Shown here one piece after another: positions 1-64,000 of a stretch of DNA of 64,000 nt. Below the pieces are notes generated by a model that saw only the letters and a program-made list of their open reading frames with translations, searched no databases and was not told the DNA's origin. How positions within the stretch are numbered: position 1 is the first letter of the stretch; each line of letters starts with the position of its first letter. A program made the position numbers and the translations under genes. Source of the DNA: Caulobacter sp. UNC358MFTsu5.1 (GTDB lineage: Bacteria; Pseudomonadota; Alphaproteobacteria; Caulobacterales; Caulobacteraceae); the NCBI RefSeq assembly GCF_000712075.1, contig NZ_JONW01000008.1, positions 1-64,000 on the forward strand. Reading direction: 5' to 3'.

Positions 1-410
1 GTCCTGTGTTTCAAGGAACCTGCCCAGGACCGCCGCGAAGGCGTCACTCAAGACCACCGGCGAGCGCTTCCCGCTCGTCCACCCCCGAAAGCCGTTCGGT
101 CGCCGGCCGGACGCCCTTCCCATGCCTTCAGGTGGGATCAGGATACGGGCGCCTGGAAGGGTGAGGACAAGTTCGGTCGAAAAAGTTCAAGGCATTGAAA
201 ACGCTGAAGTCTGTTCGCCATCCGCCGAGGATAAGTCCGACCGGGGACATGCCCTTGCGGCGTGTCCCCAACCACCTGGCGCCGCGCGAGACCTGGGGAC
301 ACGCCCAAGGGCATGTCCCCGTCAGCGGGCGACTTGGGGGACACGCACTCACCCCCGCGCCCGTGAGAAATCGGCAAGGCCCTGCCGTGAGTGCATGTCC
401 CCGACGCCCC
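1..410. other. Non-coding stretch with palindromic repeats
   Basis: No convincing gene is seen here. One plus-strand frame is open from the window edge to a TGA at 196-198 and ends in a plausible-looking tail (WDQDTGAWKGEDKFGRKS). Its third-position GC is mixed and its earlier part is rich in Arg and Pro, so it may be the 3' end of a gene beginning outside the window or chance. The rest holds the GGGGACA/TGTCCCC repeats listed separately. Confidence 0.4.
243..402. repeat. Cluster of GGGGACA...TGTCCCC inverted repeats (REP-like)
   Basis: Three imperfect palindromes are bounded by GGGGACA and TGTCCCC: 243-269, 295-320 and 337-402. The first two are near-identical in opposite orientation (GGGGACATGCCCTT against AAGGGCATGTCCCC). 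The third is a long hairpin whose 16-bp arms (337-352 and 387-402, GGGGACACGCACTCAC) pair with one mismatch around a 34-nt loop. They lie just past the terminator of the minus-strand TonB receptor gene. The form resembles REP/BIME elements, but no transposase gene is nearby. Confidence 0.7.
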
Positions 411-443
411 AAAGAAAAACGGCGGGCTCCGAGGAGCCCGCCG
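411..443 (-). terminator. Rho-independent terminator of the Oar-like TonB receptor gene
   Basis: On the minus strand a perfect GC stem (GGCGGGCTCC pairing with GGAGCCCGCC, 421-442) is followed by GTTTTTCTTT (420-411). It lies about 30 bases beyond the receptor stop codon. Confidence 0.85.
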
Positions 444-471
444 CCATTCCAGGTTCGATTGTGGTCGAGCC

Positions 472-3400
472 TTAGAAGTCCAGATCGAAGCCCAGACGCA
501 CGTAGCGCGGGGTCTGGTAGGCGATCGGGAAGCCGTACTGAGCGCGACGGCCGCCGGCGTTGCTTTCGCCACGCTCTTCGCGCGAGGTGATCGCGTCGGC
601 GTTGAAGACGTTGAACACGTCGGCGCGCAGCACCAGGTTGCCGCCCAGGGCCATGATCTTTTCCGGCACGGTGTAGCGCAGGGACAGATCGAGGTTGGTT
701 TCCCAGTCGGTTTCCAGAGCCGAACCACGCGGAACCGGGTGGCTGGCCTGGGCCAGGCTGCCGTCCGCGTTGAACGTCTTACACCAGCGCGAAGCGGCGG
801 CGTAGTTTTGCGACGGACCATCGGTCGGGTGCAGGCCGAAGCAGCCTTGGTGCTTCGGCGAGATGACCCGGACGTTGGCGCCGAACATCAGGTTGTCGGT
901 CACGGCGTAGCTGCCGAAGGCCTTGAACTGATGGGCGTGGTGGTTCGGCAGCAGGCCGTACTGGTTGTCGGTCAGACCGACGAAGTCGTACAGCACGGTC
1001 GAACCGGCGTCCGCCTGGGCGTTGTCCGACAGGACGGTGCCTTCGTAGTTACCCTTGCTTTCCGACAGGGTGTACGAGCCCTTCAGGCCCCACTTGCCGT
1101 CGAAGGCGCGCTCGAAGGTGAACTCCAGGGCGATGTATTCGCGCTTGGGCTTCGGGAAGCCCAGCTCGTCCTTGGTGAAGGTCAGTTGCTTCGGCAGGGC
1201 GGCGGCGGCGGCGATCGTCGCGGCGTCGAAGACCGCGGCGTCGGGCTGACGCAGATTGATCGTCAGGTCCGTGCCCGGATTGAAGACGATGTACTGCCAG
1301 GAGTTGGCGCCCCAGATCGTGTTACAGGCCGCCAGCGTCGCGCCGGTGGTGTGCGCGGCGCACCACTTGATGACGAACGGGTCGAGCGTGGTGTCTTCCG
1401 AGATGCGGTTCAGCTTGCGGTAGGTCAGGTTGACCCCGCCCTTCCACAGGTCGTTGAACTGACGCTCGTAGCCGACGGTGTATTCGTCTTCCTGCGAGGC
1501 CTTGATGCCCTGTTGAGCCTTGGAATAGGCCGGTTCGGCGACACCGAGACCGAAGGGAACGTTACAACCGGCGACGTTCGGGGTGCCGGCCACGACCGAG
1601 TTCGGGCAGCGGACCAGGAAGCCCGCATCGATACCCGGGTTGGTCGTCGTGGTGATCTGGGTGCCCAGAGCCGTCGGCGCGAAGTTGGCGCCGCGGGTGA
1701 AGTTCGGGGTGGTGCTGCCCGAACCAACCACGTAGCCCGGCGCGTAGAAGAACGTGCTGTAGCCCAGGTCGGCGCCGCGGTAGCTGAGGTTCGACGCCGG
1801 CGGGATGTAGTAGCGGCCGAACGAGGCCGAGACCTTGTCCTTGCCTTCGCCGACCGGATCCCAGGTCACGCCGATGCGCGGGCCCCAGTTGTTCTTCAGG
1901 TTCAGCACCGTCTCGCCCAGGAGGTTGTCCAGGGTGAACTTGTCGTTGCGGATGCCGAGCTGCAGGTTCAGGTCCGGGGTGATGTCCCAGGCGTCCTGGA
2001 TGTACCAGGCGGCGTTCACGCCGTGCACCGGGGCGCCGCCGAAGCGGTTCGTCGAGATTTCGACGTAGTTCACGCCGGCCGGAACTTCCAGAGCGTCGCC
2101 CGTACCACCTTGGTGGTAGATGTAGGCGATACCCGTGGCGCCGGGGCCCGTGTCGATGTTGGCGTGGTTGAGCGTCGTCTTCTCGTGGTCGTAACCCGTG
2201 CGGATGTGGTGGTCACCCATCAGGTTGAAGTAGAAGTCGCCGTCGACGCGGTAGAACTCGCGCAGCGTCTTGCGGGTCTCGATCGAGCCCTGCTTCTGGT
2301 TGCTGAGGACGTTCAGAGCGCCGCTCGTGTAGTCTTCCTGCACCAGCGGGTCGACCGTGTTGGTCGGCAGGACGCTGTTGGAGTCGCGGTTGCGACCGTA
2401 GGCGGCCGACAGAGTGAACCAGTCGGTGAACGTGCCGGTGTAGCGCGCGACGTAGTTCACGCCGCCCTGACGGTAGACCGTCGACGGCAGCTGGGCGCCG
2501 ATGACGTCGGTCGTGCCGTTATAGAGATAGGCGGTGCGGTCGATCGTCTTCTGGGTGTCGAAATAGGTCAGTTCGACGCGCTGACGGTCGGTGATGTAAC
2601 CGTCGATCTTGGCGCCCCAGAACGGGTCGTTCGACTTGTCGACGGTGTACTGACCGGTGGTCTTGAAGGCCGTCGACTGCGAGTTCTCGCGTTGCTGGTT
2701 CAGCACGTAGAAGAACAGGTGGTCCTTGATGATCGGGCCGCTGACTTCGAAGGTGCCGCTCTTGCTCGACTGGGCGCCGCGGTGGTTGGCGATCAGGTAC
2801 GAGTCCGGCGAGTCTTCGCGCATGCTGTCGAGTTCGAAGTTGCCGTGGACGGCGAACTTGAAGTCGTTGGAGCCCGACTTGGTGACGGCGTTGATGACGC
2901 CGCCCGTGGCGCGGCCGAACTCGGCGGGGTAGCCGCCGGTCTTCACTTCGACCGACTTGTAGAAGTCGAACGGCACTTCGGCGGCGCCGATGTACGTGTC
3001 GAAGTTCGTGATGTTCAGGCCGTTGATGTAGAAGGCGTTTTCAGCGACCGAACCGCCGCCGACCGAGGGTTGGCCGCCGAAGTTCGCGGCGCTCGGGGCG
3101 GTGCCCACGCGCGCGGCCGAACCGACGACGACGCCCGGAGCCAGTTGGACGACCGCGGTCAGCGAGCGGCCGATCGGCGCTTGCTTGGTCAGGGTCTCCA
3201 TGTCGACGCTCAGACCCTTGGTCGTCGCGGCGAAGTCCAGCTGCGGGTTGGCGGTGGCGGTGACGACCACTTCGCTGACCGAGCCGCCGACTTCCGTCAG
3301 CGTGAACGAGTAGGCGGTCGAACCGCCCAGGGCGACGCGGACGTTGCCGTCGCTGGTCGGCTGGTAGCCTTCCTTGGCGATCGAGACCGAGTAGCCGCCG

Positions 3401-3693
3401 ATCGGGATCAGGGGAACGCGGAACTGGCCGGCGCCGTCGGTGGTGACGGTGCGGGTGAAGCCTTGATCCAGCGACTTAACGGTGACGGTCGCGTCCGGAA
3501 CGGTGACGCCGGCCGAGTCCTTGACGGTGCCGAGCAGCGAGCCCGAGCTGTAGTCCTGGGCGCTGGCGAGCGTCGGGATCGCCGTGGCGATCGCCGTGAC
3601 GGCCAGCGGCGCGGCGACGGTGGCCAGACCGGCCAGCAGCGTCGACGTCAAAAGACGCGCGCGGGCGCCGCCCTTCGTGGAATTCATCTTCAT
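472..3693 (-). CDS. TonB-dependent receptor, Oar-like, with N-terminal carboxypeptidase-regulatory domain
   Basis: A 1073-residue outer-membrane receptor. A signal peptide ends near Ala45 (TLASA). A carboxypeptidase-regulatory-like beta domain follows at about residues 50-125 (GSLLGTVKDSAGVTVPDATV), then a TonB plug at about 140-260 and a long beta-barrel ending in the aromatic C-terminal Phe (RLGFDLDF) usual for barrel assembly. The ATG at 3693 is chosen because AGAGGGG stands 5 bases upstream; a frame-open extension to 3735 lacks this. The size and added regulatory domain fit the Oar-like class rather than siderophore receptors. The substrate is unknown. It is monocistronic, with its own terminator and about 600 bases of upstream DNA. 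Confidence 0.93.
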   Translation of the reverse strand: MKMNSTKGGARARLLTSTLLAGLATVAAPLAVTAIATAIPTLASAQDYSSGSLLGTVKDSAGVTVPDATVTVKSLDQGFTRTVTTDGAGQFRVPLIPIGGYSVSIAKEGYQPTSDGNVRVALGGSTAYSFTLTEVGGSVSEVVVTATANPQLDFAATTKGLSVDMETLTKQAPIGRSLTAVVQLAPGVVVGSAARVGTAPSAANFGGQPSVGGGSVAENAFYINGLNITNFDTYIGAAEVPFDFYKSVEVKTGGYPAEFGRATGGVINAVTKSGSNDFKFAVHGNFELDSMREDSPDSYLIANHRGAQSSKSGTFEVSGPIIKDHLFFYVLNQQRENSQSTAFKTTGQYTVDKSNDPFWGAKIDGYITDRQRVELTYFDTQKTIDRTAYLYNGTTDVIGAQLPSTVYRQGGVNYVARYTGTFTDWFTLSAAYGRNRDSNSVLPTNTVDPLVQEDYTSGALNVLSNQKQGSIETRKTLREFYRVDGDFYFNLMGDHHIRTGYDHEKTTLNHANIDTGPGATGIAYIYHQGGTGDALEVPAGVNYVEISTNRFGGAPVHGVNAAWYIQDAWDITPDLNLQLGIRNDKFTLDNLLGETVLNLKNNWGPRIGVTWDPVGEGKDKVSASFGRYYIPPASNLSYRGADLGYSTFFYAPGYVVGSGSTTPNFTRGANFAPTALGTQITTTTNPGIDAGFLVRCPNSVVAGTPNVAGCNVPFGLGVAEPAYSKAQQGIKASQEDEYTVGYERQFNDLWKGGVNLTYRKLNRISEDTTLDPFVIKWCAAHTTGATLAACNTIWGANSWQYIVFNPGTDLTINLRQPDAAVFDAATIAAAAALPKQLTFTKDELGFPKPKREYIALEFTFERAFDGKWGLKGSYTLSESKGNYEGTVLSDNAQADAGSTVLYDFVGLTDNQYGLLPNHHAHQFKAFGSYAVTDNLMFGANVRVISPKHQGCFGLHPTDGPSQNYAAASRWCKTFNADGSLAQASHPVPRGSALETDWETNLDLSLRYTVPEKIMALGGNLVLRADVFNVFNADAITSREERGESNAGGRRAQYGFPIAYQTPRYVRLGFDLDF

Positions 3694-4298
3694 AATATCC
3701 CCTCTGACATGGCGAAGCATCCCGACCGCCCGCACGCGCCCTTTTCGGGGGCGTTACGTTCGGCCTGTCTGGATTTTTGCCCCAACTCCACCACGAGAAC
3801 TTAGGTGTCCCGGAAAACATTTCCCCGGTTGGGGTGACGTTAGGAGGCGCGCCGCGCGCCGGTCAATTCCCATTACCAGTCTGTAATCACATCGCCTGGG
3901 GCTGTCGCATTATCGCAACACGATCGCCTCATTTCTGACGAACGCCGCTCAGATTTTCCACAAACCGCCGGATAACATGGGTCTCACCCCCTGTATCCCG
4001 TTGGTCGCACAGGCAAATTCCACCCGGACCCCGGCGGAGGGCGCCCCTCGCCCGCGACCGGGCGCCGGAGGGTCAAAAACAGCCGCCTGCGGGTTGACAT
4101 CCGAGAAATCACCCCACGAAACGTGGCTTTTAGCGGTACCAAATGCCGAACCCTGACGATCGGCGAGAAATTCTTCCTATGTATCGCCCAAATTTCCGTC
4201 ACATTTGCTCGCCGGCGACCGTTGCACGGGCGCCCGAGTACCGGGATGATGAGGGCGCGCCGCCGCGGCGCCGTCTCTTCCATTTGCCCACGAGCGAC
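3694..4298. other. Long intergenic region upstream of the Oar-like receptor and the DUF442 gene
   Basis: About 600 bases separate the divergent receptor and DUF442 genes. The part from about 3780 to 3960 is locally less GC-rich (stretches such as CCAGTCTGTAATCACATC), as expected for a promoter or regulator-binding region, but no operator palindrome or clear -35/-10 pair could be assigned. A TTGACA at 4094-4099 has no matching -10 at normal spacing. The DUF442 frame is open back to an ATG at 4143, so part of this DNA could be coding if that start is used. Confidence 0.5.
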
Positions 4299-4715
4299 AT
4301 GCCCATGACCGCGTTCCGACGTGTTACCGACTCGCTTTCGGTCAGCCCCCAGATCGCGCTCGACGACCTGGGCCGCGCGGCCGGCGAAGGTTTCGTCCTG
4401 GTGATCAACAACCGCCCCGACGACGAGGAGCCCGGCCAGCCGTCGAGCGCCCAGGTCGAGGCGGCGGCCCGGGCCGCGGGTCTGGACTATGTGCATATCC
4501 CGGTGCGGGGCGGGCCGACCTTCGACCAGGTCGAGGCCGTGCGGCGCGCGGTCGAGGGCGCTGAAGGGCCGGTCCTGGCCTTCTGTCGTTCGGGCACGCG
4601 CTCGATCGTCACCTGGTCGCTGGGCCAGGCGGCCTCGGGCGCAGCCGACCGCGCTGAGCTGGTGCGCCTGGGCGCCGACGCCGGCTACGACCTGTCGGGC
4701 GTGCTGGGGGTCTAG
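4299..4715 (+). CDS. TIGR01244/DUF442 family protein (Blh-type phosphatase or sulfur-transferase-like)
   Basis: About 138 residues. The domain begins at FRRVTDSLSVSPQIALDDL and carries the thiol loop CRSGTR (Cys96 to Arg101), matching the beta-lactamase-hydrolase-like/DUF442 family. That family has a protein-tyrosine-phosphatase-like fold and is often fused to, or sits beside, sulfide-detoxifying MBL enzymes. Here an MBL hydrolase follows at 4970, although it looks like the LACTB2 type rather than a persulfide dioxygenase. The start at 4299 (or the next ATG, 4305) is preferred because conserved sequence starts there. The frame is open to 4143, but the extra 52 residues look non-conserved. No strong ribosome site is visible at either. 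The substrate is not known. Confidence 0.8.
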   Translation: MPMTAFRRVTDSLSVSPQIALDDLGRAAGEGFVLVINNRPDDEEPGQPSSAQVEAAARAAGLDYVHIPVRGGPTFDQVEAVRRAVEGAEGPVLAFCRSGTRSIVTWSLGQAASGAADRAELVRLGADAGYDLSGVLGV

Positions 4716-4738
4716 CGCCCCAGCGCCCGGTCGTCCGG

Positions 4739-4891
4739 CTAGTAGTGGTGGGTCAGGCCGACCCGGGCCGCCATCGCCGCCGGTTCGGGCGTGCAGCTGG
4801 CCACCACGAACTGGGCCACGATGAGACACAGGATGGCGAAGGCCGCGCGCTGGAGCCGTTTTGAAACAAAAATCGCTGCGTCGGCGGCCAT
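4739..4891 (-). CDS. Small hypothetical membrane protein (50 aa)
   Basis: A 50-residue protein with one hydrophobic segment (about residues 17-32, AAFAILCLIVAQFVVA) after a short basic stretch (KRLQR), ending GLTHHY. An ATG at 4891 has a good ribosome site, CCTCCAGGAG, about 8 bases upstream. Its stop lies 24 bases past the convergent DUF442 gene. It starts 78 bases from the divergent MBL gene, so the two share a short promoter region. A Cys after the hydrophobic run (VASCTPEP) resembles a lipobox, so it could be a tiny lipoprotein. The function is unknown. Confidence 0.65.
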   Translation of the reverse strand: MAADAAIFVSKRLQRAAFAILCLIVAQFVVASCTPEPAAMAARVGLTHHY

Positions 4892-4969
4892 GATCCGTAC
4901 TCCTGGAGGTTCACGGGCCGCCCACCGCAAGACCGGCGCCGCTCCGCCCCTCGAAAGGCCGATATCGAC

Positions 4970-5863
4970 ATGATCCCCTTCGTCCGCGAGATCGAGTTCG
5001 AGTACGGCCGCTGCGACCAGGTCTCGCCGCTGATCCGCCGGGTGATCGCCGACAATCCGGGGCCGTTCACCTATGTCGGCACCGGCACCTACATCGTCGG
5101 GCGCGGGACGGTGGCGGTGATCGATCCGGGTCCCGATCTGGACGGCCACCTCCAGGCGCTGCTGGCGGCGCTGGAGGGCGAGACGGTCAGCCACATCCTG
5201 GTCACCCACCACCACAGCGACCATTCCCCCCTCGCCCGTCCGCTGCAGAAGGCGACCGGAGCGACGATCTTCGGCCGCCGCGCGCCGCACCTGGCGGAGC
5301 TGGCGCCGGGCCTGGCGCTGGAGGCCGGCGAGGACGAGGGCTTCCGTCCCGACGTCGAGATCGCCGACGGCGACGCGTTCGACGGTCCGGGCTGGACCCT
5401 GCGCGCCGTGACCACGCCCGGTCACACCTCCAACCATGTCTGCTTCGCCCTGAAGGAAGAGAACGCCCTGTTCTCCGGCGACCACGTCATGGGCTGGTCG
5501 ACCACGGTGATCACCCCGCCCGACGGCGACATGGGCGACTATTTCGCCAGCCTGGAGAAGGTGGCGGCGATGGGGTTGGAGACCCTGTGGCCCACCCACG
5601 GCGCGCCGGTGCGCGAGGTGGCGCCGTTCCTCCAGGCCTATGCCGACCACCGCCGGGCGCGCGAGGCCCAGGTGCTGGCGGCGCTGACCGAGGGCCCGAC
5701 CACGATCAAGGCCATGGTCCCCACCCTGTACGCGGCCGTCGATCCGCGCCTGCATCCGGCGGCGGCGATGTCGGTCCTGGCGCACATGCTGCTGCTGGTG
5801 AAGGAAGGGCGGGTCGTGACGGAGGGCGAGCCGGGGTTGGACAGTCTTTATCGGCTGGCCTGA
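4970..5863 (+). CDS. MBL-fold metallo-hydrolase, LACTB2-like
   Basis: A 297-residue cytoplasmic protein with the dinuclear metal motif THHHSDH (about residues 78-84), a second-shell His in TTPGHTSNH, the bridging Asp region FSGDHVMGW and a terminal PTHG. The C-terminal 70 residues (HRRAREAQVLAAL...) look like the winged-helix segment of LACTB2-type proteins, which include RNases and thioester hydrolases. The exact substrate cannot be read from the sequence. The start ATG has AAAGG about 11 bases upstream. It is followed at once by a repeat of family A and is convergent with the acyl-CoA ligase fusion gene. Confidence 0.88.
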   Translation: MIPFVREIEFEYGRCDQVSPLIRRVIADNPGPFTYVGTGTYIVGRGTVAVIDPGPDLDGHLQALLAALEGETVSHILVTHHHSDHSPLARPLQKATGATIFGRRAPHLAELAPGLALEAGEDEGFRPDVEIADGDAFDGPGWTLRAVTTPGHTSNHVCFALKEENALFSGDHVMGWSTTVITPPDGDMGDYFASLEKVAAMGLETLWPTHGAPVREVAPFLQAYADHRRAREAQVLAALTEGPTTIKAMVPTLYAAVDPRLHPAAAMSVLAHMLLLVKEGRVVTEGEPGLDSLYRLA

Positions 5864-5864
5864 T

Positions 5865-6003
5865 CACTTGCCCCCTACGGACCGCTTCGCGGTCGTCTTC
5901 CCCCACAGGGGGAAGAGTGCTGTGGCCGGCGCCGCGCGTGAGGCTCCGCCCCCTACGGGGGCGGACAGACCGCGTGGCGGTCAGGTGGGGGCAAGGGTGT
6001 GAG
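5865..6003. repeat. Intergenic repeat family A, copy 1
   Basis: A multi-hairpin element bounded by CTTGCCCCC and GGGGGCAAG. It contains GACCGCTTCGCGGTC, CTTCCCCCacaGGGGGAAG and GCCCCCTACGGGGGC stems. Close copies lie at 27262-27389 and 37471-37611. This one fills the gap between two convergent genes and could act as a bidirectional terminator. Confidence 0.9.
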
Positions 6004-6007
6004 CCCT

Positions 6008-8938
<2,931 letters not shown>

Positions 8939-9131
8939 CGTTCCCCGCTCTCTCAGTCCATTATCGTTGTTCAGGCAAGGCTAGCGGCGCGCGGCCCCCG
9001 GCGCAACGCGCGGCGCGCCCGAGGCGAACCCGGGCCGCATCGCGCTGATCCGCCGCAGCCCTTGTTCAGCTCCTGGAAGCCTTGATCGTCTATAATCGGT
9101 CGACTGGACGACATAGCGGGCTGGGATTCGA

Positions 9132-10916
9132 GTGGGACGAGTGGACGCCATCTTGGCCGACGATCGGCTGGACGAAGTGGCGATGGACACCCACCGCCTG
9201 CTGCTGTCCCGCGTGATCCCCGCGGCGATGGCGGCCGGCGTCACCCAGATGGCCCTGGGCCTGAACTTCGCCCTGTGCTGGCTGACGGTGTTCCTGGCCA
9301 GCGAAGGCCTGGCGCGACTGGCGACCGGGCGGTTCAAGCCGGGCGTCGCCGGCACGCCGACCATGCGCGCCGTCTTCCTGCTGGGCGCCCTGCCGATCAA
9401 CCTGACCTGGTCGTGGCTGGCGGCGGCGATGTGGTTCTCGCCGCTGCACGACATGCGGCTGGCCGCCGCCTCGGTGTGGGTGGGCCAGATCGTCTACACC
9501 CAGAACTTCCGCCACCAGCCGGCCGCCCTGGTCGCGGTGTCGGCCTTCGCGCCGATGGTCAGCCTGGTGGTCTTCCCGCTGTTCTTCTTCCCCGACCAGG
9601 GCGTGGGTCCCAACATCGCCCGCTGGGGCCTGGTCATGGTGGTGGCCACGACCCTGAACGTCATGCTGGCCAACCGCGCCGCCGCCAAGCGGATGGACGC
9701 CCTGACCCGCGGCCTGCGCGAGGAGCGCGAGCGGGCCCTGGAGGCCAACCGCGCCAAGTCGACCTTCGTGGCCGTCACCAGCCACGAGCTGCGCACGCCG
9801 ATGAACGGCCTGCTGGGCATGGCCTACGCCCTGGACCGCAGCAACCTCAACGAGGCCCAGCGCCGCCACGTGCGCCTGATGATCAAGTCGGGCGACAGCC
9901 TGATGCAGGTGCTCAACGACGTGCTGGACCTGTCGAAGATCGAGGCCGGCAAGGTCGAGCTGGACCGGGTGGCCGTCAACCTGCACGACCTGGTCCGCGC
10001 GGCCGGCGACGCGTGGCGCGACGCCGCCGCCGAGAAGGGCCTGTGGCTGAAGGTCGAGATCGCCCCCTCCTCGCCCGCCTGGATCCTGGCCGACCCGCAG
10101 CGCATCCGCCAGGTGCTGATGAACCTGATCTCCAACGGCCTGAAGTTCACCAGCCAGGGCGGGGTGACGATCCAGCTGTCGGCGCGCAACGCGCCCCTGG
10201 CCGACGGCGACAGCGAGATCCGGCTGCGGGTGATCGACACCGGCGTCGGCGTCGACGCCAACGTCCACGACCGCATCTTCGAAAGCTTCACCCAGGCCGA
10301 CAACGCCGTCTCGCGCAGCCATGGCGGCACGGGCCTGGGCCTGACCATCTCGCGCGCCCTGGCCCGCCAGATGGACGGCGACCTGGTCCTGGAGAGCGGC
10401 GTCGGCGGGGCGACGTTCGTCTTCACCCTGCACGCCACGCCGATCGCGGCGCAGGCCGTAACGGCGGCGGTGATCGACGAGGTCGAGGATCAGGACGAAC
10501 CCGACCTAGACGCCCTGCGCATCCTGATGGCCGAGGACAACGCCATCAACCAGGTCGTGGTGCGCACCATGCTGGAGGCCACCGGCGTGGGCCTGACCGT
10601 GGTCGGCGACGGCCAAGCGGCGCTGGACGCCCTGGCGACCGAAACGTTCGACGCGGTGCTGATGGACATCAACATGCCGGTGATGGACGGCATCACCGCC
10701 CTGGGCGAGATCCGCGCCGGTCGCGGGGGCGACCCGGCGATCCCGGTCATCGCCCTGACCGCCTCGGCCATGTCGGGCGACCGCGAGCGCTTCCTGGCCA
10801 TGGGCTTCGACGACCACCTGGGCAAGCCGATCCGTCCCGTGGAACTGCTGTCGTCGATCTGCGGCGCGGTGCGCGGCAAGGCCAGGGGCTGCGCGGAAGC
10901 GGCGACGGGGTCGTAG
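9132..10916 (+). CDS. Hybrid sensor histidine kinase/response regulator
   Basis: About 594 residues. An N-terminal membrane module of about 5-6 helices (residues 24-185) replaces a periplasmic sensor. A short coiled coil, HisKA with SHELRTPMNG (His218), and a HATPase domain (N box NLISNGLKF, G boxes DTGVGVD and HGGTGLGLTIS) follow. A C-terminal receiver ends it, with acceptor Asp512 in VLMDINMPVMDG and a conserved KP. No response-regulator gene is adjacent, so it is an orphan; the phosphate probably passes to an unlinked phosphotransfer protein. The start is uncertain: GTG 9132, GTG 9141 or ATG 9183 all precede the first helix. A TATAAT lies at 9091-9096. Confidence 0.92.
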   Translation: MGRVDAILADDRLDEVAMDTHRLLLSRVIPAAMAAGVTQMALGLNFALCWLTVFLASEGLARLATGRFKPGVAGTPTMRAVFLLGALPINLTWSWLAAAMWFSPLHDMRLAAASVWVGQIVYTQNFRHQPAALVAVSAFAPMVSLVVFPLFFFPDQGVGPNIARWGLVMVVATTLNVMLANRAAAKRMDALTRGLREERERALEANRAKSTFVAVTSHELRTPMNGLLGMAYALDRSNLNEAQRRHVRLMIKSGDSLMQVLNDVLDLSKIEAGKVELDRVAVNLHDLVRAAGDAWRDAAAEKGLWLKVEIAPSSPAWILADPQRIRQVLMNLISNGLKFTSQGGVTIQLSARNAPLADGDSEIRLRVIDTGVGVDANVHDRIFESFTQADNAVSRSHGGTGLGLTISRALARQMDGDLVLESGVGGATFVFTLHATPIAAQAVTAAVIDEVEDQDEPDLDALRILMAEDNAINQVVVRTMLEATGVGLTVVGDGQAALDALATETFDAVLMDINMPVMDGITALGEIRAGRGGDPAIPVIALTASAMSGDRERFLAMGFDDHLGKPIRPVELLSSICGAVRGKARGCAEAATGS

Positions 10917-10965
10917 CGGCCAGGGTCCGATTGACTTCCGCCGGGGCGCGACGGAGCCTCGGGCC

Positions 10966-11373
10966 ATGATCCGAGCTCCTGCTTCCGCCCTGACGATCCT
11001 GGCCCTGGCCTGGTGCGTCTCCGCAAATCCAGCGTCCGCCGCCGATCCCCTCTCCACCATTACGGCGCGCGTGCTGTCGACCTCCCCCGTCACCGGCTTC
11101 TCGGACGGAGTCGAGGAGCTGGCCTATTCCGTGAGGCTGAAGCCCGTCGATCCGCCCGGAGCGGCGATCACGGCGATCGCGAGGGAGCCGTGCCCGCGCG
11201 GCAAGGATCGCGATCAGCTCTATTCCATACTGATCAGCCAACGGCCGGCGGTCCTGGGCATGGGCGTCGGCGACGCCGCCGCGAGGCCGGCCACCGCGAA
11301 CATCTTCTCCTGCAAGCTCGTTGCTTCGCCGGGTCCCGTCCAGGGCGCGACGCCCCAGCCCCAGCAGCCCTAG
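10966..11373 (+). CDS. Secreted hypothetical protein
   Basis: 135 residues with a clear Sec signal peptide (about residues 1-25, cut after NPASAA). A mature domain of about 85 residues holds two Cys (EPCPRG and FSCKLV) that could form a disulfide, followed by a Pro/Gln-rich tail. No known family was recognised. It is probably periplasmic. The stop overlaps the end of the convergent phosphotransferase gene by 4 bases. It lies 50 bases after the histidine kinase and may be cotranscribed with it. Confidence 0.7.
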   Translation: MIRAPASALTILALAWCVSANPASAADPLSTITARVLSTSPVTGFSDGVEELAYSVRLKPVDPPGAAITAIAREPCPRGKDRDQLYSILISQRPAVLGMGVGDAAARPATANIFSCKLVASPGPVQGATPQPQQP

Positions 11374-12869
11374 CCCATCGACTCCGCCAGGGCCCGGGCC
11401 TCGTCCTCGAAGGCGCTGACCGTGTCGACCCTGCGCCAGGCGATCTCGCCGGTGTCGCGGGTCAGCTGGCTTTCCAGCACCGCCACGTCGGCGTCCGAGG
11501 CGTCGTTGACGCGGGCGGCGACGCGGGCGCGCAGCACCTCGGGCGGGGCCTCCAGCCAGACGCCCTGGAAGGCCACGTCGACCTCCTTCGCCAGGGCCTC
11601 GGCGCGGGCGCGCTGCTCGGGCTTGAGGAACACCGCGTCGACCACCACCGAGCGGCCGGCCGCCAGGGTCAGACGGGCGTCGCGGAACAGCTCGTCATAG
11701 ACCTTGTCGCTCATTTCCGGCGTGTAGGCCTCTTTCGGCAGGCGCTGCAGCGAGGGCACGCCGCACAGGCGCTTGCGGATCTCGTCGGTGCGCAGGACCA
11801 CCGCGCCCGGCGCCGCGCCCAGGCCCGGCGCGCAGACGCGGGCGAAGGTCGACTTGCCCGAGCCCGAGAAGCCGCCGGTGGCCACCAGGCTGACCGGCTT
11901 GGGCGCCAGGTGCTCCAGGGCCGTGGCCAGGTAGGCGCGCGCGGCTTCGTCGTCGTTGCTGTAGGCCCAGACGTGGGTGCGCACGGCGGCGCGGACGCTG
12001 AGCATCAGCGGCAGGGCGGCCAGCCCGGTCCACAGGCCCTCGCCGAACGTGCGGGCGGCCTCGTCCAGATAGGCGTTCAACACCCGGCCGGCCGCGTCGC
12101 GACGACGGCGGAAGTCCAGGTCCATCAGCAGGAAGGCCAGGTCGTACTGGATGTCGATGTCCGACAGCGAGTCGTTGAACTCGATGCAGTCGAACAGGAT
12201 CGGCTTGTTGTCCTCGACCAGGATGTTGCCCAGGTGCAGGTCGCCGTGGCAGTGGCGGGCGAAGCCCTGGCCGGCCCGCGCGTTCAGCAGCGGACCCAGG
12301 CGCTCCAGCGCCAGGTCGGTCTCGGCGATCAGCCGTTCCACCGCCTGGGCGCCCAGGCGCGGGGCCAGGCCGCGCAGCAGGTTGGCGTTCGAGGCGATGG
12401 TGTAGCCCAGGGCCCCCACCCCGCCGCCCTTCGGACGCAGCGGCGCCCCGGCGTGGAACTGGGCGATGGTGCGGCCCAGCGACTCCTCCAGCGCGTCGTC
12501 GATGGCCCAGGGCTGCTGGGCCAGCACGCCCTGCTCGTCGAAGCGGCGCATCTCCAGCAGGTACTCGACCACCTCGCCGGCCCCGTCCATCTCGACCCCG
12601 CCGTTGCCGGTCCGCGTCAGGCGGCGCACGGCGCGATAGATGTCGGGCGCGGCGGCGCGGTTGAAGGAAAGCTCGCGCTCCAGCGACCAGCGGCGCAGCT
12701 CCAGGGTGGAGTAGTCGAGAAAGCCGAAATTGACCGGGCGCTTGACCTTCCAGGCCGCCTCCCCGACCAGGAACACGCGGGCGCACGAGGTCTCGATCAC
12801 CCGATCGGCCCGCTCGCCCATCCAGGCGGCCACTTCCTGCTCGCGAACCGTCTCCGCGTCCTTGATCAC
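11370..12869 (-). CDS. Bifunctional APH-like phosphotransferase/P-loop ATPase
   Basis: About 499 residues. The N-terminal half is an aminoglycoside-phosphotransferase-like kinase with the Brenner-type motif HCHGDLHLGNIL and metal Asp in LFDCIEFN. The C-terminal half is an AAA_33-type nucleoside/gluconate-kinase-like ATPase with Walker A GGFSGSGKST. This two-domain arrangement is common in Proteobacteria and its substrate is unknown; resistance should not be inferred. The GTG at 12869 is preferred (GGACGAGG 9 bases upstream, conserved sequence from VIKDAETV). The frame is open to 13013, with Met codons nearer that end. It is divergent from the TetR gene and may be one of its targets. Confidence 0.85.
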   Translation of the reverse strand: MIKDAETVREQEVAAWMGERADRVIETSCARVFLVGEAAWKVKRPVNFGFLDYSTLELRRWSLERELSFNRAAAPDIYRAVRRLTRTGNGGVEMDGAGEVVEYLLEMRRFDEQGVLAQQPWAIDDALEESLGRTIAQFHAGAPLRPKGGGVGALGYTIASNANLLRGLAPRLGAQAVERLIAETDLALERLGPLLNARAGQGFARHCHGDLHLGNILVEDNKPILFDCIEFNDSLSDIDIQYDLAFLLMDLDFRRRRDAAGRVLNAYLDEAARTFGEGLWTGLAALPLMLSVRAAVRTHVWAYSNDDEAARAYLATALEHLAPKPVSLVATGGFSGSGKSTFARVCAPGLGAAPGAVVLRTDEIRKRLCGVPSLQRLPKEAYTPEMSDKVYDELFRDARLTLAAGRSVVVDAVFLKPEQRARAEALAKEVDVAFQGVWLEAPPEVLRARVAARVNDASDADVAVLESQLTRDTGEIAWRRVDTVSAFEDEARALAESMG

Positions 12870-13048
12870 GCCCAAGCCTCGTCCAAAACACCGGAGCCTT
12901 CCGAACAGGCTCCATTTCATCATTCCGAGCATGGCGGCCGCCGAAACCGGCATCCACTTTCGGCTGCCATGCCCTGGGATTTTCGCCCCTGATCCGGGCG
13001 AAGGCGTCCCCATAGCGGAAAGTTCGCGCGGCGTCGCGCCCGGCGCGC

Positions 13049-13092
13049 TTGCTTACGCTTAAGTTGCATGTCTATGGTCCGTGAACCATAGA
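13049..13092 (+). promoter_or_regulatory. Putative TetR promoter and autoregulatory operator
   Basis: A perfect palindrome TCTATGGT-N6-ACCATAGA spans 13071-13092, 17 bases before the TetR start codon. It overlaps a possible -10 (TATGGT, 13073-13078) placed 18 bases from a possible -35 (TTGCTT, 13049-13054). Occupation by the TetR dimer would block the promoter. The promoter assignment is inference; the palindrome is seen directly. Confidence 0.7.
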
Positions 13093-13108
13093 TCGAGTCA
13101 TAACCACA

Positions 13109-13780
13109 ATGCTCGCAGGCGCTGTCCTCACCCGCTCGGAACGCAAGAAGAGCGAGATCCTCAACGCCGCGCGCGGCGTGTTCCTGCGGGAGGGCTATAC
13201 GGCCGCCGGCATGGAGGCCGTCGCCCGGATGGCCGGCGTGTCCACCGCCACCCTGTACGCGCACTTCCCCAGCAAGGCCAAGCTGTTCGAGGTGGTGGTC
13301 AACGAGGCCGTGGGACGCATGGCCGAGCCCGTGCGCGCCAGCCTCGAGGTCCAGGGCGACGCCCGCGCCCGCCTGACCGCCCTGGCCCTGGCCTATGCCG
13401 GCGTCATGTCGCGCCCGGCCACCCGGGCCATGTTCCGGATGGTGGCGGGCGAGCGGCCGCGCTTCGGGGCCGTGACCGACCCCGTCCTGCACAGCGCGCA
13501 CCAGGACCTGAGGCGCGCGGCGATCCAGGTCCTCGAGGACCTGGTCGAGACCGGCGAACTGACCATCGGCCAGCCGGCCTGGGCGGGCGGCCAGCTGCTG
13601 GGCATGCTGGACGACGCCACCCTGGTCCTGGGCCTGACCGCCGGCGACGAAGCCCAGCCGCTCCGGCCGCTGGCGGACATCTGCGCGGACGCGGTGGAGA
13701 CCTTCCTGGCGCGGTATGGGGCCAAAATCCCTCTCCCAGAGGGAGAGGGAGGGGCCCACGCTGAAAGCGTGGGAAGGTGA
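13109..13780 (+). CDS. TetR/AcrR family transcriptional regulator
   Basis: 223 residues. The N-terminal HTH covers about residues 10-56 (RSERKKSEILNAARGVFL... GVSTATLYAHFPSKAKLF), the canonical AcrR-type pattern. The C-terminal ligand domain resembles AefR-like TetR regulators. A palindrome 17 bases upstream suggests autoregulation. No ribosome site stands before the ATG at 13109, so the message may be leaderless or start slightly downstream. The last ~17 residues (IPLPEGEGG...) are encoded by intergenic repeat family D, which supplies the stop codon. The likely target beyond itself is the divergent phosphotransferase gene. Confidence 0.9.
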   Translation: MLAGAVLTRSERKKSEILNAARGVFLREGYTAAGMEAVARMAGVSTATLYAHFPSKAKLFEVVVNEAVGRMAEPVRASLEVQGDARARLTALALAYAGVMSRPATRAMFRMVAGERPRFGAVTDPVLHSAHQDLRRAAIQVLEDLVETGELTIGQPAWAGGQLLGMLDDATLVLGLTAGDEAQPLRPLADICADAVETFLARYGAKIPLPEGEGGAHAESVGR

Positions 13781-13898
13781 GGGGTTAAGGCGTCAACCGG
13801 CGCGCCGGCAGGGCGTTCGCGTGAAAACGGCAAGGGTGTAACCCCTCACCCTCCCACCGCTTCGCGGCGGGTCCCTCCCTCTCCCAATGGGAGAGGGT
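13729..13898. repeat. Intergenic repeat family D, overlapping the TetR 3' end
   Basis: The outer arms are CCCTCTCCCagaGGGAGAGGG and the matching CCCTCTCCCAATGGGAGAGGG; the inner arms are GGTGAGGGGTT and AACCCCTCACC, around a variable core. The element begins inside the TetR reading frame and ends 6 bases before the convergent pdxH stop, so it fills the whole gap. Confidence 0.85.
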
Positions 13899-13904
13899 GT
13901 CTGC

Positions 13905-14570
13905 TCAGGGAAACAGCCGCCTGGTCTCCCACCCCTCGCCGGCGCGGTCGTAGACCAGCCGTTCGTGCAGGCGGAACGGGCGGTCGCGCCAGAACTCGAT
14001 GACTTGGGGGACGACGCGATAGCCCGACCAGTGCGGCGGGCGCGGCACCTTGCCCAGGCCGAACTTCAGGGCCATCTCGGCCACCCGGCGCTCCAGGGCC
14101 AGGCGGTCGGGCAGCGGCCGCGACTGGTCGCTGGCCCAGGCGCCCAGCTGGCTGTGGCGGGCGCGGCTGGCGAAATAGGCGTCGGCCTCGGCCTCGGTGA
14201 CCGGTTCGACCACGCCGCGCACCCGCACCTGGCGGCGCAGCGACTTCCAGTGGAACAGCAGGGCCGCCTTTGGTTGGCCGGAAAGCTCAACCCCCTTGGC
14301 GCTCTGGGTGTTGGTGTAGAAGACGAAACCGCGCGCATCGACGCTCTTGAGCAGCACCATGCGCGAGTCCGGCAGGCCGTCGGCGTCGACCGTCGACAGG
14401 GCCACGGCGTTGGGATCGCTGGGCTCGCCCTTGCCGGCCTCGGCCAGCCAGTCCTCGAACAGGTGGATCGGATCGCCCTCGGGCAGCAGCGGCGGGGGCG
14501 TCGCCTCGGTCACCTGTCGGACATAGTCGTCCTCGGAGGGCGAGGCGGGGATCAGGGGCGCGTCGGTCAT
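13905..14570 (-). CDS. pdxH: Pyridoxamine/pyridoxine 5'-phosphate oxidase
   Basis: 221 residues, the usual PdxH length. It oxidises pyridoxamine or pyridoxine 5'-phosphate to pyridoxal 5'-phosphate with FMN and oxygen. Recognisable blocks are [18 protein letters not shown] (FMN contact), [27 protein letters not shown] and the C-terminal substrate region RLHERLVYD...WETRRLFP. The start at 14570 matches the family N-terminus (short acidic leader, then [10 protein letters not shown]). The frame is open further upstream but no ribosome site was found there. It is a single cytoplasmic gene. Confidence 0.95.
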
Positions 14571-14651
14571 GGGACGGATATAGAGCGGCGGGTCACGCTT
14601 GACGAGGATGGCCGGTCGCGCGCATCTGCCGCGCGACATGAAGGACACCCT

Positions 14652-14993
14652 ATGAAACTCGGCACGCGGGCGCGACTGGCCTGGATCCCCCTGGCGCTGT
14701 GGTGCGCGGCCGGCCTGTGGATCGGCTATGCCCAGGCGATCAAGTGGAAGGGCGACGACACCCAGGACTGGATCATCCTGGCGGCCGGCGGCCTGTTCCT
14801 GTTCGCGGGCGGGGCCTGGAACTTCTGGCGGCTGCGGGCCAAGGCGGCCGAGCGGGCGCGGGTCGAGGGGCCCGAGGTCGACGTGCCGGTCACCTGGCAC
14901 AAGCGCAGCGGCTCGTGGGCGGTGATCGCCTTCGTGGCGGGCGTGTTTGGGATCTTCGGCCTGGTCTGGCTGCTAAGCGGTCAGATTCGTTAA
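14652..14993 (+). CDS. Small membrane protein of unknown function
   Basis: 113 residues with three predicted membrane helices (about 8-27, 40-57 and 91-110) and a basic, charged stretch between the second and third ([14 protein letters not shown]). An AAGGA ribosome site stands 6 bases before the ATG. It is divergent from pdxH, sharing an 81-base gap. No family was recognised and nothing in the context gives a role. Confidence 0.75.
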
Positions 14994-15033
14994 CTTAACC
15001 CCCCGTTGACCAAAGGGCGGCAGGGTCGGCGGC

Positions 15034-15735
15034 ATGACCGCCGGCTCGTCCTCCGTCCTCAGCCTCCAGGCCGCCCGCGCCATCCTCGGCGTCGCGCCGG
15101 GCGCCGACGAGCGCGAGCTGCGGGCCGCCTATCGCGAAGCCGCCAAGCGCGCCCACCCCGACCGTCCCGGCGGCGACGCGGCCCTCTTCCGCGACGTGCT
15201 GGCCGCCTATCGCCTGCTGCAGGACGCCCCGGCCCGCCAGATCCATTTCCCGCCCGCCGTGGCCGAGCCGGCCCGGGTCGAGCAGGCCGTCCTGCAGGTC
15301 GACGCCGCCCTGGCCTTCGCCGGCGGGACCCTCGACCTGGCGCTGGACGGCCGCAAGCTGCGCCTGACCCTGCCCGCCGGCCTGCGCGAGGACGACAAGG
15401 TGCGGGTCGAGAACGTGACCTTCCGCGTGACGCTCAAGCACGACCCCGACGCCCTGGTGCGCGGCGGCGACCTGTGGCTGACCGCGCGGCTGGACGCCCG
15501 CGCCCTGGCCGAGGGCGGCCGCATCGAGGTGGCCACGGCCCTTGGCCCGCGCCTGGTGTGGATCTCGACCAAGGCCGCCGCGCGCGGCCTGGTGCGCCTG
15601 CCGGGCCAGGGCCTGCCCGCCCGCGGCCCGCACCGCGCCGGCGACCTCTTCCTGCGCCTGGAGGCCCTGGGCGAAGGCGCCGAGAGCGTCGCCCGCTCGC
15701 AGCTCAAGCGCTTCGCGGCCGCCTGGGCGGCCTAA
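15034..15735 (+). CDS. DnaJ-class (J-domain) protein with DnaJ C-terminal domain
   Basis: 233 residues. An N-terminal J-domain (about residues 10-65) carries the HPD triad at 41-43 (KRAHPDRPGGD) needed to stimulate Hsp70 ATPase. The zinc-finger and Gly/Phe linker of full DnaJ are absent. The rest (about 78-222) looks like the DnaJ C-terminal substrate-binding domain (AALAFAGGTLDL, VRLPGQGLPARG). This is a CbpA-like or short type III-like co-chaperone. It stands alone between small genes, with no dnaK in the window. Confidence 0.88.
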   Translation: MTAGSSSVLSLQAARAILGVAPGADERELRAAYREAAKRAHPDRPGGDAALFRDVLAAYRLLQDAPARQIHFPPAVAEPARVEQAVLQVDAALAFAGGTLDLALDGRKLRLTLPAGLREDDKVRVENVTFRVTLKHDPDALVRGGDLWLTARLDARALAEGGRIEVATALGPRLVWISTKAAARGLVRLPGQGLPARGPHRAGDLFLRLEALGEGAESVARSQLKRFAAAWAA

Positions 15736-15819
15736 GCGGCGGCTTAGCGCTTCCAAACGCCCGTTCGACGATCCTATGATCCGCCCGACGCCGCCCCAGA
15801 GCGGCCGGGAGGACGGATC

Positions 15820-16296
15820 ATGACCGACGAAGCCCTGCGCGCCCGCCGCGAAAAGATCGTGCGCGAGCACATGGCCGACGAGATCGACCACGCCTGGGAC
15901 AAGGTGCTGGCCACCTTCCCCCACCCCCACTACGAGATCATCGCCACCGGCGCGGTCCATGACGGCCGCCCCGACGTCGAGCGCTACTACACGACCTCGC
16001 GCCAGACCTTCCCCGACCAGCGCAACACCCTGCTGTCGCTGCGCCATGTCGACGACGGGATCGTGGTGGAGTTCATTCTTGAAGGAACCCAGTCGGGCCC
16101 GCTGGGCCCGCTGCCCGCCACCGGCCGCCCGTTCAGCTGCCAGATGACCGCCTTCTTCCTGTTCGACGGCGAGACCCTGGTCTGCGAGCGGATCTATTCC
16201 GACACCCTGACCATCGTGCGCCAGCTACTGGGCGGCATGACGGCGATGGACGCGCTGGGCGCCCTGGTGGCGGCGGCGGGGGCGAAGGCGGCTTAG
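15820..16296 (+). CDS. NTF2/SnoaL-like family protein
   Basis: 158 residues, starting at an ATG with a strong GGGAGGAC ribosome site. The pattern (ERYYTTSRQTFPDQRN, DDGIVVEFILEGTQSG, LPATGRPFSCQMTAFFLFDGETLVCERIYSD) is that of the SnoaL-like polyketide-cyclase/ester-cyclase group of the NTF2 fold. Members are often enzymes on small hydrophobic substrates or have no known activity. No partner gene indicates a substrate. Confidence 0.8.
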   Translation: MTDEALRARREKIVREHMADEIDHAWDKVLATFPHPHYEIIATGAVHDGRPDVERYYTTSRQTFPDQRNTLLSLRHVDDGIVVEFILEGTQSGPLGPLPATGRPFSCQMTAFFLFDGETLVCERIYSDTLTIVRQLLGGMTAMDALGALVAAAGAKAA

Positions 16297-16301
16297 GCCC
16301 C

Positions 16302-16463
16302 CTACTCTTCCTCGTCTTCGGTCTTGAAGCTGTACGGCTCGGCCGGCGGCAGGCAGTCGACCAGGATCTGGGCCGTCAGGCCCGGCTCGGCGACGACGGA
16401 AGGCTGCTCGCCGAACACGGCCTCCCACAGTTCGGCCAGTTCCTGGTACGCGACATCGGGCAC
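16302..16463 (-). CDS. Small acidic hypothetical protein (53 aa)
   Basis: A 53-residue acidic protein (sequence begins VPDVAYQELAELWEAVFGE and ends with the acidic tail TEDEEE). It starts with GTG at 16463 after GAGGAG about 8 bases upstream. Codon third positions are strongly GC, as in neighbouring genes. It is convergent with the NTF2-like gene, with 5 bases between the stops. No family was recognised. It is soluble, probably helical in its first half, and has one Cys. Confidence 0.6.
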   Translation of the reverse strand: MPDVAYQELAELWEAVFGEQPSVVAEPGLTAQILVDCLPPAEPYSFKTEDEEE

Positions 16464-16520
16464 GCTACGCTCTCCTCACGAGAGACAAATGCCTTTTCGG
16501 TCAATGCGTTGCTGGTTAAC

Positions 16521-16544
16521 GGCGCGCGCGGTTCAGCGCGCGCC
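16521..16544. other. GC hairpin upstream of the small acidic gene
   Basis: A perfect 9-bp stem GGCGCGCGC/GCGCGCGCC with a 6-base loop. There is no T run on either side, so a terminator role is uncertain. It lies in a 228-base gap that holds no other recognisable feature. Confidence 0.4.
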
Positions 16545-16691
16545 GTCCGCCCCCTGCCCGCGCCGGGCCGCGTCCAAACCCGGGTTCGGTTGCGCCCCAG
16601 CACAAGCCAGACCACCAGCGTAGGCGCGGCCGAAGGCGGGTGGAAATCGAGCGAAACCCTCGGAATCCGCCCGGTCGCGGCCCAGACGAGC

Positions 16692-18647
16692 CTAGGGCGC
16701 CACCGCCATTTCGAACGGCGTCGCCGGTAATCCGGTGACTCCGTAGAGGTTGAGGATCGGGCTGTCGGCCCAGGCGAAGCGGACCTTGGCCGGCGAGAAA
16801 CCAGCCGGGACCGCCAATCGAACCCCCTCGCCCGTCAGGGCGGCCTCGGCGAAACGGCAGCCGCCCGCCGCGTCGCACAGCTCGAAGCCGACGGGCCGGA
16901 CGTCGGCCTGCACCACCGCCGGCTGGTCCAGCCGCACCACCACCGCGCCGCCGGAGAGCGTCGCCGACAGCGGGGCCGGCCCGGCGGCGACCAGGGTCGT
17001 CTCGCCATAGGCCAGCTTGCGGGCCTGCAGGGCCAGGCGGTGGCCGACCTGCTGCTTGTTGGCCGGATGGATGTCGTAGATGTCGCCGATGTCGACGGCC
17101 GAGGCCAAACCGACCTTGGGATCGGCCGCCGCCGTCCGGCGCTGGGCGTCGCGCACGCCCGCCCAGCCGGACTCGACGGGCGCGGTGTGGCGCGGTCCGA
17201 AGTCGGCCAGCTGCACCACCAGGAACGGAAGGTCCGGCCCGCCGCCCTCCGCCTTGAACGCCGAGCGCCAGTCGGCGACCAGGGCCGTGAGCAGGCGCTG
17301 GTAGGTCTGGGGCTCGGCGACATTGGCCTCGCCCTGGTACCAGGCGAAGCCCCTGACGCCGTAGGGGACCAGCGGGGCGATCATGCCGTTGCGCAGGGTC
17401 GACAGGCCGCTGGTCCCCACCCACGGGGCGGTGGGCGGCAGGCCCGACTGCGCGATGGTGGCCGAGACCTTGTAGCGCCAGGTCGCGCCCAGCGGGGCGA
17501 ACGACCCGTCGTCGAACTTCAGCCCCTTCTGGGCGGCCGGGCCCCAGGCCCCGCCGCCGCCGCTGGTGTCGATGGCCCGCACGGCGATCAGGTTCGGCCC
17601 GGCCTTCAGCACGCCCGGCGCGATCCTGTAGTTCCGCGGCCTGTCCCAGCCCTGCGACGAGCCGATCTCGCGGCCGTTGACGAAGGTGGTGTCCAGGTCG
17701 TCGATCGGCCCCAGCGACAGGGTCGCGCCCTGCCTGGCCTGCTTGGCGGTCAGGGTGATCGTGGCCCTCAGCCAGATCGTGCCGTCGAAGGTCTCGAGCC
17801 CGGGATTGGTCTCCCAGAACTGTTCGGCCGGCATGGTCTTCCAGTCGCGGTCGTCGAAGTCCGGGCGATTCCAGGTCGCGGCCTGGGGCTCGGCCTTGGC
17901 GGCCCAGCGGCCCAGCATGGCGCTCCAGTTGGCCATGCCCAGGTCCGGCGACTTGGCGTAGTCGGCCAGCACGGCCAGGCCCTCGTCATAGCCGCCCAGG
18001 GCGTGCAGGCCCTCGCGGCTGATCCAGTCCTGGATCACCGACCCGCCCCAGGTGGCGTCGATCAGGCCCACCGGAACTCCGGTGGTCTTCTTGATCTCGC
18101 GGCCCATGAAGAAGCAGGCGGCGCTGAAGTTATTGGCCGACTCCGGGGTCGCCGGACGCCAGGCCGCCTCCTTGGGCAGGGCCGTCGTCGGCTCGGGCAG
18201 GCTGGTGCGGCCGGTCTGCAGCAGGCGGATGTTCGGGTCCGCCGAATTGGCCGCCTCGGCCTCGCCGGCCAGCGACCGGCGCAGCGGGTATTCCATGTTC
18301 GACTGGCCCGAGCACAGCCAGACGTCGCCGACCAGCAGGTCCGAGATCGTCTGGCGCTCGCCGCTCGTCTGGGCCGTCAGGGTCAGGGCCGCGCCCGGCT
18401 CGCGAGCGGCAAAGGTCGTCGACCAGCGGCCCTGGGCGTCGGCCGTCGCCGTGGCCTTGGCCTCGTCCAGCGACAGCTCGACCGCCTCGCCCGGCCAGGC
18501 CGCGCCCCACACCCGGATCGGCTGGCCGCGCTGGAGCACGGCGTGGTCGGTGAAGACCGGGGCCAGCAGCGGGGCGGCCTGGGCAAGGGCCGGGCCCAGC
18601 GCGGTCAGAGCCGTTGCGGCCATGAGGCCAAGGAACTTCGAGCGCAT
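16692..18647 (-). CDS. SGNH acetylesterase of the CE20/sialate O-acetylesterase type
   Basis: 651 residues, secreted (signal peptide to about residue 25, ALAQAA). The SGNH catalytic core has Ser116 in CSGQSNMEYP and the C-terminal Asp/His pair in YDIHPANKQQVG. The core is interrupted by a jelly-roll-like segment (about 255-370, FDDRDWKTMPAEQFW ... FVNGREIGSS ... LIAVRAIDT) resembling the sugar-binding domain of GH2 enzymes. From memory of the literature, this nested layout is that of CE20 xyloglucan acetylesterases in Xanthomonas. The gene lies just downstream of GH3 on the same strand, with repeat B1 in its leader. Inferred role: removing acetyl groups from galactosyl side chains so that glycosidases can act. 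Confidence 0.85.
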   Translation of the reverse strand: MRSKFLGLMAATALTALGPALAQAAPLLAPVFTDHAVLQRGQPIRVWGAAWPGEAVELSLDEAKATATADAQGRWSTTFAAREPGAALTLTAQTSGERQTISDLLVGDVWLCSGQSNMEYPLRRSLAGEAEAANSADPNIRLLQTGRTSLPEPTTALPKEAAWRPATPESANNFSAACFFMGREIKKTTGVPVGLIDATWGGSVIQDWISREGLHALGGYDEGLAVLADYAKSPDLGMANWSAMLGRWAAKAEPQAATWNRPDFDDRDWKTMPAEQFWETNPGLETFDGTIWLRATITLTAKQARQGATLSLGPIDDLDTTFVNGREIGSSQGWDRPRNYRIAPGVLKAGPNLIAVRAIDTSGGGGAWGPAAQKGLKFDDGSFAPLGATWRYKVSATIAQSGLPPTAPWVGTSGLSTLRNGMIAPLVPYGVRGFAWYQGEANVAEPQTYQRLLTALVADWRSAFKAEGGGPDLPFLVVQLADFGPRHTAPVESGWAGVRDAQRRTAAADPKVGLASAVDIGDIYDIHPANKQQVGHRLALQARKLAYGETTLVAAGPAPLSATLSGGAVVVRLDQPAVVQADVRPVGFELCDAAGGCRFAEAALTGEGVRLAVPAGFSPAKVRFAWADSPILNLYGVTGLPATPFEMAVAP

Positions 18648-18664
18648 GAGCCTACTCCCAAAAT

Positions 18665-18791
18665 CCGCTCATCCCGGCGCATGCCGGGACCCAGAGGGAA
18701 TGGCTTTGAGGCTGACGCCAAAGGCGCTGAGCCCTTCCAATCATCCACACCGCCATAGGATCTGGGTCCCGGCGTTCGCCGGGATGAGCGG
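18665..18791. repeat. Intergenic repeat family B, copy 1
   Basis: Arms are CCGCTCATCCCGGC...GCCGGGATGAGCGG with inner GGGACCCAGA/ATCTGGGTCCC. Other copies are at 28216-28342 and 40489-40615. It separates GH3 from the downstream CE20 gene and lies within the CE20 leader. Confidence 0.92.
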
Positions 18792-18799
18792 AATAATAA

Positions 18800-21271
<2,472 letters not shown>

Positions 21272-21298
21272 AACTCCCCACATTTTATCGTTCGGTTC

Positions 21299-21312
21299 CG
21301 ACAACGTTGTCA
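21299..21312. promoter_or_regulatory. Operator-like palindrome in the GH3/GH97 divergent region
   Basis: CGACAACGTTGTCA, with a perfect 12-bp palindromic core GACAACGTTGTC at 21300-21311, centred on CG as LacI-family operators are. It matches sites before GH35, the TonB receptor/dehydratase pair and GH5 under TGAYARCGYTRTYA, apart from a C in place of the first T. It lies 28 bases upstream of the GH3 start codon. Confidence 0.65.
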
Positions 21313-21352
21313 GTCGCACGCCGACGATGTCGGGGCAATCCGTACGCCTTGC

Positions 21353-21366
21353 TGGTACCGGTATCT
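21353..21366. promoter_or_regulatory. Second operator-like element in the GH3/GH97 region
   Basis: TGGTACCGGTATCT is an imperfect CG-centred palindrome. A near match, TGTTACCGTTATCA, lies at 42355-42368 upstream of GH35. This suggests a second LacI-type site class shared by the two halves of the polysaccharide locus. Confidence 0.45.
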
Positions 21367-21461
21367 AAAAGCTCGACGGCGATCCATACACGGTCTAATT
21401 TGTGTGACAAATAGAAACGCCCATTAAGCGGCCGATAAGCAACCAGCGGGGAAACGACCAC

Positions 21462-23435
21462 ATGCGGACTCATGCAGCGGGCCTGATGGCCGGTGCGGCC
21501 ATGGCGATCGTCGCCGCCTCTCCCGCCTTCGCCGCCGAACAGCGGCTGACCTCGCCCGACGGCGCGTTGCAGGTCACGGTTTCCGACAGCGACGGCCAGG
21601 CCCGCTACGCCGTGGCCTACAAGGGCCAGCCCCTGCTGGCGCCCTCGCCGCTGGGCCTGGTGCTCAGCGCCGGCGGCTCGCTGAGCCACGGGCTGAAGAT
21701 CGCCGGCGCCGCGCCCTCGAGCGGCGACGCGACCTACGATCTCGTGGCCGGCAAAACCCGGACGGTCCGCGACCGCTACAACCAGCTCGACGTCGACTTC
21801 CAGGAGCCCGAGGGCGGCAAGCGCCGGCTGCGGGTGATCGTGCGGGCCTATGACGACGGCGTCGCGTTCCGCTACGTGCTGCCCCGTCAGCCCGGCCTGG
21901 ACGCGGTGAACATCCGCAACGAGGAGACCCGCTTCGACTTCCCGGCCGACTACCGCTGCTGGGGCCTGAACCTGGGCAAGTTCGGCACCAGCCACGAGGG
22001 CGAGTTCGATCCGGTCCAGGCCTCGAAGCTGCGCGAGCACAATCTCTACGACGCGCCCCTGGTCTGCGAGGGCGCCAACGCCGCCTTCGCCATCGCCGAG
22101 GCCGACCTGAAGGACTATGCCGGCCTCTACCTGACCGGACGCGGCGACGGCGGGCTGGGCGTGCAGGCCAAGCTGTCGCCCCGCCTGGACGATCCGACCG
22201 TGGCCGTGCGCACCCGCATCGGCGCCGACGTGGTCTCGCCCTGGCGCGTCGTGATGGTGGCCCCCAAGGCCGGCCAGCTGATCGAAAGCAACCTGGTCAC
22301 CACCTTGAGCGCGCCGTCGAAGGTGGCCGACACGTCCTGGATCAAGCCGGGCAAGGCGGCCTGGGACTGGTGGAACGGCCCGTCGATCAGCGGCGTGGCC
22401 AAGCCCGGCATGAACGCCGAGACCATCAAGCGCTACATCGACTTCGCGGCCGCCAACGGCCTGGACTACATGCTGATCGACGAGGGCTGGCACGCGGGCG
22501 CCGGCGGCGGCGGGGCGGTCCAGCCGGGCGTCGACGTCACCCGCCCGATCCCCGAACTCGATCTGCCCGGCCTGATCGCCTACGCCAAGGAGCGCAAGGT
22601 CGGCCTGTGGCTGTGGCTGAACTGGAAGGCCCTGGACGCCCAGATGGACGAGGCTGTCCCGCTGTACGAGCAGTGGGGGATCAAGGGGATCAAGGTCGAC
22701 TTCATGGACCGCGACGACCAGGCCATGGTCGACTACTACCACCGCCTGCTGACCAAGGCCGGCCAGCACCATCTGATGGTCGACCTGCACGGCGCCGAGC
22801 ATCCGACGGGCCTTATCCGCACCTATCCGCACTACCTGACCCAGGAAGGCGTCATGGGCGCGGAGTACAACAAGTGGAGCCGGCGGGTGACCGCCGCCCA
22901 CAACGTCACCCTGCCCTACACCCGCATGCTGCTGGGGCCGATGGACTACACGCCCGGCGGTTTCCGCAACGTGGCGCCGGCCGCGTTCGATCCGCGCAAC
23001 ACCCTGCCCTTCGTCCAGACCACGCGCGGCCAGGCCCTGGCCATGTACGTGGTCTATGACAGCCCGTTCGGGATCGTCGCCGACAGCCCCGACACCTACA
23101 AGGACAGCCCCGCGGGCCTGGACTTCGTCGCCGCCGCCCCCACCACCTGGGACGAGACGCGGTTCGTGGCGGGCGAGATCGGCCAGTCGGTCGTGCTGGC
23201 CCGCCGCAAGGGCGCGGACTGGTGGATCGGGGCGATGACCAACGACGCCGGCCGGACCGTGAAGATCCCGCTGGGCTTCCTCGGCGCGGGCGCCTTCACC
23301 GCCGACATCCGCCAGGACGGGGCGGCGCCGACCGACCTCGTCGCCTCGACGCGGACGGTGAAGGCCGGCGACGTCCTGACCCTGAAGCTGGCGCCCAGCG
23401 GCGGCGCGGCCGTCCGTCTGACGCCGGCCCGCTAG
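21462..23435 (+). CDS. GH97 glycoside hydrolase, retaining (alpha-galactosidase-like) clade
   Basis: 657 residues with a signal peptide to about residue 24 (SPAFAA). The N-terminal beta-sandwich, (beta/alpha)8 barrel and C-terminal all-beta domain of GH97 are recognisable. Asp413 in IKVDFMDRDD stands where retaining GH97 enzymes have their nucleophile, and Glu468 (MGAEYNKW) lies 55 residues on. From memory, the Bacteroides alpha-galactosidase BtGH97b uses D415 and E470, the same spacing. This favours retaining alpha-galactosidase over inverting alpha-glucosidase activity. The stop codon overlaps the GH74 start (TAGTG), indicating translational coupling. Confidence 0.9.
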   Translation: MRTHAAGLMAGAAMAIVAASPAFAAEQRLTSPDGALQVTVSDSDGQARYAVAYKGQPLLAPSPLGLVLSAGGSLSHGLKIAGAAPSSGDATYDLVAGKTRTVRDRYNQLDVDFQEPEGGKRRLRVIVRAYDDGVAFRYVLPRQPGLDAVNIRNEETRFDFPADYRCWGLNLGKFGTSHEGEFDPVQASKLREHNLYDAPLVCEGANAAFAIAEADLKDYAGLYLTGRGDGGLGVQAKLSPRLDDPTVAVRTRIGADVVSPWRVVMVAPKAGQLIESNLVTTLSAPSKVADTSWIKPGKAAWDWWNGPSISGVAKPGMNAETIKRYIDFAAANGLDYMLIDEGWHAGAGGGGAVQPGVDVTRPIPELDLPGLIAYAKERKVGLWLWLNWKALDAQMDEAVPLYEQWGIKGIKVDFMDRDDQAMVDYYHRLLTKAGQHHLMVDLHGAEHPTGLIRTYPHYLTQEGVMGAEYNKWSRRVTAAHNVTLPYTRMLLGPMDYTPGGFRNVAPAAFDPRNTLPFVQTTRGQALAMYVVYDSPFGIVADSPDTYKDSPAGLDFVAAAPTTWDETRFVAGEIGQSVVLARRKGADWWIGAMTNDAGRTVKIPLGFLGAGAFTADIRQDGAAPTDLVASTRTVKAGDVLTLKLAPSGGAAVRLTPAR

Positions 23436-25612
23436 TGCCTCGCCTTCAACGCATCCTGGCCCTGGCGGTCGCGGCGGGCGTCGTGGCGTTCGCCGGGACC
23501 GCGCCCGCCGCCGCGCCCAAGGTCCAGCCCTACGGCTGGAACACCGTCGAGGTGTTGGGCGGCGGCTTCGTCAGCGGGGTGGTCTATCACCCGACCGAGA
23601 AGGGGCTGGTCTATGCCCGCACCGACATCGGCGGGGCCTATCGCCTGGACCGGACGACCGGCCGCTGGGTCGCCCTGAACGACGCCCTGCCCCGCGCCGA
23701 CGGCCAGCTGGCCGGAGCCCTGAGCCTGGCGGTCGATCCGCGCGATCCGGACCGGCTCTACATGGCGGCCGGCGAGTACACCCGTCCCGGAGCGCGCGGC
23801 GGGGCCGTGCTGCGCTCCACCGACCGCGGCGCCACCTGGGCCAAGACCGAGCTGCCGGTCGGCATCGGCGGCAACGAGGACGGTCGCAACACCGGCGAGC
23901 GGCTGATGGTCGATCCGGCCCAGGGCGCGGTGCTGTTCCTGGGGACCAAGGAGGGCCTCTATCGCAGCGCCGACCACGGGGCGACCTGGTCGCGGGTCGA
24001 GGCCTTCCCGCGCCTGCACGTCACCCTCGTCGCCTTCGATCCGGTGATGAAGACCAAGACCGGCGAGACGGCGATCCTCTACGCCGGCGTGGCCGGGGAG
24101 CGCGGGGGCGGCCTGCTGGTCAGCACCGACGGCGGCGCGACGTGGGGTCTGGTCACCGGCCAGCCGAAAGGCCTGGTCCCGCATCATCTGGCCATCGACG
24201 CCAAGGGCGTCGTCTACATCGCCTACGGCAACGGCCTGGGCCCCAACGACGTCACCGACGGCGCGGTCTGGAAACTGGACCCCGACACCGGCGCCTGGAC
24301 CGACATCACCCCGGTCAAGCCGCAGGGGACGGACGTCTTCGGCTATGGCGGCCTCAGCCTCGACCCCGCCCATCCGGGGACGATCGTGGTCTCCACCCTG
24401 GATCGCTGGGCGGCGGGCGACGACGTCTTCCGCAGCACCGACGGCGGCAGGAGCTGGAAGGCCCTGCGCGAGAAATCCGAGCACGACACCGGCGGCGCGC
24501 CCTGGGTGCGCAGCCTGGAGTCCAAAACCGGCCGGGCCATGGGTCACTGGATCGGCGACATCGACATCGACCCGACCAATCCCGACGAGGCGATCTATGT
24601 CACCGGCTACGGCCTGTGGCGGACCACGAACCTGACCGAGGCCGACCGCTCGGGCGCCACCCACTGGCGGTTCGACGACGAGGGCCTGGAGGAGACGGTG
24701 GCCCTGGAGCTGGTCAGCCCGCCCGGCGAGCCCCTGATCAGCACGATCGGCGACATCGGCGGCTTCCGCCACGACGACCTCGATCGCGCCGCCGCCAGCC
24801 GCTATTTCGACCCGCACGGCGGCACCAATCGCGGGCTGGACTATGCGGCCCTCAAGCCCCAGGTGCTGGTGCGGACCAGCGACCCGACGCCCACGGCCGG
24901 CTTCCGCTCGACCGACGGCGGCCGGACCTGGACGCCCTTCGCCGCCTCCCCGCCCCGCGACGCCCACATCCACACCGGCCGCATCGCCCTGTCGGCCGAC
25001 GGCGCGCGGATGGTCTGGGCCATGCGCAACGCCGCCCCCTACGTCTCCAGCGACGACGGCAGCACCTGGCGGCCGGTGCAGGGCGTCACGAAGGGCGAGC
25101 GCCCCGACTTCACCCCGGCCTCGGACCGCGTGAACCCGCTGCGCTTCTACGTCTATGACGCCGCGCAGGGCGCGGTCCTGGCCAGCGCCGACGGCGGCGA
25201 GACCTTCAAGGTCACGGCCCGGGGCCTGGCCGGCGGCGGCCCGCTGAAGGCCGTGCCCGGGATCGAGGGCGAGGTCTGGCTGCCCACGTCCCAGGGCCTG
25301 ATGCGCTCGACCGACGGCGGCGCCGGCTTCAAGGCCGTGGCGGGCGTCGACGACGCCGGCCTGGTCGGCTTCGGCAAGGCCGCCCCGGGCCAGGCCCATC
25401 CGGCGGTGTTCGTCTGGGGCAAGGTCGGCGGCGTCGAGGGCGTGTTCCGCTCGGACGACGTCGGCAAGACCTGGATCAAGCTGCACGACCAACGCTGGGG
25501 CTTCGCCGAACTGCGCGCCCTGACCGGCGATCCGAACCGCTACGGCCGCGTCTATCTGGGCGTCCACGGCCGGGGCATCCTCTACGGCGATCCGTCGCCC
25601 GCCAAGAACTAG
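23435..25612 (+). CDS. GH74 xyloglucanase (endo- or oligosaccharide-specific)
   Basis: 725 residues. The GTG start overlaps the GH97 stop. A signal peptide ends near residue 27 (GTAPAAA). Tandem seven-bladed propellers are signalled by repeated STDGG(A/R)(T/S)W motifs. The family hallmark GGGFVSGVVYHPTEKGLVYA carries on into RTDIGGAYR with catalytic Asp64, and the second catalytic Asp lies in GDIGGFRHDD (about residue 440). GH74 enzymes act almost only on xyloglucan, so this gene gives the locus its likely substrate. Endo- or exo-action depends on a loop that cannot be judged here. Confidence 0.93.
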   Translation: MPRLQRILALAVAAGVVAFAGTAPAAAPKVQPYGWNTVEVLGGGFVSGVVYHPTEKGLVYARTDIGGAYRLDRTTGRWVALNDALPRADGQLAGALSLAVDPRDPDRLYMAAGEYTRPGARGGAVLRSTDRGATWAKTELPVGIGGNEDGRNTGERLMVDPAQGAVLFLGTKEGLYRSADHGATWSRVEAFPRLHVTLVAFDPVMKTKTGETAILYAGVAGERGGGLLVSTDGGATWGLVTGQPKGLVPHHLAIDAKGVVYIAYGNGLGPNDVTDGAVWKLDPDTGAWTDITPVKPQGTDVFGYGGLSLDPAHPGTIVVSTLDRWAAGDDVFRSTDGGRSWKALREKSEHDTGGAPWVRSLESKTGRAMGHWIGDIDIDPTNPDEAIYVTGYGLWRTTNLTEADRSGATHWRFDDEGLEETVALELVSPPGEPLISTIGDIGGFRHDDLDRAAASRYFDPHGGTNRGLDYAALKPQVLVRTSDPTPTAGFRSTDGGRTWTPFAASPPRDAHIHTGRIALSADGARMVWAMRNAAPYVSSDDGSTWRPVQGVTKGERPDFTPASDRVNPLRFYVYDAAQGAVLASADGGETFKVTARGLAGGGPLKAVPGIEGEVWLPTSQGLMRSTDGGAGFKAVAGVDDAGLVGFGKAAPGQAHPAVFVWGKVGGVEGVFRSDDVGKTWIKLHDQRWGFAELRALTGDPNRYGRVYLGVHGRGILYGDPSPAKN

Positions 25613-25620
25613 GGACAGGC

Positions 25621-27261
25621 ATGAGCCTCAATCGCCGCGACCTTCTGAACCTCGGCGCCGGCCTGGCCGCCGCCTCGGCCCAATCCACTCTGGGGGGGCC
25701 TGCTTTCGCCGCTTCGAAGCGGGGCTTCCAGCCCAGCTGGGAGTCCCTGGCCGACGGCTACAAGACCCCCGACTGGTTCCGCGACGCCAAGCTGGGCATC
25801 TGGTCGCACTGGGGTCCGCAATGCGTGCCCGAGTTCGGCGACTGGTACGGCCGCCAGATGTACCAGCAGGGCAACCCGTTCTACCAGCACCACGTCAAGA
25901 CGTACGGGCACCCGACGACGTTCGGCTTCATGGAGTTCATCCCGCGCTGGAAGGCCGACCGTTGGGACCCGGAAGGCCTGATGCGCAAATACAAGGCCGC
26001 TGGCGCCAAGTACTTCATGTCGATGGCCAACCACCACGACAACCTCGACATGTTCGACAGCCGCCACCATGCCTGGAACACCCTGCGCGTGGGTCCGGGG
26101 CGGGACATCGTCGGGACGTGGGAGAAGGTCGCCCGCCAGCACGGCCTGCGCTTCGGCGTCTCCAACCACTCGGCCCACGCCTGGCACTGGTGGCAGACCG
26201 CCTACGGCTACGACGCCGAAGGCCCGCTGAAGGGCCGGCGCTACGACGCCTTCCAGCTGACCAAGGCCGACGGCAAGGGCAAGTGGTGGCAGGGCCTGGA
26301 CCCGCAGGACCTCTATACCGGCCGCAACATGGTGATCCCCGACGGGATCGACAGCATCGCCGCCGCCAACGCCTGGCACGACAAGCACGACGGCGAGTGG
26401 CTGGAGACCCCACCGCCGAACAACCCGGCCTTCACGGCGAACTGGCTGGCGCGCCAGAACGACCTGGTCGACCGCTACAAGCCCGACATGGTCTATTTCG
26501 ACAACTACGGCCTGCCGCTGGGCCAGGCGGGGCTGTCGGCCACGGCCCACTACTACAACCGGGCCCGCGCCTGGCGCGGCGCGTCGGACGTGGTCGTCAC
26601 CGGCAAGAAGCTCAGCCCCCTGCAGCGCCGGGGCATCGTCGAGGATGTCGAGCGCGGCTTTTCCGACCGCCTGCGGCCCGAGCCCTGGCAGACCGACACC
26701 TGCATCGGCAACTGGCACTACGACCGCGCCCTCTACGACCGCGACGGCTACAAGAGCGCCCAGGACGTGATCCAGCGGCTGATCGACGTGGTCAGCAAGA
26801 ACGGCTGCCTGATGCTCTCCATCCCCCAGCGCGGCGACGGCACGATCGACGACAAGGAGGAGAAGGTGCTGGAGGGCATGGCCGGCTGGATCGCCGTCAA
26901 CGGTCCGGCCATCTACGGCTCGCGCCCCTGGCGGATCTTCGGCGAGGGCCCGACCAAGCTGGTCGAGGGCATGCAGAACGAAGGCGCGGCCAAGCCGTTC
27001 GAGGCGGCCGACATCCGGTTCGTCACCAAGGGCGGGGATCTGTATGCGCTGCCGATGGCCTGGCCGTCAGGCGAGCTGGTGATCGAGAGCCTGGCGACGA
27101 GCGGGCAGACGAGTGGGGGCGAGGTTCGGCGGGTGGAGCTGCTGGGCTCGCCCGAGCCGCTGGCGTTCAAGCGGGACGGCAAGGGGTTGCGGGTTGAGAT
27201 ACCGAGCGCGCGGCCGGCTTTCACGCCGGTTCTGAGAATCTCCGGACCTGGGTTGGTCTGA
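25621..27261 (+). CDS. GH29 alpha-L-fucosidase
   Basis: 546 residues with a twin-arginine-type leader (NRRDLLNLGAGLAAASA), so probably exported folded. The GH29 barrel features are WFRDAKLGIWSHWGPQ, MANHHDN, KPDMVYFDNYGLPL with probable nucleophile Asp294, and a C-terminal beta-sandwich. It starts 9 bases after the GH74 stop and ends the GH97-GH74-GH29 operon. Expected substrate: alpha-1,2-fucose on xyloglucan galactosyl side chains. In other xyloglucan loci that job is often done by GH95, so GH29 here is an alternative. Repeat A2 follows directly. Confidence 0.93.
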   Translation: MSLNRRDLLNLGAGLAAASAQSTLGGPAFAASKRGFQPSWESLADGYKTPDWFRDAKLGIWSHWGPQCVPEFGDWYGRQMYQQGNPFYQHHVKTYGHPTTFGFMEFIPRWKADRWDPEGLMRKYKAAGAKYFMSMANHHDNLDMFDSRHHAWNTLRVGPGRDIVGTWEKVARQHGLRFGVSNHSAHAWHWWQTAYGYDAEGPLKGRRYDAFQLTKADGKGKWWQGLDPQDLYTGRNMVIPDGIDSIAAANAWHDKHDGEWLETPPPNNPAFTANWLARQNDLVDRYKPDMVYFDNYGLPLGQAGLSATAHYYNRARAWRGASDVVVTGKKLSPLQRRGIVEDVERGFSDRLRPEPWQTDTCIGNWHYDRALYDRDGYKSAQDVIQRLIDVVSKNGCLMLSIPQRGDGTIDDKEEKVLEGMAGWIAVNGPAIYGSRPWRIFGEGPTKLVEGMQNEGAAKPFEAADIRFVTKGGDLYALPMAWPSGELVIESLATSGQTSGGEVRRVELLGSPEPLAFKRDGKGLRVEIPSARPAFTPVLRISGPGLV

Positions 27262-27389
27262 ACACTTGCCCCCTACGGACCGCTGCGCGGTCGTCTTCCC
27301 CCGGAGGGGGAAGAGCCTCGCGCCTTAGGCTCCGCCCCCTACGGGGGCGGACAGACCGCGTAGCGGTCAGGTGGGGGCAAGCGGGTGAG
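27262..27389. repeat. Intergenic repeat family A, copy 2
   Basis: Same multi-stem structure as the copy at 5865-6003, with a shorter central spacer. It lies between the GH29 and SDR genes, both plus-strand, and begins at the base after the GH29 stop codon. Confidence 0.9.
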
Positions 27390-27450
27390 CCGCTGCGCAT
27401 TGACGCCCCTTACGGCAGTTCCCCAGACTGCCGAAAAAGGAAGCGCCCCC

Positions 27451-28212
27451 ATGACCTCCCTCGCCGGCCGCACCGTCCTGATCACCGGCGCCTCCTCGGG
27501 CATCGGCGCCGCCCTGGCCCGGGCCGCCGCCAAGGCCGGGGCCGAGGTGGCCGCCGCCGCCCGCCGGGCCGACAAGCTGGAAGCCCTGGTCGCCGAGATC
27601 GCCGCCGCCGGCGGGACGGCCCGGGCCTTCGCCATGGACGTCGAGGACGAGGCCTCGGTGATCGCCGCCTACGACGCCGTCGAGGCCGCCTTCGGCGCGC
27701 CGGACTCGGTGATCGCCAACGCCGGGATCAACATGGAGGGCCTGGCCCTCGATATCGCCATCGAGGACTTCGACAAGGTGATGGCGGTCAACACCCGAGG
27801 CGTCTTCCTGACCGCCCGCGAAGGCGCCCGGCGGATGATCAAGGCCGGCAGCCCGGCCAGCGAGCGCGGCCGCATCGTGCTGGTGGCCTCGATCGGCGCC
27901 CACAAGGTGCTGCCGGGTCTCACCGCCTATGTCGCCTCGAAGGCCGCCACGGCCCACATGGGCAAGAGCCTGGCCCGCGAGTGGGCGCGCAAGGGGATCA
28001 ACGTCAACGTCCTGTGCCCCGGCTATATCCGGACCGAGATCAACGACGACTGGTTCGACAGCGAAGGCGGCCAAAAGCTGGTGGCGGGCTTCCCGAGGAA
28101 GCGGCTGATGGAGACGAGCGACCTGGAGGCCATGGCGCTGTATCTCTCGAGCGATGCGGCCAGAGCCGTGACCGGCTCGGTGTTCACGGTGGACGACGGG
28201 CAGTCCCTCTAA
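27451..28212 (+). CDS. SDR family NAD(P)-dependent oxidoreductase
   Basis: 253 residues, classical SDR: TGASSGIG cofactor motif, NAG in VIANAGI, catalytic Ser in LVASIGAH, YVASKAA (Tyr and Lys), and PG(Y)IRTEI. The start ATG at 27451 has GGAAG upstream and matches the Rossmann beginning. The substrate is unknown. Its place after the fucosidase raises the idea of a sugar dehydrogenase (for example L-fucose), but repeat A2 separates them and the sequence looks equally like general FabG-type reductases. It is convergent with hutC, with repeat B2 between. Confidence 0.88.
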   Translation: MTSLAGRTVLITGASSGIGAALARAAAKAGAEVAAAARRADKLEALVAEIAAAGGTARAFAMDVEDEASVIAAYDAVEAAFGAPDSVIANAGINMEGLALDIAIEDFDKVMAVNTRGVFLTAREGARRMIKAGSPASERGRIVLVASIGAHKVLPGLTAYVASKAATAHMGKSLAREWARKGINVNVLCPGYIRTEINDDWFDSEGGQKLVAGFPRKRLMETSDLEAMALYLSSDAARAVTGSVFTVDDGQSL

Positions 28213-28215
28213 ACT

Positions 28216-28342
28216 CCGCTCATCCCGGCGAATGCCGGGACCCAGATCCCATGGCTGAGCGGATGACTGAAAGGGCTCGGCGTTCTTGGCGTCAGCCTCA
28301 GAGCTATTCCATCTGGGTCCCGGCATTCGCCGGGATGAGCGG
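28216..28342. repeat. Intergenic repeat family B, copy 2
   Basis: Arms are CCGCTCATCCCGGCGAATGC and its reverse complement, with an internal GGGACCCAGAT/ATCTGGGTCCC pair. It fills the gap between the convergent SDR and hutC genes and marks the left border of the hut cluster. Confidence 0.92.
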
Positions 28343-28345
28343 AAT

Positions 28346-29074
28346 TCAGGTCCGCGCCGGCCCGAACCGCGCCACCAGGTCGTACGCCTCGCCCGGGAAC
28401 AGCTGGCGCACCCAGGTCACCGGCTCGCCGGCCCGCCAGGTGCGGCGCTCGACCGCCAGCAGGGCCGCGCCTTCGTCCAGCGCCAGCAGGCGGGCGACGT
28501 CGGCCTCGGCGCCGACGGCGCTGATCCGGTTCTCGGCCTCGGTCCACGGCACGTGGTGCAGCAGCCAGGCCCCGGGCGCCTCCTCGGCGAAATCCTGCTC
28601 GGCGGCCTCGGGCACGGCGACCAGGCTGATCAGCCGGTCCTCCAGGGCGAAGGGTCGATCGCCCGCCACATGCAGGCCGCGCAGCACCAGCAGTTCGCCG
28701 CCCGCGGCCAGGGCGACCTCCTCGACATCGCCCGCCTTGGGTTTGCGCCGCTTCCGCTCCAGCAGGTCGAAGCGATAGGTCTCGCCCCGCGCCACGATCT
28801 CGGCCTGGATGTCGGGGATGTCGAGCACGGTGGAGTGCACGCGCGGCCGGGCCACGAACGAGCCGGCGCGGCGGCGGCGGACGATCAGCCCCTCCTTGGC
28901 CAGGGTCGACATGGCCTTGTTGACCGTCATCCGCGAGCAGCCGAACTGGCTCATCAGCTCGATCTCGGAGGGGATCTTGCGGCCCGGCGCCCAGGCGCCC
29001 GAGCGGATCAGGTCCTCGATCTCGCCCCGGATGCGCCGATACAGCGTCCCCCCTTCCACGCCCGGATCACTCAA
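28346..29074 (-). CDS. hutC: Histidine utilisation repressor (GntR/HutC family)
   Basis: 242 residues. A GntR winged helix (about 8-75: LYRRIRGEIEDLIRSG ... SEIELMSQFGCSRMTVNKAM) is joined to a C-terminal UTRA ligand domain (DRPFALEDRLISLVAVP ... PVTWVRQLFPGEAYDLVARF), the HutC signature. It represses hut genes until urocanate binds. The start is probably TTG at 29074, overlapping the hutF stop (TTGA), with GAGGAG 9 bases upstream; GTG at 29059 is the alternative. It is cotranscribed behind hutF, so it would regulate its own operon through the operator at 30587-30604. Confidence 0.92.
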   Translation of the reverse strand: MSDPGVEGGTLYRRIRGEIEDLIRSGAWAPGRKIPSEIELMSQFGCSRMTVNKAMSTLAKEGLIVRRRRAGSFVARPRVHSTVLDIPDIQAEIVARGETYRFDLLERKRRKPKAGDVEEVALAAGGELLVLRGLHVAGDRPFALEDRLISLVAVPEAAEQDFAEEAPGAWLLHHVPWTEAENRISAVGAEADVARLLALDEGAALLAVERRTWRAGEPVTWVRQLFPGEAYDLVARFGPART

Positions 29075-30564
29075 GCCAGCACGCTCCTCAACGCCGTCGC
29101 GTAGCGCGCCAGGATCGCCTCGCGCGCATGGTGGCGGCCGCCGCTGACGACCTGGCGGCCGCCGCGCCAGACGCCGTCGATGGCCCCGTGTCGCCCGGCG
29201 AACACCCAGCTGTCCAGCAGGGCGTCGCCGTCGCGGCCGATCATCGCCGGATGGGCGCGGTCCAGGGTCACGAAGTCGGCGGAACGCCCGCGCCGCAGGC
29301 CGCCGGCCACGCCCAGGGCCTGGGCGCCGCCGTTCACCGCCGCGCGGAACAGGTCGCCGCCCGTCGAGCTCCTGGGCGCCTTGGCCAGCACGTTGCGGGC
29401 CCGCCGCGTCAGGCGCTGGGCGTATTCCAGGGTGCGCAGCTCCTCGGCCGCGTCGATCAGCACGTTGCTGTCCGAGCCGATCCCGAACGCCCCGCCGGCC
29501 GCCAGGTAGTCGTGGGCCGGGAAGACGCCGTCGCCCAGATTGGCCTCGGTGATCGGGCACAGGCCGGCCACCGCGCCGCTCTTGGCCAGGCGCTCGGTCT
29601 CCATGGCGTTCAGGTGGGTGGCGTGGACCAGGCACCAGCGCTTGTCGACGGGCGCGTTGTTCATCAGCCAGCGTACCGGCCGCGCGCCGGTGGCGGCCAG
29701 GCAGTCGTCGACCTCCTGGGTCTGCTCGGCGATGTGGATGTGGATCGGGTTGGCGCCGGCCAGGGGGAGGATCGCGGTCAGCTCCTCGCCCGTGACCGCC
29801 CGCAGGCTGTGCGGCGCGATCCCGACCACCGCGTCGGGCAGGCCGGCCACCGCCGCGCGGCTGGCTTCGATCAGCCGGCCGTAGCCGTCGACATCGTGGA
29901 TGAACCGCCGCTGGCCCTCGCCGGGCGCGACGCCGCCGAAGCCGGCATGGGCGTAGAACACAGGCAGCAGGGTCAGGCCGATCCCCGTCTCGTCCGCCGC
30001 CGCCGCGATCCGCCCCGCCATCTCGGCGGGGTCGGCGTAGGGCGAACCGTCCTTGTCGTGGTGCAGGTAGTGGAACTCGCCCACCCGGGTCGAGCCGGTC
30101 TCCAGCATCTCGAGATAGGCCAGGGCGGCGATGGCCTGGACCTCGTCGGGACCCAGCCGGTCGACGAAGCGGTACATCAGCTCGCGCCAGGTCCAGAAGC
30201 TGTCGCCGGTGGGTCCCCGCGTCTCGGTCAGGCCGGCCATGGCGCGCTGGAAGGCGTGGCTGTGCAGGTTGGGCAGGCCGGGCAGGCACGGGCCGTGGGC
30301 CGTCTCGCCGGACTGGCGGGCCACGTCGGTGTCGACCCGGCTGATCATGCCCTCGCTGATCGTGAACCGCACGTCCCTGGCCCAGCCGTCGGCCAGCAGG
30401 GCCTGCTCGAACCACAGGGTCTGGGGTCCGGTTGCCGGCGCGCCCTGGGACGGGCGCTCGGGCGTCGGCTCAGGCGCGGGCGCCGCCGCCACCTCTTCAG
30501 GCGGCGTGTAGATGGGAGCGTCGTCGTCGTGGTCGGCTTCCGGCGGAAACGCGTCGTCGGTCAC
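29071..30564 (-). CDS. hutF: N-formimidoyl-L-glutamate deiminase
   Basis: 497 residues. An amidohydrolase-fold enzyme that converts N-formimino-glutamate to N-formyl-glutamate and ammonia. Metal ligands appear in LPNLHSHAFQRAM, IHIHIAEQT, HATHLN and GIGSDSNVLID. The start is GTG at 30564 with GAGGA 7-8 bases upstream. This gives an unusual Asp/Pro/Glu-rich leader of about 45 residues (EADHDDDAPIYTPPEEV...) before the typical HutF beginning (TLWFEQALLADGW). No other good start lies between. Pairing with hutG as a deformylase gives the HutF-HutG route rather than the one-step formiminoglutamase route. Confidence 0.93.
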   Translation of the reverse strand: MTDDAFPPEADHDDDAPIYTPPEEVAAAPAPEPTPERPSQGAPATGPQTLWFEQALLADGWARDVRFTISEGMISRVDTDVARQSGETAHGPCLPGLPNLHSHAFQRAMAGLTETRGPTGDSFWTWRELMYRFVDRLGPDEVQAIAALAYLEMLETGSTRVGEFHYLHHDKDGSPYADPAEMAGRIAAAADETGIGLTLLPVFYAHAGFGGVAPGEGQRRFIHDVDGYGRLIEASRAAVAGLPDAVVGIAPHSLRAVTGEELTAILPLAGANPIHIHIAEQTQEVDDCLAATGARPVRWLMNNAPVDKRWCLVHATHLNAMETERLAKSGAVAGLCPITEANLGDGVFPAHDYLAAGGAFGIGSDSNVLIDAAEELRTLEYAQRLTRRARNVLAKAPRSSTGGDLFRAAVNGGAQALGVAGGLRRGRSADFVTLDRAHPAMIGRDGDALLDSWVFAGRHGAIDGVWRGGRQVVSGGRHHAREAILARYATALRSVLA

Positions 30565-30586
30565 TGGACAATCCTCGTGTCGAGCG

Positions 30587-30604
30587 AATATGTCTATACA
30601 TATT
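30587..30604. promoter_or_regulatory. HutC operator between hutF and hutI
   Basis: AATATGTCTATACATATT: 7-bp arms AATATGT/ACATATT around CTAT. The TGTCTATACA core matches known HutC sites in other Proteobacteria. It lies between the divergent hutF (start 30564) and hutI (start 30652), placed to control both operons. Confidence 0.82.
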
Positions 30605-30651
30605 GAAGCCGACGGCAAGAGACCGGACCGGCGTTCGGGAGACCCCAGCCC

Positions 30652-31863
30652 ATGCGCTGCGATCGGGTGTGGAGCAAGGCCCGCCTGGCCACTTTCGCCG
30701 TCGATCGTTCCGGAATCGGCGCGATCGAGGACGGCGTCGTGGCCGCGCGGGGCGGCCGCATCGTCTATGCCGGCCCCGCCGCCGACGCCCCCACCTTCGA
30801 GGCGCGCGAGACGATCGACTGCGCCAGCCGTTGGATCACCCCGGGCCTGATCGACCCCCACACCCACCTGGTGTTCGGCGGCGACCGCGCCCACGAGTTC
30901 GAGCTGCGGCTGGCCGGGGCGTCGTACGAGGCGATCGCCCGGGCCGGCGGCGGCATCGTCTCGACCATGAAGGCCACCCGCGCCGCCTCGCGCGCCGACC
31001 TCGTGGCCGCCGCCCTGCCCCGCCTGGACGCCCTGATCGCCGAGGGCCTGACCACCCTTGAGATCAAGTCCGGCTACGGCCTGTCGCTGGACGACGAGTT
31101 GAAGAGCCTGCGCGCCGCCCGCGCCCTGGCCGACGTCCGCGACGTGTCGGTGACCACCACCTTCCTGGGCGCCCACGCCTTGCCCCCCGAATTCGCCGGC
31201 GATCCCGACGGCTATGTCGACCTGGTCTGCCGCGAGATGATCCCCGCCGTCGCCGCCGAGGGCCTGGCCGATGCGGTAGACGCGTTCTGCGAGGGCATCG
31301 GCTTCACGCCCGCCCAGACCCGCCGGGTGTTCGAGGCGGCCCACGCCCACGGCCTGCCGGTCAAGCTGCACGCCGAGCAGCTGTCGAACCTGAACGGCGC
31401 GGCCCTGGCCGCCGAGTTCGGGGCGCTGTCGGCCGATCACCTGGAGCATCTGGACGCCGCCGGGATCGCCGCCATGGCCAAGGCCGGGACCGTCGCCGTC
31501 CTGCTGCCCGGCGCCTTCTACTTCGTGCGCGAGACCAGGCTTCCGCCCATCGAGGCCCTGCGCGCCGCCGGCGTGCCGATGGCCCTGGCCACCGACTGCA
31601 ACCCCGGCACCTCGCCCCTGACCAGCCTGCTGCTGACGATGAACATGGCCGCCACCCTGTTCCGGATGACCGTCGACGAGTGCCTGGCCGGCGTCACGCG
31701 CGAGGCCGCGCGGGCGATCGGCCGCCTCGAAAGCGTCGGCACGCTGGAGGTCGGCAAGGCCTGCGACCTGGCCGTCTGGGACATCGAGCGTCCCGCCGAA
31801 CTTGTCTACCGCATGGGGTTCAATCCGCTCCATGCGCGCGTCTGGAAGGGTGAAATCGCGTGA
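30652..31863 (+). CDS. hutI: Imidazolonepropionase
   Basis: 403 residues. It hydrolyses 4-imidazolone-5-propanoate to N-formimino-glutamate, the third step of histidine breakdown. It is a metal-dependent amidohydrolase with [45 protein letters not shown] and [10 protein letters not shown], all canonical. The stop overlaps the hutH start (GTGA), indicating translational coupling. It is first in the hutI-H-G-U-D operon. Confidence 0.96.
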
Positions 31864-33395
31864 CCGAAGTCGTTCTCAACCCCGGTGAAGTCAGCCTCGC
31901 CGACTGGAAGGCCGTCTACCGCGGCGCGCCCGCGCGGCTACATCCCAGCGCCGCTCCGGTGATCGCCGAGAGCGCGGCGGCGGTCGAGCGCATCCTGGCC
32001 AAGGGCGCGCCGGTCTACGGGATCAACACCGGCTTCGGGAAGCTGGCCAGCGTGCGCATCGGCGACGCCGATCTGGAGACGCTCCAGCGCAACATCGTCC
32101 TGTCCCACGCCGCCGGCACGGGCGCGCCGTCGCCGGTCCCGGTGATCCGGCTGATGATGGCCCTGAAGCTGGCCAGCCTGGCGCAAGGCGCCTCGGGCGT
32201 GCGGCCGGCGACGACCGACCTGCTGGAAGCGATGCTCGTGAAGGGCCTGACGCCGGTCGTGCCGTGCCAGGGCTCGGTCGGCGCCTCGGGCGACCTGGCG
32301 CCGCTGTCGCACATGGCCGCGACCATGATCGGGGTCGGCGAGATCTCCGTCGGCGGCCAACGCCTGCCCGCCGTCCAGGCCCTGATGGAAGCGGGTCTGA
32401 AGCCCCTGACCCTGGGTCCGAAGGAAGGCCTGGCCCTGCTGAACGGCACCCAGTTCTCGACCGCCAACGCCCTGGCCGCCCTGTTCGACGCCGAGCGGCT
32501 GTTCCAGTCGGCCCTGGTCACCGGCGCCCTGGCGACCGAGGCGGCCAAGGGTTCGGACACGCCCTTCGATCCGCGCATCCACGTCCTGCGCCGCCAGCCC
32601 GGCCAGATCGAGACCGCCGCCGCCCTGCGGGCCCTGATGGCGAACTCGGCGATCCGCGACTCCCACCGCGAGGGCGACGCCCGGGTGCAGGACCCCTACT
32701 GCCTGCGCTGCCAGCCCCAGGTGATGGGCGCGGCCCTGGACGTGCTGCGCCAAGCGGCCGTCACCTTGGCGACCGAGGCCAACGGCGTCTCCGACAACCC
32801 GCTGATCTTCCCCGACACGGACGAGGCCCTGTCGGGCGGCAACTTCCACGCCGAGCCGGTGGCCTTCGCGGCCGACATGATCGCCCTGGCGGTCTGCGAG
32901 ATCGGCTCGATCGCCGAGCGCCGCATCGCCATGCTGGTCGATCCGGCCTGCTCGGGCCTGCCGGCCTTCCTGACGCCCAAGCCCGGCCTGAACTCCGGCT
33001 TCATGATCCCCCAGGTCACCGCCGCCGCCCTGGTGTCGGAGAACAAGCAGAAGGCCTATCCGGCCAGCGTCGACTCCATCCCGACCTCGGCCAACCAGGA
33101 GGACCACGTCTCGATGGCCGCCCACGGCGCGCGGCGCCTGCTGGCCATGGTCGAGGCGGCCGAGGCGGTGATCGGCATCGAGCTGCTGGCGGCCGTGCAG
33201 GGCTGCGACTTCCACGCGCCCCTGACGTCGAGCCCGGCCCTGGAAGCCGCGCGCGGCGTGTTGCGCGCCCAGGTCCCGCACCTGTCGGACGACCGCCACT
33301 TCCATCCGGACATGGAGGCCGCCAACGCGCTGGTCCGGTCAGGGGCGGTGATCGCGGCGGCTTCGGCGATCGACCTGCCGGGGGTGGAGGGATGA
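31860..33395 (+). CDS. hutH: Histidine ammonia-lyase
   Basis: 511 residues. It converts L-histidine to urocanate and ammonia using the MIO group formed from Ala142-Ser143-Gly144 ([14 protein letters not shown]), the same numbering as the Pseudomonas putida enzyme. Also present are the active-site Tyr loop ([10 protein letters not shown]), [18 protein letters not shown] and FHAEPVA. The GTG start overlaps the hutI stop by 4 bases. A family C repeat separates it from hutG. Confidence 0.97.
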
Positions 33396-33410
33396 GCTCT
33401 GCCCCAAACC

Positions 33411-33522
33411 GTTGTCATCCCGGAAGCCCCGCAGGAGCTGTCCGGGACCCAGGAGACTGGGCGAATGCGGTGCGGTTCACCTGGGTCCCGGCTCTACGCT
33501 TCGCTTCGGCCGGGATGACAAC
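33411..33522. repeat. Intergenic repeat family C inside the hut operon
   Basis: Perfect 13-bp outer arms, GTTGTCATCCCGG and CCGGGATGACAAC, with an inner CCGGGACCCAGG/CCTGGGTCCCGG pair. It lies between hutH and hutG and ends 3 bases before the hutG ATG, leaving no normal ribosome site there. A degenerate relative lies at 54196-54247. Confidence 0.88.
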
Positions 33523-33525
33523 CTC

Positions 33526-34353
33526 ATGAGTGCGTTGAGCCCGACCGACTGGCTCCACCTCACCCGGGGCGAGGCCCCGCTGGTCGTCAGCATCCCGCAC
33601 GCCGGGACCATCATCCCGTCCGACGTCGAGGCTCGCCTGGTCTCGCCGTGGCTGGCCCGCAAGGACGCCGACTGGTGGCTGGGCGAGCTCTACGCCTTCG
33701 CCGACGGCCTGGACGCCACGGTGGTGCGCACCGGCGTCTCGCGCACGGTGATCGACGTCAATCGCGACCCGTCGGGCGTGTCGCTGTATCCCGGCCAGGC
33801 GACCACCAGCCTCTGCCCGATCGACACCTTCGACGGCGAGCCGCTGTACCAGGCCGGCCAGGAGCCCGACGCGGCCGAGATCGCCCGGCGGCGCGTGACC
33901 TTCTTCGATCCCTATCACGACGCGCTGGAGGCCGAGCTGGACCGTCTGCTCGCGCGCCACGGCAAGGTGGTGCTGTACGACGCCCACTCGATCCGCTCGC
34001 GCGCGCCCCGGCTGTTCGACGGCGAGCTGCCGCAGTTCAACATCGGCACGAACAGCGGCGCGGCGTGCGATCCCGGCCTGACCGCCCGGGTCGAGGCGGC
34101 GTGCGCCGCCACCGGCCTGCCGCGCGTCACCAACGGCCGGTTCAAGGGCGGCTGGATCACCCGCCATTACGGCCGGCCGGACCACGGCGTCCACGCCGTC
34201 CAGATGGAACTGGCCTGCCGCGGCTACATCGACGAGCCGGCGGCGCTGACCGCCGAGACTTGGCCCACGCCCTACGCCGCCGCCCGCGCCGCCCCGCTGC
34301 GCGCCGCCCTCTCCGACGTGCTGAAGGCCTGCCTCGCCTTCGCCCAAGCCTGA
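33526..34353 (+). CDS. hutG: N-formylglutamate deformylase
   Basis: 275 residues. It hydrolyses N-formyl-glutamate to glutamate and formate, completing the HutF route. N-formylglutamate amidohydrolase family blocks are [49 protein letters not shown] and GGWITRHYG. The ATG at 33526 begins the conserved region; upstream in-frame sequence translates repeat C and is not likely to be coding. No ribosome site is visible because the repeat abuts the start, so translation may depend on RNA folding or reinitiation. Confidence 0.93.
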
Positions 34354-34361
34354 GTCCCTGC

Positions 34362-36026
<1,665 letters not shown>

Positions 36027-36064
36027 GCCATACTCCCCCTTCCTCCGCTCATCGGATCAATTAG

Positions 36065-36649
36065 ATGCGCGTCCTGAGAGCCGCCGACCGGATCGCCACG
36101 CCGTGGAAGAACGGCGGCGGCGTCACGCGCGAGGTGGCCGCCTGGCCGCCGGGCGCCGACCTGGGCGGCTTCGAGTGGCGGATCAGCCTGGCCGAGATCG
36201 CCGCCGACGGGCCGTTCTCGATCTTCCCGGGCGTCGACCGGGTGCTGACGGTGATCCAGGGCGAGGGCCTGCTGCTGACGGTCGACGACCGCATGCTGGC
36301 CCTGGACGCCGCCTCCCCGCCCCTGGACTTCCCCGGCGAGGCGCGGGTCGCCGCCCGCCTGACCCACGGCCCGATCAGCGACCTGAACGTGATGGTGCGA
36401 CGGGGCGCCTGGCGGGCGCGGACCCGGCGGCTGACGGTGACCGGGGCCAGCGACGTGGCGGCCAAGGCCCGTGTGACGCTGGTCCTGGCCCTGGACCCCT
36501 TACGCATCGTGAGGCCCGGCGGCGCGATCGACCTGTCGCCGCTGGATGCGGTCGTGCTGGAGCACGGCCACTCGCGCCTGAGCCTGGAAGGCCGAGGCCG
36601 AACATTGATCTGCGAGATCACGGTCGATCCCGAGCACATCCAACAGTAA
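36065..36649 (+). CDS. hutD: HutD family protein
   Basis: 194 residues with the HutD opening RIATPWKNGGGVTREVA and a bicupin-type beta pattern (FEWRISLAEIAADGPFS, GVDRVLTVIQGEG, GPISDLNVMVRRG). In Pseudomonas HutD limits hut expression and is thought to bind an intermediate such as formylglutamate or urocanate. It closes the operon, 38 bases after hutU. Confidence 0.9.
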   Translation: MRVLRAADRIATPWKNGGGVTREVAAWPPGADLGGFEWRISLAEIAADGPFSIFPGVDRVLTVIQGEGLLLTVDDRMLALDAASPPLDFPGEARVAARLTHGPISDLNVMVRRGAWRARTRRLTVTGASDVAAKARVTLVLALDPLRIVRPGGAIDLSPLDAVVLEHGHSRLSLEGRGRTLICEITVDPEHIQQ

Positions 36650-36794
36650 AGCTTGGAATAGATCCCGGTATAGGCGAATGCGCGCGCGACCTCGCGCCGC
36701 ACTGAGTTCGCCACGTCTTTGCCTTATCTGATCGTTAACCGGGCCAACGCTCAACGCTCCGAAACGATCCCCAAAACAAATCCAGGAAGATTTC

Positions 36795-37457
36795 ATGCAC
36801 GCATCGACAGCGAAGAAACTCGCCCCTCTGGCGCGCGGCGCGCTGGGTCTGGCCCTGGTCTTCGCTCCGATGATGGTGGCGGCGATGGAGAATCCGCACA
36901 ACGCCCCGCACGCCACGCCGGCCGTGCAGCGCCTGCTGGCCGACCTGGCCGCCAAGCCGCAGAAGCCGGTCCGCAAGGAGCTGGTCTGGAGCGGTTCGGA
37001 CATCGACGGCGACGGCGCGCCCGACTTCGCCAACCCGACCGGCGGCGCCCCGCGCGGCCACGACGAGTTCGGCGACGGCCGGTTCGGCGCCCGCCGCGAC
37101 GGTGGCTCGCGCGACCACGAGGGCGTCGACTACGTGGCCAAGGCCGGCCAGGACGTGATGGCCCCGATCTCCGGCTACGTGACCAAGATCGGCTACGCCT
37201 ACGCCGGGTCCAGCGACCTGAAGTTCGTCGAGATCAGCAACCCGGCCCTCGGCTACATCGCCCGCGCCTTCTACGTGACCCCCGGCGTCGAGGTCGGCCA
37301 GGCCGTGCGCCTGGGCGAGGTGATCGGCACGGACCAGAGCCTGCAGAAGCACTATCCGGGCATCACCAACCACGTGCACCTGGAGGTGATGGAGCCGGGC
37401 GGCGAGCGGGTGAACGCGGCCGAGCTGATCGTGAAGAAGCTGGTGGTGGAGGCCTAA
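36795..37457 (+). CDS. M23 family metallopeptidase (LytM-like)
   Basis: 220 residues with a signal peptide (about 1-30). The M23 zinc site is seen in RDHEGVDYVA (HxxxD) and NHVHLEVM (HxH), so it probably cuts peptidoglycan cross-bridges or is a regulator of amidases. Before the peptidase domain lies SDIDGDGAPDFAN (Asp69, 71, 73, 77), a DxDxDG calcium-loop pattern, which is unusual in this short family member. AGGAAG stands before the ATG. It lies 145 bases after hutD and has no evident link to histidine use. Confidence 0.9.
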   Translation: MHASTAKKLAPLARGALGLALVFAPMMVAAMENPHNAPHATPAVQRLLADLAAKPQKPVRKELVWSGSDIDGDGAPDFANPTGGAPRGHDEFGDGRFGARRDGGSRDHEGVDYVAKAGQDVMAPISGYVTKIGYAYAGSSDLKFVEISNPALGYIARAFYVTPGVEVGQAVRLGEVIGTDQSLQKHYPGITNHVHLEVMEPGGERVNAAELIVKKLVVEA

Positions 37458-37470
37458 GCCTCGGCGGCGA

Positions 37471-37611
37471 ACACTTGCCCCCTACGGGTCGCTTCGCGAC
37501 CGTCTTCCCCCAGAGGGGGAAGAGCCTCGACCGCCGACGCCGCGCCAAAGGCTCCGCCCCCTACGGGGGCGGACAGACCGCGAAGCGGTCAGGTGGGGGC
37601 AAGTCAGTGAG
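37471..37611. repeat. Intergenic repeat family A, copy 3
   Basis: Same structure as copies at 5865 and 27262 (CTTGCCCCC...GGGGGCAAG arms, GGTCGCTTCGCGACC and CTTCCCCCagaGGGGGAAG stems). The stem sequence has covarying changes relative to copy 1 (GACCGC..GCGGTC to GGTCGC..GCGACC). It lies between the convergent M23 and GH31 genes. Confidence 0.9.
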
Positions 37612-37619
37612 CCACTGAC

Positions 37620-40457
37620 CTACTTCCGCGTCACCACCACCGGCCGCCCCGAGTACGCCACCGTCTGATCCACCGCCTCGAAGTCCACCGGCTTGGCCCC
37701 GGCTCCGATGAACCGCACCTTGATCTCGCGGTTCTCGACCATCCCCTTGAAGCTCCCCGACCGCGCGCCGATCGTCAGCCTTCCCGAGGCGTTGTCGAAG
37801 CTCATCGGGATGCGGCTCCAGGCCCCGCGGGCGTAGCCGTTGGTCAGGCCGTCGTCCTCGTAAAGCTCGAACGTCCCGTCGGCGCCCGTGTAGACCACCA
37901 CGGTCAGCGGGGCGTCGGGCTTTTCGCCCACGTACTGCTGGACCACCGTGGTCGGCACGATCGAGCCAGCCCGCACGAACAGCGGCATGCGCGCCAGCGG
38001 CGCGTCGGCCTTGATCGTCTGGCCGCCCTTGAAGGCCTTGCCGGTCTCGAAGTCGTACCAGGACGCCCCCGCCGGCAGGTAGACCTCGCGCGAGCGGGCC
38101 TTGAACGCGGTCACCGGGGCGACCAGGAACGCCTTGCCGAACAGGTACTCGTCGTTGACGTCGCGCGCCTTCAGGTCGGACGGGAAGTCCATGACCAGGC
38201 CGCGCATGATGCTGCCGTCGCGCTGATAGGTATCAGCCGCCAGGGTGTAGACGTAGGGCATCAGCCGGTAGCGGAGCTCGTCGTACCAGGCCAGGGCCTT
38301 GTAGACCTCGGTCCCCTCGTCGGCGAGGTTGTAAATCTCGCGGTACGGGAACTCCCCGTGGCTGCGGAACAGCGGGCTGAAGGCGCCGAACTGGAACCAG
38401 CGCAGGTTCAGCTCCTGCCACTCGGCCCAGTGGGCCGGGTCCTTGTTGGTGTAGCGGTCCTCGACCGAGAAGCCGCCGATGTCGGTGGTCCAGTTGGGCA
38501 CGCCCGACATCGACAGGTTCACGCCGGCCGAGATCTGGTCCTTCAGGTCGTCCCAGCGGGCCACCACGTCGCCGCTCCACAGGGCCACGCCGTTGCGCTG
38601 GATGCCGCCGAAGCCCGAGCGCGACAGGATGAAGCTGCGCTTGTCGGGGTTCAGGTCGCGCTCGCCCTCGAACACGCCGGTGGTGTGGATCAGCGGATAG
38701 GAGTTGAAGAACTCGGCCCCCGGTCCCATCGCCGTCGGGCCCATGCGCAGGGTGCGCTCGGGGATGTCGAGGTTGGAGTGCATGTCCGGCTCGTCGCTGT
38801 CCATCCACCAGGCGTCGACGCCGAAGCCCTTCAGGCTGTCCTTGACCTGGCGCCAGTAGATGTCGCGCGCCTCCTTGGAATAGGGGTCGTAGAACGAGTT
38901 GGCGTAGCCCGGCCCCACCCAGTCCACCGCGCCCTGCTCGAGGTTGCGGTGATACATGTGGCCCTTGGCGTCCAGCTCCTTGAAGTGCTCCGTGGTCGGA
39001 TAGAACTTCGGCCAGATCGAGATCATGAAGTGGGCGTTCAGGTCGTGGACCTGGTCGATCATGCCCTTGGGGTCGGGGAAGCGCGTCTCGTCGAACTTGT
39101 GGCTGCCCCAGGCGTCGTCCTTCCAGTAGCGCCAGTCCTCGACGATGTTGTCCAGCGGCAGCTTGCGGGCCCGGTACTGCTTGACCACGTCCAGCAGCTG
39201 GTCGGCGGTCTCGTAGCGCTGGCGGCTCTGCCACAGGCCGTAGGCCCAGCGCGGCATCAGCACCGCGTCGCCCGTCAGGCCGCGATAGCCGGCCACCACC
39301 TGGTCCAGGTCCGAGCCGCCCACATAGTAGTAGTCGACGGCGTGGGCGACCTCGGAGGTGAAGGTCAGCGAGTGCTGGTCGGCCGCCGGGATCGGGTTGT
39401 TGTGCAGCAGGCCGATATAGCCGTCGTTGGGCTCCCACTCGACGCGGACCTTGTGGCGCGCGCCCGGCTTCATCGGGGCGGTGAAGTTGTGGAACCACGG
39501 GTTCCAGTTCTGCCGCCAGCGGTCGATCGCGACCTTGCCGTCGATGGAGAGCTTGGCGTAGCTGGACGAGTAGAGCTTGAACTTCTGGACCCCGGCGACC
39601 GAGGCCTCGACCGAGCCCTCCCAGACCACCCGCGCGCCCTTGACCGGCTTCTTGTCCGGACCGGTCAGCTCGGCCGGCCAGTTGGGCAGGTCCTTCAGGT
39701 AGCGGTAGTTGATGTCGGGCTCGACGCGGGTGAACTTCAGGTCGTTCCCCACATAGTACCTGGCGGTGAAGCCGCCCGGCTTGCCGGCCGCGTCGAAGAT
39801 CTTCAGGTCGCGCGAGGCCAGGTCGTAGGGCGTCGGGTCGCCGAAGCGGGTGATCCCGTTGTTCTCCCACAGCAGGCCGTAGTTCCGGGTGGACAGCACG
39901 AACGGGATGGCGATGTCGCGGTTGTACTGGGCCAGTTCGACGTCCTGGCCATTGTAGTTCATCTGGCCGTTCTGGTGCTGGCCCAGGCCGTAGAAGGCTT
40001 CGTCCGTACCCGGATTGAACTGCTGGCTGACGCCGTAGAAGGTCTTGCCGTCGATCGTCTCGGTCTTGAACGGGCGGCGGCCGTTCTCGCTGAGCACCAG
40101 CTTGCCGGTCTCGTCGCGGAAGCTGACCGCGCCGCTGGCCAGGGAGACCTCGGCGGTGGCCTTGCCGGCCTTGACCACGACCTTGCCGGCCGCCTCCTCG
40201 ACCGTGAAGGCGCCGGTGGGCCTGGCGGTGACCATCAGGCTGGCCGGGACGTCCAGGCTGTCGGTCGGGGTGGCGGTGACGTGGATCACCCGCTCGCCCA
40301 TCACCTGCAGCCGCACCTTCTTGGCCGGCCCCGAGGCGGGGGTGACGATCACCCCGTCGGCGGTCTTCTCGAAAGCGCCGTCCAGGGCCAAGGCGCTGGT
40401 CGAGGCCAGGAGGGAGAGCGTGAGGCCGGCGAAGAGGGCCTTGGGCAGCATGCGCAT
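37620..40457 (-). CDS. GH31 alpha-xylosidase with PA14 insert
   Basis: 945 residues, exported (signal peptide to about residue 23). The N-terminal beta-sandwich is interrupted by a PA14 domain (about residues 245-350, KGARVVWEGSVEASVAGV ... KVAIDRWRQNW). The GH31 barrel follows with nucleophile Asp553 in WWMDSDEPD and acid/base Asp659 in TTDIGGF, then C-terminal beta domains. From family knowledge, the PA14-GH31 layout is that of Cellvibrio xyloglucan alpha-xylosidase. The start ATG at 40457 follows AAGGGAAG. Role: removing the non-reducing-end xylose from xyloglucan oligosaccharides. It is last in the receptor-halogenase-GH35-GH31 run, with repeat B3 in its leader. Confidence 0.92.
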   Translation of the reverse strand: MRMLPKALFAGLTLSLLASTSALALDGAFEKTADGVIVTPASGPAKKVRLQVMGERVIHVTATPTDSLDVPASLMVTARPTGAFTVEEAAGKVVVKAGKATAEVSLASGAVSFRDETGKLVLSENGRRPFKTETIDGKTFYGVSQQFNPGTDEAFYGLGQHQNGQMNYNGQDVELAQYNRDIAIPFVLSTRNYGLLWENNGITRFGDPTPYDLASRDLKIFDAAGKPGGFTARYYVGNDLKFTRVEPDINYRYLKDLPNWPAELTGPDKKPVKGARVVWEGSVEASVAGVQKFKLYSSSYAKLSIDGKVAIDRWRQNWNPWFHNFTAPMKPGARHKVRVEWEPNDGYIGLLHNNPIPAADQHSLTFTSEVAHAVDYYYVGGSDLDQVVAGYRGLTGDAVLMPRWAYGLWQSRQRYETADQLLDVVKQYRARKLPLDNIVEDWRYWKDDAWGSHKFDETRFPDPKGMIDQVHDLNAHFMISIWPKFYPTTEHFKELDAKGHMYHRNLEQGAVDWVGPGYANSFYDPYSKEARDIYWRQVKDSLKGFGVDAWWMDSDEPDMHSNLDIPERTLRMGPTAMGPGAEFFNSYPLIHTTGVFEGERDLNPDKRSFILSRSGFGGIQRNGVALWSGDVVARWDDLKDQISAGVNLSMSGVPNWTTDIGGFSVEDRYTNKDPAHWAEWQELNLRWFQFGAFSPLFRSHGEFPYREIYNLADEGTEVYKALAWYDELRYRLMPYVYTLAADTYQRDGSIMRGLVMDFPSDLKARDVNDEYLFGKAFLVAPVTAFKARSREVYLPAGASWYDFETGKAFKGGQTIKADAPLARMPLFVRAGSIVPTTVVQQYVGEKPDAPLTVVVYTGADGTFELYEDDGLTNGYARGAWSRIPMSFDNASGRLTIGARSGSFKGMVENREIKVRFIGAGAKPVDFEAVDQTVAYSGRPVVVTRK

Positions 40458-40488
40458 CGGTTTCTTCCCTTTGATCTCGTTTTTATCT

Positions 40489-40615
40489 CCGCTCATCCCG
40501 GCGAATGCCGGGACCCAGATGGAATGGCTTCGAGACTGGAGCCACGGGCTCTGCGCCCTTCCAGTCAGCCGTCCCGCCACGGGATCTGGGTCCCGGCATT
40601 CGCCGGGATGAGCGG
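40489..40615. repeat. Intergenic repeat family B, copy 3
   Basis: Nearly identical outer arms to the copies at 18665 and 28216 (CCGCTCATCCCGGCGAATGC). It separates GH35 from GH31 on the same strand, the same arrangement as GH3-B1-CE20. Confidence 0.93.
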
Positions 40616-40629
40616 TTGAAAAGTTGGGT

Positions 40630-42300
40630 TCAGTAGGTCGCGAGCTTTACTTTTAGCACCTGCGGCAGGGTGGTCAGGTTCAGGCCGTAGTCGACCTGGT
40701 CGCCGTTCCACAGGCGGTCGAACACCCACTGGCCCTTGTCGTCGAAGTGGCCTTCCTCGACGCGGGACATCATGAACCGCTCCCCCTTGGCCGAGCCGAA
40801 GGTGATGCGGGCGCGATAGCCGGTGACCAGGAATTCGTCGGCCGACAGCCGGGCGATCAGGGCGCCGCCGTCGGGGACCGCGCGATTGGGCTGCTTCTCG
40901 GCCTTGGACATCCAGGGGGCCTCGATCGAGCCGAACTGCCATTCGCCGTACGAGACGGTGGCGGTCCAGCGATCGCCCAGCTTCAGGGTCTCGGCCTTGC
41001 GGTCGTCGGCCTCGCCGGCGCCCCAGACGTCGCCCGTGAACGACAGCCTGGCCCATTCGCGGGCCATCGGGGCCAGCAGGCGATAGTGGACGCCGAAGTT
41101 CTCCAGCGCCTCGGCGTCGACCTGCTTGGCGCCCAGCGGGTAGTTGGAATAGCCGGTGTAATCCAGGCCGAACGGCGAGAAGCCGATCCCATGGCGGCCC
41201 AGCACGTCGTAGACGTGGCGGGCGAAGCCCTTGTCGCTGCCGATCTCGGGCACGAACAGGGCGTTGTCGGGGCGGCCGTACTGCTCCAGCGTCTTGCGGA
41301 CATTGGCGCTTTCGCGCTGGTAGATGTCGGGCGCGATGGCGTCGATCGACGGGGCCGCGGCCTTCCAGACGTCCAGCACGTTCCAGGTCGGGCCGCCCGA
41401 CGAGTAGGTGTAGGGGTCCTGGTCGTTGAAGGGGTCGCGCAGGGCCGCGTTGACGTACATCGGCAGCGGCAGCTCGCGCTTACCGGCGGCCGCCACCTCG
41501 TCGACGAACCGGCCGATCGACCAGGCGTGGAAGAACTCGTCGGCGTCCTTGCCGAAGACCTGGCTCCAGGTCCCCGGCTTCTTGCCCAGAGCCTTGACCA
41601 GCTGGGCGGGTACGGGGCCTTCGAACAGCTTCTGGGCGGTCGGCGAATAGTCGCGGACGGCGCTGTAGGTGCCGGTCTCGTTCTCGGGCTGGACCATGAT
41701 CACGGTGTGGTCCGGATCGGCCGCCTTCAGGTGGCGCATCAAGGTCACGAAGGCCTTCTTGTCGGCCTCCAGCGTGGCCGGGAAGTGCGGCGACAGCGAG
41801 TTGCGGGTCTCGCCCTTGGCGGTGATCACCCGCGGGAAGCGCTTGTTGTCCAGCTTGACCCATTCGGGCGCGTACTGCGGGCCGTTGTTCTTCCAGGTGG
41901 CGAACCACAGCAGGACCAGCTTGGTGTCGTTCTCGCGGGCCTGCTTCAGCAGCACGTCGACATACGAGAAGTCGAACTGGCCCTCGACCGGCTCGATCTG
42001 CTCCCAGGCGACTGGGATCTCCAGGGTGTTGGCGTGCATGGCCTTCACCGCCGGCCACACCTTGGGCAGCTGCGAAGGGTAGTTGGCGGCGTTGTTGGCC
42101 TGGACGCCCAGCATCAGGAACGGCGCGCCGTCCACCATCAGGGCGTGGCGGCCGTCCTTGGCGACCAGTTTGGGCAGGTCGGCGGCGGCGCCCGGCGTGG
42201 CGGCCAGAACGCCGCACAGCGCCGTGGCCGCGACCAGGGCCGACAGGAAGAGCCGAGGGCGGGTCGCCCCCTCGGTCCGGACTCGATGCTGGATCCGCAA
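40630..42300 (-). CDS. GH35 beta-galactosidase (DUF5597 type)
   Basis: 556 residues, secreted or periplasmic (signal peptide to about residue 40, GAAA). The GH35 barrel has acid/base Glu208 in VQPENETG and nucleophile Glu352 in FVPEIGSD, followed by the DUF5597 C-terminal region. The start is TTG at 42300, supported by GGGAGG 6-7 bases upstream. The closest known functional type is the Cellvibrio GH35 of the xyloglucan locus, which removes beta-1,2-galactose from side chains. Two operator-like palindromes lie 46-68 bases upstream, so it probably has its own promoter although it follows the halogenase gene. Confidence 0.92.
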   Translation of the reverse strand: MRIQHRVRTEGATRPRLFLSALVAATALCGVLAATPGAAADLPKLVAKDGRHALMVDGAPFLMLGVQANNAANYPSQLPKVWPAVKAMHANTLEIPVAWEQIEPVEGQFDFSYVDVLLKQARENDTKLVLLWFATWKNNGPQYAPEWVKLDNKRFPRVITAKGETRNSLSPHFPATLEADKKAFVTLMRHLKAADPDHTVIMVQPENETGTYSAVRDYSPTAQKLFEGPVPAQLVKALGKKPGTWSQVFGKDADEFFHAWSIGRFVDEVAAAGKRELPLPMYVNAALRDPFNDQDPYTYSSGGPTWNVLDVWKAAAPSIDAIAPDIYQRESANVRKTLEQYGRPDNALFVPEIGSDKGFARHVYDVLGRHGIGFSPFGLDYTGYSNYPLGAKQVDAEALENFGVHYRLLAPMAREWARLSFTGDVWGAGEADDRKAETLKLGDRWTATVSYGEWQFGSIEAPWMSKAEKQPNRAVPDGGALIARLSADEFLVTGYRARITFGSAKGERFMMSRVEEGHFDDKGQWVFDRLWNGDQVDYGLNLTTLPQVLKVKLATY

Positions 42301-42345
42301 GTGTCGCCTCCCGCTGGGCCGTCTTCCGCGAGGCGAACCTCGGCG

Positions 42346-42368
42346 TGACAGCGCTGTTACCGTTATCA
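42346..42368 (-). promoter_or_regulatory. Two overlapping operator-like palindromes upstream of GH35
   Basis: TGACAGCGCTGTTA (42346-42359) fits the locus-wide TGAYARCGYTRTYA pattern. TGTTACCGTTATCA (42355-42368) matches the second element at 21353-21366. They share 5 bases, so binding of two regulators would compete, or a single regulator may bind a composite site. Confidence 0.6.
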
Positions 42369-42420
42369 GAAGTATAAGTATGATAATTGACTGGCAAGCC
42401 TTCCGGGCCGCCAGGCCTGA

Positions 42421-43929
42421 CTAGATCGGATCGGCCTTGCAGTGCCGGGCGATGAACTCGTCGTGCGTCAGCAGCCGGTCGGCGATGTGGTTCATCTTGT
42501 CCCGCACATTGGCCAGGGCCCGCTGGACGTCGGCCAGCGGCGGCACGTCGGCCAGGCGGTCGTAGTCGCGGGGCTCGACGCCCTGCCCCAGGAACACCGA
42601 CACCCAGCTGGGCTCGGCGAACAGCTGGTCGTCGAAGCGGGCGACCTTGCCGCGCTCGCGGAACAGCTCGATCTTGTGGGTCAGGCTGTCGGGCAGCGCC
42701 ATCCGCCGGCAGTAGCGCCACAGCTCGGAATCGTCGCGCTCGGTGGCGCGGTAGTGCAGGACGATGAAGTCGCGGATCTGCTCGTATTCGAGCTTCGACA
42801 GGCGATTGTACTCCTCGACCGCCGCCGGGTCGTGGTTCCGGGTGGGCAGCAGCGAGATCAGGCGCATCACGCCCGTCTGGATCAGGTGGATGCTGGTCGA
42901 TTCCAACGGCTCCATGAAGCCGCTGGCCAGGCCCAGGGCCACGACGTTCTTGTTCCAGGCCTGCTTGCGCCGGCCGGTGACGAAGCGCAGCAGCCGGGGC
43001 TCGGCGCGCGGCGCGCCGTCGAGGTTGGCCATCAGGGTGGCGGCGGCCTCGTCGTCACTGATGAACGGGCTGGAATAGACGTAGCCGTTGCCCGTGCGGT
43101 GCTGCAGCGGGATGCGCCACTGCCAGCCGGCGGTCCGGGCGGTCGAGCGCGTATAGGGCGTCAGCGGCGCGACGCTCTCGCAGGGCACGGCCAGGGCGCG
43201 GTCGCAGGGCAGCCAGTGCGTCCAGTCCTCGTAGCCGGACTTCAGCGTCTGCTCGATCAACAGCCCGCGGAAGCCCGAGCAGTCGATGAAGAAGTCGCCC
43301 TCGATCCGCTTGCCGCCCTCCAGCTCGACCGCCTCGATGAAGCCGTCGGACTGGCGCTGCTTGACCTCGACGATCTTGCCTTCGGTGCGCCGGACGCCGC
43401 GCTTCTCGGCGTAGTCGCGCAGGAAGCGGGCGTAGAGGCCGGCGTCGAAATGGTAGGCGTAGGCCAGCGGCGGCACGCCGGGCGGCAGCTCGCTGGGCGC
43501 GATGACGAACTTGCCCTTGCGCGCCGCGACCGCCGACATGGCGTAGTCGCAGATGTCGCTGGTGTCGCCGTGACGGCGCAGCCGCCCCCAGTAGTGATGG
43601 AACCCCACGCCCTCGATCGCCATGCCGATGGGGCCGAACGGGTGGATGTAGCTGTGCCCCAGCCGCCGCCAGTCGCGGAACTCGATGCCCAGCTTGAAGG
43701 TCGCCTGGGTCTTCTTGACGAAGTCGATCTCGTCGATGCCCAGCAGGCTGTTGAGGAACTGGATCGGCGGGATGGTGGCCTCGCCGACGCCGACCGTGCC
43801 GATCTCGTCGGACTCCACCAGCTCGATCTCGCCCACCCGGCCCTTCAGGGCGTGGGCCAGGGCGGCGGCCGCCATCCAGCCGGCCGTGCCTCCCCCGACG
43901 ATGACGAACTTGAGCGGCTGCTCGGTCAT
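42421..43929 (-). CDS. Flavin-dependent tryptophan halogenase family protein
   Basis: 502 residues. The N-terminal FAD motif is [16 protein letters not shown]. The family motif WQWRIP ([20 protein letters not shown]) is intact. The catalytic Lys79 (ATFKLGIEF) has the same number as in PrnA/RebH, and Glu343 ([11 protein letters not shown]) corresponds to the second catalytic acid. All residues needed for FADH2-dependent halogenation through a Lys-bound hypohalous acid are therefore present. It lies between the TonB receptor and GH35, with no peptide- or indole-biosynthesis genes nearby. Such receptor-linked halogenases (for example BrvH of Brevundimonas) have unknown natural substrates. No flavin reductase is adjacent. 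Confidence 0.9.
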
Positions 43930-43994
43930 GGCGCGGATTTTCCGTCGTTGCGTGCTCGCGCAGGCTAGCGGGTTCCGCGGCCGGCGCGACGTAT

Positions 43995-44041
43995 AAAAAG
44001 GCCCCCGCCCCTTCCCGGATGACCGGGCCGGAACGGGGGCC
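43995..44041 (-). terminator. Rho-independent terminator after the large TonB receptor gene
   Basis: On the minus strand GGCCCCCG (44041-44034) pairs with CGGGGGCC (44007-44000) around an internally paired loop, followed by TTTTT (43999-43995). It lies 24 bases after the receptor stop, so the halogenase gene would need read-through or its own promoter. Confidence 0.75.
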
Positions 44042-44065
44042 GCTCAGGGTCTCGCGATCAGGACC

Positions 44066-46993
44066 TTAGAAGGTGCCGCGCAGGACGATCGAGTAGCGAC
44101 GATCGGCGACGACCCAGTTGTGCTTGGTCAGGCCTTCCTCGGGACGGCCGGGATAGCTGACCAGGATCCGGGTCTCGGAGTTCGTCAGGTTGGCCGCTTG
44201 GAAGCCGATCTTCAGCGCGTCGTTGACGGTGTAGAAGACCGAGCCGTCCAGCTGGCCGTAGTCGTCGTACCAGGCCGGGATGTTGATGTTCGCGGCCGTG
44301 GTCGTCAGCAGGTAGCGCTCACGCCAGTTGTAGGCCAAGCGGGCCGAAACCTTGCCCAGGTCGTACAGGCCGGCGACGTTGTAGCTGTTGGGCGACAGGC
44401 CCTCGAGCGGCATCTCGTCGTCGTGCGACGAGATGTTGCCGGTCTGGTTGGTGTCGTACGGGTTGGACGCCGCGTTGCGCGTGCCCTTGCTGTCGACGTG
44501 GGTGTAGTTGGCCTGCACGCCCAGGCCGCGCAGGGCGCCCGGCAGGAAGTCGAAGTACTGCTGGTAGGCGACTTCGAAGCCTTTGATGGTGCCGTGGCCG
44601 GCGTTGTACGGCTGGATCACCTGCACCGGACGGGTCACCCCGTTGTTGGTGAAGTTGATGACGGTCGAGCCGTTGGTGATGAAGTTGTAGATGTCCTTGT
44701 AGAACAGCGTCGCCGTCAGGCTGCCGGTCGAGTTGAAATACCACTCGTACGACAGATCGAACTGGGTCGAGCGCGTGGGCTTCAGGTCCGGGTTACCGGC
44801 GTTGGCGGTGTACTGGTAGACGCAGTTGGCCTGCGAACCGCCCGGGATGAAGCTCGAGCAAGTTCCGCCGGTGATGAACCCGTTGGTGGGCGCGATCGTG
44901 TAGTTCGGTTGCAGCTGCTGGAAGTCCGGACGGACGATGGCCTTGGCCGCCGCGAAGCGCACGAACATGTCCGGCGTGATCTTCAGGCGCACGTTCAGGC
45001 TGGGCAGGACGTTCACATAGTCCCGACCGCCCTTGTACGGGCTCTTGCCGCCGTTCGAGAACGCCTGGTCGGCGGCCGGAACGCTGGTGCTGCTGTTCGG
45101 CGTGAAGACCTGCAGGCCCTGGCTGGCGCTTTCGGTCTTGACGACGCGGACGCCGAAGTTGCCGTCGATCTCGCGATCGTCGCCCCACAGCGAGACGTCA
45201 TGGCCGAACCGCAGCAGGCCGAAGGCCGCCAGGGTCTCTTCCTTCTGGTGGTTGGTGCTGCCCTTGCCGCCGCACGAGCTCTGGTCCTCGAAGTCGCCGT
45301 TGAAGGGGCACCAGCTTCCGCCGTTCGCCTGGGCGATCCGGTACAGCAGCTTCGACGTGTCGCCGTAGTTGTTCACGAAGGCCGCGCTCGGCATGACGAA
45401 GGTCGCCGGCAGGTGGGCCTTGCCGCGGAAGTAGTTGTCGAACGGATACAGGCCGTAATAGCCCTGATAGCCGTCCAGCTGGTTGATCGACGGAGCCGAC
45501 CAGCTGGGGGCCACCGTGTCCCAGCGATACGAGGTTTCGCGGGTGGTGGCCTGACGGAAGGTGTGACGTACGCCGAAGCGGAACGACTTCAGCCAGCCGC
45601 CGTCGTCGAAGCGGTAGTCGCCGTCGAAGCGCTCGGCCCATTCGGCCGCTTCGTTGCGGTCGTGGTGGTCCATCGCCGCGACCAGGTAGTAGCTGGCCGG
45701 GTTGGACGTGAAGGCCGCGTCGTTGTTCATGGTGATCACCGGCAGGCTGCCGGTGAGGTCCAGGCTGGCCGGGGCGGCGTTGCCGTTCAGCGAGTTGAAC
45801 GCGGTGTTATCGACGGTCTTGGTCTTGGCGTAGACGTACTGGATGTCGCCCGAGAACGTCCACTTGTCGTTCGGCGTGTACTTCACGTTCAGGGCGTAGT
45901 CGGAGGTCACCGAGCTGCGGTCGGCGTAGCGGGTGTCGATCGTCGATGAGCCGAGGCTGGTGTTGTCCGTCTGGCTCTGGGCCAGTGTGCCCTTGATGAA
46001 ATGGCCGTTCGAATCGTAGGTGAAGTCCGTGCCGGCGGCGGGCCAGTTGGTCGAGCCGACGTTGAAGCCGACCGCGTGCTCGGTCGAGGCCTGCGAGGCC
46101 GACGAGCGCAGGAACTGCAGGCTGGCGTCCCACTGGTCGTTCGGGCGCCATTGCAGGGCGGCCGCGATGCCCTTGCGCTCGCGCTCGTAGTCCAGGGTGC
46201 GGTAGCCGAAGCCGCCGGGGACGTAGACCGTCTTGCCGGGCTGCAGGTCGGTCCGGGCGAAGAACGGGTCGACCGAGATGGTGTCGGTGCGGCTGGACAG
46301 CTTGGAGTCCGACAGGTCGATCAGGAAGCCGACCTCGCCGACGTTGGTGTCCCAACGGTTGCTGTAGAGCACCGAGCCGCTGGGCTGCCAGTTCTTGGAC
46401 AGGTCGCCCCAGCTGCTGTCGAGCGAATAGGCCAGGATGCGCTTGCCGCTGTCGAACGGCAGGCGGGTGCGCAGATTGACGGTGCCGCCGACGCCGCCTT
46501 CGATGATGTCGGCCGAGGGGTTCTTGTAGACGTCGACGCCGGACATCAGTTCGGGCGGCACGTCCTCGAAGCTCAGGGTGCGACCGGCCTTGGCCGAGAA
46601 GCTGTCGCGGCCGTTCAGTTCGCCGCGAACCCAGCTCAGGCCGCGAACCTGCACGCCGCTGCCTTCGACCGAGATGCGGTCGGCGTCGCGACCGTCGGCG
46701 GTGCGGCCGATGGTGACGCCCGAAACGCGCTGCAGGGCTTCGGTGACCGAACGGTCAGGAAGGGCGCCGATGTCGGTGGCGGTGATCGAGTCCACCAGCT
46801 GCTCGGCGTTCTGCTTCAGCTTCTGGGCCGATTGCAGGGCGGCGCGCTGGCCGGTGACGACGACTTCCTCGACCGTGTCGGCGGCCGGGGCGGGAGCCGC
46901 CTGGGCGAAGGCGACCGCGGGCAGGGCGCCGCAAAGGACAAGCGCCGAGGCGCCCATGAACATGACGTTGCGACGAGAATTACGAGGCGGCAT
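44066..46993 (-). CDS. TonB-dependent receptor, TonB-Xanth-Caul type, probable oligosaccharide importer
   Basis: 975 residues. A signal peptide ends near residue 30 (AVAFAQA), followed by a TonB box-like DTVEEVVVTGQR. The plug (about 50-190) includes the Xanthomonas-Caulobacter signature RVSGVTIGR and IEGGVGGTVNLRTRLPFD. A long barrel ends in RYSIVLRGTF with terminal Phe. This class is typical of plant-glycan loci. GGAAGGAAACCGG precedes the ATG. It is divergent from the sugar-acid dehydratase over a perfect 22-bp palindrome. Probable substrate: xyloglucan oligosaccharides, inferred from the neighbours. Confidence 0.94.
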   Translation of the reverse strand: MPPRNSRRNVMFMGASALVLCGALPAVAFAQAAPAPAADTVEEVVVTGQRAALQSAQKLKQNAEQLVDSITATDIGALPDRSVTEALQRVSGVTIGRTADGRDADRISVEGSGVQVRGLSWVRGELNGRDSFSAKAGRTLSFEDVPPELMSGVDVYKNPSADIIEGGVGGTVNLRTRLPFDSGKRILAYSLDSSWGDLSKNWQPSGSVLYSNRWDTNVGEVGFLIDLSDSKLSSRTDTISVDPFFARTDLQPGKTVYVPGGFGYRTLDYERERKGIAAALQWRPNDQWDASLQFLRSSASQASTEHAVGFNVGSTNWPAAGTDFTYDSNGHFIKGTLAQSQTDNTSLGSSTIDTRYADRSSVTSDYALNVKYTPNDKWTFSGDIQYVYAKTKTVDNTAFNSLNGNAAPASLDLTGSLPVITMNNDAAFTSNPASYYLVAAMDHHDRNEAAEWAERFDGDYRFDDGGWLKSFRFGVRHTFRQATTRETSYRWDTVAPSWSAPSINQLDGYQGYYGLYPFDNYFRGKAHLPATFVMPSAAFVNNYGDTSKLLYRIAQANGGSWCPFNGDFEDQSSCGGKGSTNHQKEETLAAFGLLRFGHDVSLWGDDREIDGNFGVRVVKTESASQGLQVFTPNSSTSVPAADQAFSNGGKSPYKGGRDYVNVLPSLNVRLKITPDMFVRFAAAKAIVRPDFQQLQPNYTIAPTNGFITGGTCSSFIPGGSQANCVYQYTANAGNPDLKPTRSTQFDLSYEWYFNSTGSLTATLFYKDIYNFITNGSTVINFTNNGVTRPVQVIQPYNAGHGTIKGFEVAYQQYFDFLPGALRGLGVQANYTHVDSKGTRNAASNPYDTNQTGNISSHDDEMPLEGLSPNSYNVAGLYDLGKVSARLAYNWRERYLLTTTAANINIPAWYDDYGQLDGSVFYTVNDALKIGFQAANLTNSETRILVSYPGRPEEGLTKHNWVVADRRYSIVLRGTF

Positions 46994-47119
46994 TCCGGTT
47001 TCCTTCCCCCAGATGAGATCCGTCCCAGCGCTCTAAGGGCGCCGGTGACGTGCGCCGCACGGGTAGCGGTCACACGATCTGAGGGGAGCTTTAGTCATAT
47101 AATTGAGACTTACAATACC

Positions 47120-47141
47120 AAATTGATAGCGCTATCAATTT
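47120..47141. promoter_or_regulatory. Perfect 22-bp palindromic operator in the receptor/dehydratase gap
   Basis: The core TTGATAGCGCTATCAA lies inside a 22-base perfect palindrome, about 127 bases from the receptor start and about 140 from the dehydratase start. CG-centred symmetry is typical of LacI-family operators, and the core fits TGAYARCGYTRTYA. An AT-rich stretch with TATACT (47218-47223) nearer the dehydratase may be its -10 region. Confidence 0.75.
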
Positions 47142-47278
47142 GAGCCGAAGGGCGCGACTTTTGCGCCACGCTGGCCTCAAACCCCTGTGAATCCACGACG
47201 TTTGCAACCATCATTATTATACTATAAATGAAGCTCCATCGGACGCGAGTAGCGCTGTCCGTGGCGTCAGGGAAGAAC

Positions 47279-49015
47279 ATGGGTCAGGGAAACGGGGGCG
47301 GCAGGTTCCGCAGCGGTCACAGCTACGGGAAGCTGGATCGTGACGGCTTTATCCATCGCAGCTGGATGAAGAGCCAGGGCCTGCCGGACGACGTGTTCGA
47401 CGGGCGGCCGGTGATCGGCATCTGCAACACGTGGTCGGAAATCACCCCCTGCAACGCGGGTCTGCGCGACATCGCCGAGCACGTGAAGCGCGGTGTCTGG
47501 GAAGCCGGCGGCCTGCCGCTGGAATTCCCCGCCATGTCGCTGGGCGAGACCCAGATGCGCCCCACCGCCATGCTGTTCCGCAACCTGCTGGCCATGGACG
47601 TCGAGGAGTCGATCCGCGGCAACCCGATCGACGGCGTCGTGCTGCTGGGCGGCTGCGACAAGACCACCCCGGGCCAGATGATGGGCGCGGCCAGCGTCGA
47701 CCTGCCCACCATCGTCGTCTCGACCGGCCCGATGCTGAACGGCAAGTTCCGCGGCAAGGACATCGGCTCGGGCACCGACGTCTGGAAGTTCTCCGAGGCC
47801 GTGCGGGCCGGCGAGATGACCCTGCCGGAGTTCATGTCGGCCGAGAGCGGCATGAGCCGCTCGCCCGGCACCTGCATGACCATGGGCACCGCCTCGACCA
47901 TGGCCGCCATCGTCGAGGCCATGGGCATGAGCCTGCCCTACAACGCCTCGATCCCGGCCGTGGACGCCCGCCGCGCGGCGATGGCCCACCACACCGGCCG
48001 GACCATCGTGCGCATGGTGCACGACGGCCTGACCATGTCGCAGGTGGTCACCCGCGCCGCCTTCGAGAACGCCCTGCGCGTGCACGCCGCGATCGGCGGC
48101 TCGACCAACGCCGTGGTCCACCTGCTGGCCCTGGCCGGCCGCCTGGGCGTCGAGCTGGCGCTGGAGGACTTCGACAACCTGTCGCGCGACGTGCCCCTGC
48201 TGGTCGACCTGCAGCCGTCGGGCCGCTTCCTGATGGAAGACCTGCACTACGCCGGCGGCCTGCCGGCGGTGATGAAGCAGATGGCGCCGTTCCTGAACCC
48301 CGAGGCCCTGACGGTCTCCGGTACGCGGATCGGCGAGCAGTACGAGAAGGCCGAGGTGTTCAACGCCGAGGTCATCCGCGGCCTGGAAGCCCCGGTGAAG
48401 CCCGACAGCGGCATCTGGGTGCTGCGCGGCAACCTCGCGCCCGGCGGGGCGGTGATCAAGCCCAGCGCCGCCAGCCCCGAGCTCTTGAGCCACAAGGGCA
48501 AGGCCGTGGTGTTCGAGACCATTGAGGACTTCAAGGCCCGCATCGACTCCCCCGAGCTGGAGGTCGACGAGACCTCGATCCTGGTGCTCAAGGGCTGTGG
48601 TCCCAAGGGCTATCCGGGCATGCCGGAAGTGGGCAACATGCCCCTGCCGACCAAGCTGCTGGAGAAGGGCGTCAAGGACATGGTCCGTATCAGCGACGCG
48701 CGGATGAGCGGCACGGCCTTCGGCACGGTGATCCTGCACGTCTCGCCCGAGTCCGACGCCGGCGGCCCGCTGGCCGTGGTCCGCAGCGGCGACGAGATCG
48801 AGCTGAACGGCCCCGCCCGCGCGCTGAACCTGCTGATCCCGGACGAGGAGCTGGCGGCGCGTCTGGCCGAGTGGAAGGCCAATCCGCCCGCGCCCAAGGC
48901 GACGCGCGGCTACGCCAAGCTCTACATCGACCACGTGCTGGGCGCCGACAAGGGCGCGGACCTGGACTTCCTGGTCGGGTCGAGCGGCTCGGTCGTCACG
49001 CGAGAATCGCACTGA
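47279..49015 (+). CDS. IlvD/Edd family sugar-acid dehydratase (galactonate/arabonate type)
   Basis: 578 residues. Three cysteines that would hold the Fe-S cluster are Cys58 (SEITPCN), Cys126 (LLGGCDKT) and Cys199 (SPGTCMT). Their 68- and 73-residue spacing equals that recalled for the [2Fe-2S] L-arabinonate dehydratase of Rhizobium (C59/C127/C200), which also takes D-galactonate and D-fuconate. With dgoK and dgoA directly downstream, D-galactonate to 2-keto-3-deoxy-galactonate is the likely reaction. The ATG at 47279 is chosen (AGGGAAG just upstream); the frame is open to 47228. The stop overlaps the dgoK start (TGATG). Confidence 0.9.
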   Translation: MGQGNGGGRFRSGHSYGKLDRDGFIHRSWMKSQGLPDDVFDGRPVIGICNTWSEITPCNAGLRDIAEHVKRGVWEAGGLPLEFPAMSLGETQMRPTAMLFRNLLAMDVEESIRGNPIDGVVLLGGCDKTTPGQMMGAASVDLPTIVVSTGPMLNGKFRGKDIGSGTDVWKFSEAVRAGEMTLPEFMSAESGMSRSPGTCMTMGTASTMAAIVEAMGMSLPYNASIPAVDARRAAMAHHTGRTIVRMVHDGLTMSQVVTRAAFENALRVHAAIGGSTNAVVHLLALAGRLGVELALEDFDNLSRDVPLLVDLQPSGRFLMEDLHYAGGLPAVMKQMAPFLNPEALTVSGTRIGEQYEKAEVFNAEVIRGLEAPVKPDSGIWVLRGNLAPGGAVIKPSAASPELLSHKGKAVVFETIEDFKARIDSPELEVDETSILVLKGCGPKGYPGMPEVGNMPLPTKLLEKGVKDMVRISDARMSGTAFGTVILHVSPESDAGGPLAVVRSGDEIELNGPARALNLLIPDEELAARLAEWKANPPAPKATRGYAKLYIDHVLGADKGADLDFLVGSSGSVVTRESH

Positions 49016-49953
49016 TGAATCCGATGGACAGCTCGGTCACGATCTTCGGCGACTGGGGCACCTCGCGTCTGCGGCTCTATCTGCGCCAGGGCAAGAGCGT
49101 GCTGGACCGCCGCGACGGACCGGGCATCGGGGCGCTGAACGGCGCCTCGCCGCGCGAGGCGTTCCTGGACCTGGTCGGCGACTGGCGCGAGGCCGGTCCC
49201 TCCCTGGCCCTGCTGTGCGGCATGGTCGGCTCGCGCAACGGCTGGCAGGAGGCGGCCTACGCCCCCTGCCCGGCCGGCGCCGCCGACGTCCGCGAGCGGC
49301 TGCTGCACCTCGACGCCGACGGCTTGCCCGTGGCCATCGTGCCGGGCCTGTCGTGCCGCAACGCCCTGGGCGGTCCGGACGTGATGCGCGGCGAGGAGAC
49401 CCAGATCCTGGGCGCCCTCGAACTGGACCCCGCCCTCAAGCATGGCCCCCATCTGTTGGCCCTGCCCGGCACCCACACCAAGTGGGTCGCGGTCGAGGAC
49501 GGCCGCATCGCCGGTTTCGTCACCGCGCCCGTCGGCGAGCTCTACGCCCTGCTGCGCGAGCACTCGATCCTGGCCAAGGCCGCGCCGGGTGATGAGCCGG
49601 AATCCGCCGAGGGCTTCGCCCTGGGCGTGACCCGCATCCGCGAGCAGGGCGCCGCGCGCCTGCCGCACCTGATCTTCGAGACCCGCAGCCGCCAGCTGAT
49701 CGACGGCCTGCCCAAGGCCGACGCCATGGGCTTCCTGTCGGGCCTGCTGCTGGCCGCCGACGTGGCGGCCACGGTCGACTGGTTCGGCGCCCTAGGCCAG
49801 GTCTCGCTGATCGGCGCGCCCGCCCTGAGCAGCCTTTACGCCCAGGCCATCGCCGCCTTCGGCGGGACCAGCGTGGCGGTCGACGGCGACTCCGCCGTCC
49901 TGGCCGGTCTTTCGGTCCTGTCGCCCACCCGTGGAGTACACGTCGTTGCCTAG
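49015..49953 (+). CDS. dgoK: 2-dehydro-3-deoxygalactonokinase
   Basis: 312 residues, DgoK family with an ASKHA kinase fold. The start has FGDWGTSRLRLYL (phosphate 1 motif), followed by LLCGMVGSRNGW, PGLSC, RGEETQILGAL, LLALPGTHTKWV and GFVTAPVGELYALL. It phosphorylates KDGal at O6 to give KDPGal. The ATG at 49015 overlaps the dehydratase stop; ATG 49024 is a possible alternative. Second gene of the galactonate operon. Confidence 0.94.
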   Translation: MNPMDSSVTIFGDWGTSRLRLYLRQGKSVLDRRDGPGIGALNGASPREAFLDLVGDWREAGPSLALLCGMVGSRNGWQEAAYAPCPAGAADVRERLLHLDADGLPVAIVPGLSCRNALGGPDVMRGEETQILGALELDPALKHGPHLLALPGTHTKWVAVEDGRIAGFVTAPVGELYALLREHSILAKAAPGDEPESAEGFALGVTRIREQGAARLPHLIFETRSRQLIDGLPKADAMGFLSGLLLAADVAATVDWFGALGQVSLIGAPALSSLYAQAIAAFGGTSVAVDGDSAVLAGLSVLSPTRGVHVVA

Positions 49954-50560
49954 CACGCCCCCCATCGTCGCCATCCTGCGCGGCGTGAAGCCCGACGAGG
50001 TCCTCGACATCGCCGCCGCCCTGGTCGAGGCCGGGATCGAGGCCATCGAGGTGCCGATGAACTCGCCCGAGCCGCTGGTTAGCATCGGCAAGCTGTGCGC
50101 CGCGTTCGGCGACAAGGCCCTGTGCGGGGCCGGCACGGTGCTGTCGCCCGAGGTCGTCGACCAGGTGGCCGGCGTCGGCGGCAAGCTGATCGTCACGCCC
50201 AACATCGACGTCGAGGTCATCCGCCACGCCGTGGGGCTGGGCCTGACCGTCATGCCCGGCTTCGCCACGCCCAGCGAGGCCTTCGCCGCCGTCAAGGCCG
50301 GCGCCCGCTCGCTGAAGCTGTTCCCAGCCGGCACCTTCGGCCCGGGCCACATCAAGGCCGTGCGCGACGTGCTGCCCAAGGACGTCAGCGTCTACGCCGT
50401 GGGCGGCGTCGGCGCGGCCAATCTGGAGCCCTGGATCAAGGCCGGCGTCGCCGGCATCGGCGTGGGCGGCGAGCTCTATCGTCCGGGCTACACGGCCGAA
50501 GAGGTCGGGGCCCGCGCCAAGGCCCTGGTGGCCGCCTGGACCGAACAGACCACCCAGTAA
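49946..50560 (+). CDS. dgoA: 2-dehydro-3-deoxy-6-phosphogalactonate aldolase
   Basis: About 204 residues, class I KDPG/KDPGal aldolase family. It has VAILRGVKPDEV, GIEAIEVPMNSPEPL, GAGTVLSPE, Schiff-base Lys in SLKLFPAGTFGP and GGVGAANLEPWI. It splits KDPGal to pyruvate and glyceraldehyde 3-phosphate. TTG at 49946 is favoured because GTGGAG stands 9 bases upstream. GTG at 49931 is an in-frame alternative that would add 5 residues but overlaps that ribosome site. Either start lies inside the end of dgoK, so the two are coupled. Confidence 0.92.
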   Translation: MPSTPPIVAILRGVKPDEVLDIAAALVEAGIEAIEVPMNSPEPLVSIGKLCAAFGDKALCGAGTVLSPEVVDQVAGVGGKLIVTPNIDVEVIRHAVGLGLTVMPGFATPSEAFAAVKAGARSLKLFPAGTFGPGHIKAVRDVLPKDVSVYAVGGVGAANLEPWIKAGVAGIGVGGELYRPGYTAEEVGARAKALVAAWTEQTTQ

Positions 50561-50607
50561 CGAGCGTCCGCGTCGGAACAAGAACACGGCCCAAAGGGGG
50601 GACCCCA

Positions 50608-52164
50608 GTGAGAACCATCGATTTCGTCATCCTGGCGATCTACGCCGTCGCCATCTTCGGCCTGGCCCAGTGGGTCTCCCGCGACAAGGGCGGCCACAAG
50701 AAGGACTCCACCGACTACTTCCTGGCCGGCAAGGCCCTGCCCTGGTGGGCGATCGGCGCCTCGCTGATCGCCGCCAACATCTCGGCCGAGCAGATCATCG
50801 GCATGAGCGGCTCGGGCTACGCCCTGGGCCTGGCCATCGCCTCCTACGAATGGATGGCGGCCCTGACCCTGCTGATCGTCGGGAAGTTCTTCCTGCCGAT
50901 CTTCCTGAAGAACAACATCAGCACCATGCCGCAGTTCCTGGAGCAGCGGTACGGACCCAGCGTGCGCAACCTGATGGCCTGGTTCTGGCTGGGCCTCTAC
51001 ATCTTCGTGAACCTGACCTCGATCCTGTGGCTGGGGTCGATCGCCGTGCACACGGTGACCGGCATCGACCAGATGCAGGCCCTGATCATCATCGGCGTCT
51101 TCGCCCTGGCCTATCAGCTGTGGGGCGGCCTGAAGGCCGTGGCCCTGACCGACATCGTCCAGGTGGCCCTGCTGGTCATGGGCGGCCTGATCATCGTCTA
51201 CCTGTCGCTGACCAAGATCGGCGGCGAAGGCGGCGCGGTGGCCGGCTTCACCCATCTGACCACCCAGTTCCCCGACCACTTCAAGATGATCCTCGACAAG
51301 TCGAGCCCGCACTACAAGGAACTGCCCGGCCTGTCGGTGCTGATCGGCGGCCTGTGGGTGATGAACGTCAGCTATTGGGGCTTCAACCAGTACATCATCC
51401 AGCGCGCGCTCGGCGCCAAGGACATCGCGGAGGCCCAGAAGGGCATCGCCTTCGCCGCCTATCTGAAGCTGCTGATGCCGGTGATCGTGGTCGTTCCGGG
51501 CCTGGCCGCCCTGGTCCTGGCGCCGGGTCTCGCCAAGCCCGACCAAGCCTATCCGGAGATGATGAAGCTGCTGCCGCCGGGCCTGCTGGGCCTGGTGTTC
51601 TCGGCCCTGGTCGCGGCGATCGTCGCGTCGCTGGCCGCCAAGATCAACTCGATCGCCACCATCTTCACCCTGGACATCTACGCCAAGGCCAAGAAGGACG
51701 CGTCGGAACAGCACCTGGTGCTGGTGGGCCGCATCACCGCCGTGGTCGCCGTGCTCGTCGGCATCGTGTCGGCGGGACCCCTGCTGGGCGGCGCCGACCA
51801 GGTGTTCCAGCGGATCCAAGAGTACACGGGCTTCTTCACCCCGGGCATCGTGGTGATCTTCATGCTGGGCCTGTTCTGGAAGCGCGCCACCACCGCCAGC
51901 GCCCTGGTGGCCACGGCCGGCTCGGTGATCCTGTCGCTGGCCCTGAAGTTCGGCATGCCCGACATGCCCTTCATGAACCGCGTCGGTCTGGTCTTCCTCC
52001 TGGCCCTGGCCGCCGCCGTCCTCGTCTCGCTGGTCGCGCCCCAGAAGAAGGAGGTCAACGTCGTGTCGCTGGAGGGGGTCAGCTACAAGACCACCACCGG
52101 CTTCAACATCGCCGGACTGGGCGTGATCGTGATCCTGATCGCGCTTTACGCCACCTGGTGGTGA
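50608..52164 (+). CDS. Sodium:solute symporter (SSS family), probable sugar transporter
   Basis: 518 residues with about 13-14 membrane helices. SSS hallmarks are DYFLAGKALPWWAIGASLIAA, SAEQIIGMSGSGYALG, YQLWGGLKAVALTD and ALVAAIVASLAAKINSIAT. The nearest known types are sodium/galactose or sodium/glucose cotransporters (vSGLT-like). The GTG start at 50608 follows a run of G (AAAGGGGGG). It lies 47 bases after dgoA. It probably brings a monosaccharide released in the periplasm (galactose or similar) across the inner membrane. A strong terminator follows. Confidence 0.93.
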   Translation: MRTIDFVILAIYAVAIFGLAQWVSRDKGGHKKDSTDYFLAGKALPWWAIGASLIAANISAEQIIGMSGSGYALGLAIASYEWMAALTLLIVGKFFLPIFLKNNISTMPQFLEQRYGPSVRNLMAWFWLGLYIFVNLTSILWLGSIAVHTVTGIDQMQALIIIGVFALAYQLWGGLKAVALTDIVQVALLVMGGLIIVYLSLTKIGGEGGAVAGFTHLTTQFPDHFKMILDKSSPHYKELPGLSVLIGGLWVMNVSYWGFNQYIIQRALGAKDIAEAQKGIAFAAYLKLLMPVIVVVPGLAALVLAPGLAKPDQAYPEMMKLLPPGLLGLVFSALVAAIVASLAAKINSIATIFTLDIYAKAKKDASEQHLVLVGRITAVVAVLVGIVSAGPLLGGADQVFQRIQEYTGFFTPGIVVIFMLGLFWKRATTASALVATAGSVILSLALKFGMPDMPFMNRVGLVFLLALAAAVLVSLVAPQKKEVNVVSLEGVSYKTTTGFNIAGLGVIVILIALYATWW

Positions 52165-52210
52165 CGTCGCCGACGGCGTGTCCACCGGTGTCCACGCATG
52201 TCTGAAGCGC

Positions 52211-52242
52211 AAAGCCCCGTCACGCGAGCGTGGCGGGGCTTT
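52211..52242 (+). terminator. Terminator after the galactonate operon
   Basis: AAAGCCCCGTCACG pairs with CGTGGCGGGGCTTT around CGAG, followed by TTCGTCTTT. It closes the dehydratase-dgoK-dgoA-symporter transcript. Confidence 0.85.
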
Positions 52243-52288
52243 CGTCTTTGACATGATTGTTCCGGGCGTGAACGAAGCACGCTACACA

Positions 52289-52299
52289 AGGTCAGACCT
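52289..52299. promoter_or_regulatory. GntR/FadR-type operator upstream of the GntR gene
   Basis: AGGTCAGACCT is a perfect odd-centred palindrome matching the GGTCnGACC core of FadR-subfamily GntR operators such as those of LldR. It lies 48 bases before the GntR start codon, suggesting autoregulation. Confidence 0.6.
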
Positions 52300-52347
52300 A
52301 TTCAGACGACGACCGATTTCAAGAAGCGTTTTGGGGGCGACAACTTG

Positions 52348-53079
52348 GTGATCCGTACGCAGCCGGGCCTCAGTCTGACCTATGGACTCGTCGAGTCCTT
52401 GGGCCAGGCCATCGTCACCGGCGAATACGCCACGATCGGCTTCCCCACCGAAGGCGAACTGTCCAAGCAGTTCGGCGCCAGCCGCACCGTGACCCGCGAG
52501 GCGGTCAAGATGCTGACGGCCAAGGGCCTGCTCAGCGCCCGCCCCCGCCACGGCACCGTGGTCGAGCCCGAGACCGAGTGGAACCTGCTGGACCCCGACG
52601 TCCTGCGCTGGATGCTGGAGCGCAAGTTCAGCCTGCGCCTGCTGGCCGAGTTCACCGAGATGCGTCTGGGCATCGAGCCCGCCGCCGCCGCCCTGGCCGC
52701 CCGCAACGCCGACGAGACCGGGCTGGAAGGCATCCGCAAGGCGCTGAACCGCATGAAGGCCGCCGCCGGCGGCGAGGACGACCCGCTGTCGGCCGACATC
52801 GCCTTCCACGTGGCCATCCTCAACGCCACCAAGAACCCGTTCTATCGCGACCTGCACGAGCTGGTGAACACCGCCCTGCGCATCTCGATCCGCTTCACCA
52901 ACCGCATCAAGGGCCGCACCGCCTCGATCCCGTCGCACGAGGACGTGGCCGACGCCATCATGGCCCGCGACGCCGTGGCGGCCCAGAAGGCCATGCAGGT
53001 GATCATCGTCGACGTGCTGGAACTGATCCGCGCCGCCTCGCCCGACACAGAGTCGGTGGAAGCCCGCCGCGACGCCTGA
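52348..53079 (+). CDS. FadR-subfamily GntR transcriptional regulator
   Basis: About 243 residues. The GntR winged helix (about 10-75: TYGLVESLGQAIVTGEY ... GELSKQFGASRTVTREAVKML) is followed by an FCD domain whose metal/ligand residues include Asp and His in ADIAFHVAIL and HEDVADAI. FadR-type regulators usually respond to sugar acids or carboxylates. With the galactonate operon just upstream, a DgoR-like role sensing galactonate is plausible. The start is GTG 52348 (TTG 52345 is possible). It may also reach GH5 and the aldo/keto reductase downstream. Confidence 0.9.
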   Translation: MIRTQPGLSLTYGLVESLGQAIVTGEYATIGFPTEGELSKQFGASRTVTREAVKMLTAKGLLSARPRHGTVVEPETEWNLLDPDVLRWMLERKFSLRLLAEFTEMRLGIEPAAAALAARNADETGLEGIRKALNRMKAAAGGEDDPLSADIAFHVAILNATKNPFYRDLHELVNTALRISIRFTNRIKGRTASIPSHEDVADAIMARDAVAAQKAMQVIIVDVLELIRAASPDTESVEARRDA

Positions 53080-53127
53080 CATCGAAGGCCGTTCGGGCGT
53101 TGCGCGCCGGCGTTTTCCGGGCGATGT

Positions 53128-53141
53128 TGACAGCGTTGTCA
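53128..53141 (+). promoter_or_regulatory. Operator-like palindrome upstream of GH5
   Basis: TGACAGCGTTGTCA, 32 bases before the GH5 start codon. It fits the TGAYARCGYTRTYA pattern shared with GH3/GH97, GH35 and the receptor/dehydratase gap. Its position near the expected promoter suggests repression. Confidence 0.65.
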
Positions 53142-53173
53142 CGTCAAAGCCCGCAGAGGCTCGAGGAAACGCC

Positions 53174-54187
53174 ATGCCCAAGTCCCTCAAGGCCCTCGCG
53201 GCCGCCCTGACCGCCTGCGCGCTGTTGTCGTCGCTGGCCGCCTCGCCCGCCGCCGCGCGCGAGATCCCGGCCCGGGACCAGGTCAAGGCCATGACCCGCG
53301 GGATCAACGTCCTGGGCTACGACCCGATCTGGAAGGACCCGGCCAAGGCCCGCTTCCAGATGCGCCACTTCAAGGTGATCAAGGACGGCGGCTTCGACGC
53401 GGTGCGGCTGAACCTGCACGCCTTCTCGCACATGGACGCCGACAACCGGCTGGACCCGGCCTGGCTGGCCACCCTGGACCAGGTGGTCAAGGCCGCCCTG
53501 GACCAGAAGCTGACCGTCATCCTGGACGAGCACAATTTCGGCGACTGCGGCAACGATCCGGCCACCTGCAAGCCCAAGCTGGTCGCCTTCTGGAAGCAGG
53601 TCGGCGAACGCTACAAGGACGCGCCCGACGGCGTGGTGTTCGAGCTGCTGAACGAGCCGAACAAGGGCCTGACCGACGAACTGTGGAACGCCTGGATCGC
53701 CGAGCTCCTGCCGGTGGTCCGCGCCAGCAACCCGACCCGCAACGTGATCGTCGGCCCGGCCTTCTGGAACAACATCAGCCACCTGGATCAGCTGAAGCTG
53801 CCGCAGGGCGACCGCCACCTGATCGCGACGGTCCACTACTACCTGCCCATGGAGTTCACCCACCAGGGCGCGGCGTGGAATCCCGACACGCCCAAGACCG
53901 GCGTCACCTGGGGGGCGCCCGCCGAGCGCGCGCGGATGAAGGCCGACTTCGACGGCGTCCAGGCCTGGGCCAAGGCCAACGACCGGCCGATGCTGCTGGG
54001 CGAGTTCGGGGCCTACGACAGGGGCGACATGGCCTCGCGCGCCGCCTACACCGCCGCCGCCGCCCGCGAGGCCGAGGCGCGCGGCTGGGCCTGGTCCTAC
54101 TGGCAGTTCGACAGCGACTTCATCGCCTACGACATCAAGGCCGACGCCTGGGTGACGCCGATCCACGACGCGCTGGTTCCGAAATAA
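53174..54187 (+). CDS. GH5 endo-beta-glucanase
   Basis: 337 residues with a signal peptide (to about residue 28, SPAAAR). A GH5 barrel: TRGINVLGYDPIW, VRLNLHAFSH, acid/base Glu161 in FELLNEPN, HYYLPMEFTHQG and nucleophile Glu277 in LLGEFGAYD. Some GH5 members are endo-xyloglucanases, but the subfamily cannot be settled by eye; cellulase activity is the default. GAGGAA precedes the ATG. The upstream operator-like palindrome ties it to the glycosidase genes farther left. Confidence 0.92.
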   Translation: MPKSLKALAAALTACALLSSLAASPAAAREIPARDQVKAMTRGINVLGYDPIWKDPAKARFQMRHFKVIKDGGFDAVRLNLHAFSHMDADNRLDPAWLATLDQVVKAALDQKLTVILDEHNFGDCGNDPATCKPKLVAFWKQVGERYKDAPDGVVFELLNEPNKGLTDELWNAWIAELLPVVRASNPTRNVIVGPAFWNNISHLDQLKLPQGDRHLIATVHYYLPMEFTHQGAAWNPDTPKTGVTWGAPAERARMKADFDGVQAWAKANDRPMLLGEFGAYDRGDMASRAAYTAAAAREAEARGWAWSYWQFDSDFIAYDIKADAWVTPIHDALVPK

Positions 54188-54195
54188 CCACTAAC

Positions 54196-54247
54196 GTTGT
54201 CATCCCGGAAAGCGAGGGGCGCGACAACGGATCGTGACGGATGACAA
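54196..54247. repeat. Degenerate or truncated family C repeat
   Basis: It begins GTTGTCATCCCGGAA, identical to the left arm of the copy at 33411, but the right arm is only loosely present (GGATGACAA). It lies just after the GH5 stop. Confidence 0.5.
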
Positions 54248-54304
54248 GGACCCCGTTTCGCGCCATCCATCCCGCTTCCGTATCCTCTCCCCAGGACCCT
54301 CGCC

Positions 54305-55363
54305 GTGCAGAAGCCCTACGTCGCCGCCGACACCCGCTATGACGCCATGCCCTATCGCCGCACCGGCCGCAGCGGCCTGGACCTGCCGGCGATCTCGCTG
54401 GGGCTGTGGCAGAACTTCGGCGGCGCCGACGTGTTCGAGACCGGCCGCGCGATCCTGCGCCGCGCCTTCGACCTGGGCGTCACCCACTTCGACCTGGCCA
54501 ACAACTACGGCCCGCCCTACGGCTCGGCCGAGGAGAACTTCGGCAAGGTCATGGCCGCCGACTTCGCCGCCCACCGCGACGAGCTTGTGATCTCGACCAA
54601 GGCCGGCTGGGACATGTGGCCGGGGCCGTACGGCGGGATCGGCGGCTCGCGCAAGTACCTGATCGCCAGCTGCGACCAGAGCCTCAAGCGCATGGGCCTG
54701 GACTATGTCGACATCTTCTATTCGCACCGGGTCGACCCCACGACGCCGCTGGAGGAGACCATGGGCGCCCTGGCCCACCTGCACCGCCAGGGCAAGGCGC
54801 TGTACGTGGGCATCTCCTCGTACTCGCCCGAGCTGACCCGCCAGGCCCACGCCATTCTCAAGAGCGAGGGCGTGCCGCTGCTGATCCACCAGCCGTCCTA
54901 TTCGATGCTGAACCGCTGGATCGAGGACAGCCTGCTGGACACCCTGGAGGACCTGGGCGTGGGCTGCATCGCCTTCTCGCCGCTGGCCCAAGGCATGCTG
55001 ACCAACAAGTACCTGGGCGGCGTGCCGCAGGACTCCCGCGCGGCCAAGGCCGGCTCGCTGGGCGGCCATCTGCTGAGCGACGACAACATCGCCCGCATCA
55101 AGGCCTTGAACGAGATCGCCAAGGCCCGCGGCCAAAGCCTGGCCCAGATGGCCCTGGCCTGGGTGCTGCGCGATCCGCGCGTCACTTCGGCCCTGATCGG
55201 CGCGCGCACCGTGGCCCAGCTGGAGGACTCGCTGGCGGCGCTGAACACCCTGGGCTTCACCGCCGAGGAGCTGGCGCAAATCGACCGCCACGCCACCGAG
55301 GGCGCCATCGATCTGTGGAAGATTTCGTCTAACCTCGAGGCGGCGGACCTGCCCAAGGGCTGA
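54305..55363 (+). CDS. Aldo/keto reductase (YghZ/L-glyceraldehyde-3-phosphate reductase type)
   Basis: 352 residues starting at GTG. An NADPH-dependent AKR barrel with catalytic Asp and Tyr in FDLANNYGPPYGSAE, Lys in VISTKAGWDMWPGPYG and His in FYSHRVDP. The YghZ-type insert GPYGGIGGSRKYLIAS and the cofactor end SALIGARTVAQLEDSL are present. E. coli YghZ reduces L-glyceraldehyde 3-phosphate and methylglyoxal. Its place at the end of the GntR-GH5 run could mean handling of aldehydes from sugar breakdown, though AKRs are broad in substrate. Confidence 0.9.
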   Translation: MQKPYVAADTRYDAMPYRRTGRSGLDLPAISLGLWQNFGGADVFETGRAILRRAFDLGVTHFDLANNYGPPYGSAEENFGKVMAADFAAHRDELVISTKAGWDMWPGPYGGIGGSRKYLIASCDQSLKRMGLDYVDIFYSHRVDPTTPLEETMGALAHLHRQGKALYVGISSYSPELTRQAHAILKSEGVPLLIHQPSYSMLNRWIEDSLLDTLEDLGVGCIAFSPLAQGMLTNKYLGGVPQDSRAAKAGSLGGHLLSDDNIARIKALNEIAKARGQSLAQMALAWVLRDPRVTSALIGARTVAQLEDSLAALNTLGFTAEELAQIDRHATEGAIDLWKISSNLEAADLPKG

Positions 55364-55404
55364 CCGCGCCTTGCGGTAGAGTGGTTTCGGAATACAATCA
55401 GTCC

Positions 55405-56232
55405 ATGAACTCGGGGGCCGACGGCTTGGACCGGACAGTAAGCGGTATGGACCGACTGACGCCGCGTGAGCGCGATTGCCTGCGCCTCGTGGACGAGCAT
55501 CTCAGCTCCAAGGAGATCGCCCGTCGTCTCGGCCTGTCCAAGCACACCGTCGACTGGCACCTGGACAAGGCGCGGCGCCGCCTGGGCGCCGCCGACCGCT
55601 ACGAGGCGGCCCGCCTGCTCTCGCCGCGGAACCAGGCCTCCGCGGGGGCCTCCCCCCCTCCGATCGCGTCAGGGTCCGACGCGGCGGGGCTAGCTCCGTC
55701 GCCGCCCCCCGCCCATCCTTCCTCCAGATCTTTCGACCCCGTCGAGGTCCCGCGGTCCGACCGCGACCGCCGCGACATCGAGGAAGGAACAGCACGTGCC
55801 GCCACTCACGGAATCCCAGAAGGACGCGATCGACCAGGCGCTGAGCCTGCGCCGCGACGCCCTGAACTTCCACAAGGCCTGGCCGACCCTGAACTCGCAG
55901 GACGAGCGGGTCCCGGCCTTCACCTGGTCCGAACTGGAACGTCAGCTCGCCAGCCTGGCGGCGACCGCCCAGAGCGCCCTGATGGCCTCGGACCTGGTCA
56001 GCGCGACGCGGAAGCAGGCCAATTTCAAGCCGCCGGAAATGGTGCTGAGGGAGATCCTCTGCGTGGCCGGCGCGCTGATGGACGAGAGCTTCGGCCATTC
56101 GGAAATTGGGGAGGCCCCAATGACCTGACCGTCGGCCAACGACTGGCCCTGATCGCCGCCATGATGCTCGCGACCGCCTTCGCGTTCGGCTCCCTGCTGG
56201 CCGGCCTGCACGCCCTCCGGGGCCTGTTCTAG
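55405..56232 (+). CDS. LuxR-type HTH protein; frame continues to a C-terminal membrane helix
   Basis: The N-terminal part (about residues 17-70, LTPRERDCLRLVDEHLSSKEIA ... LSKHTVDWHLDKARRRLG) is a clear LuxR/GerE HTH. The frame then runs through a Pro/Ser-rich linker, stays open across the whole of a second gene (55796-56128) in another frame, and ends in a membrane helix (RLALIAAMMLATAFAFGSLL AGLHALRGLF). HTH-linker-single-helix proteins of this kind are familiar in Caulobacterales but are shorter. The HTH portion is certain; whether the protein really extends through the overlap is not. Starts at GTG 55381, ATG 55405 and ATG 55447 are possible. Confidence 0.6.
   Translation: MNSGADGLDRTVSGMDRLTPRERDCLRLVDEHLSSKEIARRLGLSKHTVDWHLDKARRRLGAADRYEAARLLSPRNQASAGASPPPIASGSDAAGLAPSPPPAHPSSRSFDPVEVPRSDRDRRDIEEGTARAATHGIPEGRDRPGAEPAPRRPELPQGLADPELAGRAGPGLHLVRTGTSARQPGGDRPERPDGLGPGQRDAEAGQFQAAGNGAEGDPLRGRRADGRELRPFGNWGGPNDLTVGQRLALIAAMMLATAFAFGSLLAGLHALRGLF
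55796..56128 (+). CDS. Helical hypothetical protein nested in the HTH frame
   Basis: 110 residues starting at GTG with AAGGAA 6 bases upstream. Codon third positions are nearly all G or C through this frame, strongly indicating coding. The protein looks all-helical and partly amphipathic (ERQLASLAATAQSALMASDLV), with a conserved-looking core HKAWPTLNSQDERVPAFTWSEL. No family was recognised. It lies wholly inside the +2 frame of the HTH gene. It precedes another helical protein at 56309 in the same direction, and the two may work together. Confidence 0.75.
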   Translation: MPPLTESQKDAIDQALSLRRDALNFHKAWPTLNSQDERVPAFTWSELERQLASLAATAQSALMASDLVSATRKQANFKPPEMVLREILCVAGALMDESFGHSEIGEAPMT

Positions 56233-56308
56233 ACCGCCGCTTCCGAGCGCTCTCCACGCCTCCACCCCAGATGACGCGCCGCCCTCCCGCGGCGCGAGGA
56301 GAACCGTC

Positions 56309-56665
56309 ATGCTCAAGGAACGTCGTCACGCCGCCGAAGCCGTGGCCGAAGCCCTGTTCGCCGCCGAGAAGGCGATCGACGCGGCCATCGCCAGCACCGC
56401 CGCCCTGACCACCCTGATGCCGGCCTCGCGGGAAGCCGCGAACCTGTCGGTGATGGTCGGCCAGGACGCCCTGATCAGCGCGATCGAGACCATGCGCGCC
56501 CTGGGCGTGGCCCGTCAGAACATCCTCGAAACCCACCAGGGCCTCAGCAAGGCCCAGCACGACATCGGCCTGTCGGCCGTTTCCTTCGGCGGCGGCGGCA
56601 AGAAGCCGCCCCCCAGCCTGATCGGCAGCCTGCGGGCGGTGCCGACCGCGCGCGAAGTCGCCTGA
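56309..56665 (+). CDS. Helical hypothetical protein
   Basis: 118 residues, with a strong GAGGAG ribosome site 7 bases before the ATG. The first 90 residues are Ala-rich helices (RRHAAEAVAEALFAAEKAID, MVGQDALISAIETMRALG) suggesting a helical bundle. The tail is GGGGKKPPPSLIGSL. There is no signal peptide or membrane segment. It follows the nested 110-residue gene and the HTH gene. A hairpin lies just after its stop. The function is unknown. Confidence 0.75.
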   Translation: MLKERRHAAEAVAEALFAAEKAIDAAIASTAALTTLMPASREAANLSVMVGQDALISAIETMRALGVARQNILETHQGLSKAQHDIGLSAVSFGGGGKKPPPSLIGSLRAVPTAREVA

Positions 56666-56690
56666 ACCCTCCCCCCTCAGGCCTCGCGCC

Positions 56691-56730
56691 GCGGGCCCGA
56701 TCATGCACCCCCACATGTGATCGGGCCCGC
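56691..56730. terminator. Strong hairpin after the helical-protein gene
   Basis: A perfect 13-bp stem GCGGGCCCGATCA/TGATCGGGCCCGC with a 14-base loop. No T run follows directly, so it may act as a weak or Rho-assisted terminator. Confidence 0.55.
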
Positions 56731-56827
56731 GAACTGGCAGATTGTTTCCGGCCGGATCGGCTTCGATCCCGGATCAGGTTAAGCTGGCGGTCCGACGCGC
56801 CGCCGGAACCCGCCAAGAAACGCCCCG

Positions 56828-57265
56828 ATGTACGTCCAGACCCTCGACCAGCTGTTCAGCCTCGCCGTGCTGCTGACCTGTTGCGGGCTCGCCGTCTGGC
56901 GCGGTCGCTGGGTCGAACGGGTCGCCGCCGCGGCGATGGCCGCCGCCTGGTTCGCCAGCCCCCTCGTCCAGGACGACAGCCAGACCCTCGGCGCCCAAGG
57001 CGGCGTGTTGATGGTCGACGTCCTGCTGCTGCTGGTCCTGCTGTATCTGGCCCTGACCTCCGACCGCTGGTGGACCATGGCCGCCGCGGCCTTCCAGGGC
57101 GTCGCCGCCCTGGTCCACCTGGCCGCCGCGATCGACAAGCAGATCATCCCCCGCGCCTACTACGTGGCCGGCAGCCTGCTCAGCTATCTGGTTATGGGCG
57201 CCCTTCTGGTCGGCGCCTGGAACGCCGGCCGGCGGGAAAAGCCTCGCCCGGACGGTTTGGCCTGA
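56828..57265 (+). CDS. Small integral membrane protein
   Basis: 145 residues with four predicted membrane helices (about 7-24, 30-47, 62-77 with 84-101, and 110-133) and short loops; the C-terminus is basic (AGRREKPRPDG). It lacks a recognisable domain. Similar small four-helix proteins are common next to unrelated genes in Caulobacterales. It stands alone between a hairpin and the RND operon. Confidence 0.75.
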   Translation: MYVQTLDQLFSLAVLLTCCGLAVWRGRWVERVAAAAMAAAWFASPLVQDDSQTLGAQGGVLMVDVLLLLVLLYLALTSDRWWTMAAAAFQGVAALVHLAAAIDKQIIPRAYYVAGSLLSYLVMGALLVGAWNAGRREKPRPDGLA

Positions 57266-57354
57266 CCTCCAGGCGTCGCCTTACGATCATTTAATCCGGT
57301 GAACAGCGTTTCTCGGTTAGAAGGCGTCTGGCTGTTCAAATAATCGGAGCTGAG

Positions 57355-58515
57355 GTGGTCGTGCATCAACGGATCAAACAACGCGGCGTGGGTTCGACTG
57401 CGTTACCCGTGGTGCTCTGCATCGGCGCCCTGGGGCTGTCCGCGTGCGACCATGGCGACAAGGCCAAGGCCAAGACGCCCAAGCCCTCGCAGGCCGCCAG
57501 CCAGACCGTCAGCGTCGCCGTGGTGAACGTCCAGGCCCTGCCGCGCATCATCAACGCCTCGGGCACCGTCACGCCTTGGGAAGAAGTGCCCGTCGGCGCC
57601 GAGACCGGCGGCCTGACCGCCGTGTCGGTCAACGCCGAAGAAGGCCAGGTCGTGCGCCAGGGCCAGGTCCTGGTGGCGATGAACGACACCATGCTGCGCG
57701 CCCAGGCCCGCCAGCAGGAGGCCTCGGTGGCCTCCGCCAAGGCCACCCTGGCCGAGGCCCAGGCCGCCCTGAACCGCTCGCGCGAACTGCAGGCCAAGGG
57801 CTATCTGGCCGCCTCGGCGCTCGACACCGCGACCATGCGCCAGCAGACCGCGATCGCCCAGGTCGCCGCGGCCCAAGCCGCCTACGGCGAGACCGTCGCC
57901 CGGCTGGGCCAGGCCGTGGTCCGCGCGCCGGTCTCCGGCCTGATCAGCCGCCGCAGCGTCACCAAGGGCCAGATCATCTCGCCCGGGACCGAGCTGTTCC
58001 GCATCGTCCGCGACGGCCGCCTGGAGCTGGACGCCGAGATCCCCGAAGCCGACCTGCTGGCCCTGCGCGCCGGCATGCCGGCCACGGTCACCTCCGACCA
58101 GGTGGGCCAGACCACCGGGACGATCCGCATCGTCACCTCCGAGGTGAACACCCAGACCCGCGTCGGCCTGGCCCGGATCAGCCTGGCGCCCGGCAGCGGC
58201 TTCCGCTCGGGCATGTTCGCCCGCGCCCAGATCGCCGCCGGCGCCCAACCGGCCCCGACCATCCCGACCGCCGCGATCCTGTATCGCCAGAACCAGCCCG
58301 GCGTGTTCGTGGTCGACGCCCGCAACCACGTGCAGTTCCGCCGCATCGAGATCCTGGCCCGCAACACCGACCGCACGGCCGCCAACGGGCTGAACCCCGG
58401 CGAGCGGGTCGTGGTCGAAGGCGCCGGCTTCCTGGGCGAAGGCGACGCCGTGCGCGTCGCCGGCTCGTCCGCCCACGCCGCGCCGCCCGCCGTGGCCGTC
58501 GCGGCCAAGCGCTAG
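57355..58515 (+). CDS. RND efflux periplasmic adaptor (membrane fusion protein), lipoprotein
   Basis: 386 residues. The lipobox LGLSAC places the lipid-modified Cys at residue 31. The HlyD/AcrA layout follows: a lipoyl half (VGAETGGLTAVSVNAEEGQVVRQGQVL), an alpha-hairpin (about 115-170), the second lipoyl half (VRAPVSGLISRRSVTKGQIISPG), a beta-barrel and a membrane-proximal domain. GTG 57355 or 57361 may start it (GGAGCTGAG upstream). It forms an operon with the pump gene 9 bases downstream. No outer-membrane channel gene is present, so a shared TolC-like protein is needed. Confidence 0.94.
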   Translation: MVVHQRIKQRGVGSTALPVVLCIGALGLSACDHGDKAKAKTPKPSQAASQTVSVAVVNVQALPRIINASGTVTPWEEVPVGAETGGLTAVSVNAEEGQVVRQGQVLVAMNDTMLRAQARQQEASVASAKATLAEAQAALNRSRELQAKGYLAASALDTATMRQQTAIAQVAAAQAAYGETVARLGQAVVRAPVSGLISRRSVTKGQIISPGTELFRIVRDGRLELDAEIPEADLLALRAGMPATVTSDQVGQTTGTIRIVTSEVNTQTRVGLARISLAPGSGFRSGMFARAQIAAGAQPAPTIPTAAILYRQNQPGVFVVDARNHVQFRRIEILARNTDRTAANGLNPGERVVVEGAGFLGEGDAVRVAGSSAHAAPPAVAVAAKR

Positions 58516-58524
58516 GGGCCGGCG

Positions 58525-61500
58525 ATGAACAACATTTCCCGCTGGGCGATCAAGAACCCGATCCCCGTGATGCTGCTGTTCCTGCTGCTGACCCTGGCGG
58601 GGATCGGCGGCTTCACCAGCATGCGGATCAACGACAATCCGGACGTCGACCTGCCCTTCGTGGTGGTCAACGCCTCGCGCCCCGGCGCGGCCCCGACCGA
58701 GCTGGAGACCCAGGTCACCCGGCTGATCGAGGACTCGATCGCGGGCCTTGGCCAGGTGCGCCACATCAGCTCCACCGTCGGCGACGGCTATTCCTCGACC
58801 TTCATCGAGTTCGAGCTGGGCGTCGACCACGAGCGGGTGACCAACGACGTCCGCAACGCCATGGCCAACCTGCAGAGCTCGCTGCCGCAGGACATGCAGA
58901 TCCCCAACGTCACCCGGATCGACATCTCGGGCGACGCCCTGATCACCTACGTGGTCCAGGCCCCGACCCTGACGCCGGAACAACGCAGCTGGTTCGTCGA
59001 CAACGACGTCAGCCGCGCCCTGCTGGCCATCAAGGGCGTCGGCCAGGTCAACCGCCAGGGCGGCGTCAGCCGCGAGATCCAGGTGGCCCTCGACCCCGAC
59101 CGCCTGGCCGCGCGCGGCGTCACCGCCGCCCAGGTCAGCCAGGCCCTGCAGTCGGCCAACGCCGACCTGCCCGGCGGCCGCGTCACCGTCTCCGGCTCCG
59201 AGCGCGCCATCCGCACCCTGGGCGCGGCCGGCTCGGTCGATCAGCTGCGCGAGACCCGCGTCCAGCTGGGCAACGGCGAGACCGTGCGCCTGGGCGACTT
59301 GGGCGACGTCGAGGACCGCTGGGCCGAGCCGCGCAACCGCGCGCGCTTCGACAACCAGGAAGTCGTGACCTTCAACATGGTCCGCTCGCGCGGCGCCAGC
59401 GAGGTCAAGGTCGCCGAGAAGGTCCGCAAGGAAGTCGAGAAGCTCGACAAGGCCCATCCCGAGATCAAGATCGTCGAGCTGACCTCGAACGTGAAGTACA
59501 TCGAGCAGAGCTACTACGCCTCGCTCGAGGCCCTGGGCCTGGGCGCCCTGCTGGCCGTGCTGGTGGTGCTGCTGTTCCTGCGCGACTGGCGGGCGACGTT
59601 CCTGGCGGCCGTGGCCATACCGCTGTCGCTGCTGCCGACCTTCGCGGTCATGGCGCCGCTGGGCCAATCGCTGAACGGCGTGACCCTGCTGGCCCTGTCG
59701 CTGACCGTCGGCATCCTGGTCGACGACGCCATCGTCGAGATCGAGAACATCGTCCGGCACATGCGCGGGGGCAAATCACCCTACGACGCGGCCATGGAGG
59801 CGGCCGACGAGATCGGCCTGGCCGTCGTGGCCACCACCTTCACCATCGTGGCGGTGTTCGCGCCGGTCGGCTTCATGCCTGGCATCGTCGGCCAGTTCTT
59901 CAAGGCCTTCGCGCTCGCGGCCTGCATCTCGGTGCTGTTCTCGCTGCTGGTCGCCCGCATGCTGACGCCGCTGATGGGCGCCTACATGCTGAAGGCCCAC
60001 AACAAGCCCGACACCGATCCGTTCTGGATGGCGCCCTACCTCAAGGCCCTGAACTGGGCCCTGGGCAACAAGATCAAGGTGGCCCTGCTGGCCCTGCCGA
60101 TCCTGGTCGGCTCGTTCCTGCTGGCCGGGAAGCTGCCGTTCGAGTTCCAGCCGGCGGCCGACCGCGGCCGCGCGCCGTTCAGCGTCGAGCTGCCCCCGGG
60201 CGCGACCCTGGACGAGACCGACGCGGTCGTCATGCAGATGACCCGCGAGCTGGAGGCCCGTCCCGAGGTGACCGGGGTCTACGCCTCGGTCGGCAGCGAC
60301 GGCGTCAACCAGGCCCGCGTCACGGCCGACCTGGTGCCGAAAGGCCAGCGGATCAGCCAGCGCGACTTCAGCCGCCAGATGGTCGACCAGTTCAAGGCCA
60401 TCCCCGGCGCGCGGATCGGCGCGGGCAGCAACAACGGCGGCGGTCCCAGCGACGGCTCCAGCTACACCCTGCGCCTGATCGGCGACAACGGCCCGCAGCT
60501 CGAAGCGGCGGCCCGCGCCGTCGAGGCCCAGATGCGCGGCGTCAAGGGCCTGGCCAACGTGGTCAACACCGCGGCCATCGCCCGTCCCGAGATCATCGTC
60601 ACGCCCAAGCCCGACCAGGCCGCCCGGGCCGGGGTCTCGGCCGGCGCGATCTCGCAGGCCGTGCGCGTGGCCACGATCGGCGATATCGACCAGTCCCTGC
60701 CCAAGTACAATCTGGGCGACCGCCAGGTGCCGATCCGTCTGCGCCTGACCGACGACGCGCGCGAGAACATGTCGGTGCTCGAGACCCTCAAGGTCCCGTC
60801 CAGCCACGGCGGCGCCGTGCCGCTGAACGCGGTGGCGGACGTGCGCTTCGGCGCCGGTCCGTCGCAGATCTCGCGCCAGGACCGCTCGCGGGTGGCCGAG
60901 ATCACCGCCGAGCTGGACGGCATCGTCGTCGGCGACGCGGCCAAGGCCGTCCACGCCCTGCCGTCGGTCAAGAACCTGCCGCCCGGCGTGAAGGAGGCTC
61001 CGGCCGGCGACGCCGAGTTCATCGCCGAGATGCTGACCGGCTTCGCCGCCGCCTTCATCACCGGCATCCTGCTGATGTACGTCGTGCTGGTGCTGCTGTT
61101 CCGCAGCTTCGCCCATCCGGTGACCATCATGGCCGCCCTGCCCCTGGCCATCGGCGGCGCCTTCGCCCTGCTGGTCCTGGCGCACTCCAGCTTCTCGATG
61201 TCGACCCTGATCGGCATCCTGATGCTGATGGGCATCGCCGCGAAGAACTCGATCCTGCTGGTCGAGTACGCGATCATGGCGATGAAGGGCGGCATGACCC
61301 GCCGCGAGGCCCTGCTGGACGCCGCCCACAAGCGGGCCCGGCCGATCATCATGACCACCGTCGCCATGGGCGCGGGCATGATGCCGGTGGCGGTCGGCTT
61401 CGGCGCCGACGTCGAGTTCCGGGCCCCGATGGCCATCGCGGTGATCGGCGGCCTGATCACCTCGACCTTCCTGTCCCTGCTCTACATCCCCGTGGTGTTC

Positions 61501-61641
61501 GTGTTCATGGACATGCTGAAGAACTGGTCGGGCAAGATCATCGACAAGCTGTTCCAGCACCAGAAGCGCGCGCCCAGCCACGCGGTCCCCGGTCACGGCC
61601 ACCAGCCCGAACCGATCGTCAGCGGCGGGCGGGAGCTTTAA
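58525..61641 (+). CDS. RND efflux transporter permease (HAE1-type)
   Basis: 1038 residues with the two-fold RND layout: 12 membrane helices and two large periplasmic loops. The opening [21 protein letters not shown] segment, the proton-relay acidic pair in [14 protein letters not shown] and the repeat [14 protein letters not shown] are typical. Substrates are probably hydrophobic or amphiphilic compounds; the closest-looking members are multidrug pumps of the MdtB/AcrB/OqxB broad group. It is cotranscribed with the adaptor and ends at a strong terminator. Confidence 0.95.
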
Positions 61642-61671
61642 CCCTCGTCTTCGCCCTTGAAGGCCAAGCCG

Positions 61672-61705
61672 AACCCCTCGCCCCAGCGGCGAGGGGTTTA
61701 TTTTT
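61672..61705 (+). terminator. Terminator of the RND operon
   Basis: AACCCCTCGCC pairs with GGCGAGGGGTT around CCAGC, followed by TATTTTT. It lies 30 bases after the permease stop. Confidence 0.92.
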
Positions 61706-61777
61706 GGCCTGTACCCGCCTTCCGCATCGTGGTCTCGATCATCCGACCGGCGCGACTCGCCGCTCCAGGGCCAGACG

Positions 61778-62887
61778 ATGAATTCCGACCTCGACACCGA
61801 CACCGCCGCGGCGCGGGCGCTCTTCCAGTCGCTCGAAGGCATGGAGGGGCTGTCGCGGCCCGAGCCCGCCGTCGCGACGAAGACCAAGGCCGGCTTCCCA
61901 GGCCAGGCGGCCCTGCTGAAGCTCTATCCCGGCGTGCTGGTGGCGGTGACCATCGCCCTGGCCTCGCAGTGGCTGGCCCAGCACTACGGCGCGCCGGTCA
62001 TGCTGTTCGCCCTGCTGTTCGGCATGACCTTCCACTTCCTGCACCAGGAAGGCCGCTGCATCCCCGGCATCGAGTTCTCGTCCAAGGCCGTCCTGCGCTT
62101 CGGCGTGGCCCTGCTGGGCGCGCGGATCACCGCCAGCCAGATCCTGGGCCTGGGCCTGACCCCGATCATCATGGTCATCGTCGGCATCGGCTCGACCATC
62201 GCCCTGGGCGCGTTCGTGGCCAAGCGCATGGGCCTGCGCTCCAGCTTCGGCGTGCTGTCGGGCGGCGCCGTCGGCATCTGCGGGGCCTCGGCGGCCCTGG
62301 CCATCGCCTCGGTCCTGCCGCGCGGCAAGGACGCAGAACGCGACACCATCCTGGCGGTCGTCACGGTCACGGCCCTGTCGACCATCGCCATGATCACCTA
62401 TCCGCTGCTGACGGCGGCCCTGCACCTGGACCACACCCGGGCGGGGGTCTTCCTGGGCGGCACGATCCACGACGTGGCCCAGGTGGTCGGCGCCGGCTAC
62501 ATGATCTCGCCGCACACCGGCGACGTGGCCACCTATGTGAAGCTGCTGCGGGTGACCATGCTGCTGCCGGTGGTCTTCACCATCGCCTTCGTCGTGGCGC
62601 GGATGGGTCCCGGCGCGAGCGGCGGCGCCAAGCCGACCGTGCCGCTGTTCCTGATCGGCTTCGCGGCCCTGGTCGTCATCAACAGCCTGGGCTGGCTGGC
62701 CAAGCCGGTCACAGACGCGGCCAACGAGGTCTCGCGCTGGTGCCTGGTCACCGCCATCGCGGGCCTGGGCATGAAGACCTCGTTCAAGGACCTGATGACC
62801 GCCGGCTGGCGGCCCGTGGCCCTGATGGTGTTCGAGACGGTGTGGATCGCCGGCGTGGTGCTGGTGGCAGTGGAGTTCTTCACCTAG
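61778..62887 (+). CDS. YeiH/UPF0324 family putative sulfate exporter
   Basis: 369 residues, about 10 membrane helices after a charged cytoplasmic leader of about 40 residues. Family blocks are LLFGMTFHFLHQEGRCIPGIEFSSK, FGVALLGARIT, SGGAVGICGASAALAIASV, GGTIHDVAQVVGAG and GLGMKTSFKDL. The family is annotated as a sulfate or taurine-linked exporter, but the substrate is poorly supported experimentally. Its 3' end overlaps the convergent esterase gene by 8 bases. Confidence 0.9.
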   Translation: MNSDLDTDTAAARALFQSLEGMEGLSRPEPAVATKTKAGFPGQAALLKLYPGVLVAVTIALASQWLAQHYGAPVMLFALLFGMTFHFLHQEGRCIPGIEFSSKAVLRFGVALLGARITASQILGLGLTPIIMVIVGIGSTIALGAFVAKRMGLRSSFGVLSGGAVGICGASAALAIASVLPRGKDAERDTILAVVTVTALSTIAMITYPLLTAALHLDHTRAGVFLGGTIHDVAQVVGAGYMISPHTGDVATYVKLLRVTMLLPVVFTIAFVVARMGPGASGGAKPTVPLFLIGFAALVVINSLGWLAKPVTDAANEVSRWCLVTAIAGLGMKTSFKDLMTAGWRPVALMVFETVWIAGVVLVAVEFFT

Positions 62888-63557
62888 CGGCGGTCTGGAT
62901 CGACCGCAGCGCCTGGGCCACCAGCGGCGCCAGCCGGTCGCCGATGACCCGCGCGCCCGCGGCGTTGGGGTGGATGCCGTCGCCCTGCATCAGCTGCCGC
63001 GAGCCGCCCACCCCGGCCAGGATGTTGGGATAGAGCGGCGCCGAGAACTCCCGCGCGAGGGCTGGATAGACGGCGTTGAACTCGCGCGCGTAGCCCGCCC
63101 CGAACAGCGTTGGCGCGCCGACCCCGACCAGCACGACCCCGATCCGCCGGTCCCGCAGGCTCTGCAGGATGGCGCGCAGATTGGCCTTGGTCACCCGGGG
63201 CTCGATCCCCTGCAGCAGGTCGTTGCCGCCCAGGGCCACGACGCACAGGGCGGTGTCCGGCGGGACGCTCCGGTTGACCCGCGCCAGGCCGCCGCCGCTG
63301 GTGTCGCCCGGCACGCCGGCGGCGCGCACCTGGGCGACCACGCCCATCCGGGTCAGGGCCGCCTGCAGCTGGGCCGGCATGGCGGCCTGGGCCGGAACGC
63401 CCAACCCCGAGGTGATGGAGTCGCCCAGCACCGTCACGACCGGGGGTTTCGGCGGCAGCCTCGGCTGGATTCGCGGCGCGGCGGCGGCCTGGCCGGCCAG
63501 CAGCAGGCCGACCAGGAACGCGCGGCGATCGGGCAAACGCGGTGCGGTGAAGCTCAT
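62880..63557 (-). CDS. SGNH/GDSL hydrolase (TesA-like lysophospholipase/arylesterase)
   Basis: 225 residues with an N-terminal export signal (RRAFLVGLLLAGQAAAAP). SGNH blocks are VLGDSITSGLG (Ser47), a Gly in GDTSGGG, GGND in VALGGNDLL and the Asp/His in DGIHPN. The pattern is that of TesA/arylesterases acting on acyl esters or thioesters in the periplasm. The C-terminus overlaps the convergent YeiH gene. It precedes the carboxypeptidase gene region on the opposite flank with a 55-base gap. Confidence 0.9.
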   Translation of the reverse strand: MSFTAPRLPDRRAFLVGLLLAGQAAAAPRIQPRLPPKPPVVTVLGDSITSGLGVPAQAAMPAQLQAALTRMGVVAQVRAAGVPGDTSGGGLARVNRSVPPDTALCVVALGGNDLLQGIEPRVTKANLRAILQSLRDRRIGVVLVGVGAPTLFGAGYAREFNAVYPALAREFSAPLYPNILAGVGGSRQLMQGDGIHPNAAGARVIGDRLAPLVAQALRSIQTAAR

Positions 63558-63612
63558 GACTCCCTGTGTACGCTGGCTGTCGTCCAGACAATGTCCACGA
63601 ATTCGGGAGGTT

Positions 63613-64000
63613 TCATGACCGGGTTTTCGCCGCGCCCTGTTTCGGGGTCTTGGACGGCGGAGACGCTTTCGGCGGCGGCTTGGGCGCTGCGGTTGCGGGG
63701 GCCGGCGCCGGAGGCGGCGTCAGCAGCGGATCGCCCGGACGGCCTGACCCCGCCAACGGCAGGCTGTTGATCGGCACGCCCGGCAGCATCGGCTCGCCCG
63801 TCCATTCCCAGTGCCAGGGCTCGAACGCATAGTTGACGAAGCCGAACCGCCCCGCGTTGGCCACCAGCCAGCGATAGAGGTCCGACCGGGCCATCGCCAG
63901 GCGGTTGGCGTCGGCGCTGGAGTCCGGTCCGAAGCCCGGGGCGGCGGCGATGAACATGTCCAGGGCCAGGCCCGTGCGGTGGGCCGAGCAGATGGTGCGC
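63613..64000 (-). CDS. D-Ala-D-Ala carboxypeptidase/M15 (VanY-like) peptidase, 5' end missing
   Basis: Only the C-terminal part is inside the window; the frame stays open to base 64000. The M15B zinc site is visible as SAHRTGLALDM (SxHxxGxAxD) and the second His in FEPWHWEWTGE. The last 55 residues are a Pro/Ala/Lys-rich tail (PPPAPAPATAAPKPPPK) that is disordered and basic, perhaps for wall binding. Expected role: trimming D-Ala from peptidoglycan stem peptides. Confidence 0.88.
   Translation of the reverse strand, partial: RTICSAHRTGLALDMFIAAAPGFGPDSSADANRLAMARSDLYRWLVANAGRFGFVNYAFEPWHWEWTGEPMLPGVPINSLPLAGSGRPGDPLLTPPPAPAPATAAPKPPPKASPPSKTPKQGAAKTRS

What the first reader, a model, noticed from the sequence alone, without database searches (positions are those of the whole stretch)
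21299..53141. One 14-bp CG-centred palindrome marks four promoters of the glycan genes
CGACAACGTTGTCA (21299), TGACAGCGCTGTTA (42346), TTGATAGCGCTATCAA (core at 47123) and TGACAGCGTTGTCA (53128) all fit TGAYARCGYTRTYA, apart from the first base of the 21299 site. They stand before GH3/GH97, GH35, the receptor/dehydratase pair and GH5. The form is LacI-like, but no LacI-family gene lies in the window, so the regulator would act in trans and unite both halves.
Basis: seen in the sequence. Interest (0 to 1): 0.7.

Follow-up and report, generated by a model that had tools for sequence, protein, structure and literature searches.

The report
Two sugar-repressor codes in xyloglucan genes
The four look-alike palindromes are not one switch: they fall into two known kinds of repressor binding site, one apparently read by the xylose repressor and one by a glucose/beta-glucoside repressor, placed in front of genes for eating the plant polysaccharide xyloglucan.

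Summary
The four palindromes are present and their merged pattern is enriched genome-wide (33 forward hits vs 4 for a reversed-pattern control), but they are not one motif. Footprints in relatives, and matrices built from sites outside the window, split them into two LacI-type operator classes. Class G (TGACARCGYTGTCA, GluR/BglR-like): 21299 and 53128. The 47124 core is identical in 28 of 30 receptor loci. Within the genus it occurs in 34 of 45 genomes with a close XylR orthologue and 0 of 28 without. It also stands before GH43, GH39 and GH10 genes. The likely reader is XylR (C8:237148), so action in trans is right for that class. Both window halves encode xyloglucan enzymes (GH74, GH29, GH3; GH31, GH35, TonB receptor), joined to a galactonate operon, so xylose would signal for genes that burn galactose. 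At the GH97 promoter one operator position is class X in 10 of 14 orthologues and class G in 4. A known kind of system; binding is untested.

The parts
47124..47137 (.). Class X (XylR-type) operator TGATAGCGCTATCA between the divergent TonB receptor gene (160 bp) and the galactonate operon (141 bp)
   Evidence: Identical in 28 of 30 receptor loci, own included; 20 of 20 regions fetched from among those; TGGTAGCGCTATCA or TGGTAGCGCTAACA in L245-L248, three of them named Brevundimonas
42355..42368 (.). Class X operator TGTTACCGTTATCA upstream of GH35
   Evidence: Conserved 3 of 3 closest relatives; a class X site with up to 1 mismatch upstream of GH35 in 19 of 19 GH35-bearing regions
21353..21366 (.). 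Class X-like operator TGGTACCGGTATCT upstream of the GH97-GH74-GH29 gene run
   Evidence: Aligned position is class X (up to 1 mismatch) in 10 of 14 GH97 loci of at least 66% identity, own included, and class G in the other 4
21299..21312 (.). Class G (GluR/BglR-type) operator CGACAACGTTGTCA, 27 bp upstream of the called GH3 start
   Evidence: Kept with R/Y changes in the two closest GH97 loci (L212, L213), not found at this position in the other 11 of 14; class G matrix rank 2 in the window
53128..53141 (.). Class G operator TGACAGCGTTGTCA, 32 bp upstream of GH5
   Evidence: Present (up to 1 mismatch) in 8 of 8 GH5-bearing regions and before AKR in 2 of 4 AKR-only regions
42346..42359 (.).
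   Evidence: Broken in 3 of 3 close relatives; class G matrix rank 3 counts against dismissing it fully
44066..46963 (-). TonB-dependent receptor
   Evidence: PF00593, PF07715
40630..42300 (-). GH35 beta-galactosidase of the Bgl35A/GalD type
   Evidence: PDB 3u7v 772 bits, 7kmn 688, 5jaw and 4d1i (Bgl35A) 660 and 659
37620..40496 (-). GH31 alpha-xylosidase of the Xyl31A type
   Evidence: PDB 2xvg (Xyl31A) 1187 bits, 7kmp 1184 bits
42421..43929 (-). Tryptophan-halogenase-family gene between GH35 and the receptor
   Evidence: PF04820 676 bits
47279..49015 (+). IlvD/Edd-family sugar-acid dehydratase, likely galactonate dehydratase
   Evidence: Pfam, NCBIfam (L-arabinonate dehydratase model 834.5 bits, under its cut-off of 882), PDB; galactonate inferred from the next two genes
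49015..49953 (+). 2-keto-3-deoxygalactonokinase (DgoK)
   Evidence: PF05035, scanned in the longer frame 48871-49953
49931..50560 (+). 2-dehydro-3-deoxy-6-phosphogalactonate aldolase
   Evidence: NF006600 291 bits, cut-off 207
50608..52164 (+). Sodium:solute symporter
   Evidence: TIGR00813 337 bits, cut-off 184
52348..53079 (+). GntR/FCD regulator inside the operon
   Evidence: PF00392, PF07729
53174..54187 (+). GH5 endoglucanase-like enzyme
   Evidence: PDB 3amc 231 bits
54305..55363 (+). Aldo/keto reductase (L-glyceraldehyde-3-phosphate reductase subfamily)
   Evidence: NF007388 510 bits, cut-off 448
18800..21271 (-). GH3 exo-beta-glucanase/beta-glucosidase
   Evidence: PDB 3usz exo-1,3/1,4-beta-glucanase 751 bits
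16692..18647 (-). SASA-family carbohydrate esterase behind GH3
   Evidence: PF03629 58 bits
21486..23435 (+). GH97 enzyme, closest to alpha-galactosidases
   Evidence: PDB 3a24 378 bits, 5e1q 375 bits
23435..25612 (+). GH74-type endo-xyloglucanase behind GH97
   Evidence: PDB 6p2m 549 bits, 2cn2 (beta-1,4-xyloglucan hydrolase) 543 bits, over nearly the full length
25621..27261 (+). Alpha-L-fucosidase (PF01120, GH29-type) behind the xyloglucanase
   Evidence: 290 bits

Best explanation
The sites are operators of two LacI-family repressors acting in trans. XylR (gene at contig C8:237148-238206, head of the xylose operon) binds the class X sites: 47124 between the TonB receptor and the galactonate operon, 42355 at GH35 and probably 21353 before GH97-GH74-GH29. 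A GluR/BglR-type repressor (GluR at about C11:135231-136259, or one of its paralogues) binds the class G sites at GH5 and GH3. Inferred working: the xyloglucanase cuts the polymer; oligosaccharides enter through the receptor; GH31 and GH35 release xylose and galactose; xylose lifts XylR from the receptor, GH35, the xyloglucanase run and the divergent galactonate operon, while glucose or beta-glucosides lift the second repressor from the backbone enzymes GH5 and GH3. Shown by computation: the site classes, their conservation, gene families and co-occurrence. Inferred: protein-DNA binding, effectors, repression.
For: TGATAGCGCTATCA is identical in 28 of 30 receptor loci, flank columns averaging 63% identity. 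Of 20 fetched regions around the exact 14-mer, 3 are at galactonate or GH31 genes; of the other 17, 8 stand before relatives (62-69%) of an own GH43 gene (GH43 by Pfam in own L266 and in the three copies scanned), 6 before GH39 genes (6 of 6 by Pfam), 1 before GH10, 1 in another family between an FGGY kinase with a xylose-isomerase-like gene and a LacI gene with the same PMT helix, and 1 before a gene without Pfam match. XylR sits beside D-xylose 1-dehydrogenase (NF053674, 443 bits, cut-off 400), and the xylX promoter carries an exact class X site in 17 of 17 relatives' regions with xylX in view. Genus co-occurrence: 34 of 45 with a close XylR (at least 82% identity, one a partial hit), 0 of 28 without (Fisher p 1.5e-11, ignoring shared ancestry). 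In L245-L248 the receptor operator is TGGTAGCGCTATCA or TGGTAGCGCTAACA, merging with the xylX variants. Class G sites occur at zwf, the LacI gene behind glk, pyk, ppdK, a sucC-like and a gluconolactonase-like gene, agreeing with the GluR regulon predicted in PMC4052901. Matrices from non-window sites separate the classes by 10 to 18 units at the five sites other than 42346. Both halves encode xyloglucan enzymes.
Against: No binding or expression data. The degenerate pattern TGNTANCGNTANCA with up to 1 mismatch is not enriched genome-wide (52 forward vs 107 for the reversed control). 11 of 45 genus genomes with XylR lack the exact 14-mer, and outside the genus G087 has the 14-mer (before GH10) without a XylR match at E 1e-80. 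Two of the 30 receptor loci have AGACAGCGCTGTCC, nearer class G. Hybrid sites (TGATAGCGTTGTCA) occur upstream of GH35 in 10 of 19 regions, and one aligned GH97 position is class X in 10 and class G in 4 of 14, so the classes may not be exclusive. 47124 is also 4th for the class G matrix. Part of both training sets was found with the same patterns. xylX itself matched no Pfam or NCBIfam model and is named by position. Six LacI genes of this genome have KT/RT helices, so the class G regulator is not unique.
Confidence: 0.72

Rival explanations
1. One LacI-type regulator reads all four sites.
For: The merged pattern is enriched; hybrid sites TGATAGCGTTGTCA exist; one GH97 position carries either class in different species.
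Against: Matrices separate the classes by 10 to 18 units at the five sites other than 42346; class X sits at XylR/xyl genes and class G at the GluR-type cluster; 42346 is unconserved.
Confidence: 0.1
2. Another MT-helix LacI, C10:11852-12931 (RMT), rather than XylR, reads TGATAGCGCTATCA.
For: In L155 its orthologue (75%) lies next to a GH39 gene with the exact site upstream.
Against: Close orthologues (at least 74% identity) occur in 15 of 34 site-bearing genus genomes and in 7 of 39 without the site (Fisher p 0.02). More distant relatives (58-63%) were not counted.
Confidence: 0.1
3. The GntR/FCD protein of the operon (52348-53079) reads the 47124 palindrome.
For: It is present in 17 of 17 fetched loci that reach that far.
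Against: Of 20 regions around the exact 14-mer, only the 3 at galactonate/GH31 genes have a called relative of it; 15 have none, and 2 (L157, L158) could not be judged well by the gene caller. CG-centred even palindromes are the typical LacI form (PMC4052901, passage seen).
Confidence: 0.04
4. The palindromes are chance matches.
For: 42346 is probably one.
Against: Enrichment and conservation.
Confidence: 0.02

Closest known systems
XylR regulon of Caulobacter (LacI-type xylose repressor; primary papers recalled, not held)
   Same: LacI gene at the xyl operon with xylX-type operators; PMC1790865 (passages seen) mentions a 20-bp palindrome shared by C. crescentus xylose-regulon genes and Xanthomonas TBDR genes
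   Different: Here the operator also stands before a xyloglucan receptor, GH35, a GH97-GH74-GH29 run and a galactonate operon
GluR / BglR1-3 LacI regulons of Caulobacterales (PMC4052901, passages seen)
   Same: Sites at zwf, pyk, ppdK, a sucC-like gene, a gluconolactonase-like gene and the LacI gene itself in this genome
   Different: GH5 and GH3 of this window would be added targets; which paralogue acts is open; the motif letters were not in the passages seen
Xyloglucan utilisation loci of Cellvibrio (PMC4285296) and Xanthomonas (PMC8245568), passages seen
   Same: GH31, GH35, a fucosidase and a TonB receptor (both), plus GH74 and an esterase (Xanthomonas); GH31 and GH35 hits include those characterised enzymes
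   Different: Here the set is split into two runs about 10 kb apart, the fucosidase is of PF01120 and no GH95 was found among the genes scanned, a tryptophan-halogenase-like gene and a galactonate operon are attached, and LacI operators are assigned

Membership tests
XylR operator (class X) | Same operator class at the xyl operon headed by XylR | tested here: met
   Exact class X site before xylX in 17 of 17 relatives' regions with xylX in view and in the own genome; the letters differ from 47124 at positions 3 and 12
XylR operator (class X) | Present only where XylR is present | tested here: met
   Within the genus 0 of 28 genomes without a close XylR orthologue have the 14-mer. Exception outside the genus: G087 has it without a match at E 1e-80
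XylR operator (class X) | Enrichment of the degenerate class pattern genome-wide | tested here: not met
   52 vs 107 control at up to 1 mismatch. The pattern is loose; of the 10 exact places 8 are at hemicellulose, pectin or xylose genes
XylR operator (class X) | Binding by XylR, relieved by xylose | not testable with these tools
   No wet data
GluR/BglR operator (class G) | Sites at zwf-pgl-edd-glk, gluR, pyk, ppdK, suc, gnl | tested here: met
   zwf exact; the LacI gene, pyk, ppdK, the sucC-like and the gluconolactonase-like gene with 1 mismatch to the scanned pattern; three of these lack the CG centre
GluR/BglR operator (class G) | Assignment to one paralogue | tested here: inconclusive
   Six KT/RT-helix LacI genes, several with similar sites nearby
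Xyloglucan utilisation locus | GH31 alpha-xylosidase, GH35, TonB receptor clustered, with an endo-xyloglucanase | tested here: met
   the GH74-type gene is about 10 kb away from the GH31 gene, in the other half of the window
Xyloglucan utilisation locus | Growth on xyloglucan oligosaccharides needs the locus | not testable with these tools
   No wet data

The most novel reading that the evidence does not exclude
Caulobacter uses one side-chain sugar (xylose, through XylR) as the signal to take up xyloglucan and to burn another of its sugars (galactose), while the backbone enzymes answer to a glucose-type repressor, and individual promoters switch allegiance between the two repressors by rewriting the same operator in place (GH97 position: 10 XylR-type and 4 GluR-type of 14 loci).
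Probability: 0.4. Interest if true: 0.55.

Novelty: new member of a known kind. Interest (0 to 1): 0.42.

Why it matters
It places a galactose-burning pathway under a xylose repressor, a testable case of one released sugar announcing a whole polysaccharide. The GH97 promoter offers a natural series of operators whose class appears to change at a fixed position. A named C. vibrioides genome has the receptor with the same site (L238), so the test can be run in a model organism.

Tried and rejected
Rejected: one motif for all four sites; 42346 as the GH35 operator; an FNR/FixK-like reading of TTGATAGCGCTATCAA (recalled box), because the spacer is N6 and the outer T is not conserved; the RMT LacI as reader; the GntR gene as reader.

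Led nowhere or misled at first: one search read minus-strand loci unturned, mended. The loose pattern TGNTANCGNTANCA is not enriched at 1 mismatch. Exact class X sites at C5:841542 and C10:171005 lie by a glyoxalase-like gene and a small EF-hand gene, no glycan link seen. The gene caller failed on L157 and mostly on L158, of another composition; ORF listing was used instead. No structure prediction or fold search was run.
Full report
Check of the observation. All four strings are at the stated places. TGAYARCGYTRTYA is over-represented: 13 strand-matches with up to 2 mismatches in the window against a shuffled mean of 2.16, 0 of 100 shuffles reaching it, and in the own genome (5.4 Mb, 13 contigs; window = C8:1-64000) 33 forward matches with up to 1 mismatch against 4 for the reversed pattern. 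Of the 35 positions listed, 4 are inside a called gene and 31 are not (one of these abuts a gene start and one overlaps a gene end by 3 bases). So the sites are more than chance, but the pattern is a merge.

Several regulators. The genome has 13 LacI-HTH matches, none in the window. Positions lie close upstream of four of them and about 3.5 kb from a fifth. Class G positions mark zwf (with pgl, edd and glk downstream), the LacI gene behind glk, pyk, ppdK, a sucC-like gene, PEP carboxykinase and a gluconolactonase-like gene (families by Pfam). PMC4052901 (passages seen) predicts for GluR (CC2053) the set zwf-pgl-edd-glk, pykA, gnl-gfo, ppdK and sucABCD, with gluR directly after the zwf operon, and three BglR paralogues for beta-glucoside operons. 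The LacI gene at C11:135231-136259 is therefore taken as GluR by synteny; the letters of the published motif were not seen.

The 47124 site. Of the 30 receptor loci supplied (best matches, own included; further matches came without loci), 28 carry TGATAGCGCTATCA upstream of the receptor start and two have AGACAGCGCTGTCC. Anchored on the site, flanking columns average 63% identity and 5 of 100 are invariant (28 distinct rows; the core is invariant by selection). All 20 longer regions, fetched from among these loci, keep it between receptor and galactonate genes, and none of the 20 shows a called LacI gene (control for the LacI profile). In the named-genome scan 14 of 14 loci L231-L244 (many the same genomes as above) have it; L245-L248 have TGGTAGCGCTATCA or TGGTAGCGCTAACA; L252 has TGATATCGCTACCA and TGGCAGCGCTGTCA farther upstream; L249 (only 94 bases upstream), L250 and L253-L260 have none; L251 was not scanned. 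In 120 genomes searched the exact 14-mer occurs in 36. Of 20 further places fetched, 8 stand before GH43 relatives, 6 before GH39 genes, 3 at galactonate or GH31 genes, 1 before GH10, 1 before a gene without Pfam match, and 1 in another family between an FGGY kinase with a xylose-isomerase-like gene and a LacI gene with the helix PMTVSRV.

XylR. C8:237148-238206 encodes a LacI protein with the same PMT helix, followed by xylX (named by position), D-xylose 1-dehydrogenase (above its curated cut-off), a 291-residue gene without NCBIfam match taken as the lactonase by position, and an IlvD dehydratase. Of 20 regions fetched around matches in relatives, 17 hold XylR with xylX and all 17 have an exact class X site before xylX (TGTTAGCGCTAACA, TGTTAGCGCTACCA or TGGTAGCGCTAACA); two (L202, L204) hold a 50-51% paralogue; one (L210) has XylR but no xylX in view and no site. 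Within the genus (73 genomes) the 14-mer occurs in 34 of 45 genomes with a close XylR orthologue (at least 82% identity, one a partial hit) and 0 of 28 without; some of the 28 are incomplete assemblies. Fisher p is 1.5e-11, not corrected for ancestry; for the RMT paralogue it is 0.02. Outside the genus two genomes have the 14-mer: G099, with a XylR match (3.3e-93) about 1 kb away, and G087, with none at 1e-80. Of the 10 exact class X places in the own genome, window 42355 and 47124, xylX, a sugar transporter with GH43 behind it, another GH43, a second GH35, a deacetylase/esterase cluster and a pectinase/LacI promoter make eight; two have no glycan link.

GH35 promoter. Aligned with the three closest relatives, the conserved piece is TGTTACCG(T/C)TATCA (42355-42368); TGACAGCGCTGTTA at 42346 is broken in all three. 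All 19 GH35-bearing regions have a class X site (up to 1 mismatch) upstream, in L095 only a distant one; 10 have a distant hybrid TGATAGCGTTGTCA.

GH5 promoter. 53128 is kept as TGACARCGTTGTCA, or with one changed base, in 8 of 8 GH5-bearing regions; where GH5 is missing a class G site stands before the aldo/keto reductase in 2 of 4.

GH3/GH97 promoter. Of 20 GH97 loci, the 14 with at least 66% identity were aligned; the 6 at 46-51% show neither class in the 420 bases scanned and were left out of the alignment. At the 21353 position 10 of 14 are class X with up to 1 mismatch; 4 (L221-L224) carry (C/G/A)GACAACGTTGTCA there. The 21299 site exists in 3 of 14 (own and the two closest), with R/Y changes that keep the palindrome.

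Matrices. With six non-window sites per class, class X scores rank 47124, 42355 and 21353 as 1, 2 and 4 of all window positions, and class G scores rank 53128, 21299 and 42346 as 1, 2 and 3; 47124 is 4th for class G. Some training sites had been found with the same patterns, which favours separation.

What the window encodes. GH31 matches Cellvibrio Xyl31A (2xvg) and 7kmp at about 1185 bits over nearly its full length; GH35 matches 3u7v, 7kmn and Bgl35A. In the other half, behind GH97 and downstream of 21353, lie a GH74-type endo-xyloglucanase (6p2m, 2cn2) and an alpha-L-fucosidase; behind GH3 lies a SASA-family esterase. PMC4285296 and PMC8245568 (passages seen) describe xyloglucan loci with such enzymes and TonB receptors; PMC4285296 states that the Cellvibrio locus appears to lack its own regulator, and PMC8245568 names CC0788 of Caulobacter as a GH35 relative. 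The operon divergent from the receptor encodes a sugar-acid dehydratase, 2-keto-3-deoxygalactonokinase and 2-dehydro-3-deoxy-6-phosphogalactonate aldolase, a galactonate route. PMC9007349 (passages seen) reports only mild lactose phenotypes for CCNA_00830, a putative beta-galactosidase of C. crescentus; that this is the GH35 gene here was not tested.

Mechanism. XylR and GluR/BglR are taken as repressors that leave DNA on binding their sugar, from general knowledge of the LacI family. The 47124 palindrome is 160 and 141 bp from the two called starts; transcription starts are unknown, so the geometry of repression, or action from upstream, is not settled.

Literature. In the titles, abstract starts and passages that I saw from the searches, none joins XylR to a Caulobacter xyloglucan or galactonate locus. 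Three papers hold the words xyloglucan, Caulobacter and XylR; passages were seen of two, not of PMC10380989. Two primary papers tried by id are not held, so prior description cannot be excluded.

The organism is taken as a Caulobacter species because close relatives carry that name (for example L237, Caulobacter sp. AP07, whose contig length equals that of G021:C173).

Noticed in passing
window 47217-47227: Perfect TTATA-C-TATAA palindrome upstream of the galactonate operon; its TATAA half is kept in all 14 aligned loci. Could be the -10 region or the operator of the GntR/FCD protein.
   Followed up: no
window 4128-4141: TTTTAGCGGTACCA ranks third for the class X matrix; it lies between another TonB-type receptor (472-3693, minus strand) and the called gene at 4299.
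   Followed up: no
L051:5840 and 10633-10658 (own C5:1.11 Mb): A second cluster of TonB receptor, tryptophan-halogenase-family gene and GH3 with class G sites, one pair overlapping in tandem 12 bp apart.
   Followed up: partly
L221-L224 versus L211-L220, aligned GH97 promoter position: The same operator position is class X in ten loci and class G in four, suggesting a change of regulator in place.
   Followed up: partly
L097-L100, L102, L105-L108, L111, upstream of GH35: Hybrid palindrome TGATAGCGTTGTCA, one half of each class.
   Followed up: no
window 42421-43929; L049:12400-13941, L051:5887-7410, L056:9882-11420: Tryptophan-halogenase-family genes (PF04820) sit beside carbohydrate TonB receptors here and in three other loci of the genome; their role is unclear.
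   Followed up: no
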